Notes under the pieces: model-generated
Database searches by the model: none
The model's input: the letters and a program-made list of their open reading frames with translations, nothing else
Told to the model about the DNA's origin: nothing
Shown: positions 1 to 64,000 of the stretch, piece after piece
Layout: each line of letters starts with the position of its first letter
Position numbering within the stretch: the stretch's first letter is position 1
Made by a program: the position numbers and the translations under genes
Assembly: GCF_001269985.1 (NCBI RefSeq)
Contig: NZ_BBZB01000001.1
Span: 3,410,001 to 3,474,000 of the forward strand
Direction of reading: 5' to 3'
From: Pseudoalteromonas sp. '520P1 No. 423'
Lineage (GTDB): Bacteria; Pseudomonadota; Gammaproteobacteria; Enterobacterales; Alteromonadaceae
DNA length: 64,000 nt

Positions 1-1816
1 AATAATTATGAGCGGAAGATAAACGTGGAATAATTTGCTTGTTTAGACGCTTAGACCAAAGTTTAACTAAACCCGATTCAACCCATACATGTAAATCACT
101 AATCTGAATTTGATATTCACTAGATAAGCTTGAGTCAGCTAAAAATACTATTTCATACTCTCTTAAATGAGGTCTGGCAATTACATTACCAGGTCTACCT
201 TCTGGCATATGCACTATTTCAGCAAAAATGACATCACTTGAATGGTTACTTTCAGCTTCCAAATGTGTAATAACACTTCGTTTTAAATCATTGTTTAAAT
301 GACAAAAACGCCCCAATAAATTAGCCGCAGATGGTCCATAACAGCCGTTGAATTGAACGATTGAAGAACCCGTATTTTGATCTTCATATAAAGATATCAT
401 AGCAGCAAAAGATATCGGTAAGTCCACTTCAGATAAAGGCTTATCAAGATGTTTTAATAGCGCTTTAGAACTAAGTTTAATAACTGATTTATTTCTATTT
501 TTTGGTGTACTTATTTCTTGTGTTATCAAGTTATCTAATAATGAAATTTGGTTAGCTCCACCTTGAACAGAAGAAGCTGTTCTCAAATGTAAACCAGCAA
601 GTAATGGCGCTTCATAACCAGACTCATTTGAAAAACTGATACCTGACTCATCATCAAGTAATATATCCAAAGGTACAAATTGACCTTCAAACCGAGAATT
701 AAATTTATTTATAAAATCTCTGAATGAATTTTGTTTGGAAATAGATAAAGCTTTAATTAATTTAATTTGTTTTAATAAGCTCGATATTTGATTTTGGCTA
801 AGTTCACACTGTGAATAGGCGCGGTATACATCTAATTGAAAAAGTTTATTTTCTTGTGTTTTTATGGGAAGTTGGTTTAAATACTCAAAAACTTTTTTGT
901 AATCTGAAACACACCTATCAACTTTCTTATCTAATTGTTCTAATTGAAATAAAGAGGTCGCCAAATGATCAGCAGTTTCACTTTGTCCTATTTTATTTAA
1001 AGACTCTACCAAAACCGCATCAGGAGCCTTTCCTGTTAAAGGTAAGGGAATATCAGCCAATAAAACAGATTCATCAATTAACTGTTGAATATAATCAATT
1101 ACATCTGACCTATCTGTTTCATTTTCATGATTATCTTGTTCATCAGAAAAACGCTGTAAAAAAACATCTACTAATTGATTAAAACTGAGCCCTTTTTTAG
1201 CTACTGATAATATAAAGTCAAAATACTCATCTCTTTCAATAGCACTTAATCTATACAGCCTAGAGTCTTCGGATTGATAAGCTTCAATATACCTGCAATG
1301 CTCAGCAACAAAATAATGACTAGTATTTGGATAGTATTTTAATTGTTCACTATGCGCATTGTGTTTTAAAAAATATTCTTTAATAGCACTTAAATAAAAA
1401 ATATCTAATCTTGTTTTACGACTATCTTCAGATAAATCTCTACTAATGATGCGTGTTTCGTCGGTTATTTCTCCCATGCTAATACCGGAAAATAACCCAA
1501 AAGGTGTTGGTCGAGAACACATTCTAATCATATACTTCAGCAAAGCTAATTCTAATTTTTTAGCCTGTTTTATATCTGATTTTTTAACAATCCCATTCTT
1601 TTTCTCTTTTTTATTTTTATAGAATTGTTCTATTCGTTCTAATAAAGAAGGACTCGCTAAATATAGGGCTTCTTGTATCTGTGGATCCATTATCCAATTT
1701 TCAAGAACTTGTTGCGTTTGCTTTTTGCTTGTACCTAAAGACTTTAAAATATCTATAGGTAACCTTGGTGTGCGGATCACAAAAAAATTTTGGTGCTTTA
1801 TACTAGATTTTGACAT
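1..1816 (-). CDS. Lantibiotic dehydratase (LanB-type), N-terminal part, cut by window edge
   Basis: About 605 codons are visible, from an ATG preceded by a short gap after lanC; the C-terminal part lies left of the window. Class I LanB enzymes dehydrate Ser/Thr of a precursor peptide through tRNA-dependent glutamylation in the cytoplasm. The N-terminus FFVIRTPRLP (residues 11-20) and the motif RMCSRPTPFGLFSG (about 98-111) are hallmarks of the glutamylation domain; the R-x-TPFG box is characteristic. It follows lanC by 20 bp in the same orientation, so the two are probably co-transcribed. What I see is the domain match. The activity is inferred from the family and from the neighbouring cyclase and precursor. 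Whether the elimination domain is present cannot be judged here. Confidence 0.9.
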   Translation of the reverse strand, partial: MSKSSIKHQNFFVIRTPRLPIDILKSLGTSKKQTQQVLENWIMDPQIQEALYLASPSLLERIEQFYKNKKEKKNGIVKKSDIKQAKKLELALLKYMIRMCSRPTPFGLFSGISMGEITDETRIISRDLSEDSRKTRLDIFYLSAIKEYFLKHNAHSEQLKYYPNTSHYFVAEHCRYIEAYQSEDSRLYRLSAIERDEYFDFILSVAKKGLSFNQLVDVFLQRFSDEQDNHENETDRSDVIDYIQQLIDESVLLADIPLPLTGKAPDAVLVESLNKIGQSETADHLATSLFQLEQLDKKVDRCVSDYKKVFEYLNQLPIKTQENKLFQLDVYRAYSQCELSQNQISSLLKQIKLIKALSISKQNSFRDFINKFNSRFEGQFVPLDILLDDESGISFSNESGYEAPLLAGLHLRTASSVQGGANQISLLDNLITQEISTPKNRNKSVIKLSSKALLKHLDKPLSEVDLPISFAAMISLYEDQNTGSSIVQFNGCYGPSAANLLGRFCHLNNDLKRSVITHLEAESNHSSDVIFAEIVHMPEGRPGNVIARPHLREYEIVFLADSSLSSEYQIQISDLHVWVESGLVKLWSKRLNKQIIPRLSSAHNY

Positions 1817-1836
1817 TTATTCTTAAACCTTTTCAT

Positions 1837-3054
1837 CTACGCCATCAACAAGCTATCAGCCCAATCGGCGTCTTCACCTAAAGCTGATAATAAACATAAA
1901 CCAATCCCACCATAACCCATTAGAAAACCAGTTTCTTCTTCATATTGATTAGTTAACCCAGAATACATAAATAAACCATGCAACTCATGGTTTTTGTATC
2001 GCTCTAAGGTATAAGTTAACCACTTATTTGCAGCTTGTAATAGTTGAGGTTCTTTTAATTCTTGATGCAATAATTGAAAAATAAGTACTAAACCAGCACT
2101 CCCGTGACACAAACCTGCATCTCGGATCATTCCTTGCCTCTCATCTCTGTGAGCCGAATGAAAACTAATTTCTTTTGCCTTATTTATATATGAAGGCATT
2201 TCTAATGCATTCCCTACACGAGCTAAGGTTAGTGCTATCGTTAAATCACCATAACACCAGCCTAAACGAGAACCGTTGTTATCATTACAAGATGAACCGA
2301 AACAGCTTATTTTGTTCTCTTCTTTCAGCTCTTGGTCTAAAAGCCAATCACAACTTTGGACTAATAAGCGTTTAGTACGATCAAATAAAGATGGAATTTT
2401 TAGAGCAGGCAATATAGCCGCAATAATACTTGGAACACCATGGGCTAACCCTAGGTTATATTCTACGGCTTCAGGCTCATCTTTATTAAAACGATACACA
2501 GAATCTTTCGGTTGTGACCAGGAAAGCGTATTTTCAGATATTTGAATAGCTGAATCTTCAAAATGTTTGATTATTTTTTCAAATAGTGATTTAGATGGAT
2601 ATTTTAATTGCCTTCTTCCTGCATACATAGCGATGCCAGACAAACCTAATACCATTTCAATTTCACCTTGCCAATTATCAATGCAGAGAGTATTAAACAA
2701 AATATCATCTATTTCTTCGCATAACTCAGGATCATAATCAGCTTCTTGCGCTTGGTTAATATACTCTAAAAACCAACCTTGACCACTTAACCCAGAACTT
2801 AAATCATAACGATTAATACTCAATGATAACTGTGATTGCAAAAACTCTAATTTCTCATTAAAAATATTCTCATCAACTAATTCAAAATTATATTGACTGA
2901 GTTTAAATAAAAAAAGCAAATCTCCAGTTAAGCCACTGAGCAAACCACTATTTGTATTTTGGTTTTCTAAGTTTAAAATTTTTTGATTAAATTTATTTAA
3001 AATTTGATTAATGATTTCTTTATTCTGTATTGCATATTCTAACGCCTGAACCAC
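1837..3054 (-). CDS. LanC-type lanthionine cyclase
   Basis: 405 aa, the usual LanC length. LanC is a zinc enzyme that joins Cys thiols to dehydrated Ser/Thr to form (methyl)lanthionine rings. The expected zinc ligands are present: Cys267 in GWCYGD and Cys316-His317 in LCHGSAG. His205 in the GLAHG motif matches the conserved active-site histidine. GG-containing repeats (SGLTGDL, SGLSGQG, LGLSGIA, MGYGGIG) recur along the protein, as expected of the alpha-toroid fold. The ATG start has an AAGGA ribosome site about 6 nt upstream. It is the first gene of a leftward operon with the LanB-type gene and diverges from the precursor gene. Confidence 0.93.
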   Translation of the reverse strand: MVQALEYAIQNKEIINQILNKFNQKILNLENQNTNSGLLSGLTGDLLFLFKLSQYNFELVDENIFNEKLEFLQSQLSLSINRYDLSSGLSGQGWFLEYINQAQEADYDPELCEEIDDILFNTLCIDNWQGEIEMVLGLSGIAMYAGRRQLKYPSKSLFEKIIKHFEDSAIQISENTLSWSQPKDSVYRFNKDEPEAVEYNLGLAHGVPSIIAAILPALKIPSLFDRTKRLLVQSCDWLLDQELKEENKISCFGSSCNDNNGSRLGWCYGDLTIALTLARVGNALEMPSYINKAKEISFHSAHRDERQGMIRDAGLCHGSAGLVLIFQLLHQELKEPQLLQAANKWLTYTLERYKNHELHGLFMYSGLTNQYEEETGFLMGYGGIGLCLLSALGEDADWADSLLMA

Positions 3055-3337
3055 AAAATATCCTTTTATGTTTTTTAATTGCTTTTCGGTAACATGTAAA
3101 AATCACCTAAAACAGCAATGTACCCCAGACAGATGAATTTAACCAACTGTTTTTTATTATAAAATGAAATTTAATAAAATTCAGAATAAGAATAAAGCTA
3201 TTGTAAACACTAACTAGATACTCCGGATGTTTCTAAATATATACAACTAACTATCTAAAATAAAAAGTATTGAAATCAAAAATAACAAAAGGTAATCTAA
3301 AAGAGGTACAAAATAAAATCTAAAAAGGAATATAGTT

Positions 3338-3610
3338 ATGAAATTGAGATTAAAAAAGAAAAAAATTAAAAATTTAGTTTCTAAATTGGGCGAGTTACCA
3401 TTAGCAGCAACTCCTAATGTAGCAGGCGGTATAACTCCGGCAACAAACTTTGATGTTTGTGATGGAACCACATTTTGCCATACAAATAAAGTTAATCAAT
3501 GTGCTCCTGTACACACTGATGATTGTAATACTACAATTGGAGACACGTTTACAGGTGCTGCCATATGTCAAACAGGCGTTTGTGGAAGCACAGGTAGAGT
3601 TTGTGGCTAA
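3338..3610 (+). CDS. Putative class I lanthipeptide precursor
   Basis: 90 aa. The N-terminus is very basic (MKLRLKKKKIKNLVSKLGEL), like class I leader peptides of the KKL-rich type, and a Gly-Gly at residues 30-31 (PNVAGG) is a plausible leader end. The remaining 59 residues hold seven Cys (41, 47, 55, 63, 77, 82, 89), twelve Thr and a single Ser, so mature rings would be almost all methyllanthionine. The start has an AGGA site 8 nt upstream. It is divergent from lanC/lanB across a 283-bp spacer. The precursor role is inferred from composition and position. The cleavage site and ring pattern are unknown. Confidence 0.8.
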   Translation: MKLRLKKKKIKNLVSKLGELPLAATPNVAGGITPATNFDVCDGTTFCHTNKVNQCAPVHTDDCNTTIGDTFTGAAICQTGVCGSTGRVCG

Positions 3611-4121
3611 ATAACACATTAAAAAAGTTGGTACTCTTTAAATCATTTTTATTTAACGAGTACCTGATATTAACCTAATTGTTTAGTGTAATGTATTATA
3701 TAGAATCTTACACCCATAGTTATAGGGTAAACTAACCTATACGCCCTCACTACTTGCTCGCCTATATTATTTATATTTGGCATGATAATTACCTTAATCG
3801 TGTCTAATCTGAAAAAGATTTAGAAAATGTATCAACTATAATATATTTCAAATTAGCTAATAACTCACATCTTAGAAAAATTAGTACAAAAAATTACAAA
3901 TGGGGCTTATCATTTGCCAATAAAGTAAAAATATAAACACCAAGTGTAAAAGTTGATTACTTTGAAAAAGAAATACATAGCACTGTTGGTATCATGGCCT
4001 TAGCTTTGGCTTAAAAAGATAACTTTTAATGATACTGCACCATAAACTAAACAATTAATATCTCTTTATTTAAAATACGATAACGGCGATAATTTCTTTA
4101 ATTAAAACAATAAGACAGAAT
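3611..4121. other. 511-bp gap without a recognisable gene
   Basis: Apart from the hairpin just after the precursor, I see no ORF with convincing coding character on either strand. A short open stretch ending at about 4013 (final residues HSTVGIMALALA) could be the tail of a decayed gene, but I cannot assign it to a family. Confidence 0.4.
3630..3664 (+). terminator. Strong hairpin after the precursor gene
   Basis: A 7-bp stem GGTACTC/GAGTACC continues, after one mismatch, into TTAAAT/ATTTAA around a loop of about 7 nt. It starts 20 bp after the precursor stop codon. There is no T-run behind it, so it may stabilise or process the mRNA rather than terminate transcription. Confidence 0.45.
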
Positions 4122-5243
4122 ATGAAGATATTAATTGTAGGTTCTGGCATTGCGGGTTTGAGCCTTTTTCATAAATTAAAGCATACCCAGCATGAGATTG
4201 ATCTCATTGAAAAAGCACCAAGTGCACGCCTGCAAGGTGCTGGTATTTGTTTACCTGCAAATGCTATGGCTGGTTTTGAAAGCTTAGGTTTTAAAGATGA
4301 AATATTAAAACATGCGCATCAAGTGACTGAAGTGCGTTTTGAAAAAGCCTCCAGAAAGCTATTGAGCAAAGCTTCATTATTAGAAGCGCCGCTCAATCAG
4401 CAGCCTTTTGTGGCATTAGAGCGTGATAATTTAATGCAGGTTTTGCTTAAAGATATTGAAACTAATGTGCAATATAATAAATTCATCTGTGATCTACAGC
4501 ACAATGACAATACATGTTTAGTCTCTTTTAATGATAACTCACAAAAAGAATATGATTTAGTAGTAGCTGCAGATGGTATTAATTCAGATACACGAAATAA
4601 AGTATTTGATACGCCAGATTTACTAGACTTAAAGGTATCAAACTGGCGTTTTTGTATTGATTATCCAAATCATAATATGCAACCAAGTTACCTACTTGGG
4701 GAAAATGATTTATTCATGTTTTACCCAATATCAAAAGATAAACTTTATTGTTATGGTCAAATTTCAGACCCTACCGGTGAGATTTTTAAACTTGATGCCA
4801 AACAAGGTATGAAACAGGTGTTTTCTGGTTATGAGCAATCAGTAAAAAATGCCATTTATAACGCAGATGCGGTTATTAAAGGCCAGCTAAAATCAGTTAA
4901 ATCTCGTGAAGTATTTAAACATAATGTATTGCTTATTGGTGATGCTTTACATGGTTGCCCTCCTTCGTTACAACAAGGTGTTGGGATGGCACTCGAAGAT
5001 GTTTTAGCACTAAGCCAACTATTAGTTGACGCAAACAATACATCAGAACAAGTTTTGAGGTTATTTAAAGAACAGAGGCTTACTCGGATCAGTTGGGTCA
5101 TTGATGAATCAAACAAAGTGATAAAGCTAGCTAAGCTTGGTAAAAGTTTATTTGGCCGTTTATTACGTAATACCATAGTGCGGATCACAGGGCCACAAAA
5201 CGTAAAAGGTTGGCGAAAGTTAATTAATAACGACCTCTTATAA
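4122..5243 (+). CDS. FAD-dependent aromatic-ring hydroxylase-like monooxygenase
   Basis: 373 aa. The N-terminal dinucleotide-binding motif VGSGIAGLSLFHKL and the C-terminal GDALHGCPPSLQQGVGMALE (second FAD/ribityl-binding motif, GD...P) place it in the UbiH/PHBH flavoprotein monooxygenase superfamily. VVAADGINSDTR in the middle is the conserved DG motif. Such enzymes use NAD(P)H and O2 to hydroxylate aromatic or polycyclic substrates. The substrate cannot be told. The gene stands alone between the lan locus and the DUF3545 gene, so a tailoring role for the lanthipeptide is possible but unsupported. Confidence 0.8.
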   Translation: MKILIVGSGIAGLSLFHKLKHTQHEIDLIEKAPSARLQGAGICLPANAMAGFESLGFKDEILKHAHQVTEVRFEKASRKLLSKASLLEAPLNQQPFVALERDNLMQVLLKDIETNVQYNKFICDLQHNDNTCLVSFNDNSQKEYDLVVAADGINSDTRNKVFDTPDLLDLKVSNWRFCIDYPNHNMQPSYLLGENDLFMFYPISKDKLYCYGQISDPTGEIFKLDAKQGMKQVFSGYEQSVKNAIYNADAVIKGQLKSVKSREVFKHNVLLIGDALHGCPPSLQQGVGMALEDVLALSQLLVDANNTSEQVLRLFKEQRLTRISWVIDESNKVIKLAKLGKSLFGRLLRNTIVRITGPQNVKGWRKLINNDLL

Positions 5244-5330
5244 TACTTTCATTGAATTGTCATTCACAAGTAACACTTCTGTCATATTTTCAATCTAAAG
5301 TTTGCATAAACCACAAACAAGGAAATAATC

Positions 5331-5534
5331 ATGGCAGAATCACAGTTTTTAGACGACATTTCAGATTTACTAGAAGACTCAGAGAATACAACATCTGAGC
5401 GCAGAGGAAGAAAAACAAAAAAAAGAAAATGGCGTGAAATAGAGGCTATTAAGGAAAAACAACGCTTACGCCGTGAATTGATTGAATACAATGAATTCAC
5501 TTATGAAGACGATGTCGAAGAAATTTTTGCTTAA
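5331..5534 (+). CDS. DUF3545 family small protein
   Basis: 67 aa, acidic at both ends with a basic centre (RRGRKTKKRKWREIEAIKEK). The KWREIEAI...K..L..EL pattern is typical of DUF3545, a short uncharacterised family of marine gammaproteobacteria. An AAGGAA site sits about 7 nt before the ATG. It is predicted cytosolic with no membrane segment. The function is unknown. Confidence 0.8.
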   Translation: MAESQFLDDISDLLEDSENTTSERRGRKTKKRKWREIEAIKEKQRLRRELIEYNEFTYEDDVEEIFA

Positions 5535-5582
5535 CTACCCAGCTTAATTTCGACTTGTATTACACAGTTTGGGTTTAGATAT

Positions 5583-5626
5583 AAACAGTGTTTATTGTAC
5601 ATAAGCTAATACACGAAACACTGTTT
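5583..5626 (+). terminator. Inverted repeat after the DUF3545 gene
   Basis: Perfect 11-bp arms AAACAGTGTTT/AAACACTGTTT are separated by a 22-nt loop and start about 50 bp after the stop codon. It is a possible 3' hairpin of the DUF3545 transcript. The long loop and weak T-tract make termination uncertain. Confidence 0.4.
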
Positions 5627-5809
5627 AAATCTTATAATTTGATTTTTGTATGAAAAATATTATTAAGCTGTCTTCTCATACGTATTTTGATCTACTAATT
5701 TTAATAACTCACTCAAGTTATTCTCTTTTTATTATAAGTCATTTTCCCAACACTCAAATTACTTATTGGTAAATTTTGAGTACTTAAATTATGTAAATTA
5801 GAATTTTAA

Positions 5810-6095
5810 ATATAATGATCATATTTGTTAAATCTGATTCAAATTTGATATGTAAAACCACAACAAATTCATTATTGACTAAGCGGACAATTACATCAAC
5901 ACCTCTAAATTCATGCTTAGAGTAAAAGTAAATACTTTCATAACTTTCTCAACCACATCATTTAAAAAATTATCGTTCAGGTTTTTAAAGTCATTAATAT
6001 CAATAAATAATACCGCGGATTATATATTCATTTTTGATCCAATAATCAATCATATGTATTTAACATTAGCCGCCTCAAAGAATAGCCTGTGATCA
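5810..6095 (-). pseudogene. Decayed GGDEF (diguanylate cyclase) domain
   Basis: Reading the minus strand gives HRLFFEAAN, then AVLFIDINDFKNLNDNF (the start of a GGDEF domain, the metal-binding IDIDDFK region), a frame change, then RGVDVIVRLVNNEFVVVL, where RLGGDEFVVVL would be expected. The signature GGDEF has become VNNEF, and at least two stop codons and a frameshift interrupt the reading. It is clearly a dead remnant of a c-di-GMP synthase. The N-terminal sensory part is gone or unrecognisable. The rest of the 5535-6227 spacer shows no gene. Confidence 0.7.
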
Positions 6096-6227
6096 CTTAA
6101 TATTGGTTTTTTATTTTAATAGATAAATATATCAAACAAGTTTTTATTCAGTAATTTTGACCTTTATTGGATTTTTTAATTGATACTACTCATAATTAAA
6201 TATCATTTTTTTGAACTTAACATCTCT

Positions 6228-6980
6228 ATGAACATGCGTTTATACTTCTTTTTTATTTTGTTATGTATATTCAGTGACTCGCCCACTTTTGCTGAATCAA
6301 AACGTCCAAATTTAATTAGGGATAACGACATTTTGGTTGTAACTGAACCATGGCCACCTTTCAATTATGTTAATCACAATAATCAAGTCGTTGGCATAGC
6401 TACAGACATGTTAAAAAAGGTAATGAAAGAGGCGGGATTTACATACAAAATAGAAGTATATGGCTGGAATAGAGCGTATAACCTGTCTAAAAACAACAAA
6501 AACACCCTTATTTACACCATTTTTAGAATTGGCAGTAGAGAGTCTGATTTTCAATGGATTTGCCCGCTAATTTCAACGCAAGGAGTTAGCATATACAGCT
6601 TAGATAATAGAAATGATATAAAAATAAAGCATATTGATGATCTAAAGTCATACCATTTAGGTGTTGTAGGTAGTGGTGTCACTTATGACTATTTGATGGC
6701 TCAAGGGTTTTCTGTCGATAAGAATGTGGATATCGCAACCGATGAATTAGCCAATATTCGAAAATTATTTAAAGGCAGAATAGATTTAATCATTCAAGAA
6801 GAAGAACCTTTAGAACTTAGAATGCAACAAGTAGGTTTACCTATAGCAAGACTGAAAAAGGTATTTTCAATTTTATCTAACGAAGAAAGACAAGCATGTA
6901 TGGCTATGAGCCTAGATACACCAAAGTCAGTTATTCAAAGATTACAAAACGCGTTAAATAAAGTGCAGAATAAAAAGTAG
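6228..6980 (+). CDS. Periplasmic solute-binding protein (SBP_bac_3 type)
   Basis: 250 aa from the chosen ATG. A TTG start 48 nt upstream would only add a short tail in front of the signal peptide (MRLYFFFILLCIFSDSPTFA). The mature part begins DILVVTEPWPPFNYVNHNN..., the classical opening of family 3 amino-acid-type binding proteins, and has the two-lobe pattern (GVVGSGVTYDYL, RIDLIIQEEE). There are no transporter permease genes beside it, as is common for orphan binding proteins of this kind in Alteromonadales. It probably scavenges or senses a small polar ligand in the periplasm. The ligand is unknown. Confidence 0.75.
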   Translation: MNMRLYFFFILLCIFSDSPTFAESKRPNLIRDNDILVVTEPWPPFNYVNHNNQVVGIATDMLKKVMKEAGFTYKIEVYGWNRAYNLSKNNKNTLIYTIFRIGSRESDFQWICPLISTQGVSIYSLDNRNDIKIKHIDDLKSYHLGVVGSGVTYDYLMAQGFSVDKNVDIATDELANIRKLFKGRIDLIIQEEEPLELRMQQVGLPIARLKKVFSILSNEERQACMAMSLDTPKSVIQRLQNALNKVQNKK

Positions 6981-7069
6981 CGCAATTATTTTTTCAGAAT
7001 AACTCAAGTGTTTTCCTAGCGATTAAGGTATATTCTTGCCCAAGGGTAATTCAGCTAAAATATATAACC

Positions 7070-7345
7070 ATGAAAGAAGATATTCCTAAGGTATCAACCT
7101 CTGAGCGTGATGCTTTACTTGAAAACGTAAAAACAGATTTTGAATACTACCAAGCTAGTATTATAAAAGATGATGAAACGGGCAACGGTCAAAAATTTAA
7201 ACTATTTGTAATGGCTAATATGACTACGTTTCACTTGATCCATAACTCAAGTACCGCAGCTGAATTAGATGAGTTTTGTAATAAATATCAATGGTTTTAC
7301 CCACTATTCATTACCATCAAAGAATTACTTGAAGAAAAAGAATAA
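7070..7345 (+). CDS. Hypothetical protein, 91 aa
   Basis: Soluble, acidic, no signal peptide or membrane segment. The central stretch KLFVMANMTTFHLIHNSS and the acidic end KELLEEKE suggest a small folded helical protein. I do not recognise a family. There is no clear ribosome site before the ATG. It sits alone between two unrelated genes, the next one being convergent. Confidence 0.55.
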   Translation: MKEDIPKVSTSERDALLENVKTDFEYYQASIIKDDETGNGQKFKLFVMANMTTFHLIHNSSTAAELDEFCNKYQWFYPLFITIKELLEEKE

Positions 7346-7389
7346 AGTGACTATTTGCTTTATTCTTTTTTAAATCTATCAGTCTTTAA

Positions 7390-7839
7390 TTAGTATGAAT
7401 GTTTTTTAATATCATGATACTGCAAAAGCACATTAATAATTTGCCATTGGTTTTTATCATTTTTAACTAAATGCATATAATCAACCCAATCATCAGTAGT
7501 TAATTTAACAGAAGCAATGCGTTTATCTAAAGCGAGAACTTCTATTTCAACTTTTGGATTATCTCCAAATTTATCTCCATTTTTATTATAGTTTTTCGCT
7601 ACTTTAAGCATAGTGTCAAAGCTTGTTTGCATAATAAACTCTGAACCATCTTTTTGTTGCCAATGGGTTCTTTTAGCTAATTCAGGATGCAAAGCCTTTT
7701 CCATTAATTCAGGCTTAGCCTTATGCTGAGATATCATGTAATTTTTCACAGCCTCTATTACAGCCTGCTTCTCCTCTTTATGGTTACTGGCAAAGAGTGA
7801 AAATGATAATAGTGCCAATGAAAATAGAATAAAACGCAT
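7390..7839 (-). CDS. NTF2-like / lumazine-binding-2 family secreted protein
   Basis: 149 aa with a clear signal peptide (MRFILFSLALLSFSLFASNH). The mature part EEKQAVIEAVKNYMISQHKA...MEKALHPELAKR...ASVKLTTDDWVDYMHLVK follows the pattern of the putative lumazine-binding / nuclear transport factor 2-like fold, a small conical fold used for ligand binding or as an enzyme scaffold. It is probably periplasmic. The exact role is unknown. Confidence 0.7.
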   Translation of the reverse strand: MRFILFSLALLSFSLFASNHKEEKQAVIEAVKNYMISQHKAKPELMEKALHPELAKRTHWQQKDGSEFIMQTSFDTMLKVAKNYNKNGDKFGDNPKVEIEVLALDKRIASVKLTTDDWVDYMHLVKNDKNQWQIINVLLQYHDIKKHSY

Positions 7840-7868
7840 GTAAATTTCCTTTTCAATTATTGTCTAAG

Positions 7869-8210
7869 CTAGCTTTTAATAATTTCACCAAAGTTCACAT
7901 GAAAATGCAGATGCTTTGAATCTTGGTAATCACCTAAGTTAGTCATTACTCTGGCTGCACCATTTTCCTCACTGACCTTTTTAGATATAAGCTGCACAAC
8001 TTTAATCAACTCATCAAATACCGCTTTATAGGGAGACTCGACTTCAATAAATGAGCTAATATGCATCTTAGGGATCACCACAATATGCACCTGCCAATGA
8101 GGCTGAGTATGCTTAAAAGCTAAAATAGCATCTGTTTCATGTACAACCTCAACAGCTAACTCGCCTGTTAAAATTAAATCACAATAAATATCTGTTCCAG
8201 TATAAAGCAT
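7869..8210 (-). CDS. HIT family hydrolase
   Basis: 113 aa from the chosen ATG, which has a strong GGAGG site 5 nt upstream; a start 39 nt earlier lacks one. The HIT motif HLHFHVNFGE near the C-terminus fits the H-x-H-x-H pattern of nucleotide-binding histidine-triad proteins, and the N-terminal half shows the usual AFKHTQPHWQVHIVVIPKMH segment. HIT proteins hydrolyse nucleoside phosphoramidates or dinucleotides. The substrate is unknown. It is transcribed in the same direction as the downstream NTF2-like gene, with a 29-bp gap. Confidence 0.85.
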   Translation of the reverse strand: MLYTGTDIYCDLILTGELAVEVVHETDAILAFKHTQPHWQVHIVVIPKMHISSFIEVESPYKAVFDELIKVVQLISKKVSEENGAARVMTNLGDYQDSKHLHFHVNFGEIIKS

Positions 8211-8416
8211 ACCAACCTCCAACAAAGATGAACCTAATTTAAATAGCATAAACTCTCATATTGGTAATAGCTACACATGTAGCATTCATTAATTGCTCAT
8301 AAATAATCTTGTGAAAAGTTTTTAATTATTTATAACTTTTTAAAAATATGTGATATTAGCGCTACTTAAGTAACTGTTTCATAAACCCATATCCTTTATT
8401 GAGAATTCTGTTCTAT

Positions 8417-10465
8417 ATGCCCTTTTTAATCACAATTTTTATTAGTTCCTTTTTATTGTTCCAAGTGCAACCTATTATAGCCAAAATGGCCTTGCCTTAT
8501 TTTGGTGGTGGTGCAGCAATTTGGACTGCATGTATGTTATTTTTTCAACTATTTTTACTACTTGGTTATTTATACGCACATACATTAAGTAAAATAAAAA
8601 AAGTTAACCAACAAATAACGATCCACAGCGGGTTTATTTTATTAAGTCTAGTGGCTATGCCCATTGGTCAATTGAATTCAGAACATTTACTGACTAGCCA
8701 AACGCCACAAATCAATATCATAACTAGCCTTTTTATGGCAATTGGCTTTCCCTATTTTTTACTCAGCACGACAGCACCATTAATTCAGAAATGGTACAGT
8801 TTAAACACTAATAACAATCAGCCTTATCGCCTTTATGCTTTATCAAACTTAGGGTCTTTATTGGCATTATTATCATACCCCTTTGTTATAGAGCCTAATT
8901 TAGACACCACACTTCAAAGTACTATTTGGGGCTATGGATATTACCTATTTATGATCAGTATTCTTTTTTGTAGTTTTAGATTATTTAAGTTTAATTACTT
9001 ACTTAAAAACCAAAAGAATGATAAAGCGCCGACCGATTGTAAGTACGTTTGTTTATGGTTAGGGTTATCTGCTTGTAGTGTTATTTTAATGATGGCAACA
9101 ACCAGTGCGATGACTATTAATATTCCGCCAACGCCATTTTTATGGATCCTGCCTTTATGTATCTATTTATTGACTTATATTATTTGTTTTAATAGCCCTA
9201 AGTGGTACATACAAAAATTTTGGTTTACGTGTTTTGCATGTAGCAGTTTTGCTGGCACTTTTTTATTCTTTGTTGGTATACACTTTAGCCTACTAGAGCA
9301 AGTGCTCACTTACAGCATACTATTATTATCAGCATGTATGATTTGTCATGGGGAGCTCGCTAAATTACAGCCACATAAAAATAAGTTAACGCTATTTTAT
9401 TTAATCCTTGCACTAGGCGGTGTAATTGGTAGCTTGTTTACAGCGATTGTTGCTGAGAAAATTTTTTCGCAATATTACGAACTTATTGTGGGAATTGGTT
9501 TTATATATATTTTATTTTCACTCAGCTTATACTGGCAAAACCAATCACTTGAACTAAGTAAAATTAAAAAGGCCAATAACAAGTTTTTATGTATCGCCTC
9601 AAGTATTTCTTTCATTACTTTTGGGTTTTATTTTAATCAGTTAGATAGCCGATATTTTACATCAGATGTGCATAATAGTCGTAATTTTTATGGTGTTTTG
9701 GCCGTTAAAGATCAAACACTAAACGACAGCCCTATTAGAGTGTTATTTGATGGCGCAACAAACCATGGCAGCCAATCTCTTATTGAAGCGTATAAAAGCA
9801 AACCTACTAGTTACTACCGTGCAAATAGTGGCGTAGCGTTAGCTTTAAATAACTTAGATAAGATGCAATCAAATAAAGTTGGCATTGTCGGCTTAGGCAC
9901 GGGCACTTTAGCAAGCTACGCACAACCACAAGATCATTATGTATTTTATGAACTCAATCCTGATGTTGCAACCGTTGCTAGACAACATTTCAGCTACTTA
10001 TCTGATAGCAAAGCAAAAACAGATATTAGGCTTGGAGATGCAAGAATAACGATGCAAAATGAGCTAAAAGATACTGGAAGCCAACAGTATGATGCCCTTG
10101 TTATAGATGCTTTTTCAAGTGATGCAATACCCGTGCATTTATTAACACTTGAGGCATTTGAGTTATATTTAAAACACCTTAAAAAAGAAGGATTACTCGC
10201 ATTACATATCTCTAATAACCACTTAGATTTATTGCCTTTAATAAATGCATTAGCAGTAAAGCTAAATATTCCTTTAAACCATTTTATTGCAGCTTCAAGT
10301 TCATCAGCAGAGCAAACAACACAATGGGTTGTTTTAACGCATAATAAAGATTTCATCAATAATGACATGGTAAAAATAAGAGCAACTTATTTAAATTTAA
10401 AGCCTGAAGAAACTCAAATATGGACTGATAAATATTCAAACCTATTATCTGTGATTAAGTTTTAA
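8417..10465 (+). CDS. Membrane-fused spermidine synthase-like protein
   Basis: 682 aa. The first ~400 residues contain about ten hydrophobic helices, starting ISSFLLFQVQPIIAKMALPY. The last ~260 form a Rossmann-like spermidine-synthase domain with VGLGTGTLASY, FYELNPD, LGDARI and DAFSSDAIPVHLL. This is the known 'fused MFS/spermidine synthase' architecture. Whether such proteins make polyamines is not settled, and the usual synthase partners are not beside it. I chose the ATG; a TTG 18 nt upstream is possible. Neither has a good ribosome site. Confidence 0.8.
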   Translation: MPFLITIFISSFLLFQVQPIIAKMALPYFGGGAAIWTACMLFFQLFLLLGYLYAHTLSKIKKVNQQITIHSGFILLSLVAMPIGQLNSEHLLTSQTPQINIITSLFMAIGFPYFLLSTTAPLIQKWYSLNTNNNQPYRLYALSNLGSLLALLSYPFVIEPNLDTTLQSTIWGYGYYLFMISILFCSFRLFKFNYLLKNQKNDKAPTDCKYVCLWLGLSACSVILMMATTSAMTINIPPTPFLWILPLCIYLLTYIICFNSPKWYIQKFWFTCFACSSFAGTFLFFVGIHFSLLEQVLTYSILLLSACMICHGELAKLQPHKNKLTLFYLILALGGVIGSLFTAIVAEKIFSQYYELIVGIGFIYILFSLSLYWQNQSLELSKIKKANNKFLCIASSISFITFGFYFNQLDSRYFTSDVHNSRNFYGVLAVKDQTLNDSPIRVLFDGATNHGSQSLIEAYKSKPTSYYRANSGVALALNNLDKMQSNKVGIVGLGTGTLASYAQPQDHYVFYELNPDVATVARQHFSYLSDSKAKTDIRLGDARITMQNELKDTGSQQYDALVIDAFSSDAIPVHLLTLEAFELYLKHLKKEGLLALHISNNHLDLLPLINALAVKLNIPLNHFIAASSSSAEQTTQWVVLTHNKDFINNDMVKIRATYLNLKPEETQIWTDKYSNLLSVIKF

Positions 10466-10474
10466 TTTAATCTA

Positions 10475-10510
10475 TAAAAAACCCTAATATAATTATGTAT
10501 TAGGGTTTAT
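10475..10510. terminator. Bidirectional terminator between converging genes
   Basis: Arms AAACCCTAATA/TATTAGGGTTT enclose an AT-rich loop. The hairpin lies between the synthase-like gene and the convergent ABC permease, with an A-run on one side and an AT-rich tail on the other. Confidence 0.75.
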
Positions 10511-10522
10511 ATAAATCGATAG

Positions 10523-11758
10523 CTAATCACTTTGTAAAGCATCAATTGGATCAAGCTTTGATGCTTTTATCGCGGGATACACACCAAAAGTGAGGCCTAC
10601 CATGGCACATATACTAAACGATAAAATTATCGCAGTTAGCGACCAAGAAACTGCCCACTGTGAATAAATAGAGATTAGCTCTGACAATAAGATGCCAAAA
10701 AACACACCTAATATTCCACCTAATATTGAAATAGTAAAGCTCTCTGAAATAAACTGTAGTTGAATATCTTTTTGAGTTGCACCAATGGCACGTAATAAGC
10801 CAATTTCTTTAGTACGCTCAAGTACAGTGGCAAGCATGATATTCATAATACCTATGCCACCTACTAATAATGAAATACCCGCAACACATGACATTACGAT
10901 ATTAAATATCTGTTGTGTTTGTTTTTGCTGTGCGAGTAAAGCCGCAGGGATCACTAAAGTGTAATCATCTATTTTATTATGGCGACGCGTTAATAAATGA
11001 CTTACTGCTTTAGCCGCCTCAATCGGGTCTACAGCCTTATTGATCTTTAACTTAATACTGGTAACTTCACTATCTAGCTCTTTACTTGCAAACTTATGCA
11101 TAGATGTTTTAAGTGGTACAAATACGCGGCTTTGTGCACCACCAAGTTTAATGCCTTGAAACTCTTGTTTTTTCAAGAATGGGGCCTCTAGAACACCTAC
11201 TACTTTAAACCATAAATGGTTTATTTTGATATTTTGGCCCACAGCCCCACCTAAAGGAAATAACTGTTTTGCAGTAGCTGAGCCTAATAATACAACTTGA
11301 GAAAAACTTAAATCATCATCGTCATTGAGCATACGTCCTTGTGCTAAATTAAATTTCGATAATTCAAAAAAGCTTGAACTAACACCGATTGCCTCTCCAT
11401 CACTTTTACCTTGGGCACTGAAAATGCTATACGTATCAATTAACTTTTGAGCACTAAAAGCCTCGACAAAAGGTAATGATTTGGCTGCTATTTCACCATC
11501 TCTAATACTTAACCCTGCTGAGTGTTTACGCTGCTCTTTAAGCTCTTTATCTTCAAATTCTTTCGCTTCAATAATAAGATTATGTAAACCCATAGTATCT
11601 ATCATTTTTAAGGCTTCGCGCTCCGCACCTTCACCAATATTAAGCATCGCAATTACCGCACCTACACCAAAAATCATACCTAATAAAGTAAGCAAAGTAC
11701 GTAATTTATGCTGCGCTAACTCTGCCGCAGTATCAATAAATATATCAAGATATTTCAT
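10523..11758 (-). CDS. MacB-type ABC transporter permease
   Basis: 411 aa. It has the FtsX/MacB layout: one membrane helix near the start (KLRTLLTLLGMIFGVGAVIA), a large periplasmic domain, and three helices at the C-terminus including GIGIMNIMLATVLERTKEIG. There is no ATPase domain in this chain; the ATPase is the first gene of the operon. Type VII-like (mechanotransmission) exporters of this family move substrates from the periplasm or outer leaflet through an outer-membrane channel. It is the last gene of a five-gene operon and begins directly after the stop of the third adaptor. Confidence 0.9.
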   Translation of the reverse strand: MKYLDIFIDTAAELAQHKLRTLLTLLGMIFGVGAVIAMLNIGEGAEREALKMIDTMGLHNLIIEAKEFEDKELKEQRKHSAGLSIRDGEIAAKSLPFVEAFSAQKLIDTYSIFSAQGKSDGEAIGVSSSFFELSKFNLAQGRMLNDDDDLSFSQVVLLGSATAKQLFPLGGAVGQNIKINHLWFKVVGVLEAPFLKKQEFQGIKLGGAQSRVFVPLKTSMHKFASKELDSEVTSIKLKINKAVDPIEAAKAVSHLLTRRHNKIDDYTLVIPAALLAQQKQTQQIFNIVMSCVAGISLLVGGIGIMNIMLATVLERTKEIGLLRAIGATQKDIQLQFISESFTISILGGILGVFFGILLSELISIYSQWAVSWSLTAIILSFSICAMVGLTFGVYPAIKASKLDPIDALQSD

Positions 11759-12940
11759 TTAGCTTTGCTCCTGATCCATTAAAGTGATTTCCTGACCCGC
11801 TGTTAATCCAGTCAATATTTCAACATGACTTAAACTTGCTTTTCCTAATGTTACAGCTGTCATAGTTAATTCATCATCTTGATAAATGTATACAAATGAT
11901 TGATTTTCTTTGGTGTATATGGCCTGTAACGGTACGATTAATTTAGATTCAGGTTTTGCTATTTCAATACTTGCTTGTAATTTTCTGCCAGGAACAAAAA
12001 GTTTAGGGTTTTGTTCATCTAAAGTCACAATCACTTCAAAGTACTTTTGTGGATCACCTCTTTTTATTGACGCTGGGAAAGGAGCAACCGATTCAACCAC
12101 CCCCTTAAAAGGCAGATTTGAATATGCAAATAATTGCAAATTAACGGCTTTGCCTTCAGCTAAGTCAATTGCTTCACTTTCAATGACATATAACTTGGCT
12201 TTCATTTGCGTAATATTTGGTAACTCAGCGATTTTCTCACCTGGCCACATTGATTGGCCGGCTCTGGGTTTTTCACCACGCCAATTTTTTTTATAAACTA
12301 ATAAACCATCGTGTGGCGCTTTGATTTCTAATTGATTTAAACTATCGTTCAGTAAATCAAGCTTACCTTGATGTTGATCTTGCTGCATTTTTAATAAGTC
12401 CATATCTCCAGCTGAGCTTTCATTGAAACTATCACTTTTCCAATTTAAATAATCTTGCTTAGAGCCAAGATAAGCTGTATTTTGCAGTGAATCTATAATT
12501 TCTAATTTAGAGCGGATCCTTTCATCATCAATAGAGAATTTTTCAGCAAAAAGCTTTTCCTGATCTATGATTAAAATATCCTTACTGATAGCATCAAGCT
12601 CTTTACTTAAAGCACCTGTTTTTTCGATAATTTCTTGTTTTGTAATCGCAAGTTCATTTTCTTTCTCTCTACTTTTGACTTGCATTGCTTCACCATCAAA
12701 ACGCGCAATAACATCACCTTGTTTAACCAAAGAAAATTCAGGTGCAAGCCAAGCAATACTCTGCACACCATTACGCGAAACAGGTGAACTTATCACTGTT
12801 GCTTTGGCAGCAAACAACTCTCCTTTTGCAGGTATGATGACAGAAAAGTTTTCATTTTTTACTATGTACTTTAAAGTAGCGTTCTCCTGAGAATTACAAG
12901 CTAATAAAAAGAGCATAGGTATAAAAATTAATTTATTCAT
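11759..12940 (-). CDS. HlyD/MacA-type adaptor, lipoprotein (third of three)
   Basis: 393 aa. The N-terminus LIFIPMLFLLACNSQ has a lipobox (LLAC), so it is probably a lipid-anchored periplasmic adaptor. It has the barrel-sandwich half-motif (VARFDGEAMQVK), a long alpha-hairpin segment in the middle, the second lipoyl half (IKAPHDGLLVYKKNW) and the C-terminal beta-barrel (VPGRKLQASIEI). It shares a 4-bp ATGA overlap with the second adaptor, indicating coupled translation. Confidence 0.85.
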   Translation of the reverse strand: MNKLIFIPMLFLLACNSQENATLKYIVKNENFSVIIPAKGELFAAKATVISSPVSRNGVQSIAWLAPEFSLVKQGDVIARFDGEAMQVKSREKENELAITKQEIIEKTGALSKELDAISKDILIIDQEKLFAEKFSIDDERIRSKLEIIDSLQNTAYLGSKQDYLNWKSDSFNESSAGDMDLLKMQQDQHQGKLDLLNDSLNQLEIKAPHDGLLVYKKNWRGEKPRAGQSMWPGEKIAELPNITQMKAKLYVIESEAIDLAEGKAVNLQLFAYSNLPFKGVVESVAPFPASIKRGDPQKYFEVIVTLDEQNPKLFVPGRKLQASIEIAKPESKLIVPLQAIYTKENQSFVYIYQDDELTMTAVTLGKASLSHVEILTGLTAGQEITLMDQEQS

Positions 12941-14085
12941 AGCGCGACGATATCTCCTTGTTTAACACCTTTAGCTAACACAACTTTGTTGCCTATGATA
13001 TGTGCGACTTCTACTGGTTTCTCTAGACCTGACTCAAGTGTGATTACTTTGCTATCAGCAGCGCCTTTCACGGCCTCTAAAGGTAAAGTTAACGCTTTAT
13101 CAAGCACTTTAGTGATCACCTCTATTCGAGCGGTCATCCCCGGGCGCATTACTGACGAATTGGTTTTATCAAATTCAATGATAGTATCTAAAATACGCTT
13201 TTTATCTTGAGCCGATTTACTTCTAAATACACGACCTAAATTGACTACTTTACCGCTAAAGATTTGCTCTTGAGTACCATCAAGTATAATTTTTACTTTT
13301 TGCCCTAATACCAACTTACCACTATCTGGCTCTGCAACTTGAACTTTTAACTGCATGTGTTCAATGACGGCTAACTCAAGGATAGGTTGTCCAAACTGTA
13401 CACTTTCTCCAACTGCTGGTTTTTCTCCCTCCCAATTAGCTTTATAAATCACCATACCGTCCATTGGCGCTTTAACTTTCAGTCTTTCTATATCTCTATT
13501 AAAGTCATCTACTTCAACTGTTAAACGCGCTACTTTCCCTTGGGCTAATTTAAGGTTCAATATACTATTTTTTTTATGAAAATTTAATTTTTCTTGTGAT
13601 AGGAACAGATCATTTTTCGCTACTGTAAAGTCGATTTCAGATTTTTTTCTATCATTTTCAGAACGACTATTATCAACAATTTCTGCCTTACGTTTTGCTT
13701 TTTCAAACTCCATTTCTTTTTCGGCTACCGCTAATATGAACTCTTGTTCGGTTGCTATTTCTTTTATTTTTTTATTATCTAATTCTTTTTGAGCACGGTC
13801 TAATTCAACCTGCTTATCAAACAATCTATCGGTTATTTTTTTATCATCAAAAGAGACCAGTACTTCCCCTTTTTTTACTTGAGTATTTTCAGGCAGCATC
13901 TGTTTTATTTGGTACTGCCACATTCTAGCTATTGAAGGAGGCGCTATAACCGCTGTTTGTTTAGATTCAAGCTCTCCGCTGGCATAAACTATGACTTCTA
14001 TTTTCTCTACTTTTACAGCTTCACTTACAACTTGCTCACAGCCAAGCAATAAAACTACAATAGATAATATAAATAGCTTATTCAT
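12937..14085 (-). CDS. HlyD/MacA-type adaptor, lipoprotein (second of three)
   Basis: 382 aa with a lipobox (VVLLLGCEQ). The order of parts matches a periplasmic adaptor: EVLVSFDDKKITDR, a long charged coiled-coil hairpin (about residues 85-190), KVKAPMDGMVIYKANWEGEK, and MRPGMTARIEV in the barrel domain. Its paralogues are the neighbours on both sides. It overlaps the first adaptor by 8 bp, so all three are translationally coupled. Confidence 0.85.
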   Translation of the reverse strand: MNKLFILSIVVLLLGCEQVVSEAVKVEKIEVIVYASGELESKQTAVIAPPSIARMWQYQIKQMLPENTQVKKGEVLVSFDDKKITDRLFDKQVELDRAQKELDNKKIKEIATEQEFILAVAEKEMEFEKAKRKAEIVDNSRSENDRKKSEIDFTVAKNDLFLSQEKLNFHKKNSILNLKLAQGKVARLTVEVDDFNRDIERLKVKAPMDGMVIYKANWEGEKPAVGESVQFGQPILELAVIEHMQLKVQVAEPDSGKLVLGQKVKIILDGTQEQIFSGKVVNLGRVFRSKSAQDKKRILDTIIEFDKTNSSVMRPGMTARIEVITKVLDKALTLPLEAVKGAADSKVITLESGLEKPVEVAHIIGNKVVLAKGVKQGDIVAL

Positions 14086-15034
14086 TTATTATTCCCTCGA
14101 ACTCTAATTGTGCGCTCATTCCTGGTAAGACTTTAAAATGCGTATTAGCATTGAACTCAAAAACAGTTCGGTAATATACATCATTCCCCCACTCTTTTTG
14201 AGCCTCTGGTTGCGTAGAAATTTCGGTTAATTTGGCTGATAAATGAGTATTGGGGTAAGCATCAAATTTCAGTTGTGCCTGACTATTCAATAGCAAATTT
14301 TTATGATCAACTTCATGAACCCAGGCTTCAATATATAAGCCATTTAAAGAAGGGATCTCTGCAATTTTCCAAGCGGGTTGCGCGGTCATACCGACAAATA
14401 CTTTTTCTCCGTTCCAAGGGTGACTTGCGTACAACACAGGACCTGAACGTTCTGCATAAACACGCATTTTTTTGAATTTATTTTGATTATACTTTAATTG
14501 CTGTTGGTATTTTTTTATTGTTATTTTTTGTTTAGTTATAGCAACTTTATTGGCAACCTTAGTTTGCTTTAAAGTTTCTTGTGCTTTTGCATCCGCTATC
14601 ACTGCTTTTTCAAATTCTAATTGATTCATTTTATAGTCATACTGGCTAAGATTATCAGCAGACACACCCGCATCAATACGTGATTTAGTTAATAACAGTT
14701 CAGTTCTTTTTTTCCCATAACTTGCTTCGAGTAAACTTTGAGCATTACTACTTTGTATGCGATGTAACTCTTCTTCAGCGGAAATCAAACTTGTTTTTAG
14801 TTGATCTATTTCACTTTGAATTGTGCCACTATCAAATACAACAATAAGATCACCTTTTTCAGCGACTTCACCTTCAGGTAACATCCATTGTACCTGAACT
14901 TTCCAACTGCCTGTTTTTGGCGCATAAAATGTTTGATTATCAGCAGCTTTAACTTGTCCAGATAAAATTACTGATGCCATTGAAGCATGAGACATTAATA
15001 ACAAACCTAAACCCAATATTATTGCTTGGTACAT
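14078..15034 (-). CDS. HlyD/MacA-type adaptor (first of three)
   Basis: 318 aa, shorter than its two paralogues. It has a cleavable-looking signal sequence (AIILGLGLLLMSHASMA) rather than a clear lipobox. It contains KGDLIVVFDSGTIQ, a Lys/Gln-rich helical hairpin, SGPVLYASHPWNGEKVF and VLPGMSAQLEF. It overlaps the ATPase gene by 16 bp. The three adaptors differ in length and anchoring, so they may form a mixed ring or act with different partners; this is inference. Confidence 0.82.
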   Translation of the reverse strand: MYQAIILGLGLLLMSHASMASVILSGQVKAADNQTFYAPKTGSWKVQVQWMLPEGEVAEKGDLIVVFDSGTIQSEIDQLKTSLISAEEELHRIQSSNAQSLLEASYGKKRTELLLTKSRIDAGVSADNLSQYDYKMNQLEFEKAVIADAKAQETLKQTKVANKVAITKQKITIKKYQQQLKYNQNKFKKMRVYAERSGPVLYASHPWNGEKVFVGMTAQPAWKIAEIPSLNGLYIEAWVHEVDHKNLLLNSQAQLKFDAYPNTHLSAKLTEISTQPEAQKEWGNDVYYRTVFEFNANTHFKVLPGMSAQLEFEGIINE

Positions 15035-15702
15035 AATCTGTCCTCAACCACTTTACCGTCTTTCATACGAATAATTCGATTAGCAAAGGCCGCTATATCT
15101 TCCTCATGGGTAACCATTACAATAGTTTGACCTTGAGCATGTAATTGACATAACAAATCCATAATTTCATATGATGTTTTTGAATCTAAATTACCGGTAG
15201 GTTCATCAGCAAAAATCACTTTTGGTTTGTTTACTAGTGCTCTTGCGATTGCAACTCTTTGGCGTTGACCACCTGACATTTCAAATGGTTTATGATGGCT
15301 ACGGTCTTTCAAACCAACCTTATCTAACATTTCATTGCCGAGCTTTAATGCTTCATCAGGATCTATATCACTATACCTCAATGGCAAGGTCACATTTTGT
15401 AGTGCTGTTAATCTTGGTAATAAATGGAATGTTTGAAAAATAAAGCCTATTTTTTCATTTCTAATTTTAGATAAGCTCACATCATCAATTTCTTTGATAG
15501 ATTGATCTGACAGTAAATACTCACCCGAAGTTGGCGTATCTAAACAGCCTAGAATATTCATTAAAGTTGACTTACCTGAACCAGAAGTGCCCATAACAGC
15601 CACAAACTCATTCTCTTCAATGGTGAGTGATACATCGCTCAGTGCATTGACTTGAATCTCACCAGAACCATAAGTTCGGGTGAGATTATCAATTTTTATC
15701 AA
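15019..15702 (-). CDS. MacB/LolD-type ABC transporter ATP-binding protein
   Basis: 227 aa from a TTG that has AAAAGGGG about 7 nt upstream. A longer reading from an ATG 78 nt upstream adds only a hydrophobic stretch not seen in this family. Walker A is GTSGSGKST, the signature SGGQRQRVAIARAL, Walker B VIFADEPTGNLDS, followed by the switch His in VMVTHEED. It powers the MacB-type permease at the end of the operon. No outer-membrane TolC-like gene is nearby, so the exit channel is probably encoded elsewhere. Confidence 0.9.
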   Translation of the reverse strand: MIKIDNLTRTYGSGEIQVNALSDVSLTIEENEFVAVMGTSGSGKSTLMNILGCLDTPTSGEYLLSDQSIKEIDDVSLSKIRNEKIGFIFQTFHLLPRLTALQNVTLPLRYSDIDPDEALKLGNEMLDKVGLKDRSHHKPFEMSGGQRQRVAIARALVNKPKVIFADEPTGNLDSKTSYEIMDLLCQLHAQGQTIVMVTHEEDIAAFANRIIRMKDGKVVEDRLCTKQ

Positions 15703-15977
15703 TTTCAAACCCCTTTTACATAACATACAAACTTTTAAACTCAGCAAAATAATATACAGTGTTAACGACATAAAAAGCAAATAAAGCCTTTAATATAAAT
15801 AACTTAACATTATTTAAATATTTATTTAAAGCTGAGCTTTAATAAGGTGAACTTGATAACTACTTGATTTTACCGTTATTAGGCACTAACATTAACAAAA
15901 AAATAAAAGTAAAATGCAAAATAGATGTAAATTAAAAGCTGCCTCTTTTCTTTGTATTTAGTCAAATTTCAGGCATA

Positions 15978-16003
15978 AAAAACCCTTAGCAAATCTAAGG
16001 GTT
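15978..16003 (-). terminator. Hairpin attached to displaced tRNA-Leu fragment A
   Basis: AACCCTTAG/CTAAGGGTT forms the stem, with an A-run on the left (T-run on the minus strand). It sits 7 bp from the tRNA-Leu 3' fragment, exactly where the intact tRNA-Leu has its own terminator, so it moved together with that fragment. Confidence 0.6.
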
Positions 16004-16009
16004 AAAAAG

Positions 16010-16062
16010 TGGTACCAGTAGCCGGACTCCCACCAACTCACCTGAAGGCAAAGGATTTTGAA
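16010..16062 (-). repeat. Displaced tRNA-Leu(CAA) 3' half, copy A (att-like)
   Basis: 53 nt equal in extent to the 3' half of the intact tRNA-Leu at 34.0 kb, from CCA back to the anticodon-loop sequence TTCAAAATCC, where the match stops. The T-arm has decayed (the GTTCGA loop is lost), so this is the most degraded copy. The 5' half is absent and it cannot be a functional tRNA. It probably marks the outer end of the oldest island inserted at this tRNA. Confidence 0.8.
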
Positions 16063-16521
16063 GTATTCACAAATACCTAGATAATTCAGTATCTTAATAG
16101 ACCATTATGGACAAGCACACTAATAGACTTAGCTAGTGTTGGACATGTTTAGATTCACTTATACGCCCATCTACCCAGATTATTACCATGTAGTTCAATA
16201 CATTAACCGTTTATCATTCAGTTATTGCCCCGGTCTTTTGGTCTTGAGTTGTAAGTTAAGTCCTGTAGAGAACTTTGATTACATGCCAGCCAAATTTAGC
16301 TTTTAACTAGGTGAGGCTCTAATATTGCCCACTTAAATGCTACTTTATCAAACTGTAACGTCTGAATGAAAAGGGCTTTCATAACAGAGTCTATGCTCGC
16401 CGTATTAAATGTTGTTATTAATGCTTGATCGCACTAATCAAAAAGCTATTACTGTACGTATATGATAAAGAGAAACAGAAATAGTTACTTTTTTCTATAA
16501 ATACATCAGCAACTGATACCT
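16063..16521. other. 459-bp gap without a recognisable gene
   Basis: No ORF of convincing coding character on either strand. Several stop-riddled stretches could be gene remnants, but none resembles a family I know. The gap lies between tRNA-Leu fragment A and the photolyase pseudogenes. Confidence 0.4.
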
Positions 16522-17372
16522 ATGAAGGCGCTATATTGGTTTATCAATGATTTACGCATTGAGGATAACTCACTACTTGCCAAGCTAGCTAACGAAAGCA
16601 AATCATTGCATTGTTGCTTTATTAACTCTCAATGGTTTAACTCATCATCGCTATTAAATAGTGCAATGGGATTCAATCGATGGCAATTTTTAAAGCAATC
16701 ATTAAAAGCACTAGCAAAAGCTCCGCAGAACTTAAATGTTGAGTTAAAGGTATTGATGGTGAGCCTGAAAATATTTTACCTAAATTAGTTGATGAGCTAG
16801 CAATAGACACCTTAGGTTGTGCTCAGCAAGTAGGCTATCAAGAAAACCAAAGTTTAAAGGCGATACAAAATAAATTACCAGATGTAACTTTTGAAACAGC
16901 ATGGTTGAATACATTGTTTACCGAGGACTTAATTGTTAATAGCAACGCAGTTATCGGTAGTTTTTCGAAATTTAGAAAGGTTGTTGATAAAAACTTAATT
17001 AACATAGTTATAGAGCCTTCATCTCAAATTGGCAACGTAATGATAAATATCTTCAAACAACCAATACCATAGAAAGCACATCTTTAGACAATGCCATTAT
17101 TGTTGTTGACAAATTATTCCCTGATCAAAATCACCATACAAGGCAATAAACGAAATAACCATTAAAGGTGGTTACGATGTCGCTCCACTGCATTTAGCAG
17201 ATTATTTTTATCTGGCGCAGCAGACCATTACAAACAAACACGTAATGATTTTCATGGTTTACAGCGATCATCACTCTTTAGCCCTTGGTTAGCAATTGGT
17301 TGTCTTAGTGTTAAAAATGTTTGGCAAGCAATTAGTGAATATGAGCGACGCCATCAAGCCAATGAATCAACT
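16522..17372 (+). pseudogene. Cryptochrome-DASH photolyase, broken and truncated
   Basis: The start MKALYWFINDLRIEDNSLL and SAMGFNRWQFLKQSLKAL match the photolyase domain of cryptochrome DASH. The frame breaks near 16745 and continues as GEPENILPKLVDEL..., breaks again near 17070, and reappears as FLSGAADHYKQTRNDFHG, SSLFSPWLAIGCLSV and NVWQAISEYERRHQANEST. The FAD-binding C-terminal part after that is missing: the text runs straight into a different photolyase family. Cry-DASH repairs UV lesions in single-stranded DNA. This copy cannot be functional. Confidence 0.8.
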
Positions 17373-17389
17373 AAACAGTACAAGTTTCA

Positions 17390-18139
17390 TGTCAAATAGA
17401 GACCGACAAATAGTCGCTAGCTGTTTAGTTAACGAAGTTGAGCTCGATTGGCGCTATAGGCGAAAGCGTTTTATTGTGCTTGTTGACGATGACAATAAAC
17501 CTGAGGGTGGCAAGTGGAATTATGATCAGCAAAATAGCAATAAACTTAAAAAAAGGATATCGCCTCAATCCCCGCACCATTAGTATTTAGTCATGATGTT
17601 AGTGACATAAATGGTCGCTTAGCCCGTCATAAGTTCAAAACAATAGGACAAGGTGACTCAACATTATTATGGCCAATCAATCGCTGCAATATAGTTACGC
17701 ACATCATATTCAACGCTTAATGATCACCGGAAACTTTTGTTTATTAACAGGCATAAAGCCTGCGCAAGTTGACCAATGGTATTTGGGGATTTATGTTGAT
17801 GCTATTGAATGGGTTTAACTACCTAATACTCGCGGTATGAGTCAGTTTACTGATGGTGGGCTTATTGCTTCAAAAGCCTATGCCGCCAGTGGTAATTACG
17901 TAAATAAAATGAGTGATTACTGCTAAAGCTGTCATTACAATGTTAAAGAAAAGACCAGTGAGAATGCCTGGCCTTCAAATAGCTTGTATTGGCATTTTAT
18001 GGATAAACACAGCGAATTGTTTGAATCAAACCCAAGACAAGCCATGGTTTATCGAAATTGGCGCAAACAAACAGCAGAACAATGACAAGCAACATTAGCC
18101 AAAGCTCAGGATTATTTGCGCAACTTAGATACTCTTTAA
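17390..18139 (+). pseudogene. FeS-type photolyase-related protein (DPRP / PhrB-like), broken
   Basis: RRKRFIVLVDDDNKPEGG with KWNYDQQNSNKL, then in other frames APLVFSHDVSDINGRL, MITGNFCLLTGIKP and SLYWHFMDKHSELFESN, are typical of the deoxyribodipyrimidine photolyase-related family that carries a 4Fe-4S cluster. Damage is extensive: several frameshifts, an in-frame TAA between the two Cys of the C-x-x-C cluster motif (SDYC-stop-SCHYNV), and the next cluster Cys replaced by Trp (ENAWPSN). The first ~130 residues are missing because a deletion fused it to the cryptochrome remnant. It ends 7 bp from the convergent DUF2805 stop codon. Confidence 0.78.
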
Positions 18140-18145
18140 AGTTTT

Positions 18146-18433
18146 TTAACGTGCCTTACTTTTGTTTGCTGATTTTACTTTATATTGGCTCATACAATGA
18201 GAGCGAGATACGGCTTCGCTTCGTATGCTTAAGTATTTTGTTTTTCGACCCGATACTCTACTGCGCCAATTTTTAAAGGTTTTACTTTTTAATTCTTGGC
18301 GCATAAGTCGAATCACTTGTGGCTCAGTTAAGCCATATAAAATTTCGATGGCTTCAAATGGCGTGCGATCTTCCCAGGCCATTTCAATAACTCTCGATTT
18401 ATCAGGATATTCAAGCATTTCACTATGCCTCAT
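18146..18433 (-). CDS. TIGR03643 / DUF2805 family protein
   Basis: 95 aa. The segments RVIEMAWEDRTPFEAIEILY and GLTEPQVIRLMRQELK, SFKNWR-like FKNWRSRVSGRKTKYL identify this small basic family, which is often found beside photolyase/cryptochrome genes in marine bacteria. It looks like a helix-turn-helix type fold, so nucleic-acid binding is possible, but the function is unknown. It overlaps the 3' end of the ABC1 kinase gene by 11 bp and is intact although the adjacent photolyase genes are dead. Confidence 0.82.
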   Translation of the reverse strand: MRHSEMLEYPDKSRVIEMAWEDRTPFEAIEILYGLTEPQVIRLMRQELKSKTFKNWRSRVSGRKTKYLSIRSEAVSRSHCMSQYKVKSANKSKAR

Positions 18434-19745
18434 GATGAATAAATTTAGAAAATAACTGATGCGTATTCACTTTAGCCTCAAGCTTGGCAGCAAGTAAATA
18501 CAATCCAGCTAGTTTACGGTGGATAAATACCGCATCAATCGGTGGTGTGTGCCATTGCTCTTGCTGAGTATTAATTAACAAACCTTTCTCTTTAATTCTC
18601 AACGCTAAACCGCTCTTTGCAAAGTCATAAGTCTTGTCATGTACCAAAGGCTCACAGGCCAAGGCAAAAATGTCTAACACCTGCGATAAGTAGGTTGATT
18701 CAATATTATCAGCAAAAAAACCAATGCTTTTAGCTGCATCAACCATAGCCATTTTTTCATTGTTGACACTGGCTTTGATTAAGGCTAAATAACCACGACT
18801 TATCGCCTGTGGAATTTTCAGAGTGGCACCAAAATCAAGTAGCACTATACGCTCGGTATCAACTTGATAGAGATAATTAGCAAAGTTGGGATCTGTTTGC
18901 ATTAACTGGTAGGTAAAAAGCTCATCGAAAAACAAACCAATGAGTGACTCAACCGCCTTGTCTCTTAATTGTTGCGGTAATAGCGTTATTTCGTCAATAG
19001 GTACACCTTCAATAAATGTCATGGCTAATATCGACTGAGTACTAAAGTCTTCAATAACCCTAGGTAAAACAAATTGATCATCACTGAGCACCTCAGCGTA
19101 GTTTTTGACAAAATTTGCTTCATTGACGTAATCCGCTTCGGCAAGTAATTGCAGCTTCGCTTCTGCTAATAATTCATCAATCTTAATATGCGAGGGCAGC
19201 AGCCCTGACAATTTTAATAATGCCGCAACGTTATCAACATCACTACTAATCGCATCAGCAATACCTTGATATTGCACCTTTACTGCAAGCTTTTTACCAT
19301 TATCAAGGTAAGCCGTATGAACTTGTCCAATAGATGCTGAAGCAAAAGGTTTAAGCTCAAAGTGTGCAAAGTTATCGAGCCAACTAAATCCCCATTCCTT
19401 TTCTAACACTGCTAACAATTGCTTGAGTGGCATAGGTTGTGCGTTTGACCGGAGGTTATCTAATAGCTGACTTAACTCTGCAGGTAACAAATCGCCGGCA
19501 TCCATAGATAACAATTGCCCTACTTTCATTGCCGCACCACGAAGCTGTGACAGTTTGTCAGCTAAATGCTTAATATTGCTAGGTTGTACGAGCAATTTTT
19601 TAACGGATGTCGGTTGGCCTTTCGACCATTGCTTTGCTCCGTCTAAAACCATATTACTCGCGACTTTAGTGACCAAGGAGCCTAAGGTCGCTAATCTGGA
19701 TAATCGAGAGGTAGGTATTTTCTTTTCTTTTTTCAATCTATACAC
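18423..19745 (-). CDS. ABC1/UbiB-family atypical kinase
   Basis: 440 aa. The family's KxGQ motif is present (AAMKVGQLLSMDAGD), together with the Ala-rich loop and lysine segment (KLAVKVQYQGIADAI), and the DFG-type motif (RIVLLDFGATLKI). ABC1/ADCK/UbiB proteins are ATP-binding atypical kinases linked to ubiquinone and membrane lipid metabolism. This paralogue lies in the accessory region beside photolyase remnants, so it is not the main ubiB. Its start abuts the stop of the RND permease gene, implying co-transcription with the pump. Confidence 0.85.
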   Translation of the reverse strand: MYRLKKEKKIPTSRLSRLATLGSLVTKVASNMVLDGAKQWSKGQPTSVKKLLVQPSNIKHLADKLSQLRGAAMKVGQLLSMDAGDLLPAELSQLLDNLRSNAQPMPLKQLLAVLEKEWGFSWLDNFAHFELKPFASASIGQVHTAYLDNGKKLAVKVQYQGIADAISSDVDNVAALLKLSGLLPSHIKIDELLAEAKLQLLAEADYVNEANFVKNYAEVLSDDQFVLPRVIEDFSTQSILAMTFIEGVPIDEITLLPQQLRDKAVESLIGLFFDELFTYQLMQTDPNFANYLYQVDTERIVLLDFGATLKIPQAISRGYLALIKASVNNEKMAMVDAAKSIGFFADNIESTYLSQVLDIFALACEPLVHDKTYDFAKSGLALRIKEKGLLINTQQEQWHTPPIDAVFIHRKLAGLYLLAAKLEAKVNTHQLFSKFIHHEA

Positions 19746-22700
19746 CTAACGTATAACAAGCGACTTTACATCTTTGCCATATTGTTGAAAGTAACGTTTT
19801 AAATCGTCTAAAATAAGGTAGTTCATCGGCACAATAAACAAGGTGATCAACGTGGCGAATATAATGCCAAACCCTAAACTCACCGCCATTGGAATTAAAA
19901 ATTGCGCCTGGGTAGATTCTTCAAAGAGTAATGGTATCAAACCTGCAAATGTAGTGAGAGACGTCAACAATACCGCTCTAAAGCGCCTTCCCCCTGCTTC
20001 ATAAACCGCTTTTTTCACTGACGTACCTGCCAAGCGACGTTGATTGACATAGTCAACTAACACGAGTGAGTCATTAACGACTACACCAGATAACGCTAAT
20101 ATGCCCATGAAACTTAGCAAGGTTAAATCCAAGCCCATGATCCAATGCCCTATCACCGCGCCAACCAATCCAAAAGGAATGACTGACATCACAATCAAGG
20201 GTTGTGAATACGACTTAAATGGAATCGCCAATAAAACATAAATTAATATCGATAACGCTATCGCACCAACGATCAGCCCCTCAGATGACTCTTTTTGATC
20301 TCTCGCCTCGCCTGCTAATTCAAAACTAACACCCGGATAGGCATTCATTTTGATCGCTAACCAAGACTGCAGCTCTTTTTGAACTAAAGACATGTCGCCT
20401 GTTTTCTTATCAAAATCGGCCGTTACGGATAAGGTTCTTTGTCTATCTATCCGCAAAATTGTATTTGGACTCACACCAGGAAGAACATCAGCGACTTGCC
20501 ATAAGGCGACTTCTTGGTTAGGGCCAATACGTATCATCATTTGTTCTAACGTTTCAATAGACTGTCGCGCTTCGATAGGGTATCTCACCATAACCCGAAC
20601 TTCTTCACGACCTCGCTGAATACGCTGCACTTCAAAACCAAATACGGCTTGTCTCACTTGACTTGAAACGCTATTAAGATCTAGTCCTAACAGTCTTGCT
20701 TCAGGTTTTAAAACAAGCTGCAACTCTTCTTTACCATCTGACAAGGAATCCTCTATATCAAACACACCGGAATAAGTAGCCAACTTCACTTTTAATTGCT
20801 CGGAGATCTCATTAAGTGCACTGACATCGTTGCTTTTCAGTTCAATATCAATAGGAGAACCACCCCAACCGCCAATCTCTGCACGATAGTTTAGTTGCTC
20901 TGCCCCTGGGATTGGTCCAACACGCTTACGCCATTCATTGACAATATCTTGTGTCGTTACCACTAAAGTGCGTTTTTCAGGCGGGACTGTTTCAACACGA
21001 ACTCTGCCCGTTGTTGAATTTCTCCCTCCACTGATCGCATAAATATTACGAATAACAGACTCTCCGGTCTCAGGGTCGCGAAATTCTTCGCGCAAATCTT
21101 GGGCATGCTGCGTAATCGCTCTAACATAACTGTCAGTAGAGTTGAATGCTGTCCCTGAAGGCATGATCAAATTTGCCGTAGCTACCTCACTTTGTATACG
21201 AGGGAAAAATACAAATTTAGTGTGCCCACTAAACAAAGTGCCTAGCACCATGATAAAAGCGGCAACCATTAACGCGAGCGTTGCGTAGCGCCAGCGCATT
21301 GCTTGTGCTAGAGCTGGTTGATAGAGTTTTTCAATCAACACTTCCAGTGAACGAGCAATTTTTTGTTGAAGTTGTGATAGTCGAGAAGGATTATTTGAAA
21401 GTGGGCGAACATGTTTTAGATGTGCCGGTAAGATAAATTTCGACTCTATAAGTGAAAATAATAATACTGGCACTACTACAAACGTGATGGCTGCATACCA
21501 ACTAGCTCGTCCTGTTTGAAAGGCAAGTGGTAAAAAAGCTGCAGCAGTGGTTAAAATACCAAAAGTTACCGGCACCGCAACTTCTCGCGTTCCGTTAATG
21601 GCAGCCTTTAGCGGATCTTCGCCTCGTTGTAAGTGAGAATACACGTTTTCGCCGGTAACAATCGCATCATCAACGACAATACCGAGCACTAATATAAAGG
21701 CAAATAGACTCATCAGGTTGATACTGACGCCGAATAAAGGCATGAATAGAAATGCCCCTAAAAAACACATAGGGATACCCAAGCATACCCAGAAGGCAAC
21801 TGCGGGTCTTAAAAATAACGCAAGCATAATTATCACCAATAATGCGCCCTGCCATGCACTCTTAGTTAACGTATCAAGCCTTGCTTTTACTGGTTCGCTT
21901 CGATCTCGCCAGTAGTCCATTGATAGACCTTGCGGCAATTGGCTTTGCTTTGCTTCAATGTAATCTCTTACCGCGGAGGTTATATCGATAACACTTTCAT
22001 TTCCGGTTCTAAATACTTCAATCTCTATTGCGGGTACACCATTAAAACGCGTATTTAGCGATATTTCAGCAAACGCATCCTTGATATTGGCTATATCTCC
22101 TAAGCGCAACATGGTGCCGTCTTGAGTGGTAATAATAGGAATATTAGCAAAGTCATTAGCTTGGTAAGCTTGCCCTCTACTGCGAATAAAGATCTCACCA
22201 CCGGACGTTCGTAGGTTACCTGCTGAAGAATCACGGGAGTTTTGGCGCAAAATATTAGAAACCTGGGCCAAAGTTAGGTCATATTTACGAAGTGCCCATT
22301 CTGGTATTTCAATAGACATCTCAAACGGAAGAACATCCTCAATTGCTACTTGGGATATATCATCTAATTGAACAAGCTCATCCCTCACGTCTTCAGCCAT
22401 ACGCCTTAATGTTACGGCATCATAATTACCATAAATCATTACTCCGATTGCATCTCTGCGCCATTGAGGCACTTGAATTAATAAGTTCTCCGCTTCTACA
22501 GGAAAATTACTAATCGCATCAACGCGAATTTTTACTTCTTCAAGCAGCTCCCTTACGTCATAGCCTTCTTCAACAGATAAAGTAACGGATGCTCTGCCCT
22601 CACTGCTTTGAGAATTAATTTGACGGATACCTTCAATATCTTGAACCGCTTCTTCTATCTTAATCGTGATGCCTTCTTCAACTTCTTGTGGCGATGCACT

Positions 22701-22853
22701 GGGTAAAGTAACGCTGACGCTAACACTGCGTACTTCAATTTCAGGAAATAGATCAACAGGCACTTTGTTGAGCATCACATAGGCACCAGCTAACATTATT
22801 AATACTAATAATATATTCGCAGCAACATCGTTTTTAGCAAACCAAGCAATCAT
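19746..22853 (-). CDS. RND efflux permease
   Basis: 1035 aa, the normal RND length. It starts MIAWFAKNDVAANILLVL and has the twelve-helix, two-periplasmic-domain layout. The proton-relay motif is visible in FILVLGIVVDDAIVTGENVY, and the C-terminal LSGVVVNDSLVLVDYVNQRR is the matching second-half motif. Sequence features (VPVDLFPEIEVRSVSVSV) fit the MdtBC/AcrB-like subgroup found without a local TolC. The upstream gene encodes its adaptor, with an 11-bp gap. Confidence 0.92.
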   Translation of the reverse strand: MIAWFAKNDVAANILLVLIMLAGAYVMLNKVPVDLFPEIEVRSVSVSVTLPSASPQEVEEGITIKIEEAVQDIEGIRQINSQSSEGRASVTLSVEEGYDVRELLEEVKIRVDAISNFPVEAENLLIQVPQWRRDAIGVMIYGNYDAVTLRRMAEDVRDELVQLDDISQVAIEDVLPFEMSIEIPEWALRKYDLTLAQVSNILRQNSRDSSAGNLRTSGGEIFIRSRGQAYQANDFANIPIITTQDGTMLRLGDIANIKDAFAEISLNTRFNGVPAIEIEVFRTGNESVIDITSAVRDYIEAKQSQLPQGLSMDYWRDRSEPVKARLDTLTKSAWQGALLVIIMLALFLRPAVAFWVCLGIPMCFLGAFLFMPLFGVSINLMSLFAFILVLGIVVDDAIVTGENVYSHLQRGEDPLKAAINGTREVAVPVTFGILTTAAAFLPLAFQTGRASWYAAITFVVVPVLLFSLIESKFILPAHLKHVRPLSNNPSRLSQLQQKIARSLEVLIEKLYQPALAQAMRWRYATLALMVAAFIMVLGTLFSGHTKFVFFPRIQSEVATANLIMPSGTAFNSTDSYVRAITQHAQDLREEFRDPETGESVIRNIYAISGGRNSTTGRVRVETVPPEKRTLVVTTQDIVNEWRKRVGPIPGAEQLNYRAEIGGWGGSPIDIELKSNDVSALNEISEQLKVKLATYSGVFDIEDSLSDGKEELQLVLKPEARLLGLDLNSVSSQVRQAVFGFEVQRIQRGREEVRVMVRYPIEARQSIETLEQMMIRIGPNQEVALWQVADVLPGVSPNTILRIDRQRTLSVTADFDKKTGDMSLVQKELQSWLAIKMNAYPGVSFELAGEARDQKESSEGLIVGAIALSILIYVLLAIPFKSYSQPLIVMSVIPFGLVGAVIGHWIMGLDLTLLSFMGILALSGVVVNDSLVLVDYVNQRRLAGTSVKKAVYEAGGRRFRAVLLTSLTTFAGLIPLLFEESTQAQFLIPMAVSLGFGIIFATLITLFIVPMNYLILDDLKRYFQQYGKDVKSLVIR

Positions 22854-22864
22854 TATGCAAACTC

Positions 22865-24253
22865 CTATTGCGCGCTAACTGACATCGAAGCATTAGGGGA
22901 AAAAGCATCCTCTACTTCAGTATTTTCGCTTACAGCCGAAGACTCTGCTATCAATTGCTTTTTAGTGGCTTCTTTTACTGGCGAATTATCGCCGTCTAAC
23001 GGCTTTACTTTTGTACCATCAGGTAAATTAGCCGTAGGAGTAAGAATTAGGATATCTGATTTGTTTAGTAAGCCAGCAGAAAGATTATTGTTGGACGATT
23101 GATAGCTCACCGTTAAAAGTGTATTTGCCTGCTGTGGAGCAACCACTACTGAGTCGTTATCAGTCCAGATAGGCGTGATTTTACGCTTTTTAAGTAAGCC
23201 ATTATCAACGACACTCACCATAAAATCTTGAGAAACAGCACGACGAGGAATGACAAAAACATCTTCATAGCGTTTGCCTTCTATTTTGGCTCTCATAAAT
23301 TGGCCGATTCTCACTGCTGGTCTCTGCTTTGAGGGTATAAAAGGCTTTTCTATTTGTGCGACAACGTAAAGCATTCTGGTGCGAGGATCGAAAGCCCCTT
23401 CAGTACGAACAATTTTTCCAATCCATTGATGCGTTTGATTACCCATATCACTTTCAAATAATACTGCAGGTAGCTCGTTAGCAAGAGTTTCACCTTCAGG
23501 TAGGAGTAAGTGTTCTAGATCGTCTACTTTGATAGGTAGGCGCACTTCAACAACATCATTACTGTAAATTGACGCAATCGTTTGACTTGGGGTTACAAAC
23601 TCCCCAATGTCTATTAATTGCTCAAGCACTTTTCCATCAAATGGCGCAACAACTTCTGTTCTTTGTAAATTCAACCTAGCCCTTTTAACTTTTGACTTTG
23701 CTGCTTGTAGTGATGCTTTTGCTGCGGCAAGTTGTGGCTCTCTTAATGCTAGTTTTCGTGCCGCTTTTGATTCGGGAATTGTGTTCCACTCCTTCGCAGC
23801 AAGCTCTGCTTGGGCTAATTCTTGAATATACTTCACTTCAATATCCGCAGCCTGCGAAATTGCAATATCAAGCTCAACTTCAAAGTCTCTGCTATCAATT
23901 TTAGCTAAAATATCACCTTTCTTAAAAACGCCACCAGCTCGAATATTTGGCGAAACAGCTACCACCCGGCCACTGATATCGGCAACCAAACGAGTTTCGG
24001 TAAGTGCTTGAGCTGTTCCGTATGAGTTTACCCAGATATCGAATGACTTGGTCTCTAAGGGTCTCACTTCTACAGCAACACTCGGAGCAGGCCTATCTCC
24101 CCACCTGTTGGCTTTGGGTTTGGCACTAAATAGACCCACAACAACTAGGAAACAAATAGCCAAGATAGCCAAAGTTACAATACTGTGGGCAATCCAAGGT
24201 ACTTTTCTTTCATATATTTCCAATTTACTGTTTTGATTAAATTGACTTGTCAT
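22865..24253 (-). CDS. RND periplasmic adaptor (membrane fusion protein)
   Basis: About 462 aa from the ATG with GGAGAA upstream; an ATG 12 nt earlier is an alternative. An N-terminal membrane anchor (SIVTLAILAICFLVVVGLFS) is followed by the barrel-sandwich half VSPNIRAGGVFKKGDILAK, an Ala/Lys-rich hairpin (about 150-200), RTEVVAPFDGKVLEQL, and VFVIPRRAVSQDFM in the membrane-proximal domain. The C-terminal tail (about 50 residues, Ser/Ala/Glu-rich) is longer than usual. It forms the adaptor ring for the downstream RND permease. Confidence 0.9.
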   Translation of the reverse strand: MTSQFNQNSKLEIYERKVPWIAHSIVTLAILAICFLVVVGLFSAKPKANRWGDRPAPSVAVEVRPLETKSFDIWVNSYGTAQALTETRLVADISGRVVAVSPNIRAGGVFKKGDILAKIDSRDFEVELDIAISQAADIEVKYIQELAQAELAAKEWNTIPESKAARKLALREPQLAAAKASLQAAKSKVKRARLNLQRTEVVAPFDGKVLEQLIDIGEFVTPSQTIASIYSNDVVEVRLPIKVDDLEHLLLPEGETLANELPAVLFESDMGNQTHQWIGKIVRTEGAFDPRTRMLYVVAQIEKPFIPSKQRPAVRIGQFMRAKIEGKRYEDVFVIPRRAVSQDFMVSVVDNGLLKKRKITPIWTDNDSVVVAPQQANTLLTVSYQSSNNNLSAGLLNKSDILILTPTANLPDGTKVKPLDGDNSPVKEATKKQLIAESSAVSENTEVEDAFSPNASMSVSAQ

Positions 24254-24466
24254 TGAGTTCTCCATAACTTGACCGGTACGTTATAGAACCGGTTAAGCAT
24301 TTATTACACTGTGTTGTTTTAATTTAATTACAATGCAATACGAATCATCGAACAAAAAAGATTTATCTTATAAATATAATTTTATATTGCTTACAGTAAC
24401 TGAGGGTTACAAGAAGGAACTGCAATCAGTGAAATTAAAAGGCTTTTGTTATCTGACGATTCCTAC

Positions 24467-24757
24467 ATGATGAATTTAATGGCAGCTATTTTTACTAAAC
24501 ACTCTGATTAGAGGTATGAAAAAGAACATCGTTTTATAGATTTTCATAGGGAAGGTAGTTCAAAAAAATATATTGATAAAGATCTTAGCGCAAAACAAGT
24601 GAAGTCAATTATTCTAGGTTATTGATTTGACCATGAGAAGTATGATGCCGAATTAAAACGAGTAATTGAAATTTTATACGGTGGGAACTTAACGATATAT
24701 AAGGCAGAGCCAAGCCTTAAGAAATACTGTATGGTAATCAAACCATATCAACTTTAA
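24467..24757 (+). pseudogene. Decayed hypothetical gene
   Basis: A 97-codon reading frame begins ATGATG and is interrupted by two in-frame stops (after KHSD and after IILGY). The translated text (YEKEHRFIDFHREGSSKKYI, VIEILYGGNLTIYKAEPSLK) reads like a real protein but I cannot assign it to a family. It lies in the 24.25-25.17 kb spacer within the accessory region. Confidence 0.4.
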
Positions 24758-24785
24758 ATTATAGTTTGAAGGCCAATACAAACAT

Positions 24786-25031
24786 AGTAACCTTGTAAAT
24801 AACTATGCCTCCTCCTAAAGAGCTCACTAGCTTTAATTTTCTCCATTTATATTTGCAAAGAATCGTTTTACATATATTAGGGATTACACTAAACAGTAGA
24901 AACTGAATTTATTTTGATTTACTGAAGTGGGCTTTAAACTCAAATATAAAGTACAAGCTAAGCCTTTATTTTAGAATAATAAAAAATTAGACATAAAAAA
25001 CCCCTCACCAAACGATAAGGGTTCTAAATTG
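24786..25031 (-). repeat. tRNA-Leu 3'-flank repeat, copy 1
   Basis: About 245 bp that align over their whole length with 33770-34025 (for example TTTGCAAAGAATCGTTTTA and AAGCCTTTATTTTAGAA are shared), including the terminator-like hairpin ACCCCTCACC...GGGT near 25002-25023. The same DNA flanks the intact tRNA-Leu, so flank and tRNA 3' half were duplicated as a unit. Confidence 0.75.
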
Positions 25032-25084
25032 TGGTACCAGTAGGCGGACTCGAACCGCCACACCCGAAGGCGGGGGATTTTGAA
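25032..25084 (-). repeat. Displaced tRNA-Leu(CAA) 3' half, copy B (att-like)
   Basis: 53 nt identical by eye to the 3' half of the intact tRNA-Leu at 34026-34078, including CCA. The match ends at TTCAAAATCC in the anticodon loop, the same point as copies A and C. The lack of decay suggests a more recent displacement than copy A. Confidence 0.85.
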
Positions 25085-25170
25085 AAGTATACGCCTAAAT
25101 TTATCTTTATATTTCAATTAAATAAAAACAAATATAAACACTTTACAAATTCTTTGCAAGTCTACGTATT

Positions 25171-26084
25171 TTATTGAATACTAGCATTTATTGCATTCGC
25201 AGTTTGTCTTGCTTTCACTAGTAGCTGAGCATAAAGTTCTAAGCTTTCTAGATATTCATTATCCTTTACACTGCTTTGTGCAAGTAATCGTTTACCAGCG
25301 GTAATTCCTTGCTCTAATGACAATTCACCATTGTCGCTAAACAAAACACTATACCAACACGCAGTATCCCATTTCAGATAGGCTTCCTTTATCGGTGCGG
25401 GTAACATGCAGGCCTGATAAAACAATTCTCCTGCCTTATTTTTATCACCAAATGTCCATAAGAGTTGCGCTGCTCGTTCAACAATTTCTACGTTGTTGCT
25501 ATATTGCTGTGCAATACCCGTTGCATAATGGATCGCTTCACTTTCCTTTTGTGTGTTTTGTAATAAGTCCATCTGTACAATATGAGCGAACGGAGAACTT
25601 CCTTGCAATAATTTTGCTACTATTGGCGCTTGTTTATTACTATCACCGCCCATGATGCTGGGCTGTCCATAAGCTTTAGCTGCTTCCATTTGGTATCTAG
25701 CATTCTGGGGTGCGAGTTTGGCCGCTTTTGTCATCGCCTCAACATAATTGCTATATATCGACATTTTGGAAAACATCGAACTATTTTTTGCGACAATTTG
25801 CCATAAATTTCCCGCCCAATATTGTACTTTTGCATTGTTCGGGTGTGCTTTTGTGAAAGACGCTAAAGCATCGTCAGCGTTATCTTCATTACGTTGAAGG
25901 GGCTATCGAGGACATCAAGCGCAGTTATTACCGATTGATAGTCACGCTGATAATATAGCGCTTCTAAAGTTTGTTGATTAGTTTTTTGATGCTCTAGGGT
26001 TACTGCTAATGTGGCTTTTGGCACATAAGCTGTGCCTAAGATTGCGTTGAACAAGGCGAGTTTTGCCCCATGGATGAGTTTCAT
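25171..26084 (-). pseudogene. TPR-like secreted protein, frameshifted
   Basis: The start MKLIHGAKLALFNAILGTAYV (CAGGAG site before ATGATG) runs for about 70 codons to YQRDYQSVITALDVLDSP. The frame then shifts near 25895 and continues as RNEDNADDALASFTKAHPN and NAKVQYWAGNLWQIVAK, on to QAPIVAKLLQGSSPFA and a stop at 25171. The pattern of helical pairs (YVEAMTKAAKLAPQNARYQM) is tetratricopeptide-like, and the start looks like a signal peptide. It follows the M1-peptidase gene in the same direction and was probably the third gene of that operon. A single indel seems to have broken it. Confidence 0.7.
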
Positions 26085-26170
26085 CATGTGCTCCTGTAAC
26101 TTCAATGAATAAGTTGTGAAATGGTTGAACAGCGAGAGCTAGAATACTCCCGCTGGTGTTTATAAAGGGA

Positions 26171-29100
26171 CTAGTTGATAGTGAAAACGTTGTCTGACAA
26201 GTTTCTGTCTATTCTGCGCAATTTAGGATCTACCTGTACATGTGTAGGTTGTCTTTCTGTATATAAAGTCACTTCACTACGATCTTTATAGAATTTTACT
26301 TTTTCAATTAACATAGCGTTGCTATCGTCATACATTGGGTAGCCGTCATAAAGGGCGACATCGATATATTCATTGATAGGCGCGGCTTGCTCTTCGTTAG
26401 TTTGTAAGTCCAATTCGAACTTCAATACACTGACATCAATAGTGGTCATAAATACACTATTAGCTTCGTTCGACACTCGCTGTGATTTTGCACCATGTAT
26501 CTCAAAGCTGTGGAATATCACTCGCTTAAATAAATCATCTATTTGCTCTACTTGCTCATGTGTAGCTTGCTGACTAAAGGCAGCTAATACATCCAATGTT
26601 GTCGCTTTGTATGGGTAGCCTTTTTCAGTTAAAAGTTGCTTTAATGCTTGGTTAATCTTGTCTTCACCTAAGATATCCAATAGCGCGTACATACTGTGCT
26701 GACCTTTACCGTAAAACAAGTGAGCCTCGTGTCCCATGCTATATAACGGTTGTTCGATATCAGACATGTATGGACGAACTTTCAAATAAAAATCTAACGA
26801 TTGATTCACTAAATCAAAAGCGGCTGTTTCTCCATATATATGATTCAACATAACAAGCTCGGTATATTTAGCTAATGTTTCGGTCACCATTGGAGCGCCC
26901 GCAATGTAATGTGGCTCCAGATAGTCGCCCCAGAACTGGTGAGCAAATTCATGTGAAATTCCACGTAATTGAGGATTAAATTCGGCTAAATCTACTTGTC
27001 TGCTATCTAAGTTAAACATTCTATTCTCTACCCCTACGTACATACCTGGTTGTGAACTTCCAAATGACTGAGTTGCTGAAAAATATGGAATTTCTACAAT
27101 GGCATAATGTTTACCTTTATAAGGCATATAGTGTTTAGTAAAGTAATTCATTGATTGTGTTAACGCCGTTAAAATCATCTCGTTGTCTTGATTATGCTCA
27201 GGTGCATGATAGACCGTTAATTCAACACCATTATGTTTTTTTGTTTCAGTGGTAAATTCCGCTGAAACGACAGCTAGCTGTGCTTGAATTGGCTGGGCAG
27301 ACTGGTAGTGAAAGAATTGACGTCCTTCATTAATCCACGTCTTTTTAGGCGTTCCAACAGTTACCACAGTTTGCGGCATTGTGGTGGAAATGACTGCGTC
27401 AAACATTAATTTATCGTGTGCTTCAACGTGCATGTGCTTTTCTGGCATAGTACGCGTTAATTTTGGTAAATCATGCTCATTACGATTGTCCACATCTGTT
27501 AATACGTAAGCTTCGTTAAAGCCAAATTGTGGTATCACATCTTCAACTTCTATATAACTACCGCCATCGGTTACATAGTGTTCACCGTCTAATTCGCCAA
27601 AAGCGTTATGTGTTGCGGTTAGCGAAAACTCAACAGAGGTTGTTTTATTCGGCGCTAAAGGTGTTGTCAAAGTAAACAACATGGTTTGATGTACTTGATC
27701 ATGTTTGATTAATTCTGCACCCGCTAATTCTACCTGATAGTTCACATGGCTTTGACGCAATACCGACACCAATACATCTGTGATCGGCTGATCAGATTGG
27801 TTTTCAATGATATAACTGCCTCGTATTTGATAACTACGATTCTCAGGAAAGATATCCATCGCTAACTTAACGTCAACAATTGTAGGTGACGATTTACCTT
27901 GGTATGACTTATATTGTTTTTCGTAGTCTGCCATTAGCGCAATCTTTTGTTCCTCTGTCATAAAGGTATTAAACATATTTTTTTGGTAGAAAATATAGCT
28001 AGCGCTAGTGACACAAACCAACATTAAGCTTGCCAACAGCACACGGGCTTTTTTCGTTAATTTTTCTGCTGTAACTGTACTGCCGCGTTGCCAGAATTTA
28101 ACGGTGATTACACCTAAAGTACCTGTTAAAGAAAGCCAGTAAATGTTGTACCAATGAGCAGCTTGTGCATGATAAATCGTGTCAGCCATATCAGAGAACA
28201 TGAAATAAGGTTGATAGGCAAATACTGTTAATGGATGGTCAAGTAACATGCCTTTCGCTACGCCATTTAGTACAAATACACCAACACCTAATAACAACCC
28301 AATGGCTTTTACTTTGGCAAAACGCTGTAAAAATAGCGTTAATAAAGCTGCCAACAACATAGGAACGCCACTGTAATAGAACAGCAATAAATACTGTTGA
28401 GGTTGAATATCTAAATAACCTTGCGACAACTGGAATAGAATCGCCGAGGTAATGCTCACCAGTATTAAGGTAAAACCGATGGTAAGTACTGCCGCTAATT
28501 TTGCAAAATAAAAAGTAAAATTTTGCGTAGGTGTGCAATCAATTAATGGTGCGATTTTGATTAAACGTTCATTCCAATATAGTTCTACCGTAAAGAAAAT
28601 CACCACTAACATACCAATTTTTGCTAATGGTTCTTGTAACCAGCCTAGAATTAACGCTGTTTGTGGCAAGAATGCTTGACCTCCTGCGACTGGACCATCA
28701 AAAACACTGTTAATTAAGTTTCCTAATGTAAAGGCGATAGTGGTGATCAACAGCACCATGAATACTTTGCCACGTGTCGCGGTCATGTACTCTATGTTGA
28801 ATTTTGACCATGCTACTGGCCAATTAATTTGGTTAAAATCAATCACAGGTTTTGGGCTGGTATATGGCGTGAAACGTTTGTGTTCAGGTTCTGCTGTAGC
28901 AGATAGATCTTGAACGTTCTTTTTCGTTTTTATTTTATGTTCAGCCCTAAAGCTGAATACTCTATAAGTAAAGACAAATAAACTAAGGCTTATTGCTAGC
29001 CATAAAATACGGTTGAATAACAATGCCCCTGTTAGCGAAGGCATAAAAGTATTGCGTTGCTCAGCACTCCAATAAGCAGATTGTTCTGCAAAAGCGATTA

Positions 29101-29740
29101 GACCGTATGGTTCAATTAATGAAGCGAAGCCATATCCCTCCGATAATACGGATGATGTAGCCATTAATGGTGAATTGCCAAATATCGACCCTACGATATA
29201 TATCACGTATAACATGATCCCAGAAACAAATACCGTGATCATACTTTTACTTAACATTGCCGCAGCAAATACTATGGAGGTACATAAAAATACGGAAGGT
29301 ACGATAAACAGCAGATAATTACTGATGTAGTAATTTAATTGAAATGGACCTACCAATTCGGCATCTAAAAATAGCGGGGTAATCATCATGCCAATAAGTG
29401 CCATGAATAATATCGCACACGTAGCAAGGGCAATGCTGATGTATCTACTGGCTAAATACTTTAATTTGTCAATTGGCGTGGTAAAAATTAGTGACTCCAT
29501 CTTGTATTGGCTATCTCGCAAAACGGTAGCCGACGCTAAGACACAAGTAACAAAAATTATATTAGGCGCAATAAACAATAATGTTTGGCTTATAGCGTGA
29601 GCAGAGTTTGCAAAGACTAAACCAGAACCGCGCTGCGTAGTGATTAAAACGGCCATCCATATCATAGCGATTGAAGCTGCCCAAAAGCCACCTTGCTTGA
29701 TCTGTTGTTTTAATTCAAAGGGTAATAACTTAAGCAACAT
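26171..29740 (-). CDS. ABC transporter permease fused to M1-family metallopeptidase
   Basis: 1189 aa from the ATG with AAGGGG upstream, overlapping the ATPase stop by 11 bp. The first half holds two sets of about six membrane helices of ABC-2 permease type. The second half is an extracytoplasmic gluzincin domain with HEFAH (His930, Glu931, His934) and a following Glu954 in VTETLAKY, the zinc ligands of M1 aminopeptidases. GSSQPGMYVGVENRMF upstream resembles the family's exopeptidase loop. This fused architecture is known but poorly characterised. The ATPase is encoded just upstream and a LytS/LytTR pair faces the operon. Confidence 0.9.
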   Translation of the reverse strand: MLLKLLPFELKQQIKQGGFWAASIAMIWMAVLITTQRGSGLVFANSAHAISQTLLFIAPNIIFVTCVLASATVLRDSQYKMESLIFTTPIDKLKYLASRYISIALATCAILFMALIGMMITPLFLDAELVGPFQLNYYISNYLLFIVPSVFLCTSIVFAAAMLSKSMITVFVSGIMLYVIYIVGSIFGNSPLMATSSVLSEGYGFASLIEPYGLIAFAEQSAYWSAEQRNTFMPSLTGALLFNRILWLAISLSLFVFTYRVFSFRAEHKIKTKKNVQDLSATAEPEHKRFTPYTSPKPVIDFNQINWPVAWSKFNIEYMTATRGKVFMVLLITTIAFTLGNLINSVFDGPVAGGQAFLPQTALILGWLQEPLAKIGMLVVIFFTVELYWNERLIKIAPLIDCTPTQNFTFYFAKLAAVLTIGFTLILVSITSAILFQLSQGYLDIQPQQYLLLFYYSGVPMLLAALLTLFLQRFAKVKAIGLLLGVGVFVLNGVAKGMLLDHPLTVFAYQPYFMFSDMADTIYHAQAAHWYNIYWLSLTGTLGVITVKFWQRGSTVTAEKLTKKARVLLASLMLVCVTSASYIFYQKNMFNTFMTEEQKIALMADYEKQYKSYQGKSSPTIVDVKLAMDIFPENRSYQIRGSYIIENQSDQPITDVLVSVLRQSHVNYQVELAGAELIKHDQVHQTMLFTLTTPLAPNKTTSVEFSLTATHNAFGELDGEHYVTDGGSYIEVEDVIPQFGFNEAYVLTDVDNRNEHDLPKLTRTMPEKHMHVEAHDKLMFDAVISTTMPQTVVTVGTPKKTWINEGRQFFHYQSAQPIQAQLAVVSAEFTTETKKHNGVELTVYHAPEHNQDNEMILTALTQSMNYFTKHYMPYKGKHYAIVEIPYFSATQSFGSSQPGMYVGVENRMFNLDSRQVDLAEFNPQLRGISHEFAHQFWGDYLEPHYIAGAPMVTETLAKYTELVMLNHIYGETAAFDLVNQSLDFYLKVRPYMSDIEQPLYSMGHEAHLFYGKGQHSMYALLDILGEDKINQALKQLLTEKGYPYKATTLDVLAAFSQQATHEQVEQIDDLFKRVIFHSFEIHGAKSQRVSNEANSVFMTTIDVSVLKFELDLQTNEEQAAPINEYIDVALYDGYPMYDDSNAMLIEKVKFYKDRSEVTLYTERQPTHVQVDPKLRRIDRNLSDNVFTIN

Positions 29741-30638
29741 CTTGATCCCCTTGATTTGTATGACCAATACCTTGAGCCTTGTTTAACGTAGAAAAGTAAA
29801 CATCTTCTAAATCTGGAGTAATGGGCTTGAATCCAATTTCTGGTTGGAATTCACTTTCAATGATTAGTTGAGTTTTGCCAGTAATTAATCGTTCAGATAA
29901 AACGTTGAATCTAGTGCGGTAGTCTGCAGCTTCTGCTCTATTGACCATTTTTGACCAGACTCGACCGTCTAACGTACGGATTAACGAAGCAGGTTTTCCA
30001 TGCAATTGAATCTGACCATTAATAAGAATTGCCATGTTTGGACAAAGTTGACTGACATCTTCAACGATATGTGTTGATAAAATAACAACTATGTTTTCGC
30101 TGATTTCACACAATAAATTATGAAAACGGTTGCGTTCTTGCGGATCCAGCCCTGCGGTTGGTTCATCAACAATAATAAGTTTTGGGTCACCTAGTAAGGC
30201 TTGCGCAATACCAAAACGCTGTTTCATACCGCCTGAATACGTCGCAACGTCATTGTGACGCTTGTCGTATAAATTGGTTAAATGCAGTAGATTTTCTATT
30301 TGTGTTTGACGCTGCTCTTTATCAACAATACCTTTTAATAACGCTAAATGATTTAACAATTCATAGCAGCTGGCTTTCGGGTATACACCAAATTCTTGCG
30401 GCAAATAGCCTAAACATTCACGTAATACATTAGGGTTTTTAACAATGTCTTTATTATCAAAACTAATTTGTCCGTGAGAAGGTTGTTGCAACGTCGCGAT
30501 TGTGCGCATTAAAGATGACTTTCCAGCTCCATTTGGCCCAAGTAAGCCAAATAAACCAGGTTCTATGTCAAGTGATACTGATTTAAGCGCTTGAACTCCA
30601 TTGTCATAAGTTTTTGATAAATTTCTAATAGTTAACAT
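29730..30638 (-). CDS. ABC transporter ATP-binding protein
   Basis: 302 aa from the ATG beginning MLTIRNLSKTYDNGVQALKS; a GTG 45 nt upstream would add residues not typical of the family. Walker A LLGPNGAGKSSL, signature YSGGMKQRFGIAQAL, Walker B LIIVDEPTAGLDPQ and the His switch STHIVEDV are all present. This is the CcmA/multidrug-type ATPase that partners ABC-2 permeases. It should drive the permease/M1-peptidase fusion, whose start overlaps its stop codon. Confidence 0.92.
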   Translation of the reverse strand: MLTIRNLSKTYDNGVQALKSVSLDIEPGLFGLLGPNGAGKSSLMRTIATLQQPSHGQISFDNKDIVKNPNVLRECLGYLPQEFGVYPKASCYELLNHLALLKGIVDKEQRQTQIENLLHLTNLYDKRHNDVATYSGGMKQRFGIAQALLGDPKLIIVDEPTAGLDPQERNRFHNLLCEISENIVVILSTHIVEDVSQLCPNMAILINGQIQLHGKPASLIRTLDGRVWSKMVNRAEAADYRTRFNVLSERLITGKTQLIIESEFQPEIGFKPITPDLEDVYFSTLNKAQGIGHTNQGDQDVA

Positions 30639-30709
30639 ACGTCCGTCCGAAGTGTTTTCTGTTTTTCTGTATAGTACAATCACTAAAAATTAAATAAATA
30701 ATGAAATGA

Positions 30710-30740
30710 CGAACGACGATTAAACATTGTCGAACGACGA
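30710..30740. promoter_or_regulatory. Direct-repeat operator, probable LytTR site
   Basis: CGAACGACGA occurs twice with starts exactly 21 bp apart, that is two helical turns. LytTR-domain regulators typically bind pairs of ~9-bp direct repeats with a 12-13-bp spacer. The repeats lie between the divergent ABC operon and the lytS/lytTR pair. The sequence fits the published LytTR consensus only in part, so the assignment rests mainly on geometry and position. Confidence 0.6.
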
Positions 30741-30763
30741 ATTTCGCTAAAAAGAAGGCTATT

Positions 30764-31543
30764 TTGAACGTTTTGTTAAAGAGTATTGCGCTAGTATTAG
30801 GTTATGGCGTCAGCCTATATCTTATCTATCTTGCCACAAACCCTGAGGTACTGATTGTATTTTTAACCATTAGCTTGATGCTACCGCTTATTTATTTGAT
30901 ACAAGATAGGGCAAAACAAAAACAGTACATTGACCATTTACATCAAGAAACACTCAAAGCTGAACTGAGTTTACTAAAAAGTCAAATTAATCCACACTTT
31001 TTCTTTAATACTTTAAATAACTTATATGGGCTAGCCGTTGAGAAGTCTGATTTAACTGAAGAGGTAATATACCGGCTGTCTCAAATGATGCGTTTTACAA
31101 TTTATGGTGGCCGTAAACATACAGTATCGGTGGAGGACGAAATTGCATATTTGGAAAATTTCATTGAACTAAATCAACTGCGCCATCAACACCGATTGGA
31201 TATTCGTTTTGAACGACATATCACCAATGATCAACAACGTATTCCGCCACTATTATTCATTAATTTGCTAGAAAACGCCTTCAAACACGGTGTTGATACC
31301 TTAACCGATGGTCAGTATATTCATTTTTGTTTAACGACTAAGCCGGAGATGATCGAATTTACGATCAAAAATAATTTCGACAAAACGGTATTAGAGAAAA
31401 ATAAAAAGCAACGAGCAAGCGGTGGACTGGGATTAGACAATTTAAAGCGCAGGCTTGTTTTGCTTTTTCCAGATAAACACCAAATAAAAACAAATGTTAC
31501 CGATAGCCTTTATAAAACAACAGTTTCGATAGACTTAACATAA
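30764..31543 (+). CDS. LytS-type sensor histidine kinase
   Basis: 259 aa from a TTG start with GAAGG upstream. Two membrane helices (about residues 5-24 and 28-46) are followed by the HisKA_7TM/5TM-type kinase core: phospho-acceptor His78 in SQINPHFFFNTLNNLYGLA and the ATP-binding N and G boxes (LLENAFKHGVD, ASGGLGLDNLKRRL). There is no extracellular sensor domain, as in the small kinases that monitor partner transporters. It is followed 26 bp later by its response regulator. Confidence 0.9.
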   Translation: MNVLLKSIALVLGYGVSLYLIYLATNPEVLIVFLTISLMLPLIYLIQDRAKQKQYIDHLHQETLKAELSLLKSQINPHFFFNTLNNLYGLAVEKSDLTEEVIYRLSQMMRFTIYGGRKHTVSVEDEIAYLENFIELNQLRHQHRLDIRFERHITNDQQRIPPLLFINLLENAFKHGVDTLTDGQYIHFCLTTKPEMIEFTIKNNFDKTVLEKNKKQRASGGLGLDNLKRRLVLLFPDKHQIKTNVTDSLYKTTVSIDLT

Positions 31544-31569
31544 ACGGATTATATAGACGGATTAACTTA

Positions 31570-32277
31570 ATGAATTATTTGATCATCGACGATGAGCCAA
31601 CCGCGCATAAATTGATCACTCGATTTGCACAAGCTCATCCGACATTAAACTTAGTGGGTTCGTGTTTTAATGCGATGCAAGCTGAACAATTGATGCAATC
31701 GAAACAAGTTGACGTGATTTTTCTAGATATTAATATGCCGAAAATGACGGGGTTTGAATTTTTAACCGCACTCAAACAGCCCCCACAAATCGTTGTTATT
31801 TCAGCACACCAAGAGTATGCATTAGAAAGCTATGAATACGAAATAAGTGACTACTTACTTAAACCGTTTAATGCTGAACGGTTTGGTAAAACATTTCAAA
31901 AGATAACCGATAAACAAGCGTTGATCGAAAGTCATATGCAAAGTGGGAACAGCAGCAATGCCCTGCAAGAAAGTATCTTTATAAAGGATGATAAAAAACA
32001 TCATCAAGTGGCATTAAATGAATTACTTTATGTTAAAGCAAATGGCAACTATTCCTCAGTTTATTTAAAAGGCTCTCAGTTACTAAGCCAAATGAAAATT
32101 TCTGATTTTGAGCGATTATTGCCAGAGGAACATTTTTCTCGAGTACATCGTTCATACATGGTTGCCCATCATGCATTGACATTAATCAAGGCCAGTGAAG
32201 TACATATTAATGATTTTGTTGTACCGGTTGGGCGAATATACAAAGACAAAGTGTCACAAATAGTTAATAAGAAGTAA
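31570..32277 (+). CDS. LytTR-family response regulator
   Basis: 235 aa. The receiver domain has the acidic pocket (IIDDEP, residues 5-10) and the phospho-acceptor Asp53 in FLDINMPKMTG. The C-terminal half (about 130-235) is a LytTR DNA-binding domain (FIKDDKKHHQVALNELLYVK, HFSRVHRSYMVA). It most likely binds the 21-bp-period repeats upstream of its own operon and of the divergent ABC/M1 operon. Confidence 0.92.
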   Translation: MNYLIIDDEPTAHKLITRFAQAHPTLNLVGSCFNAMQAEQLMQSKQVDVIFLDINMPKMTGFEFLTALKQPPQIVVISAHQEYALESYEYEISDYLLKPFNAERFGKTFQKITDKQALIESHMQSGNSSNALQESIFIKDDKKHHQVALNELLYVKANGNYSSVYLKGSQLLSQMKISDFERLLPEEHFSRVHRSYMVAHHALTLIKASEVHINDFVVPVGRIYKDKVSQIVNKK

Positions 32278-32610
32278 TTGCAATGTACAGTCACGTTCAA
32301 ATTCAGCAGTTAACACTTCCTTTGATATATTATATCGAGCTAATAAACACATCAGAACTTATTAAATGCCAATTTAAATCAATTTGTTACACCATCAAAA
32401 GGTAAGGCTACTATAGCCACTTCTCCGACCACGCTTTACCACTCCTCCAAACTTTACATATCTTTAGTGGCATAGTGACTTTGAAAAGTAGTAAATTATA
32501 AATGTCGTTTATGGTCTACATAGCGCCTACATTGGAATTATGTAAAATTTAGCTATTGATTTAAGTAAATTTCAGGCATAAAAAAACCTTGCAATAGCAA
32601 GGTCTTAAAA
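32278..32610. other. 333-bp gap ending in a terminator-like hairpin
   Basis: No gene seen. The right end (about 32580-32604) holds AACCTTGC/GCAAGGT, a hairpin placed like the terminator of the intact tRNA-Leu. The sequence just before it (AAATTTCAGGCATAAAAAA) is shared with the flank of fragment A at 15964-15983. Confidence 0.5.
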
Positions 32611-32663
32611 TGGTACCGGAGGACGGACTTGAACCGTCACGCCCGAAGGCAAAGGATTTTGAA
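32611..32663 (-). repeat. Displaced tRNA-Leu(CAA) 3' half, copy C (att-like)
   Basis: Again exactly 53 nt ending at TTCAAAATCC. Unlike the other copies its T-arm is intact but different (GACGG/CCGTC), and its acceptor half ends CTCCGGTACCA instead of CTACTGGTACCA. That would not pair fully with the resident 5' half. It therefore looks like a foreign tRNA-Leu 3' half brought in by an integrating element rather than a mutated resident copy. Confidence 0.78.
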
Positions 32664-32800
32664 TTTAGTGTATCTGTAATAACACTTATATATCAAACAC
32701 TTTAAATGAAAAAACAAAATTTGTCACGGCAAGATCATTATAAATTGAACCTTTTACTTTAGTCGCGATCAGATCTCAATATAATACATTGAGGTAATTA

Positions 32801-33768
32801 ACCTCAGATCTGCATAAGAAACTCTTTGTCTAGCCGAATTATTCTAATACTTGGCTGTTTTTTTTGAAAAGTATATGCAATTAATCCAGCGATTAAGTTA
32901 ACCAAAAAGCTTACGCAACTACGATGCCTAGAATGCTCTATCTGAGATATATTTTTTAATTGGTCAAAAACAGTTTCAACAATAAAACGTTTTCTAAGCA
33001 TTAATTTTATCCCATACTTTCATAACTTGGCTTTCATATTTTTTCTAATTCCAGTTACAAAATTGATATTTTTTTCAGCAAATTCGGCTTCCAACTTTTT
33101 AGATAAGTAACCCTTATCTCCATATAATTAACCCCATAAATTTTTTACCATATCTGGGATAGGGTTTCTGTCATCTACATTTCCTGCTGTAATTTTCACA
33201 GCTAAAATCCCACCTTCATCATTAATGATTAAATGAAGTTTAAATCCATAGAACCAACACATAGTTCCTTTTCCTCGCTCGGCACTACCGTTAAAAACTT
33301 TATGTCTAGGAATACGTAACTGGTGACAAACTTGTATTTTAGTTGCATCAACTAAAGCTATCCCTATCGGTTTTGCTTGTCGATGTGTCATATAGCTACA
33401 AAACGGTGTGAGGACAGATTGTAATAGTTTTAGCATTCTCGTATAGCTAACCAATTGTGGAAATTCTTTACACCAATATTGACATACATGATTGATATAA
33501 TAGGTTTTAAAATCACGGTAACCAGAGCGATGAAAAGCAATAACAATCGTCATTACCTCACTCGTTGTAAGTTTAGAAGGCTTAATTCTTTGTTTAAGTC
33601 CAATTTCGATAAGGTGATTTTGCCACTGAGGTTCAAATTTAAGACAGAAGTCATCAGTGAAAATAAAGTCTAAATTAATCATGCCCAAGTCCTTGTGATT
33701 GAAAGTTCTAGTCAAACGATCTGATCGCAATTTGGGCATTTAGTTCAATTCTTATGCGCAGCTCAGGT
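32801..33768 (-). mobile_element. IS982-family insertion sequence, inactive
   Basis: A 968-bp element bounded by imperfect ~20-bp terminal inverted repeats (ACCTCAGATCTGCATAAGAA on the left, ACCTGAGCTGCGCATAAGAA read inward from the right; about 15 of 20 match). Its one transposase gene has two premature stops. I see no clear target duplication. Repeat homology with 24786 onward begins within a few bases of its right end. Confidence 0.85.
32804..33739 (-). pseudogene. IS982-family transposase with two in-frame stops
   Basis: 312 codons in one frame. The text GSAERGKGTMCWFYGFKLHL and VDATKIQVCHQLRI are IS982-type (DDE_Tnp_1-like) signatures. TAA follows MVKNLWG and TGA follows KNMKAKL, after which [20 protein letters not shown] completes the usual C-terminus. 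Reading frame is kept across both stops, so only point mutations killed it. The stop codon lies inside the left terminal repeat. Confidence 0.88.
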
Positions 33769-33769
33769 T

Positions 33770-34025
33770 AAGTAACTTTAAATAACTATATTACACCCCC
33801 AAAATAGCTCTCTTACATTACATTTTCTTCATTTTAATTTGCAAAGAATCGTTTTATAGATATTGGAGTCATACTAAAAAATATAAGTTGGGGTTTATTT
33901 TGGTTTACTGAAATGTGTTTTGATCTTTAAACTCAAACCTAAAATATAAGTTAAGCCTTTATTTTAGAAGAATAAAAAATTAAGCATAAAAAAACCCTAA
34001 CCAATTGGTTAGGGTTCTAAATAAG
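33770..34025 (-). repeat. tRNA-Leu 3'-flank repeat, copy 2
   Basis: Partner of 24786-25031; the two copies differ by scattered changes and a few small indels. It carries the perfect palindrome AACCCTAACC-AATT-GGTTAGGGTT at 33993-34016 with a T-run on the minus strand, the rho-independent terminator of the intact tRNA-Leu. Confidence 0.75.
33987..34016 (-). terminator. Terminator of tRNA-Leu
   Basis: A 10-bp stem AACCCTAACC/GGTTAGGGTT with AATT loop, followed on the minus strand by a run of T. It sits 10 bp beyond the CCA end of the tRNA. Confidence 0.85.
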
Positions 34026-34110
34026 TGGTACCAGTAGGCGGACTCGAACCGCCACACCCGAAGGCGGGGGATTTTGAATCCCCTATGTCTACCAATTCCA
34101 TCATACTGGC
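34026..34110 (-). tRNA. tRNA-Leu (anticodon CAA)
   Basis: 85 nt with encoded CCA. The acceptor stem GCCAGTA pairs with TACTGGT (G-U at the first pair, as in other tRNA-Leu), the anticodon arm is GGGGA-TTCAAAA-TCCCC, a long variable arm follows, and the T-arm is GGCGGTTCGAGTCCGCC. This is the leuX-type gene known as an island insertion site in enterobacteria. It is the only complete copy among four related sequences in the window. Confidence 0.95.
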
Positions 34111-34449
34111 ATAATTTTTCTTTCACTCTCTCGCTTTAATCAGTATTAAAACAGATGAAAAAATAAAGAAAAACCACTTTAGAGCTCAAGCTTTATAAAA
34201 GTTATTTTTTAGATGCTCTTGTCTTTATGCAAAGTATTATACAAAGATCAGACTGTGCGGCAAGTACTTTTTCCCCTATACCGGCTAACTGCTCGGTTAT
34301 TGTTCAATATAAGTATTATTGATTTTATTGATGGCTATATCTAAGAATATTTAGTTTTAATAAACATTTTTATCTAATAAATTCCCTCACGTTATCTGGT
34401 TTGATAAAATAAGTTCTTGCGAAAACGCTTTAAATAAATTAGGTATGAA
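34111..34449. other. 339-bp gap without a recognisable gene
   Basis: This should contain the tRNA-Leu promoter (minus strand) and the promoter of the RDD gene (plus strand). I see no ORF or stable hairpin. Confidence 0.4.
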
Positions 34450-34959
34450 ATGACGAGTAACGAAATAAACTTTCCAAGAACAGGACTTGGTCGCAGATTA
34501 GCTTCTTGGGTATATGACGCTTTGGTTGTTGTTGCGTTCTCTATGGTAACTACGGTACTTTTTTTATTTTCTGTACAAGGGTTAATCTCTTTAGAAGTAC
34601 TCAAATTGGGTAATGCAATTGATGTTTCAGATTTAATTGAGAGCAACCTGATCTTAGAGAGTATTCGAGGTATTTTATTAATCGGTGTTAATTGTGCTTT
34701 TTTTGTTTATTTTTGGACTAAAGGCGGACAAACAATTGGTATGCGCTCATGGCGTTTAAAAGTTCAAAACTTAGATGGCAGTAATATCTCTATTAAGCAG
34801 GGGATTATTCGCGCTTTCTGTTCGCTATTGGGTCTAGGTAATTTATTAGTTGTTATTGATTTTAAAAATAAACGTGCTTTACAAGATTATGCTGCTAATA
34901 CAGAAATGGTTACTTTAACTAAAGAAGAAAATAAACGCATTTATCAATCTATGGACTAA
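34450..34959 (+). CDS. RDD family membrane protein
   Basis: 169 aa. RTGLGRRLASWVYDALVVVA is the defining R-x..D-D type start of the RDD domain, with three hydrophobic helices (about 20-45, 75-95, 130-145). The family is of uncertain function; some members act as Na+/H+ antiporters. It is a stand-alone gene followed by its own terminator. Confidence 0.85.
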   Translation: MTSNEINFPRTGLGRRLASWVYDALVVVAFSMVTTVLFLFSVQGLISLEVLKLGNAIDVSDLIESNLILESIRGILLIGVNCAFFVYFWTKGGQTIGMRSWRLKVQNLDGSNISIKQGIIRAFCSLLGLGNLLVVIDFKNKRALQDYAANTEMVTLTKEENKRIYQSMD

Positions 34960-34970
34960 TTATGTTATTA

Positions 34971-35002
34971 ATTTAGCGAGTATGCTTACTCGCTAAATTT
35001 TT
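34971..35002 (+). terminator. Terminator after the RDD gene
   Basis: Perfect 12-bp stem ATTTAGCGAGTA/TACTCGCTAAAT, TGCT loop, followed by a T-run. It could also act for the convergent pdxJ transcript. Confidence 0.85.
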
Positions 35003-35021
35003 ACTGCTAGCCGTTTTTAAA

Positions 35022-35753
35022 TTAAAGTCTCGCTTCAACCATTAAACGTTTCATATCTCTAACTGCTTTTTCTAAACCATCAATCGCCGCACGTGCAATG
35101 ATTGCATGACCAATATTTAGCTCATAAATCTCTTCTATTGCCGCAATTGGTTTTACATTATGATAATTTAAGCCATGACCTGCATTGACAATCAAATCAA
35201 GGCCTGCAGCAAAAGCAACACCATCTTTAATACGGTTTAGTTCTGCTAATTGATCTTTATCATTTTGGGCATCAGCGTAAGCACCAGTATGAATTTCAAT
35301 ATAAGGTGCACCCACATGTGAGCAGGCTTTTAACTGCTTTTCATCTGCATCTACAAATAAAGACACTTTAATACCCGCATCTGTTAAACGCTTTACTGCA
35401 TCAGCTATTTTGTCTTGATTGCCAGCAACATCTAAACCACCTTCTGTTGTCAGCTCTTCACGTTTTTCTGGTACTAAGCATACATATTCAGGTTGAGTAT
35501 CTATTGCTATTGCAATCATTTCTTCAGTTACAGCAATTTCAAGATTCATTCTGGTTTGAATTGTCTGCTTCATCACTGCAACATCTCTGTCTTGTATATG
35601 ACGGCGATCTTCACGTAAATGAATTGTAATACCATCAGCACCAGCATGCTCTGCAACGCTTGCTGCATGAGAAGGTTCTGGATAAGTTGTGCCCCTCACT
35701 TGGCGTAATGTGGCTATGTGGTCAACATTAATACCTAATAAAACATCTTTCAT
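35022..35753 (-). CDS. pdxJ: Pyridoxine 5'-phosphate synthase
   Basis: 243 aa, the normal length. It condenses 1-deoxyxylulose 5-phosphate with 3-amino-2-oxopropyl phosphate in the last ring-forming step of vitamin B6 synthesis. [33 protein letters not shown] and [11 protein letters not shown] are conserved active-site stretches. It is the last gene of the core run rnc-era-recO-pdxJ, with 26 bp after recO. Confidence 0.97.
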
Positions 35754-35779
35754 TGTTATTGCCTTATAATTTTATAAAA

Positions 35780-36490
35780 TCAGGGCTTTATAAATAGCTC
35801 TCTGCTTTTTAAAGGTTTATTTCCCAATAAGGGTTTTAATAAATAGCGACTGAGTTGTTTCGCCAATTGCCTTACGGATGACTTTCTAAAGTCATAGTTT
35901 AAAATTGCTAATAATTGTTCACCGCATACAGCTTGCTGATAGCTATAATAGTCAGCTTCATTTTGCAGTATTTTTCCCCATCCCATTTCATCAAAAAACT
36001 GGTATTGACTTTTAGTTTGAATTTTATCGCCAGCGATATCAAACTCAAAATCAATGCCATAGCCTAATAATTCTAACAATTGAAATTCAAATGTTCTCAA
36101 ATAAAGCTCTACTTCATTATCTTGTTGTAAATGATTAATATGCTGATGATAAAGCTCGTAAGCATCTTCTATAGGTTCATTATGGGGAATGATGCGTTGG
36201 CATAATTCATTTAAATAAAACCCGCAATAAAGAGATTTGCCTTTAAGTAAAGTGACTTTACCAGATAATTCAAATTGTGTGAGGTATTTTAAATCACCTT
36301 TACCAGTAAAGCTGATCAGAAGTTGTTGGAATGGTTGCAGTTGTGCTTTGTGTTTAATTGAATGCCTGCCTTTAAGTCTAGCAAGCATTCTAAGTTGCCC
36401 TACGCCCTCTACAAGCATATCAATCATTATTTGCGAATCACTATAAGGTCTGTGATGCAATAGATATGCATTGTAAAGTGTTGTATTCAT
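35780..36490 (-). CDS. recO: DNA repair protein RecO
   Basis: 236 aa. An N-terminal OB fold (AYLLHHRPYSDSQIMIDMLV) and a helical C-terminal domain match RecO, the mediator that loads RecA on SSB-coated DNA in the RecF pathway. The zinc-finger cysteines seen in some RecO proteins are absent, as is usual in gammaproteobacteria. It lies 16 bp after era. Confidence 0.93.
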   Translation of the reverse strand: MNTTLYNAYLLHHRPYSDSQIMIDMLVEGVGQLRMLARLKGRHSIKHKAQLQPFQQLLISFTGKGDLKYLTQFELSGKVTLLKGKSLYCGFYLNELCQRIIPHNEPIEDAYELYHQHINHLQQDNEVELYLRTFEFQLLELLGYGIDFEFDIAGDKIQTKSQYQFFDEMGWGKILQNEADYYSYQQAVCGEQLLAILNYDFRKSSVRQLAKQLSRYLLKPLLGNKPLKSRELFIKP

Positions 36491-36506
36491 TTTATTTTAT
36501 AATTCG

Positions 36507-37481
36507 CTATTCGCTACCATAACCTAAGCTACGTAGAGCACGTTCGTCATCAGCCCAGCCAGACTTCACTTTAACCCAAAGCTCTAAGAAAACTTTGTTA
36601 TCCAACATGGTTTCCATGTCTTTACGCGCTTCTCGGCCAATTGTTTTCAGCTTTTCGCCTTTATTGCCAATCACCATACGCTTTTGAGTTTCACGCTCTA
36701 CTAATATCAAGCCATTTACCTGCCAAACGCCATTGTCTTGCCATTTGAACTGCTCGATTTCTACAGTAATTGAGTAAGGTACTTCATCGCCCATAAAGCG
36801 CATTAACTTTTCTCGAATGATTTCAGCGGCTAAAAAGCGCATAGATCTATCGGTAACATAATCTTCAGGAAAATAAAACTCACAAGGCTGTAAGTGATCT
36901 TTTACATGATTTTTGATTATTTCGATATTTTTACCTTTAGTCGCAGAGATAGGTAAAATATCTAAAAAGTCACCTTTTTTCGCTAAAAACTCAAGATGAG
37001 GTAATAACTCTTCTTTATCTTTAACTAAGTCAACTTTATTGATCAATAATAAAACAGGCGTACCACTAAGCATTACCTTATTTAGTACCATTTCATCATC
37101 TTCAGTCCAATGTGTGCCTTCAACTAAAAATAGAATTAACTCAACATCACCAATAGAACTACTTGCAGCACGGTTCATTAAACGGTTAATGGCACGTTTT
37201 TCATCTATATGTAACCCAGGAGTATCAATATAAACAGCTTGATAATTATCTTCTGTATGTATACCCATAATACGATGTCTAGTCGTTTGTGGTTTACGAG
37301 AAGTAATGCTCACCTTTTGTTCGATTATTTCATTTAATAAAGTAGATTTACCCACATTTGGACGACCTACAATGGCAACCATGCCACAGTGGGTATCTGG
37401 AATATCATGTTTAAGATCTAAGCTATCAGATAAAATGCTATCAGGTGCTTCATCGTGTTTTATATCGTTTTCAGGTTTCAT
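36507..37481 (-). CDS. era: GTPase Era
   Basis: 324 aa. G1 [11 protein letters not shown]3 DTPGLHID and G4 NKVDLV are present, followed by a C-terminal KH domain ([20 protein letters not shown]). Era binds the 3' end of 16S rRNA and helps 30S maturation. The start carries about 30 residues of acidic extension before [11 protein letters not shown], longer than E. coli Era; an internal start is possible. It overlaps rnc by 4 bp, so the two are translationally coupled. Confidence 0.96.
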
Positions 37482-38161
37482 TTTTTAGCTTCATTCTTTA
37501 ATTTATGTAACGCAAGTTCAGCTGATTTTTGCTCAGCTTTGCGTCGAGATGTTCCCGCACATGTAAAGCTATCCATACCTTCAACAACACACTCAACCGT
37601 AAACATTTGGTTATGTGCCTGCCCTTTCGTATCTATTACAGTATAGCTAGGTAAAGGTAATTTACGCGCTTGTAGATACTCTTGTAATAAGGTTTTTGGA
37701 TCTTTTTGATTGATTTCAGGTGAAATCGCTTCAAGACGAGATGCATACCACTTTAAGATTAGTTCCTGACAATTATCGATACCAGAATCTAAAAATACGG
37801 CACCTATTATCGCTTCAACAGCATCAGCTAACGTTGACTCTCTGCGATAACCGCCACTTTTCAGCTCTCCAGGACCTAATCTTAAAAAGTCGCCTAACTT
37901 AAACTCAACGCCAAACTCTGCAAGGGTTTGTCCTCGCACTAAAGTTGAGCGCATTCGGCTTAAATCACCTTCTCTTGCTTTTGGAAATTGATGATAAAGT
38001 TTATCAGCAATAACAAAACTCAATATTGAATCACCTAAAAACTCCAGTCTTTCGTTATGCTGACCTTTATGGCTTCTATGTGTTAAAGCTTGCTCTAATA
38101 ACTGAGGGTTTACAAACGAATACCCAATTTTAGAATATAAATCTTTTGCGTCTTTTTTCAT
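37478..38161 (-). CDS. rnc: Ribonuclease III
   Basis: 227 aa. The catalytic signature [13 protein letters not shown] is present, with the second acidic cluster at about 115-120 ([15 protein letters not shown]), and a double-stranded RNA-binding domain at the C-terminus ([20 protein letters not shown]). It processes rRNA precursors and structured mRNAs. Confidence 0.97.
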
Positions 38162-38202
38162 TATCTAATTTTCATTCTTTAAATTACGCTGTAAAACTAG
38201 GC

Positions 38203-39135
38203 TTATTGGATAGAACCTAACCGATTAAAACGAACGCCTGTTGGTATCCAACCAGGTAAAAAGTCATCTGCTGTGTTATCAAATTCGAAACTCATCCAGA
38301 TAAAAACGGCTTTACCTACTAAATTTTCTTTTGGTACAAATCCCCAAAAACGACCATCAGCACTATTATCTCGGTTATCACCCATTACAAAGTAACTGTC
38401 CGCTGGCACACGCCATTCATCAGCTTTAGTACCAGGTTGTGTGAAGTAACGACCTTTTGCTTCTAGTGCCATAGGGTTAATTAAAATATCATGCCCACCT
38501 GATAAATCTTCAGTTAAACGCGGTAGAGCCATTCCTTGCATTGAAAACTCATCTTCATTTACAAGATTTAAACCTATTTTATTAAACTCACCACATTTAA
38601 GATCTGCATTTTGTGTTTCACCTGACTGACATTGTGGTTTTATATACAGTTGTTTATTTCGATAAACAACTGTATCACCTGGTAATCCAACAACACGTTT
38701 AATAAAATCAACATTCGTATCTAAAGGATATTTAAATACTGTAATGTCGCCACGTTCAGGATTGTCCATTTCAACTAACTGTGTACGCCAAACTGGGTCT
38801 TTTATACCGTAGGTATACTTTTGAACTAATATAAAATCACCAACAAGTAACGTAGGCATCATTGAACCCGACGGAATCTGGAAAGGTTCAAATATAAAAG
38901 ATCTAAACACTGTGATAGCTGCAATCATCGGAAATATCGAGATTGCAGATTCAGTTATAGCAGGTAATGGCGCTATTTTTTCAAGCGCTTCTTGATCAAG
39001 TGCAACACCAGATGAACTTTGTGCTAATGCAATGCGCTCTTTTCTTTTAGGCGCAAACACTAAATGGTCAACTAACCAAATTAAGCCACTGCCTAATGTC
39101 AAGATCACTAAAAAGGTTGAAAAATACCCTGCCAT
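38203..39135 (-). CDS. lepB: Signal peptidase I
   Basis: 310 aa. Two N-terminal membrane helices, then the catalytic Ser91 in QIPSGSMMPTLLVGD and Lys146 in DFIKRVVGLPGD. VMGDNRDNSADGRFWGFVP is the conserved box E. It cleaves leader peptides of exported proteins on the periplasmic face. It follows lepA by 14 bp. Confidence 0.97.
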   Translation of the reverse strand: MAGYFSTFLVILTLGSGLIWLVDHLVFAPKRKERIALAQSSSGVALDQEALEKIAPLPAITESAISIFPMIAAITVFRSFIFEPFQIPSGSMMPTLLVGDFILVQKYTYGIKDPVWRTQLVEMDNPERGDITVFKYPLDTNVDFIKRVVGLPGDTVVYRNKQLYIKPQCQSGETQNADLKCGEFNKIGLNLVNEDEFSMQGMALPRLTEDLSGGHDILINPMALEAKGRYFTQPGTKADEWRVPADSYFVMGDNRDNSADGRFWGFVPKENLVGKAVFIWMSFEFDNTADDFLPGWIPTGVRFNRLGSIQ

Positions 39136-39149
39136 AATATGTGTTTTCC

Positions 39150-40937
39150 TTATTTACCAACTTTGAGGATTGCTAAAAACGCTTCTTGTGGGACTTCAAC
39201 ATTACCCACTTGCTTCATGCGTTTTTTACCTTCTTTTTGTTTTTTCAGTAATTTTTTCTTACGACTCACATCACCACCGTAACATTTTGCGATTACATTT
39301 TTACGTAACTGCTTAATTGTTGTACGGGCAATAACATGTGCACCAATCGCGGCTTGAATCGCAATATCAAACTGCTGACGTGGAATAAGCTCTTTTAGTG
39401 CTTCTGCTAATTGGCGACCACGCGTTTGTGCGCTTTCATGATGTACAATAATAGCTAACGCATCTACACGCTCACCATTAATTAAGATATCAACACGAAC
39501 CATGTTTGATGCTTGGAAATGCTTAAAATTATAATCCAATGATGCAAAACCACGGCTAGTTGATTTCAATTTATCAAAGAAATCCATTACTACTTCAGCC
39601 ATAGGTAATTCATAAGTAAGAGCGACTTGATTACCATGGTAAGACATATTAGTTTGCATACCACGTTTTTCGATACATAAAGTAATGACATTACCTAAGT
39701 AATCTTTTGGTACTAATATATGTGCTTCCACGATAGGCTCACGAATTTCAACAATATCGTTAAGTGGCGGCAGTTCAGACGGATTATCAATTTGAATTGT
39801 TTCACGTTTAGTTTCAATTTCATAAATTACCGTTGGCGCAGTGGTAATTAAATCCATATCGTATTCACGCTCTAAACGCTCTTGAATAATTTCCATGTGT
39901 AACATACCAAGGAAACCACAACGGAAACCAAAACCTAGTGCAGTTGAACTCTCTGGCTCATAAAATAAAGAAGCATCATTTAGGCTCAGTTTTGCAAGTG
40001 CATCACGGAAGTTCTCGTAATCATCAGATGAGATAGGGAACATACCAGCGTAAACTTGTGGTTTTGCCTTTTCAAAACCAGATAAAGGTTCTTCAGCGCC
40101 TTTACGCGCTAAAGTGATTGTATCACCTACTGGTGCACCGTGGATCTCTTTAATGCCGGCGATAATAAATCCAACTTCACCTGTTTTTAGAGTTTGCGTT
40201 GCAGTTTGCTTAGGAGTGAAAATACCAATATTATCAGCGCCGTGTATTTGGTCTGTCGACATAACTCTGATTTTATCACCTGAGTTTAATACACCTTGCT
40301 TAATACGTACTAAAGATACAACACCTTGGTATGGGTCAAACCACGAATCTATAATTAAGGCTAGCAAAGGTGCGTCTGTTTCCCCTTTTGGTGCTGGGAT
40401 ATTTTCAACAATGGTTTCTAAAACATCTTGTATACCTATGCCTGTTTTAGCAGAGCATTGCACAGCATCTGTCGCTTCGATGCCAACAATGTCTTCAATT
40501 TCTTCTGAAACACGTTCAGGCTCTGCCTGTGGTAAATCAATTTTATTTAAAATAGGAAGTACTTCTACGTCCATTTCTAATGCAGTGTAACAGTTGGCAA
40601 CTGTCTGCGCTTCAACGCCCTGACCGGCATCAACTACTAATAATGCACCTTCACAGGCAGCAAGAGATCGTGATACTTCATAAGAAAAATCTACATGACC
40701 AGGTGTGTCGATGAAATTTAGTTGGTAAGTCTCACCATCTTTTGCTTTGTAGTCCAAAGTGACACTTTGCGCTTTAATGGTAATACCACGTTCGCGTTCA
40801 ATGTCCATTGAATCCAAAACTTGAGCTTGCATTTCACGGTCTGATAAACCACCACAAAAATGGATCAGACGATCTGAAAGAGTTGATTTACCATGGTCAA
40901 TATGTGCGATGATCGAAAAATTACGGATATGCTTCAT
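39150..40937 (-). CDS. lepA: Elongation factor 4 (LepA)
   Basis: 595 aa, the standard length. GTPase motifs [26 protein letters not shown] and NKIDLPQA are followed by domains II, III, V and the LepA-specific C-terminal domain ending [20 protein letters not shown]. It is a ribosome-associated translational GTPase thought to assist initiation or back-translocation. Confidence 0.98.
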
Positions 40938-41023
40938 AAACTGGATTCAATACTACTATAAAAAAAAGGACAGCTATTATTAAAGACAATAGCGCGAAAG
41001 GGGAATTTTACAATTAAATGCGC

Positions 41024-41473
41024 CTAATCACCATCTATTTGCGTTAATGGTAGGCTATTTGGGTAAATTTTTATGACTTTTATATCATAATTTACTTTTT
41101 TAAGCTGTTTTTTGGCTAATAATAAACCAATGACACCGCCAATAAATGCTAACAAGATTTGCCAACCTTCAGATAATGACATTAATGCAGCACCTGAAAT
41201 AGCAAAAACAATCGCAAATAATAGTGGTAATAAATAAACTAGCAGTGAGCTTTTGAGTACATGACTATCATCAAGTGCCATTTTTACTTTTTGTCCGATG
41301 TTGAGTTGCTCTTCAAAAACAAAAGCAAGCTCAGGTGATTTATCACCAAAAAGCTTGCTAAATATTTTGCTGCCACATTGACCATTACATCCTTCACAGG
41401 TAGGTTTTTCTTCTGGTCTTAAAAATGCTGTTAAGCCATCCACAGAGGTAACAGTTAAAGTTTGTTCTATCAC
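41024..41473 (-). CDS. rseC: SoxR-reducing / sigma-E regulator RseC
   Basis: 149 aa. A cytoplasmic Cys cluster (CEGCNGQCGSKIF) is followed by two membrane helices (about 80-100 and 107-125). This is the RseC/MucC family that contributes to sigma-E control and to reduction of SoxR in some species. It is the last gene of rpoE-rseA-rseB-rseC. Confidence 0.92.
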   Translation of the reverse strand: MIEQTLTVTSVDGLTAFLRPEEKPTCEGCNGQCGSKIFSKLFGDKSPELAFVFEEQLNIGQKVKMALDDSHVLKSSLLVYLLPLLFAIVFAISGAALMSLSEGWQILLAFIGGVIGLLLAKKQLKKVNYDIKVIKIYPNSLPLTQIDGD

Positions 41474-41510
41474 GCTATTTACTCAACTTACTCAAAATAA
41501 AAATAACACT

Positions 41511-42572
41511 TTATTTTCGCTGAACTGATTGTGCGATTGTTTTTGCTGTCATGCCAGGAATATTGCCAACAACAGAAACATCATAGCCATCAGCATTATG
41601 GACAAATATCGAAGTCGCCCCTGAAGATAAAATACCACCTCTTCTTTTACCTGGTAATGGGCGTTGGACAAAAACAGAAACTTCGATTAAACCATCACCA
41701 TATAAGTAATAGTCAGCTAACTCATTATTTAAATTTAAGTTATGACGATCTGATTTTAATAATTTAAAACCATCAGGTAACCAGCCTATTAACCAATTTC
41801 CTTGTGCATCTTTGATATCACCGCTCGAAACTTCTTTTTCTAGGGCAACAACTTCAGGAAGCTGTTTTTTACTCATTTCAATAAGTTCAGGTGCGATATG
41901 TTTGGTCATGCTAACGTGGGTTAATTGCAGCTGTTCTAGTGCTTCCCCTTTATTATTAACATAAGCGGCTTTTAGCAATAAAGTGGACTCTAAATCTAAC
42001 CATAACCAATAATTAAACTTAGATTCATCTTTAGCTTCAATTTTTACTAATTGCGCTGCACGCCCGGCGATTCGACCCTTTCCGCCTAGCGTAAAATTAT
42101 ATGCTTGTTCTAATACGGTAATATCTTGAAATAAAACATCAGGGATAGGACCTGAAATATGTTTGGCTATTACAGTATAAGGTGCAGATTGTGGTTCAAA
42201 ATAGGTGACTTTATTGTTAACACGAAAAACTTCAAGTCCTGCGCCATTTAATAAACTTAAGTGCTCTAATTCATCATTGCCATTAATGCCATGCAACCAT
42301 TTATAAGGTTCCATATTATTACCTTTAACGACTGCAAATGAGGCGTTAAAGTTGTTTTTATGAACGGCTTCTGACATTTTCATCAGCAATGATTTTGCTG
42401 TTTCTGGACGTGCTTCTTTATTTATTTGGGTTGTTACTTCACTATCTTGCGCCACTACAGAGTTACTGTAAACTGGAGCGCTCATTGCGACAAAATAAGT
42501 ACCTATAAAAAGAAAAATACTACTTACAGAGGTTAATTTTCTCATTATTTTATTTGGCATCCTCATTTTCAT
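41511..42572 (-). CDS. rseB: Sigma-E regulatory protein RseB
   Basis: About 350 aa with a signal peptide (SIFLFIGTYFVAMSAPVYS). RseB is a periplasmic lipid/LPS-sensing protein that shields RseA from DegS. The MucB/RseB domains (FNASFAVVKGNNMEPYKW, GNWLIGWLPDGFKLLKSD) are clear. The first ATG overlaps the rseA end by 23 bp; ATGs 12 and 27 nt further in are possible starts. Confidence 0.94.
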   Translation of the reverse strand: MKMRMPNKIMRKLTSVSSIFLFIGTYFVAMSAPVYSNSVVAQDSEVTTQINKEARPETAKSLLMKMSEAVHKNNFNASFAVVKGNNMEPYKWLHGINGNDELEHLSLLNGAGLEVFRVNNKVTYFEPQSAPYTVIAKHISGPIPDVLFQDITVLEQAYNFTLGGKGRIAGRAAQLVKIEAKDESKFNYWLWLDLESTLLLKAAYVNNKGEALEQLQLTHVSMTKHIAPELIEMSKKQLPEVVALEKEVSSGDIKDAQGNWLIGWLPDGFKLLKSDRHNLNLNNELADYYLYGDGLIEVSVFVQRPLPGKRRGGILSSGATSIFVHNADGYDVSVVGNIPGMTAKTIAQSVQRK

Positions 42573-43179
42573 GATTATTTAAGTCTTCATTTTGCTGTTT
42601 TTTTGCTGAACTAGCAATACGAGTTTGTCTTTGATGCTCTAAAACCAAAGCCCCTATACGTTGCTGTTGTAACTTCCTCAATCCAGAAGCTGCATTTTTC
42701 AATGCTGGTTGCTCTGTAGAGTAACTCACTGGCGCTACCATACCGCCAAAAGGAACCGTTTGTAAACTCGGTAATGACTCAGTTATAGCCTGCGATTCAT
42801 CTGAAGGTACGGTTTGCACACCAATAATCGCAAACATAGCAACACTTGCAGCTATTGCAATTTGGCTAAACGGTTTCTTCCAATTAAATGCCACTATATT
42901 ATCTGGCACTTTTTCTTCTTTAACGGCTGCTGTTTTTACTTCTGATTTATTAAAGTCTGCAAAAATAGGCTCATGCTCTAATTGGCTTGCTACTTTACTT
43001 GCTATATCTAAATGAATGAAATCTTTATCATCGGCGCGCATTGCATCACCAATTAAAGAATATCTTTCTAGCGTTTTTCCCGCTTCAGATTGAGCCATAA
43101 AATCACTCATGCCTTCTTCTGCATCTAAAAACGCAGATATTTCAGCTTTATCTTGTTCGGTTAACTGCTTAATAGTCAT
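42550..43179 (-). CDS. rseA: Anti-sigma-E factor RseA
   Basis: 209 aa. An N-terminal cytoplasmic sigma-binding domain (EISAFLDAEEGMSDFM, RYSLIGDAMR), one central membrane helix (FSQIAIAASVAMFAIIGV), and a periplasmic part ending in a Gln/Arg-rich stretch (ALKNAASGLRKLQQQRIGA). It holds RpoE inactive until DegS and RseP cut it. Confidence 0.94.
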   Translation of the reverse strand: MTIKQLTEQDKAEISAFLDAEEGMSDFMAQSEAGKTLERYSLIGDAMRADDKDFIHLDIASKVASQLEHEPIFADFNKSEVKTAAVKEEKVPDNIVAFNWKKPFSQIAIAASVAMFAIIGVQTVPSDESQAITESLPSLQTVPFGGMVAPVSYSTEQPALKNAASGLRKLQQQRIGALVLEHQRQTRIASSAKKQQNEDLNNHENEDAK

Positions 43180-43219
43180 ATTCTAACTCGCCTGTTTTTG
43201 CATCGATTAACTGTGATGC

Positions 43220-43801
43220 TTATTCATTTTCGATTAAAGGATTTAACTTACTGTCAATTGCTTCACGTGCTCTAAATATGCGAGATCTAACTGTCCCAAC
43301 GGGGCAATCCATGATCAAAGCGATATCTTCATAACTCATGCCTTCAAGTTCTCGTAGAGTTATCGCTGTTTTTAAATCGTCAGGTAAAGTCTCAATGGTA
43401 GAAAAAATTACCTTTTTAACTTCATCACTTAACAATAAATTCTCTGGCGTAGCACTTACTTTTAAAGCATGTGCGCCGTCATAAAACTCAGCGTCATCGG
43501 CATCTACATCATTTGCAGGCGGCTTTCTTTTTTGAGCCACCAAATAATTTTTAGCGCAATTTACAGCAATACGATACAACCAAGTATAAAATGCACTGTC
43601 TCCTCTAAAGCCTGGTAATGCACGATAAGCCTTTATAAAAGCCTCTTGTGCAACATCAGAAACATCTGCATGATTTGATACATAACGCGATATCAAGCTT
43701 GCTACTTTATTCTGATATTTCCTGACCAATAGGTTGAAGGCGTTTTTATCCCCTTGCTGAACCTTTCTTATTATCGCTAAATCTAATTCCTGCTCGCTCA
43801 T
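43220..43801 (-). CDS. rpoE: Envelope-stress sigma factor E
   Basis: 193 aa ECF sigma factor with region 2 (DVSDVAQEAFIKAYRALPGF, FYTWLYRIAVNCAKNYLVAQ) and region 4 (ITLRELEGMSYEDIALIMDC). Very close in wording to E. coli RpoE. It directs transcription of outer-membrane biogenesis genes and heads the rseABC operon. A matching sigma-E promoter lies upstream, indicating autoregulation. Confidence 0.98.
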   Translation of the reverse strand: MSEQELDLAIIRKVQQGDKNAFNLLVRKYQNKVASLISRYVSNHADVSDVAQEAFIKAYRALPGFRGDSAFYTWLYRIAVNCAKNYLVAQKRKPPANDVDADDAEFYDGAHALKVSATPENLLLSDEVKKVIFSTIETLPDDLKTAITLRELEGMSYEDIALIMDCPVGTVRSRIFRAREAIDSKLNPLIENE

Positions 43802-43888
43802 TCGAGCCGGTACTCCTATTATTATTTCGCAAAATCAATGTTACTTTTTACTACTGTTTTTTATTACAATATGTCTTAATTCAAATAA

Positions 43889-43915
43889 TCAGACCAAGAT
43901 ATAAATAAAAAGTTC
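43889..43915 (-). promoter_or_regulatory. Sigma-E-type promoter of rpoE
   Basis: On the minus strand GAACTT and TCTGA are separated by 16 nt (the second box preceded by G: GTCTGA). This is the consensus spacing and sequence of sigma-E promoters, and it lies about 88 bp before the rpoE start codon, supporting autoregulation of rpoE-rseABC. Confidence 0.8.
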
Positions 43916-44026
43916 TATTTCTTTGCAAATTTTTTTAAAATAAATGAAAAGTATACTTAAACAATCTTAAAACCAGTGTCTCAGATTATTTAAGTATATG
44001 CATTGTAACCTAAGTGATACAAATAC

Positions 44027-45646
44027 ATGAACCAACAAAAACACCATAATACTGATGTCGTTATTATTGGCAGTGGCGCTGCAGGACTTTCTCTTGCATT
44101 AACTTTAGCTAATCACTGTAAAGTACTCGTCGTTAGTAAAGGCCCTTTAAATGAAGGTTCTACATTATATGCTCAAGGCGGTATTGCAGCAGTATTTGAT
44201 AAAAATGATAGCGTAGACTCTCATGTGGAAGATACTTTAGATGCCGGAGCTGGCCTATGTAGTCGAGATGCGGTGCATTATACTGCGAGTAATGCAAAAT
44301 CTTGTATGAAGTGGTTAATCAAACAAGGTGTTCCCTTTGATATGGAGCATGACAGTGCAGGCAAAGAGCGTTATCACCTAACCAGAGAAGGTGGGCATAG
44401 TCATAGACGTATATTGCATGCAGCAGACGCTACAGGTAAAGCGGTGCAAACAACTTTAATCTCACGGGTAAAAGAACATGACAACATTACCTTGCTTGAG
44501 AAGTATAATGCAATTGATTTAGTTATTTCAAAAACAGATAAAAGTCACTGCCAAGGGCTTTATGTTTGGAACAGAAATAAAGAACAAGTAGAAACCATAT
44601 CCGCAAAATTTGTATCTCTTGCAACAGGGGGTGCAAGTAAAGTTTACCTTTATACTTCGAATCCAGATATCGCCAGTGGTGATGGGATTGCGATGGCATG
44701 GCGAGCTGGTTGCCGTGTCGGTAATATGGAATTTAATCAATTTCATCCAACAAGTTTATATCATCCAGAATTACAAAACTTTTTAATTACAGAAGCGATG
44801 CGTGGTGAAGGCGCATATTTAAAACGTCCCGATGGTACGCGTTTTATGCCTGACTTTGACGAGCGTGCAGAGCTTGCACCAAGAGATATCGTAGCGCGCG
44901 CAATAGATTTTGAAATGAAACGTTTAGGCGCTAATTGTGTTTATCTGGATATTAGCCATAAAGATAAAGATTTCATAATTGAACATTTCCCGACTATTTA
45001 CGCAAAGTGTTTAAGTGTTGGTCTAGATATCACAAGAGAAGCTTTACCTGTGGTACCTGCTGCACATTATACCTGTGGTGGTGTTGTAACTGACTTCAAT
45101 GGTAAAACTGATTTAGATAATCTTTATGCCATTGGAGAAGTCGCTTATACCGGTCTACACGGTGCTAACCGTATGGCGAGTAACTCTTTATTAGAGTGTA
45201 TTGTTTTTGCTCATGCTGCCGCTAAAGATATTTTAACTAAATTTGATGCAAGTGAATCATCTAGCCTTAATTCAATTCCTGAATGGGATGAGAGTCGCGT
45301 TTCAGATTCAGATGAAGAAGTTGTTATCACTCATAACTGGCATGAACTTCGATTATTTATGTGGGATTATGTCGGCATCGTAAGAACAACTAAACGTTTA
45401 GAACGCGCGCAAAGAAGGGTTGAGTTATTACAGCAAGAAATTCAAGATTATTATGCTAATTTTAAAGTCAGTAATAATTTATTAGAGTTAAGAAATTTAG
45501 TACAAGTGGCAGAGTTGATAATTCAATGTGCACTTTCGCGTAAAGAAAGCAGAGGCTTACACTACACATTAGATTACCCCGAACAATTAACTTCACCTGA
45601 ACCAACAATCTTAAAACCTAACCAAACAAACCATACTGAATTTTAA
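44027..45646 (+). CDS. nadB: L-aspartate oxidase
   Basis: 539 aa flavoprotein that oxidises L-aspartate to iminoaspartate, the first step of de novo NAD synthesis. FAD motif [15 protein letters not shown], the active-site stretch [25 protein letters not shown], and the C-terminal [15 protein letters not shown] are typical of NadB and separate it from fumarate reductase. It is divergent from rpoE, as in E. coli relatives. Confidence 0.97.
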
Positions 45647-45658
45647 AACAATTCAGAG

Positions 45659-46132
45659 CTAACTTTGCTGATTAGTTTTTAACGCCAAGATCATACGACG
45701 CAACCGAGTAAAATCGGTTGTATTCATACTTTCCCTTTTAAGGATCAGCCAATTTTTATTATTTGAATGTGTATTCTGAATTTGAAGACATAATATAATA
45801 AACCGATCGTTTTGAATACTTGAGGTCATCACCAGAGCTATTGATGAATTACCTTGATTAATATTAATAACACTCTGACTCGATAAATTCAGTTCAATTT
45901 TATCTTTGGAAAATAATAACAAAGAGCCCGATTCAGGCCAGATTTCCGGGATTTTATAGCGGCAATATATATAACTGAATATGCAAGTAATAAAACTAAT
46001 AACATATGAAATAGTATGTGTGCTAGAGATGATTAACACAAAAAAAACGAAAATAAAAAAGGCAGCGATAAGCGACATATCTTTTTTATTTTCACTAAAG
46101 GTGATTTTATAGCCTGTGTTTATATCAGGCAA
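45659..46132 (-). CDS. YgfX/CptA-like membrane protein
   Basis: 157 aa with two close membrane helices (about 22-38 and 40-56) and a cytoplasmic C-terminal domain. Sequence identity to YgfX is not obvious by eye, but size, topology and position directly downstream of sdhE (4 bp) match the SdhE-YgfX pair found in E. coli. The E. coli partner has been described as a toxin acting on MreB/FtsZ, though this is debated. Confidence 0.55.
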   Translation of the reverse strand: MPDINTGYKITFSENKKDMSLIAAFFIFVFFVLIISSTHTISYVISFITCIFSYIYCRYKIPEIWPESGSLLLFSKDKIELNLSSQSVININQGNSSIALVMTSSIQNDRFIILCLQIQNTHSNNKNWLILKRESMNTTDFTRLRRMILALKTNQQS

Positions 46133-46136
46133 ATCG

Positions 46137-46388
46137 TTAAACTTTAACGCGGTTTAAGATAAGTTTAACCATAGAGTTAAGGTCTTTATCTTTACATTCT
46201 TCATGACCCATAAACCAAGCAAAAAGCTCAGGATCTTCACCAGTTAATAAACGCTGAAAGATAGCTTTCTCATTATCTGACAATGAATCATATGCATCTT
46301 CAACAAAAGGCATAAATAATACATCTAATTCCAACATACCACGGCGGCAAGCCCAACGTAATTTTGCCTTACTATCTAAGTTATTCAT
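46137..46388 (-). CDS. sdhE: FAD assembly factor SdhE
   Basis: 83 aa. The RGxxE motif needed for flavinylation is present (WACRRGMLELD), as are FQRLLTGEDPELFAWFMG. SdhE promotes covalent FAD attachment to succinate dehydrogenase. It is divergent from ygfZ, the arrangement usual in gammaproteobacteria. Confidence 0.95.
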   Translation of the reverse strand: MNNLDSKAKLRWACRRGMLELDVLFMPFVEDAYDSLSDNEKAIFQRLLTGEDPELFAWFMGHEECKDKDLNSMVKLILNRVKV

Positions 46389-46498
46389 CTAAATCATCTG
46401 TCATTTTATTTAATTATCTTTATTCTATCAAATTTTTGATGTTTAGCACTGTAAATACGTTATTATGTACATATAAATCAACTGATACTAAAAAGCTA

Positions 46499-47425
46499 AT
46501 GCCTCAAATATATGCTTGTCATTTATCGGATCAATTGATCCAATTTACTGGTGAAGATAAAAAGTCATATCTTCACGGTCAAATAACTCAAGATACAAAT
46601 TTATTTACCAATGATTCATTCCTGTGGGCTGGACAATGTGACGCCAAAGGTAAACTTTGGGCTATTTTAAGATTTTTTAATTATCAAGATGATTATTTTG
46701 CAATCACATCTAAAGATGAATTTGAAAATGCTTTAGCAGAATTTAAAAAGTATGCTGTTTTTGCAAAGGTCGATATTGTAAAAAATGAAAGCCACCAGCT
46801 GATAGGTATTTTTGGTGATGATCTTTCCAGTGCTTTAAATGAGCTAAACATTCAATTCCCTGAATCAGATAACTGCGCAGCAGACTTCAGTTTAGGAAAA
46901 GCGATCAAGTTAGATAATAATCGCCTTATTTTATGCATAGATAAAACAAAGCTTGATCAACTTCCAACTTCATTTTCACTGTTAGATAATGAAGATAAAT
47001 GGAACAGTATAGCCATATTAGCGGGCGAACCTAAACTAAACGGCCAATCAATTTCTGAGTTTGTTCCACAAATGGTAAACTTACAGGCAATTGGTGGTAT
47101 CAGCTTCAAAAAAGGCTGTTACAAAGGTCAAGAAACCGTTGCTAGAATGAAGTTCTTAGGCAAAAACAAACGCGCTATGTATATTTTAGAGGCTGATTCT
47201 ACTAAGGGACTTGAAGCTAACGAAGTTGAACTGCAACTGGGTGAAAACTGGCGACGTGCAGGTAAATTACTGCAAACCAGCTTCGATTCTGATAACAATA
47301 AAGCATACGCTTTAGCAGTTATGCCTAACGATATCGCATTAGATACACCACTTAGAACAAAACAAGACAACCCAATTTCTTTCACTATTAAGGCATTACC
47401 TTATAGCCTTATTGAAGAAAATTAA
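46499..47425 (+). CDS. ygfZ: Folate-binding Fe-S maintenance protein YgfZ
   Basis: 308 aa from the ATG beginning MPQIYACHLSDQLIQF; an upstream start adds 45 residues that do not belong to the family and would overlap sdhE. The hallmark KGCYKGQETVARMKFLGKNK (K-G-C-Y-x-G-Q-E) is present. YgfZ uses folate and helps build or repair certain Fe-S proteins such as MiaB. Confidence 0.95.
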   Translation: MPQIYACHLSDQLIQFTGEDKKSYLHGQITQDTNLFTNDSFLWAGQCDAKGKLWAILRFFNYQDDYFAITSKDEFENALAEFKKYAVFAKVDIVKNESHQLIGIFGDDLSSALNELNIQFPESDNCAADFSLGKAIKLDNNRLILCIDKTKLDQLPTSFSLLDNEDKWNSIAILAGEPKLNGQSISEFVPQMVNLQAIGGISFKKGCYKGQETVARMKFLGKNKRAMYILEADSTKGLEANEVELQLGENWRRAGKLLQTSFDSDNNKAYALAVMPNDIALDTPLRTKQDNPISFTIKALPYSLIEEN

Positions 47426-47440
47426 TCTGGAAATTTAAAA

Positions 47441-47992
47441 ATGAAAATAGCTGACAAAACAGTTGTAAAAATGCACTACAGTGTGATGGATCAAAACCAA
47501 AACGCGATTGATAGTTCATTTGATAATGAGCCGCTTGAAATGATTATTGGTAGTGGCTTTTTGATCCCTGGTCTTGAAAAGGCACTATTAGAAAAAACTG
47601 TTGGTGATAAATTCACTGTTGAAGTTCCTGCGATCGATGGTTATGGCGAACGTCATGAAGGTTTGATGCAAGCTGTCTCTAAAGATATGTTTGAAGGCAT
47701 TGAAGTTGAAGTTGGTATGCAATTTCGTGCAACAACAGATCAAGGTGAACAATCTGTAACTGTAATTGAAATTCAAGGTGATGACGTTGTAATTGATGGT
47801 AACCACCCTCTTTCAGGTATTGACCTTACTTTTGATGTTGAAGTACTTGAAGTCCGTGATGCAACTGAAGAAGAGTTAGCGCATGGACATGTTCATAATG
47901 CTGGCGGTTGTGGCCACGATCATTCTGAAGATCACTCACATGACCATGGTGAAGACGATGATTGTTGTAGCACTGGTAGCTGTAAAAGCTAA
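47441..47992 (+). CDS. slyD: FKBP-type prolyl isomerase SlyD
   Basis: 183 aa. An FKBP domain with inserted flap (MIIGSGFLIPGLEKALLEK, EVPAIDGYGERHEGL) and a His/Cys/Asp-rich metal-binding tail (HGHVHNAGGCGHDHSEDHSH) characteristic of SlyD. It acts as a cytoplasmic chaperone and nickel-delivery protein. It lies 15 bp after ygfZ and is followed by a terminator. Confidence 0.95.
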   Translation: MKIADKTVVKMHYSVMDQNQNAIDSSFDNEPLEMIIGSGFLIPGLEKALLEKTVGDKFTVEVPAIDGYGERHEGLMQAVSKDMFEGIEVEVGMQFRATTDQGEQSVTVIEIQGDDVVIDGNHPLSGIDLTFDVEVLEVRDATEEELAHGHVHNAGGCGHDHSEDHSHDHGEDDDCCSTGSCKS

Positions 47993-48008
47993 GCCCACTG
48001 CAAGACAT

Positions 48009-48037
48009 AAAAAAACCGCCTGTAGGCGGTTTTTTTA
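48009..48037. terminator. Bidirectional terminator after slyD
   Basis: ACCGCC-TGTA-GGCGGT hairpin with an A-run on the left and a T-run on the right, serving slyD and the convergent gene. Confidence 0.93.
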
Positions 48038-48073
48038 TGTCTTTAATTTACGCAACTAAAGTCTCGTCTACTT

Positions 48074-48517
48074 TTATTTCTTTAGTATCGACTCTAACGA
48101 AGATAATAATTTCTCTTGATCGTTAGTACCTAAACGAATAGCAGTACCATCTTTAAGTTCTAACTCAACAGCGCTAAACCCATGTACTGCATATACCCAA
48201 CCATCATGGGTGATCCTAACACCAACACCATGGCGAAATGAGTTTGTAACAGGTTTTACACTTTCTATATCGGATAGTTTAACTGTTTTGCCAAAAACAC
48301 CTGGACCAAAACCCCAAGAGACTTCATCATCAATTACTTTTATCGTTAGTCCATGAAATAAAAAACCCACAACTACAAGTATGATTAAAAATATCACCAT
48401 AGGGATCATAGGACCTAATAAAGCAATAGCCAATGCAGTAAAAGTTGCGATCCAGCTTAATAAGATAAAAATAATATAAGCAAACTGTTTGTGTTGATAT
48501 ACTGGTGTTGAATTCAA
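48074..48517 (-). CDS. Membrane protein with a bacterial PH-like domain
   Basis: 147 aa. Two N-terminal membrane helices (about 12-33 and 38-58) are followed by a small soluble domain (LTIKVIDDEVSWGFGPGVFG, SDIESVKPV, LELKDGTAIRLGTNDQEKL) that reads like the bPH fold. The function is unknown. It is 28 bp downstream of the DUF481 gene, in the same direction. Confidence 0.65.
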   Translation of the reverse strand: MNSTPVYQHKQFAYIIFILLSWIATFTALAIALLGPMIPMVIFLIILVVVGFLFHGLTIKVIDDEVSWGFGPGVFGKTVKLSDIESVKPVTNSFRHGVGVRITHDGWVYAVHGFSAVELELKDGTAIRLGTNDQEKLLSSLESILKK

Positions 48518-48545
48518 AATTAATTCTCTTTAGCTCATATGTAAA

Positions 48546-49346
48546 TTATTGGAAGTTATATACTATGGTAGCGCTGGTCTCGCCATCAAAATTCAGTTTA
48601 TCATCTTCAGGTGTCGAGTTATAACGATATAGGTATGAAAACTTCAATGAGAAATCATTATTTATTTGACTAATTAAAGATGTTTCTGATTTTAACCTTG
48701 AATTTAATCCCGACAGTGACTTTTCGCTGCTTAAAGTTTGGTTAAAGCGGGTTCTTTCAGAAATGTTTCTTTGCCAATGCAAAGCCAAGCGAATTAACAA
48801 ACCCGCCTCTGAAATATTCTCTTCTTTGACTTGGTAGTTTACACCAGGACCAATATCAAAATCTAAGGTATTCTTTTCACCTGAGTATAAACGATTGCCA
48901 TAGCCCGATGATAAAGATGTTTGGTAATCAAAACCGCTAAATTTATCTTTTTCAAAGTCACTATAGATAAAAAAAGAGGCTTCTTGCTCTCCTAATTTAT
49001 AGTTGCCTTGGGCAGAAGCAAAATAACGTTCGGCAGACTTTTCGGTCTCGCCGGTATCTTGATTTTTATCTTTTTTAAGCAAGCTATCAAACTTAAATTG
49101 ATTACGCCATTTATCAAAATCTTGAAAAACATTTGCTTTTAACTTTACAGCTAATGAATCTGTATTACCTGAAGTTACAATAAAACCGAATTCGGTATCA
49201 CCGTAAAATAGCTCTCCATGCCTCTCATTGTGAATTTCATCATCATCCAATTGACCATATTCAGATAATTCTTCAAAAAAAGACTCTTTAGCATGAGTTG
49301 TGAAACTGGCTAAAGTACAAGCCAACATCAATACTCGGTAATACAT
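48546..49346 (-). CDS. DUF481 outer-membrane protein (YdiY-like)
   Basis: 266 aa with a signal peptide (YRVLMLACTLASFTTHA). GELFYGDTEFGFIVTSGNTD begins the DUF481 beta-barrel, and the rest is alternating beta-strand text ending in an aromatic residue before Gln (VYNFQ), as expected of an outer-membrane protein. The family is salt-induced in some species; the function is unclear. It starts 9 bp after the DUF440 gene. Confidence 0.85.
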   Translation of the reverse strand: MYYRVLMLACTLASFTTHAKESFFEELSEYGQLDDDEIHNERHGELFYGDTEFGFIVTSGNTDSLAVKLKANVFQDFDKWRNQFKFDSLLKKDKNQDTGETEKSAERYFASAQGNYKLGEQEASFFIYSDFEKDKFSGFDYQTSLSSGYGNRLYSGEKNTLDFDIGPGVNYQVKEENISEAGLLIRLALHWQRNISERTRFNQTLSSEKSLSGLNSRLKSETSLISQINNDFSLKFSYLYRYNSTPEDDKLNFDGETSATIVYNFQ

Positions 49347-49355
49347 TTTAAACTC

Positions 49356-49688
49356 CTAATCTTTCCAAATTACGTGACAAAAAGGTGCCGCTTTATCACG
49401 ACTAATTAATATTTTAGCAAAAATAATATCTTGGTTTTCTGCGCCAATACCGTCATATTCTAAGCCAACAATGACTTGAGCATAATCTTCTTGATCTATT
49501 TCGAATTCCACAAAGCCATTCCAGCTCTCGTCTGCGATATCTTCTTCAATAAACCCATGCTCTTCTCGATCATTGTTAAATTTAGTGATATCTTCTGGTT
49601 TTAAGTTATCTGGTGCTAGCTCTAAAAACACATCATAAGCTTGCTTGCCAACTTCTTCTAACGTCCACAAATGTGATTGACTTTCCAT
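49356..49688 (-). CDS. DUF440 (HI1450/YciU) dsDNA-mimic protein
   Basis: 110 aa, very acidic. AYDVFLELAPDNLKPEDITK, FVEFEIDQEDYAQVIVGLEY and CHVIWKD match the HI1450/YciU family, whose structure imitates the charge pattern of double-stranded DNA. The partner is unknown; binding to HU-like proteins has been proposed for the family. Confidence 0.88.
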   Translation of the reverse strand: MESQSHLWTLEEVGKQAYDVFLELAPDNLKPEDITKFNNDREEHGFIEEDIADESWNGFVEFEIDQEDYAQVIVGLEYDGIGAENQDIIFAKILISRDKAAPFCHVIWKD

Positions 49689-49731
49689 ATTATCTACCTA
49701 ATTTATTTAATTGAATCGTTATACCTTAATC

Positions 49732-49763
49732 AAAAAAAAAGCCAAGTAAAACTTGGCTTTTAT
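49732..49763 (-). terminator. Terminator of the RND pump operon
   Basis: GCCAAGT/ACTTGGC stem of 7 bp with AAA loop; a run of nine A precedes it (T-run on the minus strand). It lies just after the RND permease stop codon. Confidence 0.9.
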
Positions 49764-49778
49764 AAAAAACATTCAAGT

Positions 49779-52700
49779 TTAAAGGCTCTCGCTTGGCTTC
49801 CCTTTAAACTTTTCACGCATTCTTTGAATAAGTGAATAAAATACAGGAATAAACAAGGTACCAAATATCGTTGCAGTTATCATACCTGCTAATACTGTGA
49901 TACCAAGGAAAATACGACTACTTGCACCTGCGCCCGATGAAAATACTAAAGGCAATACACCAAGTACAAATGATAAGGCCGTCATCAATACTGCTCTAAA
50001 TCGTAATCTTGCAGCATTAAGTGCAGCTTCATAAATACTTTGACCTTGCGCCCTAAGTTCCATCGCAAATTCAACAATCAATATCGCTGTTTTAGTTGAT
50101 AAACCAATCAGTAACACTAAACCAACTTGCGCATAGATGTTATTTTCCATACCTAAAGTATATAAAGTTAGCATAGAACCAAATACGGCAAGTGGTACAG
50201 CTGAAATAACCGAGAATGGAATTGTCCAACTTTCATATTGCGCCACTAAGAACAAGTAAACAAATACAATTGCTAAAGCAAATAGCATAGGCGCTAAATC
50301 ACCCGCTTCAAGTTCTTGCTTAGATTGACCCGCCCACTCATATATATAACCATCCGGTAAGTTTTCAGCTAATTCTTGCATCACAGCTATGGCTTCACCA
50401 CTAGAATAACCCGGTGCTGCAGAACCTGTAATACTTGCACTACGATATAGGTTGAAGTGATTCATGCTTGTTGGCCCAAGAATTGGCTCTAATTTAGCAA
50501 GTGTTGTTAATGGCACCATATCGCCCTGTGCATTTCTAACAAAATAATATCTTAAATCAGATGGGTCTTTTCTAAACTTAGTTTCTGCTTGGATCATTAC
50601 ACGATATGTACGTCCAAACTGATTAAAGTCATTGATATACATAGAGCCAAGCTGTGCCTGTAATGTCGTAAATATATCACTCAGTGCAACACCTTGTGCC
50701 TTGGCTTTATTACGATCGACTTCTAAAAAGTATTGCGGCACGTTAGCACTAAAAGTACTAAATACACGAGTTAGTTCAGGTCTTTGGTTCGCTTCATAAA
50801 TTAAACCATTCATCACTTGCGCTAACTCCATTGGATCGCGCCCTTCACTATCTTGTAATCTAAATTCAAAACCAGAACTATTACCAAGACCAGGAATTGG
50901 TGGCGGGTTAAATACCATCACTTGTGCATCAGGCATAGTCCAAAGCTGGCCCATAATACGACGAATGACTTGTCGTAACCCAAGCTCAGGCGTAGTTCTA
51001 TCTTCCCAATCTTTTAATATAATGATACCTAAACCATTATTAGAGCCCGCACCACTTAATAATGACGTACCTGCAACACTAATAAAGTCTGTTACCGCAG
51101 GATCATTTTTAATAATTTCACCGACTTTACTCATTACTTCAGCAGTTCTGACACTTGAAGCTGCATCAGGTAATTGAACATTTACAAATACATAGCCTTG
51201 ATCTTCACCTGGTACAAAACCTGTTGGTACTTCTTTAGTTAACCAACCCGTTGCTGCAAACATAATTAAGGCTAATATACCGATACGTGCTGAACGTTTT
51301 AATAAAAAATCTATTTTACCTGTATAACTAGCAGTCATCTTTTTAATGCCACGCTCTAAAGGCGCAAGCCAGCCAATTGGTTTCATAGCTTTTTCATTTA
51401 ATAGCAATACACATAAAGCAGGACTTAAAGTCAGCGCATTAATAGATGAAATAATCACAGCAAAAGAAATCGTTACAGAAAATTGTTTATATAGCTCACC
51501 TGTTATACCTGGCATAAATGCAACAGGCACAAACACAGCAAGTAGTACTAAAGTGGTGGCAATGATAGGTCCTGATACTTGTTGCATCGCTTTAGTTACT
51601 GCTTCTTTGATTGGTAACTTATCTTCTTTAAGTAAACGTTCTACATTTTCAATTACAACAATGGCATCATCAACAACAATACCGATAGCCAATACTAAAC
51701 CAAATAACGTAATGGTATTAATTGAGTAACCCATTAGCATCATAAATGCAAACGTACCAATTAAAGAAATAGGGATTGCAACAGATGGGATAAGCGTTGC
51801 ACGCCAGTTTTGTAAGAATAAAAAAACCACTAATATTACTAATACTACGGCTTGAAATAGTGTAACGACAACTTCTTCAATTGAACGGTCAATAAACTTA
51901 GTTGTATCAAATGGAATTGAATATTTTAAACCATCAGGAAAACGCTCTGATAAAATTTCCATCTGTGCTTTAACTGATGCCGCTACTTCAGTTGCATTGG
52001 CATCAGATAACTGATAAATAACTAAAAATGCAGTATCATTACCGTTTAATTTAGCTTGAATACTATAATCTTGAGAGCCTAACTCTATACTTGCGATATC
52101 AGTTAAACGAACAAATCTTCCGTCATTATTAGCACGAATAATCGTTTGACCAAACTCTTCAACTGTTTTTAGACGACCTTTTGCTTGAATTGAATATTCA
52201 AACTGTTGGTTAGGTAATGAAGGAGATGCACCTAGTTTACCTGCTGCAACTATCAAATTTTGCTCTTTTAAAGCACCTTGAATCTCACTAACCGTAACAC
52301 CTAATGAAGCCATTTTATCTGGCTTTAACCAAATACGCATAGAGTAGCTTTTTTCACCCATCACAGAGGCTGCTGCAACCCCTTTTAAACGACTAATAGG
52401 TTCAGCAAGATAATTAGTTGCGTAGTTACTTAGAAAAATTTCATCTAAATTTTCTTTCTCTGAATATAAAGTAATACCCATTAACATGCTGGTAGATTGC
52501 TTTTTAACACTCACACCTTGACGCTTTACTTCTTCGGGTAAACCGCTTTCTGCCAAAGCAACACGATTTTGCACATTAACTTGCGCAATATCACTATCAG
52601 TACCTACTTTAAAGAATACATTAATAGTTGCAGTACCATTATTTGATGCGGTTGATTCGATATACATCATATCTTCAACCCCATTTATTTGCTCTTCAAT

Positions 52701-52895
52701 AGGTCTAAGTACCGACTCTTCAACAACTTGTGCACTCGCACCTGGATACATAGCCGTAATTTGCACTTGAGGCGGTGTTATTTGTGGATACATATTAACT
52801 GGCAATAATCCCAAAGAGATTAAACCTGCTAATGTGATCACAATAGAAATGACTAAGGCAAGCTTAGGTCTATTGATAAATATTTTACTGATCAT
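49779..52895 (-). CDS. RND efflux permease, AcrB/MexB type
   Basis: 1038 aa, normal HAE1-family length. SKIFINRPKLALVISIVITL, YPGASAQVVEESVLRPIEEQ, the proton-relay LVLAIGIVVDDAIVVIENVE and the C-terminal LIGLSTKTAILIVEFAMELR are classical AcrB text. It should export drugs or hydrophobic compounds through a TolC-like channel encoded elsewhere. The adaptor gene is 9 bp upstream. Confidence 0.96.
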   Translation of the reverse strand: MISKIFINRPKLALVISIVITLAGLISLGLLPVNMYPQITPPQVQITAMYPGASAQVVEESVLRPIEEQINGVEDMMYIESTASNNGTATINVFFKVGTDSDIAQVNVQNRVALAESGLPEEVKRQGVSVKKQSTSMLMGITLYSEKENLDEIFLSNYATNYLAEPISRLKGVAAASVMGEKSYSMRIWLKPDKMASLGVTVSEIQGALKEQNLIVAAGKLGASPSLPNQQFEYSIQAKGRLKTVEEFGQTIIRANNDGRFVRLTDIASIELGSQDYSIQAKLNGNDTAFLVIYQLSDANATEVAASVKAQMEILSERFPDGLKYSIPFDTTKFIDRSIEEVVVTLFQAVVLVILVVFLFLQNWRATLIPSVAIPISLIGTFAFMMLMGYSINTITLFGLVLAIGIVVDDAIVVIENVERLLKEDKLPIKEAVTKAMQQVSGPIIATTLVLLAVFVPVAFMPGITGELYKQFSVTISFAVIISSINALTLSPALCVLLLNEKAMKPIGWLAPLERGIKKMTASYTGKIDFLLKRSARIGILALIMFAATGWLTKEVPTGFVPGEDQGYVFVNVQLPDAASSVRTAEVMSKVGEIIKNDPAVTDFISVAGTSLLSGAGSNNGLGIIILKDWEDRTTPELGLRQVIRRIMGQLWTMPDAQVMVFNPPPIPGLGNSSGFEFRLQDSEGRDPMELAQVMNGLIYEANQRPELTRVFSTFSANVPQYFLEVDRNKAKAQGVALSDIFTTLQAQLGSMYINDFNQFGRTYRVMIQAETKFRKDPSDLRYYFVRNAQGDMVPLTTLAKLEPILGPTSMNHFNLYRSASITGSAAPGYSSGEAIAVMQELAENLPDGYIYEWAGQSKQELEAGDLAPMLFALAIVFVYLFLVAQYESWTIPFSVISAVPLAVFGSMLTLYTLGMENNIYAQVGLVLLIGLSTKTAILIVEFAMELRAQGQSIYEAALNAARLRFRAVLMTALSFVLGVLPLVFSSGAGASSRIFLGITVLAGMITATIFGTLFIPVFYSLIQRMREKFKGKPSESL

Positions 52896-52904
52896 AGTCG
52901 GCCT

Positions 52905-54161
52905 CTATTTTGCGCTTATATTATTTATAACGCCTGTAATTGCATTTACAGATTTTTCAACAGGATTAACTTCAACGCCTTGTTTTACTTTTTGCAGACC
53001 TTCAATAATCACGCTTTCGTTCGCTTTTAACCCCGACTCCACTAACCACATTGCATTAATACGACGTCCTAGTTTGACATGACGTGTAACAACCTTATTG
53101 TTTTCATCTATTACTAATACAAACTTACCTTGTTGGTTTTCTTGCACAGCAGCTTGAGGTACTAAAGACATGGCTTTTTTATCTTGGCTTTCTACAATTA
53201 AAGTTACAAATAAACCCGGTAGTACAATTCCTTCAGGATTTGGAAAAACCGCACGCATTTCAACAGTACCTGTACCTTGATCGATTTTAGTATCTGCAAA
53301 GTCTAATTTACCCATTTGCCCATACTGAGAATTATTAGGTAAACGAAGAGCTAAATCCATAGGTACTTGTTGAGTAGATTTAATCTCTTTGTGTTTTTGT
53401 AAATAAGTGATGTAATCAGACTCTTCAACCTGAAAATTTACATAAATAGGATCTATTGAAGTCAACGTTGCTAAAGCGTTACTTTGTGGGCCAACAATAT
53501 TACCGACATTAAAGTTTACTTTACCGATTTTTCCAGAAAAAGGTGCCGATATTTTGGTATAGCTTAAATTAAGTTTCGCCTTGGCCAGAGCTGCTTCAGC
53601 AGCTTTTACTGCAGCCGAAGTTTGTGCCGCATTTGTTGTTAATTTATCTAAATCAGATTGAGAAATAAATCCTTGCTTTGCAACATCTTTACCACGTTTT
53701 AAATCTCTTACAGCACCATTTTGAGCCGCTATTTTACTTTTAAGATCAGCTTGAGCTTGAATAAGGCTGGCTTGAAATTCAGCTGGATCTATCTCTAATA
53801 ATGCTTGGCCTTGTGCGATTGCAGTACCTTCATTAAAGTGCCTTTTTAATAATTCGCCTTCAACACGTGCTTTTATTTCAGCTTCTTGATGCGCTTGTGT
53901 ACGCGCTACAAATTCTCTGTAATTACCAACTTCATCTGTTTTAATTGTATAAACAGAAACAGCTGCTGGCGGCGTTACTTTTTTTACTGCTTCTTGTTTC
54001 CCACAAGCAGTTAAAGCTAAAGCGATTGAAGATATCAATACGCCTTGAATCAACTTTGATTTTATTTGTTTATTATATTTATTAAGCGAATCATGCGCAG
54101 ACATAAATAATCTTCCTTTAACTGTTTTAATTTGATTTAAAAAATAACGTGTTATTAACAA
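52905..54161 (-). CDS. RND periplasmic adaptor, AcrA/MexA type
   Basis: Up to 418 aa. A start at the ATG of MSAHDSLNKYN (57 nt in) would also be reasonable. The lipobox IALALTACGKQ indicates a lipoprotein. EGELLKRHFNEGTAIAQGQA, YTKISAPFSGKIGKVNFNVG and VVTRHVKLGRRINAMWLVES are typical AcrA parts. It works with the downstream AcrB-type permease. Confidence 0.95.
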   Translation of the reverse strand: MLITRYFLNQIKTVKGRLFMSAHDSLNKYNKQIKSKLIQGVLISSIALALTACGKQEAVKKVTPPAAVSVYTIKTDEVGNYREFVARTQAHQEAEIKARVEGELLKRHFNEGTAIAQGQALLEIDPAEFQASLIQAQADLKSKIAAQNGAVRDLKRGKDVAKQGFISQSDLDKLTTNAAQTSAAVKAAEAALAKAKLNLSYTKISAPFSGKIGKVNFNVGNIVGPQSNALATLTSIDPIYVNFQVEESDYITYLQKHKEIKSTQQVPMDLALRLPNNSQYGQMGKLDFADTKIDQGTGTVEMRAVFPNPEGIVLPGLFVTLIVESQDKKAMSLVPQAAVQENQQGKFVLVIDENNKVVTRHVKLGRRINAMWLVESGLKANESVIIEGLQKVKQGVEVNPVEKSVNAITGVINNISAK

Positions 54162-54453
54162 TAGTAATACTTATCAATAATAAAGTAATGTAATTGACTG
54201 ATAAAAGACAATAACTCAGCGATTTATTTTATTAAGCTGATAAATAATGAAATTATTATATATTATCAAAAGTCTACAAAATGTGACTTTTCATCAAAAC
54301 CTTAAATAGCTTGATTAGTAAGTCATCGCCTTAATTGTAACGATAGAAAAATGAACCTAGTATGAGTAGACTGATTATTTATCTTCCAGTTCCTTACATT
54401 TGCCACTTTACTTTTTGCTATTAAAATTTTACGCTGATTAAAAAGGAGGTCCG

Positions 54454-55257
54454 ATGAGTAACAATCTAATTATACTTAGTATTAATAACCAAATTGCCAC
54501 TGTCACGTTAAACCGCTCAGAAAAACTCAATGCACTTAATTTCTCTATGTTCCTAGCGATAGACCGCGTGATAAAAAAAATAAAAAAAGATAAAAATATC
54601 CGCGCCGTTATTTTAAAAGCAAATGGCAATGACTTTTGCACAGGCTTAGATGTTGCCAGTGTGATGAAACAGCCCATTCAAGTATTCAAACTATTATTCA
54701 AATGGCTACCAGGAAACCAAAACTTAGCTCAAAGAGTCACACTAGGTTGGCAGTCACTGTCAATTCCTGTCATTGCACAAATTCATGGCCGTTGTTGGGG
54801 AGGTGGTATGCAGATCGCTTTGGGTGCAGATCACCGAATTGCACGTAAAGATTGTAGCTTTGCAATTATGGAAGCACGCTGGGGATTGTGCCCAGATATG
54901 GGAGCAAGTGTCCAATTGGCTAAACTTATACCATATGATCAAGCGCTTTGGTTAACAACACATGCTGAACCCATTTCAGCCCAACAAGCATTAGATCAAA
55001 ATTTAATTAGCTTTATAACTGATGATTTAGATGGGCAAACTAATATTTTATTAGAGCAGATAATACAAAAATCACCTGATACAATTGCAGCAGTAAAACG
55101 TTTATATCAAACAAGCCACCAATCAAATAATCGAAGAATCTTAGCCAGAGAAACTTGCAATCAAATCAAACTATTGCTTAATAAAAACACAAAAAAAGTA
55201 ATCAAAGCAAATCAGAAAAAACAACAAGCTGAGTTTTCACCCAGATCCCACTGGTAA
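54454..55257 (+). CDS. Crotonase / enoyl-CoA hydratase family protein
   Basis: 267 aa. The crotonase fold is clear from RAVILKANGNDFCTGLDVAS and PVIAQIHGRCWGGGMQIALG (oxyanion-hole segments), followed by FAIMEARWGLCPDMGA, where the usual catalytic Glu is at the MEARWGL position. The preceding ribosome site AAGGAGGT is nearly perfect. The exact CoA substrate is unknown, and no other beta-oxidation genes are near. Confidence 0.88.
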   Translation: MSNNLIILSINNQIATVTLNRSEKLNALNFSMFLAIDRVIKKIKKDKNIRAVILKANGNDFCTGLDVASVMKQPIQVFKLLFKWLPGNQNLAQRVTLGWQSLSIPVIAQIHGRCWGGGMQIALGADHRIARKDCSFAIMEARWGLCPDMGASVQLAKLIPYDQALWLTTHAEPISAQQALDQNLISFITDDLDGQTNILLEQIIQKSPDTIAAVKRLYQTSHQSNNRRILARETCNQIKLLLNKNTKKVIKANQKKQQAEFSPRSHW

Positions 55258-55331
55258 CCAAATGGCTAGTAACCGAGTCATGATTTATATGTTAGCTTAT
55301 TAGTTAAGTATTCGTCGGTGTATATTAAATT

Positions 55332-55679
55332 TTGAAGTATTTTATCAGTACAATCATTATTTTAGCTTGTCTATTTGCAGGCAAGCTAATTTCTTACACA
55401 TTTAACCTTGTTTTTCCAAGTGCCATTTTTGGCATGTTAATACTTTTTACTTTATTAATGACTGGCGTTGTAAAACATCACACCGTATTACCTTGCTCTG
55501 TGCCATTATTAAAATATATGCCTTTGCTTTTTATTCCGACACTTGTAGGGCTTATTGAGCATTTAGGATTATTAAAAGATAACTTAATAACGATAAGTAT
55601 CAGTGTTATTGCAAGCTGCGTTATCACTTTAGCTGTCGTCGGCCTTATATTTCAGAAGTTAAATAAGTCGATATCATGA
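55332..55679 (+). CDS. CidA/LrgA family holin-like protein
   Basis: 115 aa from a TTG start. Four hydrophobic helices; NLVFPSAIFGMLILFTLLMT and PLLFIPTLVGLIEHLGLL are the LrgA signature. These small membrane proteins influence autolysis or metabolite export together with CidB/LrgB. The stop overlaps the start of the next gene by 4 bp. Confidence 0.88.
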   Translation: MKYFISTIIILACLFAGKLISYTFNLVFPSAIFGMLILFTLLMTGVVKHHTVLPCSVPLLKYMPLLFIPTLVGLIEHLGLLKDNLITISISVIASCVITLAVVGLIFQKLNKSIS

Positions 55680-56368
55680 TTTATATAGGAATTATTCTTA
55701 CCATCGTTATATTTTTAATATTTAAAACTATTCAAAATATAACGACTTGGCTTATTCTTAACCCGATTTTATTGACTATGCTTTTAATTATGCTCATTTT
55801 AATTTCAAGTGACAGTACTTACTCAGACTATGCAAACAGTAATTTACCTTTAACTTTATTATTAGAGCCTGCAATTGTGGCGTTAGCAGTGCCATTATAT
55901 AAAGAGTTTGTTTATATAAAATCACAATTAAAGAATATTTTAATCGCTTGTACTTTAGGTGTACTAAGTTCTACAAGCACAGCTTTATTTATCGCTTATA
56001 TCTTAGGTGCTGATAATCAGATAATCGCCTCTGTCGCACCCAATGCCGTAACCTCACCTATTGCAATGACATTAACAAACTCTTTAGGTGGGATCGCCGC
56101 ACTCGCCGCCGCTATTGTAATATTAATTGGCGTATTAGGGGCTATTTTTGCTCATCCATTTTTAAAATTAATAGGTGTATCAGATAAAGCTGCACAAGGA
56201 TTAGCTATGGGAGCAGCATGCCATGCACTTGGTACAGCACGTGCTGTAGAGATTGATTCTAAAATAGGTGCTTTTGCGTCGGTATCTTTAATTGTCAGTG
56301 CTGTACTCACTTCTATTATCTTACCTATTTTATACCCTTTGCTTATGAGTGCATTGAAAAGTATATAG
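55676..56368 (+). CDS. CidB/LrgB family membrane protein
   Basis: 230 aa, about six membrane helices. LPLTLLLEPAIVALAVPLYK and VAPNAVTSPIAMTLTNSLGG, GAACHALGTARAVEID are conserved LrgB stretches. It is translationally coupled to the upstream LrgA gene. The 3' end runs directly into an IS630 remnant. Confidence 0.93.
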   Translation: MIYIGIILTIVIFLIFKTIQNITTWLILNPILLTMLLIMLILISSDSTYSDYANSNLPLTLLLEPAIVALAVPLYKEFVYIKSQLKNILIACTLGVLSSTSTALFIAYILGADNQIIASVAPNAVTSPIAMTLTNSLGGIAALAAAIVILIGVLGAIFAHPFLKLIGVSDKAAQGLAMGAACHALGTARAVEIDSKIGAFASVSLIVSAVLTSIILPILYPLLMSALKSI

Positions 56369-57125
56369 CTTTAACTTGTGCCCACTTTTTTTCTATTGGA
56401 TTCAAGTCAGGACTGTATGGCGGTAAAATTCCAATTTGCATCCATGCTCATCAATAGCATCCAACATATCCTCTCTTTTATGAAACGAAGCATTGTCCAT
56501 GACAATCACTGCATCATTAGATATTTTAGGGAGTAAACCTTGGGTTAGCCATGCGTAGAATACGTCTGAGTTGATGTCGCAAGAAAAAACACTCAGCGTG
56601 ACAAATGTAGCACCGATAATTGCCCCGATAACATTTACTCGACCTCTAGCATGCCAGTCATGGTTGCCATAGCAGCGGGACCCACTTTTGCATACACATA
56701 AAGGCGTGGCATACACTGAGCAAAGCCACTTTCATCCAAATAAACGATTTGATTACCTGCTTTTTCATAAGCGGATATTTTTCCCTAAAACATACGCGAG
56801 CTTCATAATTCGCTTTGGGGTGACTCAACGTTTTTTTATAGGTAATCTTGAGTCGTTTTAGACCCTAATGAATGGCAGGTTGCCCACATTTAGCCGTTTG
56901 GCTCGCTCCTACTGATAATCATCAGGATAGTTCTCTACATCTTTTGCAAGTTTGTCCATATCAAGCTTAGTTGCCGGTTTTTGGCGGGTAGAGCATGGGG
57001 TGATGTTGTTATGCCAGCGAAATAATGTTCTTAAGCTGATAGCGATTTGCTCACTGGTGTTTTCAAATGTGAGGTTATAACTTTCTTTTTAAGCCAATAC
57101 GTGCCGGCGAAAATCGATACTATAA
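56369..57125 (-). mobile_element. IS630-family remnant, heavily decayed
   Basis: Minus-strand reading gives, in several frames, TKLDMDKLAKDVENYPDDYQ (the N-terminal helix-turn-helix region), YKKTLSHPKA, YLDESGFAQCMPRLYVYAKV, RGRVNVIGAIIGATFVTLS, DAVIVMDNASFHKRED (the second catalytic Asp of the DDE triad), then after a frameshift ILPPYSPDLNPIEKKWAQVK with the final Glu. There are at least four frame breaks and several stops, and the 3' end is missing against the lrgB-type gene. No inverted repeats could be identified. Confidence 0.82.
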
Positions 57126-57238
57126 GTCAGCAAATTATTATGTCATATTATTTTTATTTAGCTATAGTCTGCTGGTAAATAAATAAAGTTCTTTGTTATG
57201 GTGAGAATCTGAAGAGCCACAAACTCAAATTTAAGGCA

Positions 57239-57263
57239 CAAAAAAACCGACTTTATGTCGGCT
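57239..57263 (-). terminator. Terminator of the tRNA-Arg/tRNA-Ser cluster
   Basis: CCGAC/GTCGG stem with a run of A on the left (T-run on the minus strand), placed 27 bp after the last tRNA-Arg gene. Confidence 0.8.
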
Positions 57264-57289
57264 TGTATCTCTAATGAAAGAGTCTAAAG

Positions 57290-57366
57290 TGGTGGGCGCA
57301 GGAGGATTCGAACCTCCGACCGCTCGGTTCGTAGCCGAGTACTCTATCCAGCTGAGCTATGCACCC
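57290..57366 (-). tRNA. tRNA-Arg (anticodon ACG), copy 4 in transcription order
   Basis: 77 nt with encoded CCA. The acceptor GGGTGCA pairs with TGCGCCC, anticodon loop CTACGAA, T-loop TTCGAAT. Identical by eye to the other three copies. Confidence 0.97.
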
Positions 57367-57419
57367 ACTTTAAAGTTACTGTTTATTTATTTTAACATCT
57401 TAAATTTGATGTTCTAAAG

Positions 57420-57496
57420 TGGTGGGCGCAGGAGGATTCGAACCTCCGACCGCTCGGTTCGTAGCCGAGTACTCTATCCAGCTGAGCTATGCACCC
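57420..57496 (-). tRNA. tRNA-Arg (anticodon ACG), copy 3
   Basis: Same sequence as the neighbouring copies, 130 bp from each. The spacers, with TTTATTTATTTTAACATC and a shared end, are also almost identical, so the unit was amplified in tandem. Confidence 0.97.
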
Positions 57497-57549
57497 GCTT
57501 TAGAATTACTGTTTATTTATTTTAACATCTTAAATTTGATGTTCTAAAG

Positions 57550-57626
57550 TGGTGGGCGCAGGAGGATTCGAACCTCCGACCGCTCGGTTCGTAGCCGAGT
57601 ACTCTATCCAGCTGAGCTATGCACCC
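57550..57626 (-). tRNA. tRNA-Arg (anticodon ACG), copy 2
   Basis: Same mature sequence and CCA as the other copies. The spacer toward copy 3 differs at about one base from the others. Confidence 0.97.
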
Positions 57627-57679
57627 ACTTTAGAATTACTGTTTATTTATTTTTACATCTTAAATTTGATGTCATGAAG

Positions 57680-57756
57680 TGGTGGGCGCAGGAGGATTCG
57701 AACCTCCGACCGCTCGGTTCGTAGCCGAGTACTCTATCCAGCTGAGCTATGCACCC
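57680..57756 (-). tRNA. tRNA-Arg (anticodon ACG), copy 1
   Basis: First tRNA-Arg after tRNA-Ser in transcription order, separated from it by 40 bp. The spacer before it is unlike the tandem spacers, marking the edge of the amplified unit. Confidence 0.97.
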
Positions 57757-57796
57757 GCTTCATAATCACATTAACAAGAACCAAATATAAAATAAA

Positions 57797-57889
57797 TGGC
57801 GGAGAAGGAGGGATTCGAACCCTCGATAGAGCTACAAACCCTATACTCCCTTAGCAGGGGAGCGCCTTCGGCCACTCGGCCACCTCTCC
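57797..57889 (-). tRNA. tRNA-Ser (anticodon GCT)
   Basis: 93 nt including CCA, with the long variable arm of serine tRNAs. The acceptor GGAGAGG pairs with CTTCTCC (one G-U), and the anticodon loop is CTGCTAA. It is the promoter-proximal gene of the tRNA cluster. Confidence 0.97.
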
Positions 57890-58050
57890 GTCTTGTTGGG
57901 GCGTATAATAAAGACTTCGAAAAATAAGTCAAACCTTTTTATAAGGAATTTCACTGTATGCTCAGTCTTTACACACCATTGTTTATTTTATGTTTAATTA
58001 GCTTAAAATCAAAACAATATTTCAAATATTTATCATCTTTTAATTCAAAT

Positions 58051-58077
58051 AAAAAACGCCGCTAATGCGGCGTTTTT
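58051..58077 (-). terminator. Terminator of prfB-lysS
   Basis: AACGCCGC-TAAT-GCGGCGTT hairpin with an A-run on the left (T-run on the minus strand), about 25 bp after the lysS stop codon. Confidence 0.92.
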
Positions 58078-58101
58078 AAAAAAGGATGACTTAAGAGTCT
58101 A

Positions 58102-59643
58102 TTATTCTACTTCTGGTCGCATATGCGGGAATAAAATAACATCTTTAATTGTTGATGAATCAGTAAATAGCATTACTAAGCGATCTATACCAATGCCTTC
58201 ACCAGCCGTAGGTGGCAAACCATATTCTAATGCACGGATGTAATCTTCATCGAAATGCATCGCTTCATCATCACCGGCATCTTTTTCTTCAACTTGACGA
58301 GAGAAACGCTCAGCTTGATCAGATGCATCATTTAGCTCAGAGAAACCATTCGCTAATTCACGACCACCAACAAAAAATTCAAATCTATCTGTTACAAATG
58401 CATTATCATCATTACGACGTGCTAATGGTGATACTTCCCATGGATAAGCAGTAATAAAAGTAGGCTGTATTAATTTGTGCTCAGCAGTTTCTTCAAAGAT
58501 CTCACATAAGAACTTGCCTGGACCCCAAACACATTTTTCAGGTATACGAACATGCACTTGTTTAGCGTATGCTTTTAACTCTTCAAAATGATTTTCAGGA
58601 TCTTGGAATACTTCGGCTTTAAAGTCTGGGTTATATTTTAAGATTGCATCAGCCATAGTGATTCGAGTAAATGGTTTTCCAAAATCATACTCAACTGATT
58701 CTACAACTTCACCCGCTTCATCTTTCGTCGTATTAATTACGATAGGTGAACCAAGTACATCAGTTGCAACTGTACGTAACATATCTTCTGTTAAGTTCAT
58801 TAAGTCATTGTAGTCAGCATATGCTTGGTAGAATTCAATCATAGTGAATTCGGGGTTATGACGCGTAGATAAACCTTCATTTCTAAAGTTACGGTTGATT
58901 TCGAATACACGCTCAAAACCACCAACAACTAAACGCTTAAGGTAAAGTTCTGGTGCGATACGCAAATACATATCGATATCTAACGCATTATGATGCGTTT
59001 CAAATGGACGAGCCGTTGCACCACCAGGGATAGTTTGTAACATTGGCGTTTCAACTTCCATGAAGTCACGGTCAGCTAAGAAACGACGAATACCTTCAAC
59101 AACTTTAGAACGGATACGGAATGTATTACGCGTATCTTCATTAGTGATCAAATCAACATAACGTTGGCGGTATTTAGTTTCTTGATCAGATAGACCATGA
59201 AATTTCTCAGGTAATGGACGTAATGATTTAGTTAATAACTGGTACTCAGCCATATCAACATATAAATCACCTTTACCTGATTTATTTAACGAACCAGTTA
59301 CACCGATAATGTCACCGATATCTAATTGGCCATACTTTTCTTTTAAGTCTTTTTGTACTGGTTTTGCTGCATATGCTTGAATTCGGCCTTTCATGTCTTG
59401 TACAACATAAAAAGGACCACGTTTAGCTAAAATACGGCCAGCAATTGATACTACCTGATTTAACTCTACTAATTCTTCTTTTGACTTTTCGCCAAACTCA
59501 GTTTGTAAGTCTAAAGTATAATGTTCACGATTAAACTGGTTAGGGTGACCATTTGCAGGGCAGTTTTCACGGATTGTGTCTAATTTGCCTCTACGTTCTG
59601 CAATTAGCTTATTTTCATCTTGAATTTGATCTGTCATTTTCAA
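58102..59643 (-). CDS. lysS: Lysyl-tRNA synthetase
   Basis: 513 aa class II synthetase. The N-terminal OB fold ([20 protein letters not shown]) is followed by motif 2 ([20 protein letters not shown]) and motif 3 ([19 protein letters not shown]). It charges tRNA-Lys and follows prfB by 36 bp, the arrangement common in gammaproteobacteria. Confidence 0.98.
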
Positions 59644-59679
59644 CTCTTTATCGATTCTGTTATCTATTCGTTATATTAA

Positions 59680-60778
59680 TTACAAACCTGATTTAAGGCT
59701 TGCTTCAATAAACCTATCTAAGTCACCATCTAGTACAGCTTGAGTATTACGGTTTTCAATTCCCGTACGTAAATCTTTAATACGAGAATCATCAAGTACA
59801 TAAGATCTAATTTGACTACCCCAACCAATATCAGATTTTGCATCCTCCTGAGATTGCTTTTCAGAATTTTGCTTTTGTAACTCTAACTCAAACAACTTAG
59901 CTTTAAGTTGTTTCATTGCGTGAGCTTTATTTTTATGCTGTGAACGTTCATTTTGACATTGCACAACAGTATTTGTTGGTACGTGAGTAATACGTACCGC
60001 TGATTCTGTGGTATTTACGTGCTGACCACCGGCACCTGATGCTCGGTATACATCAATACGTAATTCAGCAGGATTGATATCAATTTCTATATTGTCATCA
60101 ATTTCTGGATAAATAAACGCAGAAGCAAATGACGTATGGCGACGACCACTTGAATCAAATGGGCTTTTACGTACTAAACGGTGTACGCCTGTTTCTGTAC
60201 GTAACCAACCATAAGCGTATTGGCCTGTCACTTGAATTGTTGCGCCTTTAATACCTGCAACATCACCAGGTGTTACTTCAATAACTTGTGCTTTAAAGCC
60301 TTTCGCTTCAGCCCAACGTAAATACATACGAAGCAACATTTCACACCAGTCTTGGGCTTCTGTGCCGCCTGATCCTGATTGTAAATCTAAATATGCGTTA
60401 TTTTCATCTTGCGCACCAGAGAACATACGACGAAATTCTAGCTTTTCTAATTGCACAATCAAAGCATTGGCTTCTGATAGTGCTTCATCGAAAGTATCTT
60501 CATCTTCGGCTTCAACAGCTAATTCAACTAAGCCTTCAACATCTTCAACACCTGCATCAAGCACATCTATTGTTTCTACGATAGCTTCTAGTGATGATTT
60601 TTCTTTACCTAGCGCTTGTGCACGCTCAGGTTCATTCCATACTGCAGAATCTTCAAGTTCGGCATTCACTTCTTCTAACCGCTCTTTTCTTAGAGGGTAG
60701 TCAAAGGTACCCCCTAAGCATATCGGTTCTTTCGCGAATATCCTTGATTTGATTCATCACAGGGTTCACTTCAAACAT
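59680..60778 (-). CDS. prfB: Peptide chain release factor 2 (programmed +1 frameshift)
   Basis: 365 aa once the frameshift is included. Translation starts [20 protein letters not shown], meets an in-frame TGA after 25 codons and continues in the +1 frame as [11 protein letters not shown]. The domains are typical: the stop-codon-reading motif region and [19 protein letters not shown] with the catalytic GGQ. RF2 reads UAA and UGA and regulates its own synthesis through the frameshift. It is transcribed ahead of lysS. Confidence 0.97.
60701..60718 (-). promoter_or_regulatory. prfB programmed frameshift site
   Basis: On the minus strand AGGGGG (internal Shine-Dalgarno-like element) is followed by TAC CTT TGA C. 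This is the canonical RF2 slip site: the ribosome slips from CUU to UUU at the UGA when RF2 is scarce. Confidence 0.95.
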
Positions 60779-60966
60779 CCAATTGCTCCATAATGCCTGC
60801 CTTAAATTATAAGGCGGAAATTTTAGCAAAAAAAAAACAATTTTATTAGCATTAAACCGACTATTTATTGAATAATGTAAAAATAATAAATCTTGTTCAT
60901 ATATCCTGTACTTTCCCGACATCACTACAGATAATGATTCATCAAAAAAATATAAGAAAAATAAAA

Positions 60967-61521
60967 ATGTTTGGAAATAGAAAGTCTGAACGTCAGGTCA
61001 TTATAGATATGGCTGATAAACAAAAACGTTACGAGGCATTAGTTAAAACATACCATAGTGAGCTATATCGGTTTGCATGTTGGTTATGTCGAGACCCTAG
61101 TGTTGCAGAGGACGTATTACAAGAAACATTCTTACGCGCATGGCGCTCATTGGATTCACTGCTAGATCAAAAAGCAGCGAAGTCATGGTTGATCACAATA
61201 TTAAGACGTGAAAATGCCAGACGATTTGAGCGGAAACAATTTGATTACTCTGATGTTGAACAAGATACATTAATGGATACCACCACTGATTCTCTTGAAC
61301 AAAATATGGAACAAACAAATTTACAGCGCCAAATAATGAAATTACCTGACGAATATAGAGAACCTTTATTATTACAAATTGTAATGGGTTGCTCCGGTGA
61401 AGAGATTAGTGAAATTTTAGAGCTCAATAAAAACACCGTAATGACGCGTTTATTTAGAGCGCGTAATCAATTAAAAGATTCTTTAACCCAAACAGACACA
61501 ATACAAAGAGGAGTAAAATAA
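60967..61521 (+). CDS. ECF-type RNA polymerase sigma factor
   Basis: 184 aa from the ATG beginning MFGNRKSERQVIIDMADKQK; an earlier in-frame ATG adds residues that do not fit. Region 2 is DPSVAEDVLQETFLRAWRSL and SWLITILRRENARRFERKQF, region 4 EPLLLQIVMGCSGEEISEIL. It is not RpoE; wording matches the sigma gene paired with DUF3379 in Vibrio/Shewanella-like bacteria. The next gene starts 1 bp after its stop. Confidence 0.9.
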   Translation: MFGNRKSERQVIIDMADKQKRYEALVKTYHSELYRFACWLCRDPSVAEDVLQETFLRAWRSLDSLLDQKAAKSWLITILRRENARRFERKQFDYSDVEQDTLMDTTTDSLEQNMEQTNLQRQIMKLPDEYREPLLLQIVMGCSGEEISEILELNKNTVMTRLFRARNQLKDSLTQTDTIQRGVK

Positions 61522-61522
61522 G

Positions 61523-62230
61523 ATGGATGAACTCGAATTTCGCCGACGTCTCTACGCTGAGCCGAATGAAAATGATCCTCTTATTGAAGCATTCGCCAAA
61601 GAAGATGTTGATCGAAATAAATTTTTAAATGATATCAAACAACTTGATAAAGATATTACTGACGCACTGAATATTCCAGTGCCAGAAAACTTAGCTGATA
61701 AACTTATTTTAAACCAAGCTATAGAAAGCCATAGAGTTGATAAGAAAAAGCGCAGAGTGCATTTAGCAATCGCTGCATCAGTTGCATTTTGTTGTAGTAT
61801 ATTAATTAACTTTACAATGAAACAAGCTCCTTTAGACATTGGTCAACATGCATTAGCCCATGTCAATCATGAGCTAAACTCATTGAAGCCAACAGATAGA
61901 AGATATCAATTAGAGCAAATTAATACGCAACTCGCATCATTTGGAGGTTCTGTATCGAGCTTACCGGGTGAAGTAAGTTATTCAACTTTTTGTGATTTCG
62001 ATGGACAGAAAAGCTTGCACCTAGTTTTTCAAACAGCTCAAGGCCCAGTTACTTTATTCATCGTGCCAAGTAAAAATGGCTATAATGCGCAATCTCAATT
62101 TAATAATGAACGCTTCAATGGTCAAATTTATCAAACCCAAGAAGCAAGCTTAATTATGCTTGGTGAAAATGGTCAAGATTTAGAAAAGTATCAAAAACAA
62201 GTTGCTGATAATATCATTTGGGAAACTTAA
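61523..62230 (+). CDS. DUF3379 protein, probable anti-sigma partner
   Basis: 235 aa with a single membrane helix (HLAIAASVAFCCSILINFTM), cytoplasmic N-terminus and periplasmic C-terminus (FCDFDGQKSLHLVFQTAQGP). DUF3379 proteins sit next to the same sigma type. The anti-sigma role is inferred from topology and coupling, as no zinc-binding ZAS motif (H-x3-C-x2-C) is evident. Confidence 0.82.
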   Translation: MDELEFRRRLYAEPNENDPLIEAFAKEDVDRNKFLNDIKQLDKDITDALNIPVPENLADKLILNQAIESHRVDKKKRRVHLAIAASVAFCCSILINFTMKQAPLDIGQHALAHVNHELNSLKPTDRRYQLEQINTQLASFGGSVSSLPGEVSYSTFCDFDGQKSLHLVFQTAQGPVTLFIVPSKNGYNAQSQFNNERFNGQIYQTQEASLIMLGENGQDLEKYQKQVADNIIWET

Positions 62231-62317
62231 TAAACCTGCTAAGCAGGTTTATTAAAGGCTACTTCGTAGCAAATAAAAAAAACTGTACTTAAAACTTATA
62301 AAGGAGTTTTAAGTACA
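62227..62317. terminator. Three consecutive hairpins after the DUF3379 gene
   Basis: First: 13-bp arms TTAATAAACCTGC/GCAGGTTTATTAA (62227-62255). Second: GCTAC-TTC-GTAGC (about 62258-62270) followed by an A-rich run. Third: TGTACTTAAAACT/AGTTTTAAGTACA, 13 bp (62284-62317). At least the first overlaps the stop codon and should terminate the sigma operon. Confidence 0.65.
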
Positions 62318-62496
62318 ATCAATATCCCCCTCATTTAAAATTAAACATACAACAAAACGACATTTAAGATAAACTTATAATTTAATTACGTTTATTTCAC
62401 CCTTGAAAACAATAGCGTACTTAATCTCCATTACACATTGACAAGTATTTTCTAAACCCTACAATCTTGACCGAATTATTTTTAAACAGGTCAGTT

Positions 62497-63336
62497 ATGA
62501 AAAAACTATTTATAATCTTTACTCTTTTTACTTTAATGCTAGGAACCAGCTTTGATTCTGAGGCACGTAAGAAGTTTGGTAGTCGCAGTAAAGGTAAAAC
62601 ACAACAAACTACTCAAGCAAAAAAACAAGGTTCTACGACACAGCAAAAAGAAGCACCAAAGAAATCATCAAGTAAAAAAGGCTTAATGGCTGGTATTTTT
62701 GGTGGTTTACTTATGGGTGGTTTAATTGCTGCTATGATGGGTGGAGACTTTGAAGGTTTGCAAATCATGGATATGCTATTAATGGCATTGGTTGCGTTTG
62801 TATTATTTAAATTATTTAAAAGCTTTATGCAGAAAAAAGCGCAAACACAATCTGCTTATGCTGGTCAACAAAATGCACTCTTCCCTGCTCAACAACAAAA
62901 AGAAAATGTAACACCATTTTCAGCAAGCTCGGCTAAACAAACTGACTCTGTGCCATTTAATTTACCACAAGGCTTTGATGTAAATGGTTTCTTAAAAGGT
63001 GCGAATGATCATTACCATACACTTCAAAAAGCATGGAATGATAACAACTTAGAAACAATTCAAGAATATGTTTCGATTGAATTGTTTAATGAATTAACAT
63101 CTGAAAGAAAAGATGTTGAAACCGTTGAAACACAGGTTATGTTTGTAGATTGTGAATTAGCTAGAGCAAATACTAGCCCAGTGCTTTGGGAAGTCAGTGT
63201 TAAGTTTACGGGTAAGTACCGTGATTTAACAGAGCAAGCTGATGAGCAAGTAATTGATGAGGTTTGGCATTTAGAAAGAAACCTTACGCAAGCTGATTCA
63301 CCATGGTTGATTGTTGGTATTGAAGATAAAGCATAA
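62497..63336 (+). CDS. Tim44-like domain protein
   Basis: 279 aa from the ATG beginning MKKLFIIFTLFTLMLGTSFD (signal peptide); a TTG 30 nt earlier is unlikely. A basic Gln/Lys-rich linker precedes two hydrophobic segments (LMAGIFGGLLMGGLIAAMMG, MDMLLMALVAFVLFKLF), and then a C-terminal Tim44-like domain (about 165-279). The domain resembles the mitochondrial import protein. The bacterial function is unknown. Confidence 0.85.
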   Translation: MKKLFIIFTLFTLMLGTSFDSEARKKFGSRSKGKTQQTTQAKKQGSTTQQKEAPKKSSSKKGLMAGIFGGLLMGGLIAAMMGGDFEGLQIMDMLLMALVAFVLFKLFKSFMQKKAQTQSAYAGQQNALFPAQQQKENVTPFSASSAKQTDSVPFNLPQGFDVNGFLKGANDHYHTLQKAWNDNNLETIQEYVSIELFNELTSERKDVETVETQVMFVDCELARANTSPVLWEVSVKFTGKYRDLTEQADEQVIDEVWHLERNLTQADSPWLIVGIEDKA

Positions 63337-63368
63337 TAGCGCTTCTATTAAAGGTTAATCATTTCAAT

Positions 63369-63405
63369 AAAAAAGCATATTCAAACTTTGAATATGCTTT
63401 TTTTA
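63369..63405. terminator. Bidirectional terminator
   Basis: AAAGCATATTCAAA/TTTGAATATGCTTT hairpin with A-run on the left and T-run on the right, between the Tim44-like gene and the convergent symporter gene. Confidence 0.9.
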
Positions 63406-63456
63406 TACTTAAAAGTAACGCCACGTAGTGACCTTAATTAAAGTTGCGTAGCAAAT

Positions 63457-64000
63457 TTAATGTTCTTTAAGCATCTCATCAAATTTATTACTAACTGACT
63501 GCTTTGGCTGGCCTGAAAGCTTACTTACAACGATGATAGTCAAAGTACATAAAATAAAGCCAGGTACTAGCTCATACATAGTTGCACTTAAAGATTGACC
63601 ATTAATTGTGATTGGTGCATATATCCAGAACAATACTGTTGCAGCACCTACAACCATGCCAGCTAAAGCACCATTGCGATTCATTTTATTCCAGTAAAGG
63701 CTCAATATCACAACAGGACCAAACGCAGCACCAAAACCAGCCCATGCGTTACTTACTAGTGTAAGAATAGAGCTATCTCTATCATATGCTAAAAATATCG
63801 CCACTAAAGCCACTAAAAATACAGAGATACGGCCAACTAAAACTAACTGTTTATCTGTTGCATCTTTATTCAAAAATGCTTGATAAAAGTCACCTGTTAA
63901 AGAGCTTGAAGTCACTAATAATTGAGATGATATGGTACTCATAATTGCCGCTAATATTGCAGCCAATAAAAAACCAGCAATTAATGGATGGAATAATATC
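63457..64000 (-). CDS. Sodium/proline symporter (PutP-like), C-terminal part
   Basis: About 181 codons are visible; the start lies right of the window. AILAAIMSTISSQLLVTSSS is the conserved SSS-family Na+-binding stretch of PutP, and AWAGFGAAFGPVVILSLYWN and TRNGALAGMVVGA-like NRNGALAGMVVGAATVLF follow. It couples Na+ entry to proline uptake. The substrate is inferred from the close match to PutP wording. Confidence 0.88.
   Translation of the reverse strand, partial: ILFHPLIAGFLLAAILAAIMSTISSQLLVTSSSLTGDFYQAFLNKDATDKQLVLVGRISVFLVALVAIFLAYDRDSSILTLVSNAWAGFGAAFGPVVILSLYWNKMNRNGALAGMVVGAATVLFWIYAPITINGQSLSATMYELVPGFILCTLTIIVVSKLSGQPKQSVSNKFDEMLKEH

Follow-up and report, generated by a model that had tools for sequence, protein, structure and literature searches.

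In enterobacteria, the tRNA-Leu(CAA) gene serves the leuX islands as a repeated integration site. The genomic islands collected by Islander have their ends marked by a rebuilt tRNA gene and a displaced tRNA fragment in the same orientation and, in the table of that work, the site is centred on the anticodon in 2083 of 3919 islands, with 125 tandems of two or more islands and 4 of three or more (PMC4383910). Since Islander demands an integrase in every island and in every member of a tandem, a stack of islands devoid of integrases would be overlooked by it (PMC4383910). CIMEs, in turn, are att-flanked, lack genes for integration and transfer, and may be stacked at one target gene by tandem accretion (PMC5704250), and in the tRNA-dependent lysogeny of mycobacteriophages the host tRNA is not rebuilt and a replacement tRNA is supplied instead (PMC10865867). 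The general process is well known, and the locus described here is a clear triple case without an integrase of its own. It lies in the window (the whole analysed stretch of 64,000 nucleotides from the marine Pseudoalteromonas sp. '520P1 No. 423'), where 18 kb are very probably a stack of genomic islands arising from site-specific recombination at the anticodon loop, TTCAAAA, of one tRNA-Leu(CAA) gene (Table 1).

Table 1. Coordinates of the tRNA-Leu(CAA) locus, its displaced halves, the segments between them and the flanks
Feature	Position	Strand	Basis or remarks
Left flank: MacB/FtsX, HlyD-type and ABC ATPase genes	10524..15816	-	Pfam; common to NBT06-2 up to the island edge
Displaced 3' half A (probably the oldest; decayed)	16010..16062	-	Terminator-like hairpin 15981-16003
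Segment (element) 1	16063..25031	.	8969 bp between halves; Pfam content
Element 1, photolyase-related fragment (95-aa ORF)	17296-17583		Pfam
Element 1, DUF2805, ABC1-type kinase, AcrB-type RND pump and HlyD-type adaptor genes			Pfam
Element 1 cargo, RND efflux genes: AcrB-type 19746-22853, HlyD-type 22865-24265	19746..24265	-	Pfam
Displaced 3' half B, identical to the resident half	25032..25084	-	Terminator-like hairpin 25002-25021
Segment (element) 2	25085..32610	.	7526 bp between halves; Pfam content
Element 2, 201-aa ORF	25171-25776		Without significant Pfam match
Element 2, ABC-2 permease joined to M1-type peptidase	26171-29767		Pfam
Element 2, ABC ATPase	29730-30683		Pfam
Element 2, histidine kinase	30764-31543		Pfam
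Element 2, LytTR response regulator	31570-32277		Pfam
Displaced 3' half C	32611..32663	-	Hairpin ~32586-32603
Segment (element) 3, remnant	32664..34025	.	1362 bp between halves, mainly insertion sequence
Insertion sequence in element 3	32801..33768	-	Imperfect terminal inverted repeats, 16/20
Second short ORF inside the insertion sequence	32804-33001
DDE transposase ORF of the insertion sequence	33128-33739		Pfam DDE_Tnp_1_3
tRNA-proximal end of element 3	33771..34025	-	Homologous to ~24786-25031 of element 1, 77-81%
Complete tRNA-Leu(CAA), proposed integration target	34026..34110	-	ARAGORN; 5' half and right flank common to NBT06-2
3' half of resident tRNA-Leu(CAA)	34026-34078	-	Probably from the newest element
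TTCAAAA, 7-nt anticodon loop (nt 33-39)	34072..34078	-	Putative crossover region; common start of displaced halves
5' half of resident tRNA-Leu(CAA)	34079-34110	-	Host
Right-flank RDD-family gene	34450..34959	+	89% identical in NBT06-2

Three displaced halves of one tRNA gene

Only one complete tRNA-Leu(CAA) gene is called by ARAGORN in the window. When this gene is compared with the window by blastn, three displaced copies of its 3' half are found (A, B and C), all of them 53 nt long, on the minus strand, on the 3' side of the complete gene and in its same orientation. Copies A and B match nt 33-85 (81% and 53.6 bits for the former, 100% and 85 bits for the latter), and the match of copy C, at 32611-32664, covers nt 32-85 (81%, 55.2 bits), nt 32 being one additional matching base; the displaced halves begin at nt 33, which is the first base of the loop. 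Across the 53 nt, the differences from the resident half are 10 for A, none for B and 10 for C. When the window was shuffled 100 times with its dinucleotides preserved, the 53-nt half scored at most 23.7 bits and never reached 50. As a control, the Ser tRNA and both Arg tRNAs encoded in the window gave full-length copies only and no tRNA fragments. The first-pass annotation had described three 53-nt halves with a common break in the anticodon loop, the first of them decayed and the second identical to the resident, and both descriptions hold under these comparisons; its segments of about 9.0, 7.6 and 1.4 kb correspond to start-to-start spacings of 9022, 7579 and 1415 bp. A terminator-like hairpin had also been assigned to each half, and such hairpins do follow the halves: a scan of 15900-34200 has the hairpins of the resident, of A and of B as its top three entries, and that of copy C is evident in the sequence while being absent from the list given by the scan.

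Could the fragments belong to a dispersed repeat instead? In the home genome the fragments keep to the array locus: of nine matches to the tRNA half, the seven listed correspond to the resident, to B and to five sites of a tRNA-Leu(UAA) cluster, the remaining two presumably being A and C; a further match has 19 nt (E 3.7). The annotation had also regarded copy C as foreign in appearance, and this is the part that is not supported: copy C is indeed unlike the resident half, but it differs at only 3 of 53 positions from the allele of another Pseudoalteromonas genome (G107) and is so much nearer to it that an origin outside the genus is not required.

Exchange of the island between fixed edges and the proposed order of arrivals

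The main comparison is with Pseudoalteromonas sp. NBT06-2 (G070), where the left flank is 87.0% identical over 5294 bp and is followed by a 3' half that is 100% identical to the resident one (nt 28-85), while on the tRNA side nt 1-39 of tRNA-Leu(CAA) are kept next to the same right flank, the 5' remnant ending at nt 39. The edges and the loop breakpoint are the same as in the home genome and the island between them is different (its two ends, like those of the island in G028, lie on separate contigs and are joined by inference). A second, decayed half abuts the left flank in NBT06-2 and, judging by the apparent decay changes that it has in common with copy A, is probably the ortholog of the latter. 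The annotation had named, as support for its reading, relatives that join the sequence left of copy A to tRNA-Leu, and in NBT06-2 that sequence adjoins a tRNA-Leu 3' half, with the 5' half beside the same right-hand gene; the repeated insertion into the loop that it proposed is supported by these same edges and loop break around another island. No relative was found to carry the 18 kb as ancestral core when one gene per segment was searched in the other 107 genomes of the genus, nor was any genome found with only one or two of the segments of the window. NBT06-2 also bears on the idea that the tRNA 3' end was duplicated in tandem together with its terminator and that unrelated insertions later separated the copies. 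Extra copies of 19-25 nt of the tRNA-Leu 3' end do occur in 25 of 112 loci, on the downstream side of either the gene or a displaced half and several of them in arrays of ~118-130 bp, but they begin at nt 62-67, outside the anticodon loop, whereas the copies of the window begin at nt 33, and NBT06-2 represents the exchange of a whole island between fixed edges; such a duplication is regarded as highly improbable.

In the stacking model, each arriving element would bring its own tRNA 3' half and terminator and restore the gene at its tRNA-facing end, the earlier 3' half being pushed outward and the newest element lying nearest the tRNA. Copy A would then be the original chromosomal half, and elements 1, 2 and 3 would have contributed B, C and the present 3' half, respectively; just the ends of element 3 are left around an insertion sequence that we take to belong to the IS982 family. 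The related tRNA-proximal ends of elements 1 and 3 speak in favour of this model. Some observations count against this model. The proposed order puts the displacement of B before that of C, yet B has no changes and C has 3 with respect to its nearest allele. Moreover, the resident 5' half and copy C form 4 of 7 acceptor pairs and no tRNA is called from them, meaning that either copy C decayed after its displacement or the tRNA gene was impaired between insertions. The GC content of segments 1 and 2 (39.2 and 37.5%) is also in small contrast with that of the flanks (31.8-36.0%), and the failure to find a genome with only some of the segments likewise tells against the model.

The number of arrivals might be lower if a single composite island had come with an internal tRNA half already in it, B and/or C being its internal att sites. 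The conjugative transfer of CIME-ICE tandems has been observed, and the same paper considers a composite arrival possible (PMC5704250); not only is B identical to the resident half but the flanks of both are related, since elements 1 and 3 have a similar tRNA-proximal end of ~255 bp (full-length matches to which were found, among 108 genomes, in the home genome only, the other matches in the genus being its short terminator part or scraps of 25-65 bp). Nonetheless, those flanks are just 77-81% alike, the Pfam content differs between elements 1 and 2, and C is a different allele, and we consider a composite arrival rather unlikely. Regarding the cargo, a search with the HlyD gene in segment 1 gave no relatives at 1e-80 in the other 107 genomes of the genus (two at 38% under a looser limit) and relatives of 51-58% in 10 genomes of other genera, in five loci of which (L169-L173, 3.0-4.3 kb) TTCAAAATCC is absent; the relatives of the segment 2 permease/peptidase reach at most 30% identity in those 107 genomes and 50-51% in 3 of 394 genomes of the order. 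PADLOC returned no defence systems for 10 segment proteins, and the B half with its terminator gave only two weak partial matches each among phage and plasmid records.

Integrases at the tRNA-Leu(CAA) site of the genus

The claim that no integrase is left agrees with the searches of the window: PF00589 has 22 matches in the home genome and none within the window range, phmmer with 15 home-genome integrases as queries found no match in it, and no integrase, relaxase or phage genes were recognised in the segments (Pfam of 11 of the 12 ORFs of at least 90 aa; PF00589). This absence counts against the stacking model, in which the enzyme, probably a site-specific recombinase, is inferred, and the present state of the elements would be due either to decay in place or to integration by an enzyme acting in trans. 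Matches by tblastn of a G028 integrase (ORF L060:10789-12108) at the resident, A, B and C were considered as an integrase relic and rejected, for they comprise only its 40-50 C-terminal residues and are tRNA sequence, since this ORF crosses the G028 tRNA gene in antisense.

The survey of the site comprised 107 of 108 genomes (G051, whose contig ends 9 bases past the tRNA, was left out), and the loci held 105 tRNA-Leu(CAA) genes, 92 of them followed by 10 kb or more and 8 by less than 2 kb. Displaced 3' halves that begin within nt 28-33 are present in at least 9 of the 107 genomes (G000, G028, G033, G059, G070, G077, G080, G081 and G082), a lower bound since a half that lies on another contig (G070 and G028 are examples) is visible only to a whole-genome search and among the matches listed. 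An integrase occupies the site in at least three genomes: a PF00589 ORF of 454 aa adjoins the displaced half in G033, two PF00589 ORFs adjoin the tRNA in G028, and an integrase of 410 aa adjoins it in G078, where the contig ends and a displaced half was not found. Furthermore, one IMG/VR contig (L193) lacks a complete tRNA and has the 3' half, ~140 bp from which there is an integrase-like ORF, and another, of 44 kb, has a complete tRNA (L191) and, elsewhere, a half adjoining an integrase-like ORF (L192). Since the phmmer survey of relatives overlooked the G033 integrase that Pfam found, the absence of integrases is firm only in the genomes with whole-genome Pfam coverage (G000, G059, G080 and G077), that in G081 and G082 coming from phmmer, with Pfam of two ORFs in addition for G081.

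These occupied sites are relevant for a further explanation, namely that segments were swapped by homologous recombination, with shared tRNA halves or flanks as its substrate and no recombinase at each step. It agrees with the lack of an integrase in the window and with the stretches between tRNA and displaced half in G059, G080 and G077, which likewise have no PF00589 match, but a break in the loop is still required for the first displacement and integrase-bearing elements do occupy the site in G033, G028 and G078; we regard it as improbable. Several of the elements of relatives share a 21-bp end repeat, which in the window has nothing with up to 5 mismatches and two matches at 6, both outside the array, and this counts against the stacking model.

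In three genomes (G070, G033 and G006) the element leaves the host gene cut and carries a replacement tRNA-Leu(CAA), interrupted by a group I intron in two of them (G033 and G006); the titles and abstracts of the open-licence literature searched contain no description of an intron-bearing replacement tRNA on an integrating element, which is no claim of its absence from print. As a tentative proposal, the loop of tRNA-Leu(CAA) might be a genus-wide docking site, where integrase-less islands would be loaded and swapped by integrases acting in trans, and which some rivals would close by means of the cut host gene and the intron-split replacement tRNA-Leu(CAA): as the intron interrupts the anticodon loop, the loop recognised by the integrase would be split in the DNA, though kept in the mature tRNA. 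Can an element close its integration site to rivals? The replacement tRNAs of G033 and G006 raise that question, and the presence of integrase-bearing and integrase-less elements in the same loop of relatives makes the mover of such islands testable. The locus also illustrates how one tRNA gene can accumulate efflux, export and signalling genes stepwise.

Comparison with described systems

With the leuX islands the locus has in common the reuse of tRNA-Leu(CAA) as a site, although it belongs to another genus and is a stack without integrase. Like Islander islands, it has displaced tRNA fragments on the 3' side and in the same orientation, with the break at a recognised sublocation (the anticodon loop, nt 33), and NBT06-2 provides a relative with the same edges and another insert, a supporting criterion outside the Islander filter; unlike them, its segments have no integrase, so this well-bounded triple stack is of a form that integrase-based finders pass over (PMC4383910). 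As for the tRNA-dependent integration of mycobacteriophages (PMC10865867), the tRNA is complete at the junction in the window, and a host tRNA that is not rebuilt together with a replacement one is seen only in the related loci of G070, G033 and G006, with the difference that a group I intron is present in what is supplied by G033 and G006. As candidates for a related autonomous element, integrase-bearing elements occur at the same loop in G033 and G028 and an integrase lies beside the tRNA in G078, with no end repeat in common with the segments of the window. The three elements are also likened to CIMEs, since no recombinase is recognisable in them: as in CIME accretion, att-flanked blocks are stacked at one target gene (PMC5704250), the counterparts of attL and attR are kept (each of the three segments lies between two halves: A/B, B/C and C/resident) and no integration or transfer genes are recognised (in 11 of 12 ORFs of at least 90 aa), which does not imply that they were formerly present. 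The cargo is different, consisting of efflux or exporter and signalling genes; the three blocks are best read as CIME-like att-flanked islands without integrases, stacked by accretion.

Displaced halves of the tRNA-Leu(CAA) gene

In the window (G000:C1:3410001-3474000 of the 5.39-Mb, two-contig home genome), the halves A, B and C start in common at nt 33 of the resident tRNA-Leu(CAA) gene, where the 7-nt anticodon loop (TTCAAAA) begins. The three displaced 3' halves with a single breakpoint in that loop, as described in the first-pass annotation, are confirmed by their match scores (53.6, 85 and 55.2 bits for A, B and C, versus 23.7 for the top of 100 dinucleotide shuffles) and by the Arg and Ser tRNAs of the window, for which, used as controls, no fragments were found. 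The resident half differs from A and C at 10 of 53 bases each and from B at none. C had also been described as looking foreign, which is not supported, since it is 3 differences in 53 nt away from the allele of another Pseudoalteromonas genome, G107 (A, 11 differences). The hairpin scan lists terminator-like hairpins behind A, B and the resident half, and C has one that is apparent in the sequence though absent from the list. Joined by script to A, B or the resident half, the resident 5' half was called as a tRNA; joined to C, it gave 4 of 7 acceptor pairs and no tRNA call. The explanation would be either later decay of C or a period in which the gene was impaired. The UAA anticodon can read UUG, and the five tRNA-Leu(UAA) genes clustered in the home genome may render the interruption of tRNA-Leu(CAA) tolerable.

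Features of the window and of related loci (L-numbers, sequence stretches; G-numbers, genomes)
Feature	Location	Strand	Remark
Complete tRNA-Leu(CAA)	34026-34110	minus	ARAGORN, one in window
Half A	16010-16062	minus	partial copy downstream of complete gene
Half B	25032-25084	minus	partial copy downstream of complete gene
Half C	32611-32663	minus	partial copy downstream of complete gene
Segment 1	A to B		8969 bp; RND pump, HlyD-type adaptor, ABC1-type kinase, DUF2805, photolyase-related fragment
Segment 2	B to C		7526 bp; ABC ATPase, ABC-2 permease joined to M1-type peptidase, histidine kinase, LytTR regulator
Segment 3	C to resident gene		1362 bp; mostly insertion sequence (32801-33768), inverted repeats
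tRNA-Arg(ACG) x4, tRNA-Ser(GCT)	57290-57889		Arg genes identical, in tandem
5' half + replacement tRNA, G070	L035:18804-19091
5' half + replacement tRNA, G033	L058:12278-12870
5' half + replacement tRNA, G006	L063:7345-7894
PF00589 ORFs, G028	L060:8958-12108		adjacent, 587 and 439 aa, beside tRNA
AACTGTGACGATTTTTTGCCA sites	L048:11845 and 18793, L042:8103, L049:8102, L060:11909, L059:4710, L052:1366
IMG/VR half + integrase-like ORF, first contig	L193:5984-7436
IMG/VR half + integrase-like ORF, second contig	L192:225-1053

Island edges and occurrence in the genus

Serial insertion at tRNA-Leu, as proposed earlier, is supported by Pseudoalteromonas sp. NBT06-2 (G070), which shares its edges and has other DNA inside. 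By the RDD gene beside the tRNA, NBT06-2 (89%) and P. denitrificans DSM 6059 (G014; 76%) are the closest named relatives, which places the window in Pseudoalteromonas. Window positions 10524-15816 match NBT06-2 at 87% over 5294 bp. Directly past this match lies a decayed half, position-aligned with A and sharing several of its changes, and within about 100-150 bp of it an undecayed one covering nt 28-85 that matches the resident at 100%; on the tRNA side, nt 1-39 of the same gene are kept, adjoining the same right flank. The two edges lie on different contigs of NBT06-2; given the common flanks and the halves broken in the anticodon loop, the two strains share both edges and differ in the DNA that these enclose. 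The common decayed half suggests that the first displacement is older than their split. NBT06-2 also carries at least three consecutive reading frames matching the integrase profile PF00589 (L057/G070:C451:18488-20856), ~12.5 kb from its displaced half.

The sequence downstream of tRNA-Leu(CAA) was read in 107 of 108 genomes, and at least nine of them carry displaced 3' halves whose first base is nt 28-33 (G000 with three, G028, G033, G059, G070, G077, G080, and G081 and G082, whose matches span 29 nt only). In G033, a PF00589 gene lies between both edges, adjoining the displaced half, and such ORFs adjoin the tRNA in G028 (two) and G078 (one); the second of G028 runs antisense across the entire tRNA gene, so that its C-terminus would change on integration or excision. 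No PF00589 match was found in the tRNA-to-half stretches of G059, G080 and G077, which hold, respectively, a PtuA-like ATPase with an HNH partner (L048:12679-15047; Pfam; best PADLOC model PDC-M01A/B), an acyltransferase with two transposases, and a two-component pair with others. The 21-bp repeat AACTGTGACGATTTTTTGCCA is found exactly at one or both element ends in G028, G059, G081 and G082 (one G028 copy, in L059, has 2 mismatches) and beside the tRNA in G087; its carriers comprise an element with integrase (G028) and elements apparently without, and the repeat is absent from the window. The 3'-half pattern also matched three stretches on two IMG/VR contigs, in both of which a half without complete tRNA adjoins an integrase-like ORF; the second has a complete tRNA as well (L191:13223-13307).

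In 25 of the 112 loci searched, additional short copies (19-25 nt) of the tRNA-Leu(CAA) 3' end lie downstream of the tRNA gene or a displaced half, frequently at spacings of ~118-130 bp (e.g., L065:521-1311, L089:497-1151, L043:2656-2793), and recall the rtT repeats of E. coli tyrT.

Cargo of the segments

The reported lack of an integrase was borne out, none of the 22 PF00589 matches of the home genome falling in the window. The HlyD gene of segment 1 has no 1e-80 relative among the other 107 genus genomes; for the peptidase gene of segment 2, 47 of these genomes contain relatives at 22-30%, and the home genome itself has a 27% paralogue. Closer relatives occur in other genera (HlyD, 51-58%; peptidase, 50-51%). 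The GC content of segments 1-3 (39.2, 37.5 and 31.3%) compared with that of the flanks (31.8-36.0%) is weak evidence. At their tRNA-proximal ends, elements 1 and 3 share ~255 bp of homologous sequence (77-81%), which has a full-length match in the home genome only.

Probable serial integration and known systems

The 18 kb are very probably a stack of CIME-like islands (att-flanked, without integrase) produced by serial integration into the anticodon loop of tRNA-Leu(CAA). Every arriving element would bring its own 3' half and terminator, the newest would lie nearest the tRNA, and CIME-like islands would be what remains. The responsible enzyme would be a tyrosine recombinase, an assignment drawn from the relatives and from the site being a tRNA, since, according to the Islander report, tyrosine integrases are the sole integrases known to target tRNA genes (PMC4383910).

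A different arrangement is found in G070, G033 and G006, where the host gene beside the RDD gene has kept nothing but its 5' half (nt 1-39 or 1-40); 150-200 bp farther in, there is a complete tRNA-Leu(CAA). In G033 and G006, this replacement tRNA has a group I intron in the anticodon loop (Rfam RF00028, 92.2 and 93.9 bits; ARAGORN with introns); RF00028 exceeds the cut-off in 5 of 108 genus genomes, the other three introns lying in tRNAs that ARAGORN reads as CAT, CAT and CTG. Restriction-modification genes are close to the replacement tRNA in G070 and G033, and G006 has group II intron matches (L063:556-700 and 3564-3640) on the contig left of it. The cut host gene and replacement tRNA resemble tRNA-dependent lysogeny (PMC10865867), which is inapplicable to the window, whose tRNA gene is complete. 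The Islander list requires an integrase, whereas none was found in the window stack; among its 3919 islands it counts 4 tandems of three or more versus 125 of two or more (PMC4383910). The kind of system is already known, and few tandems in that integrase-requiring list reach three or more members.
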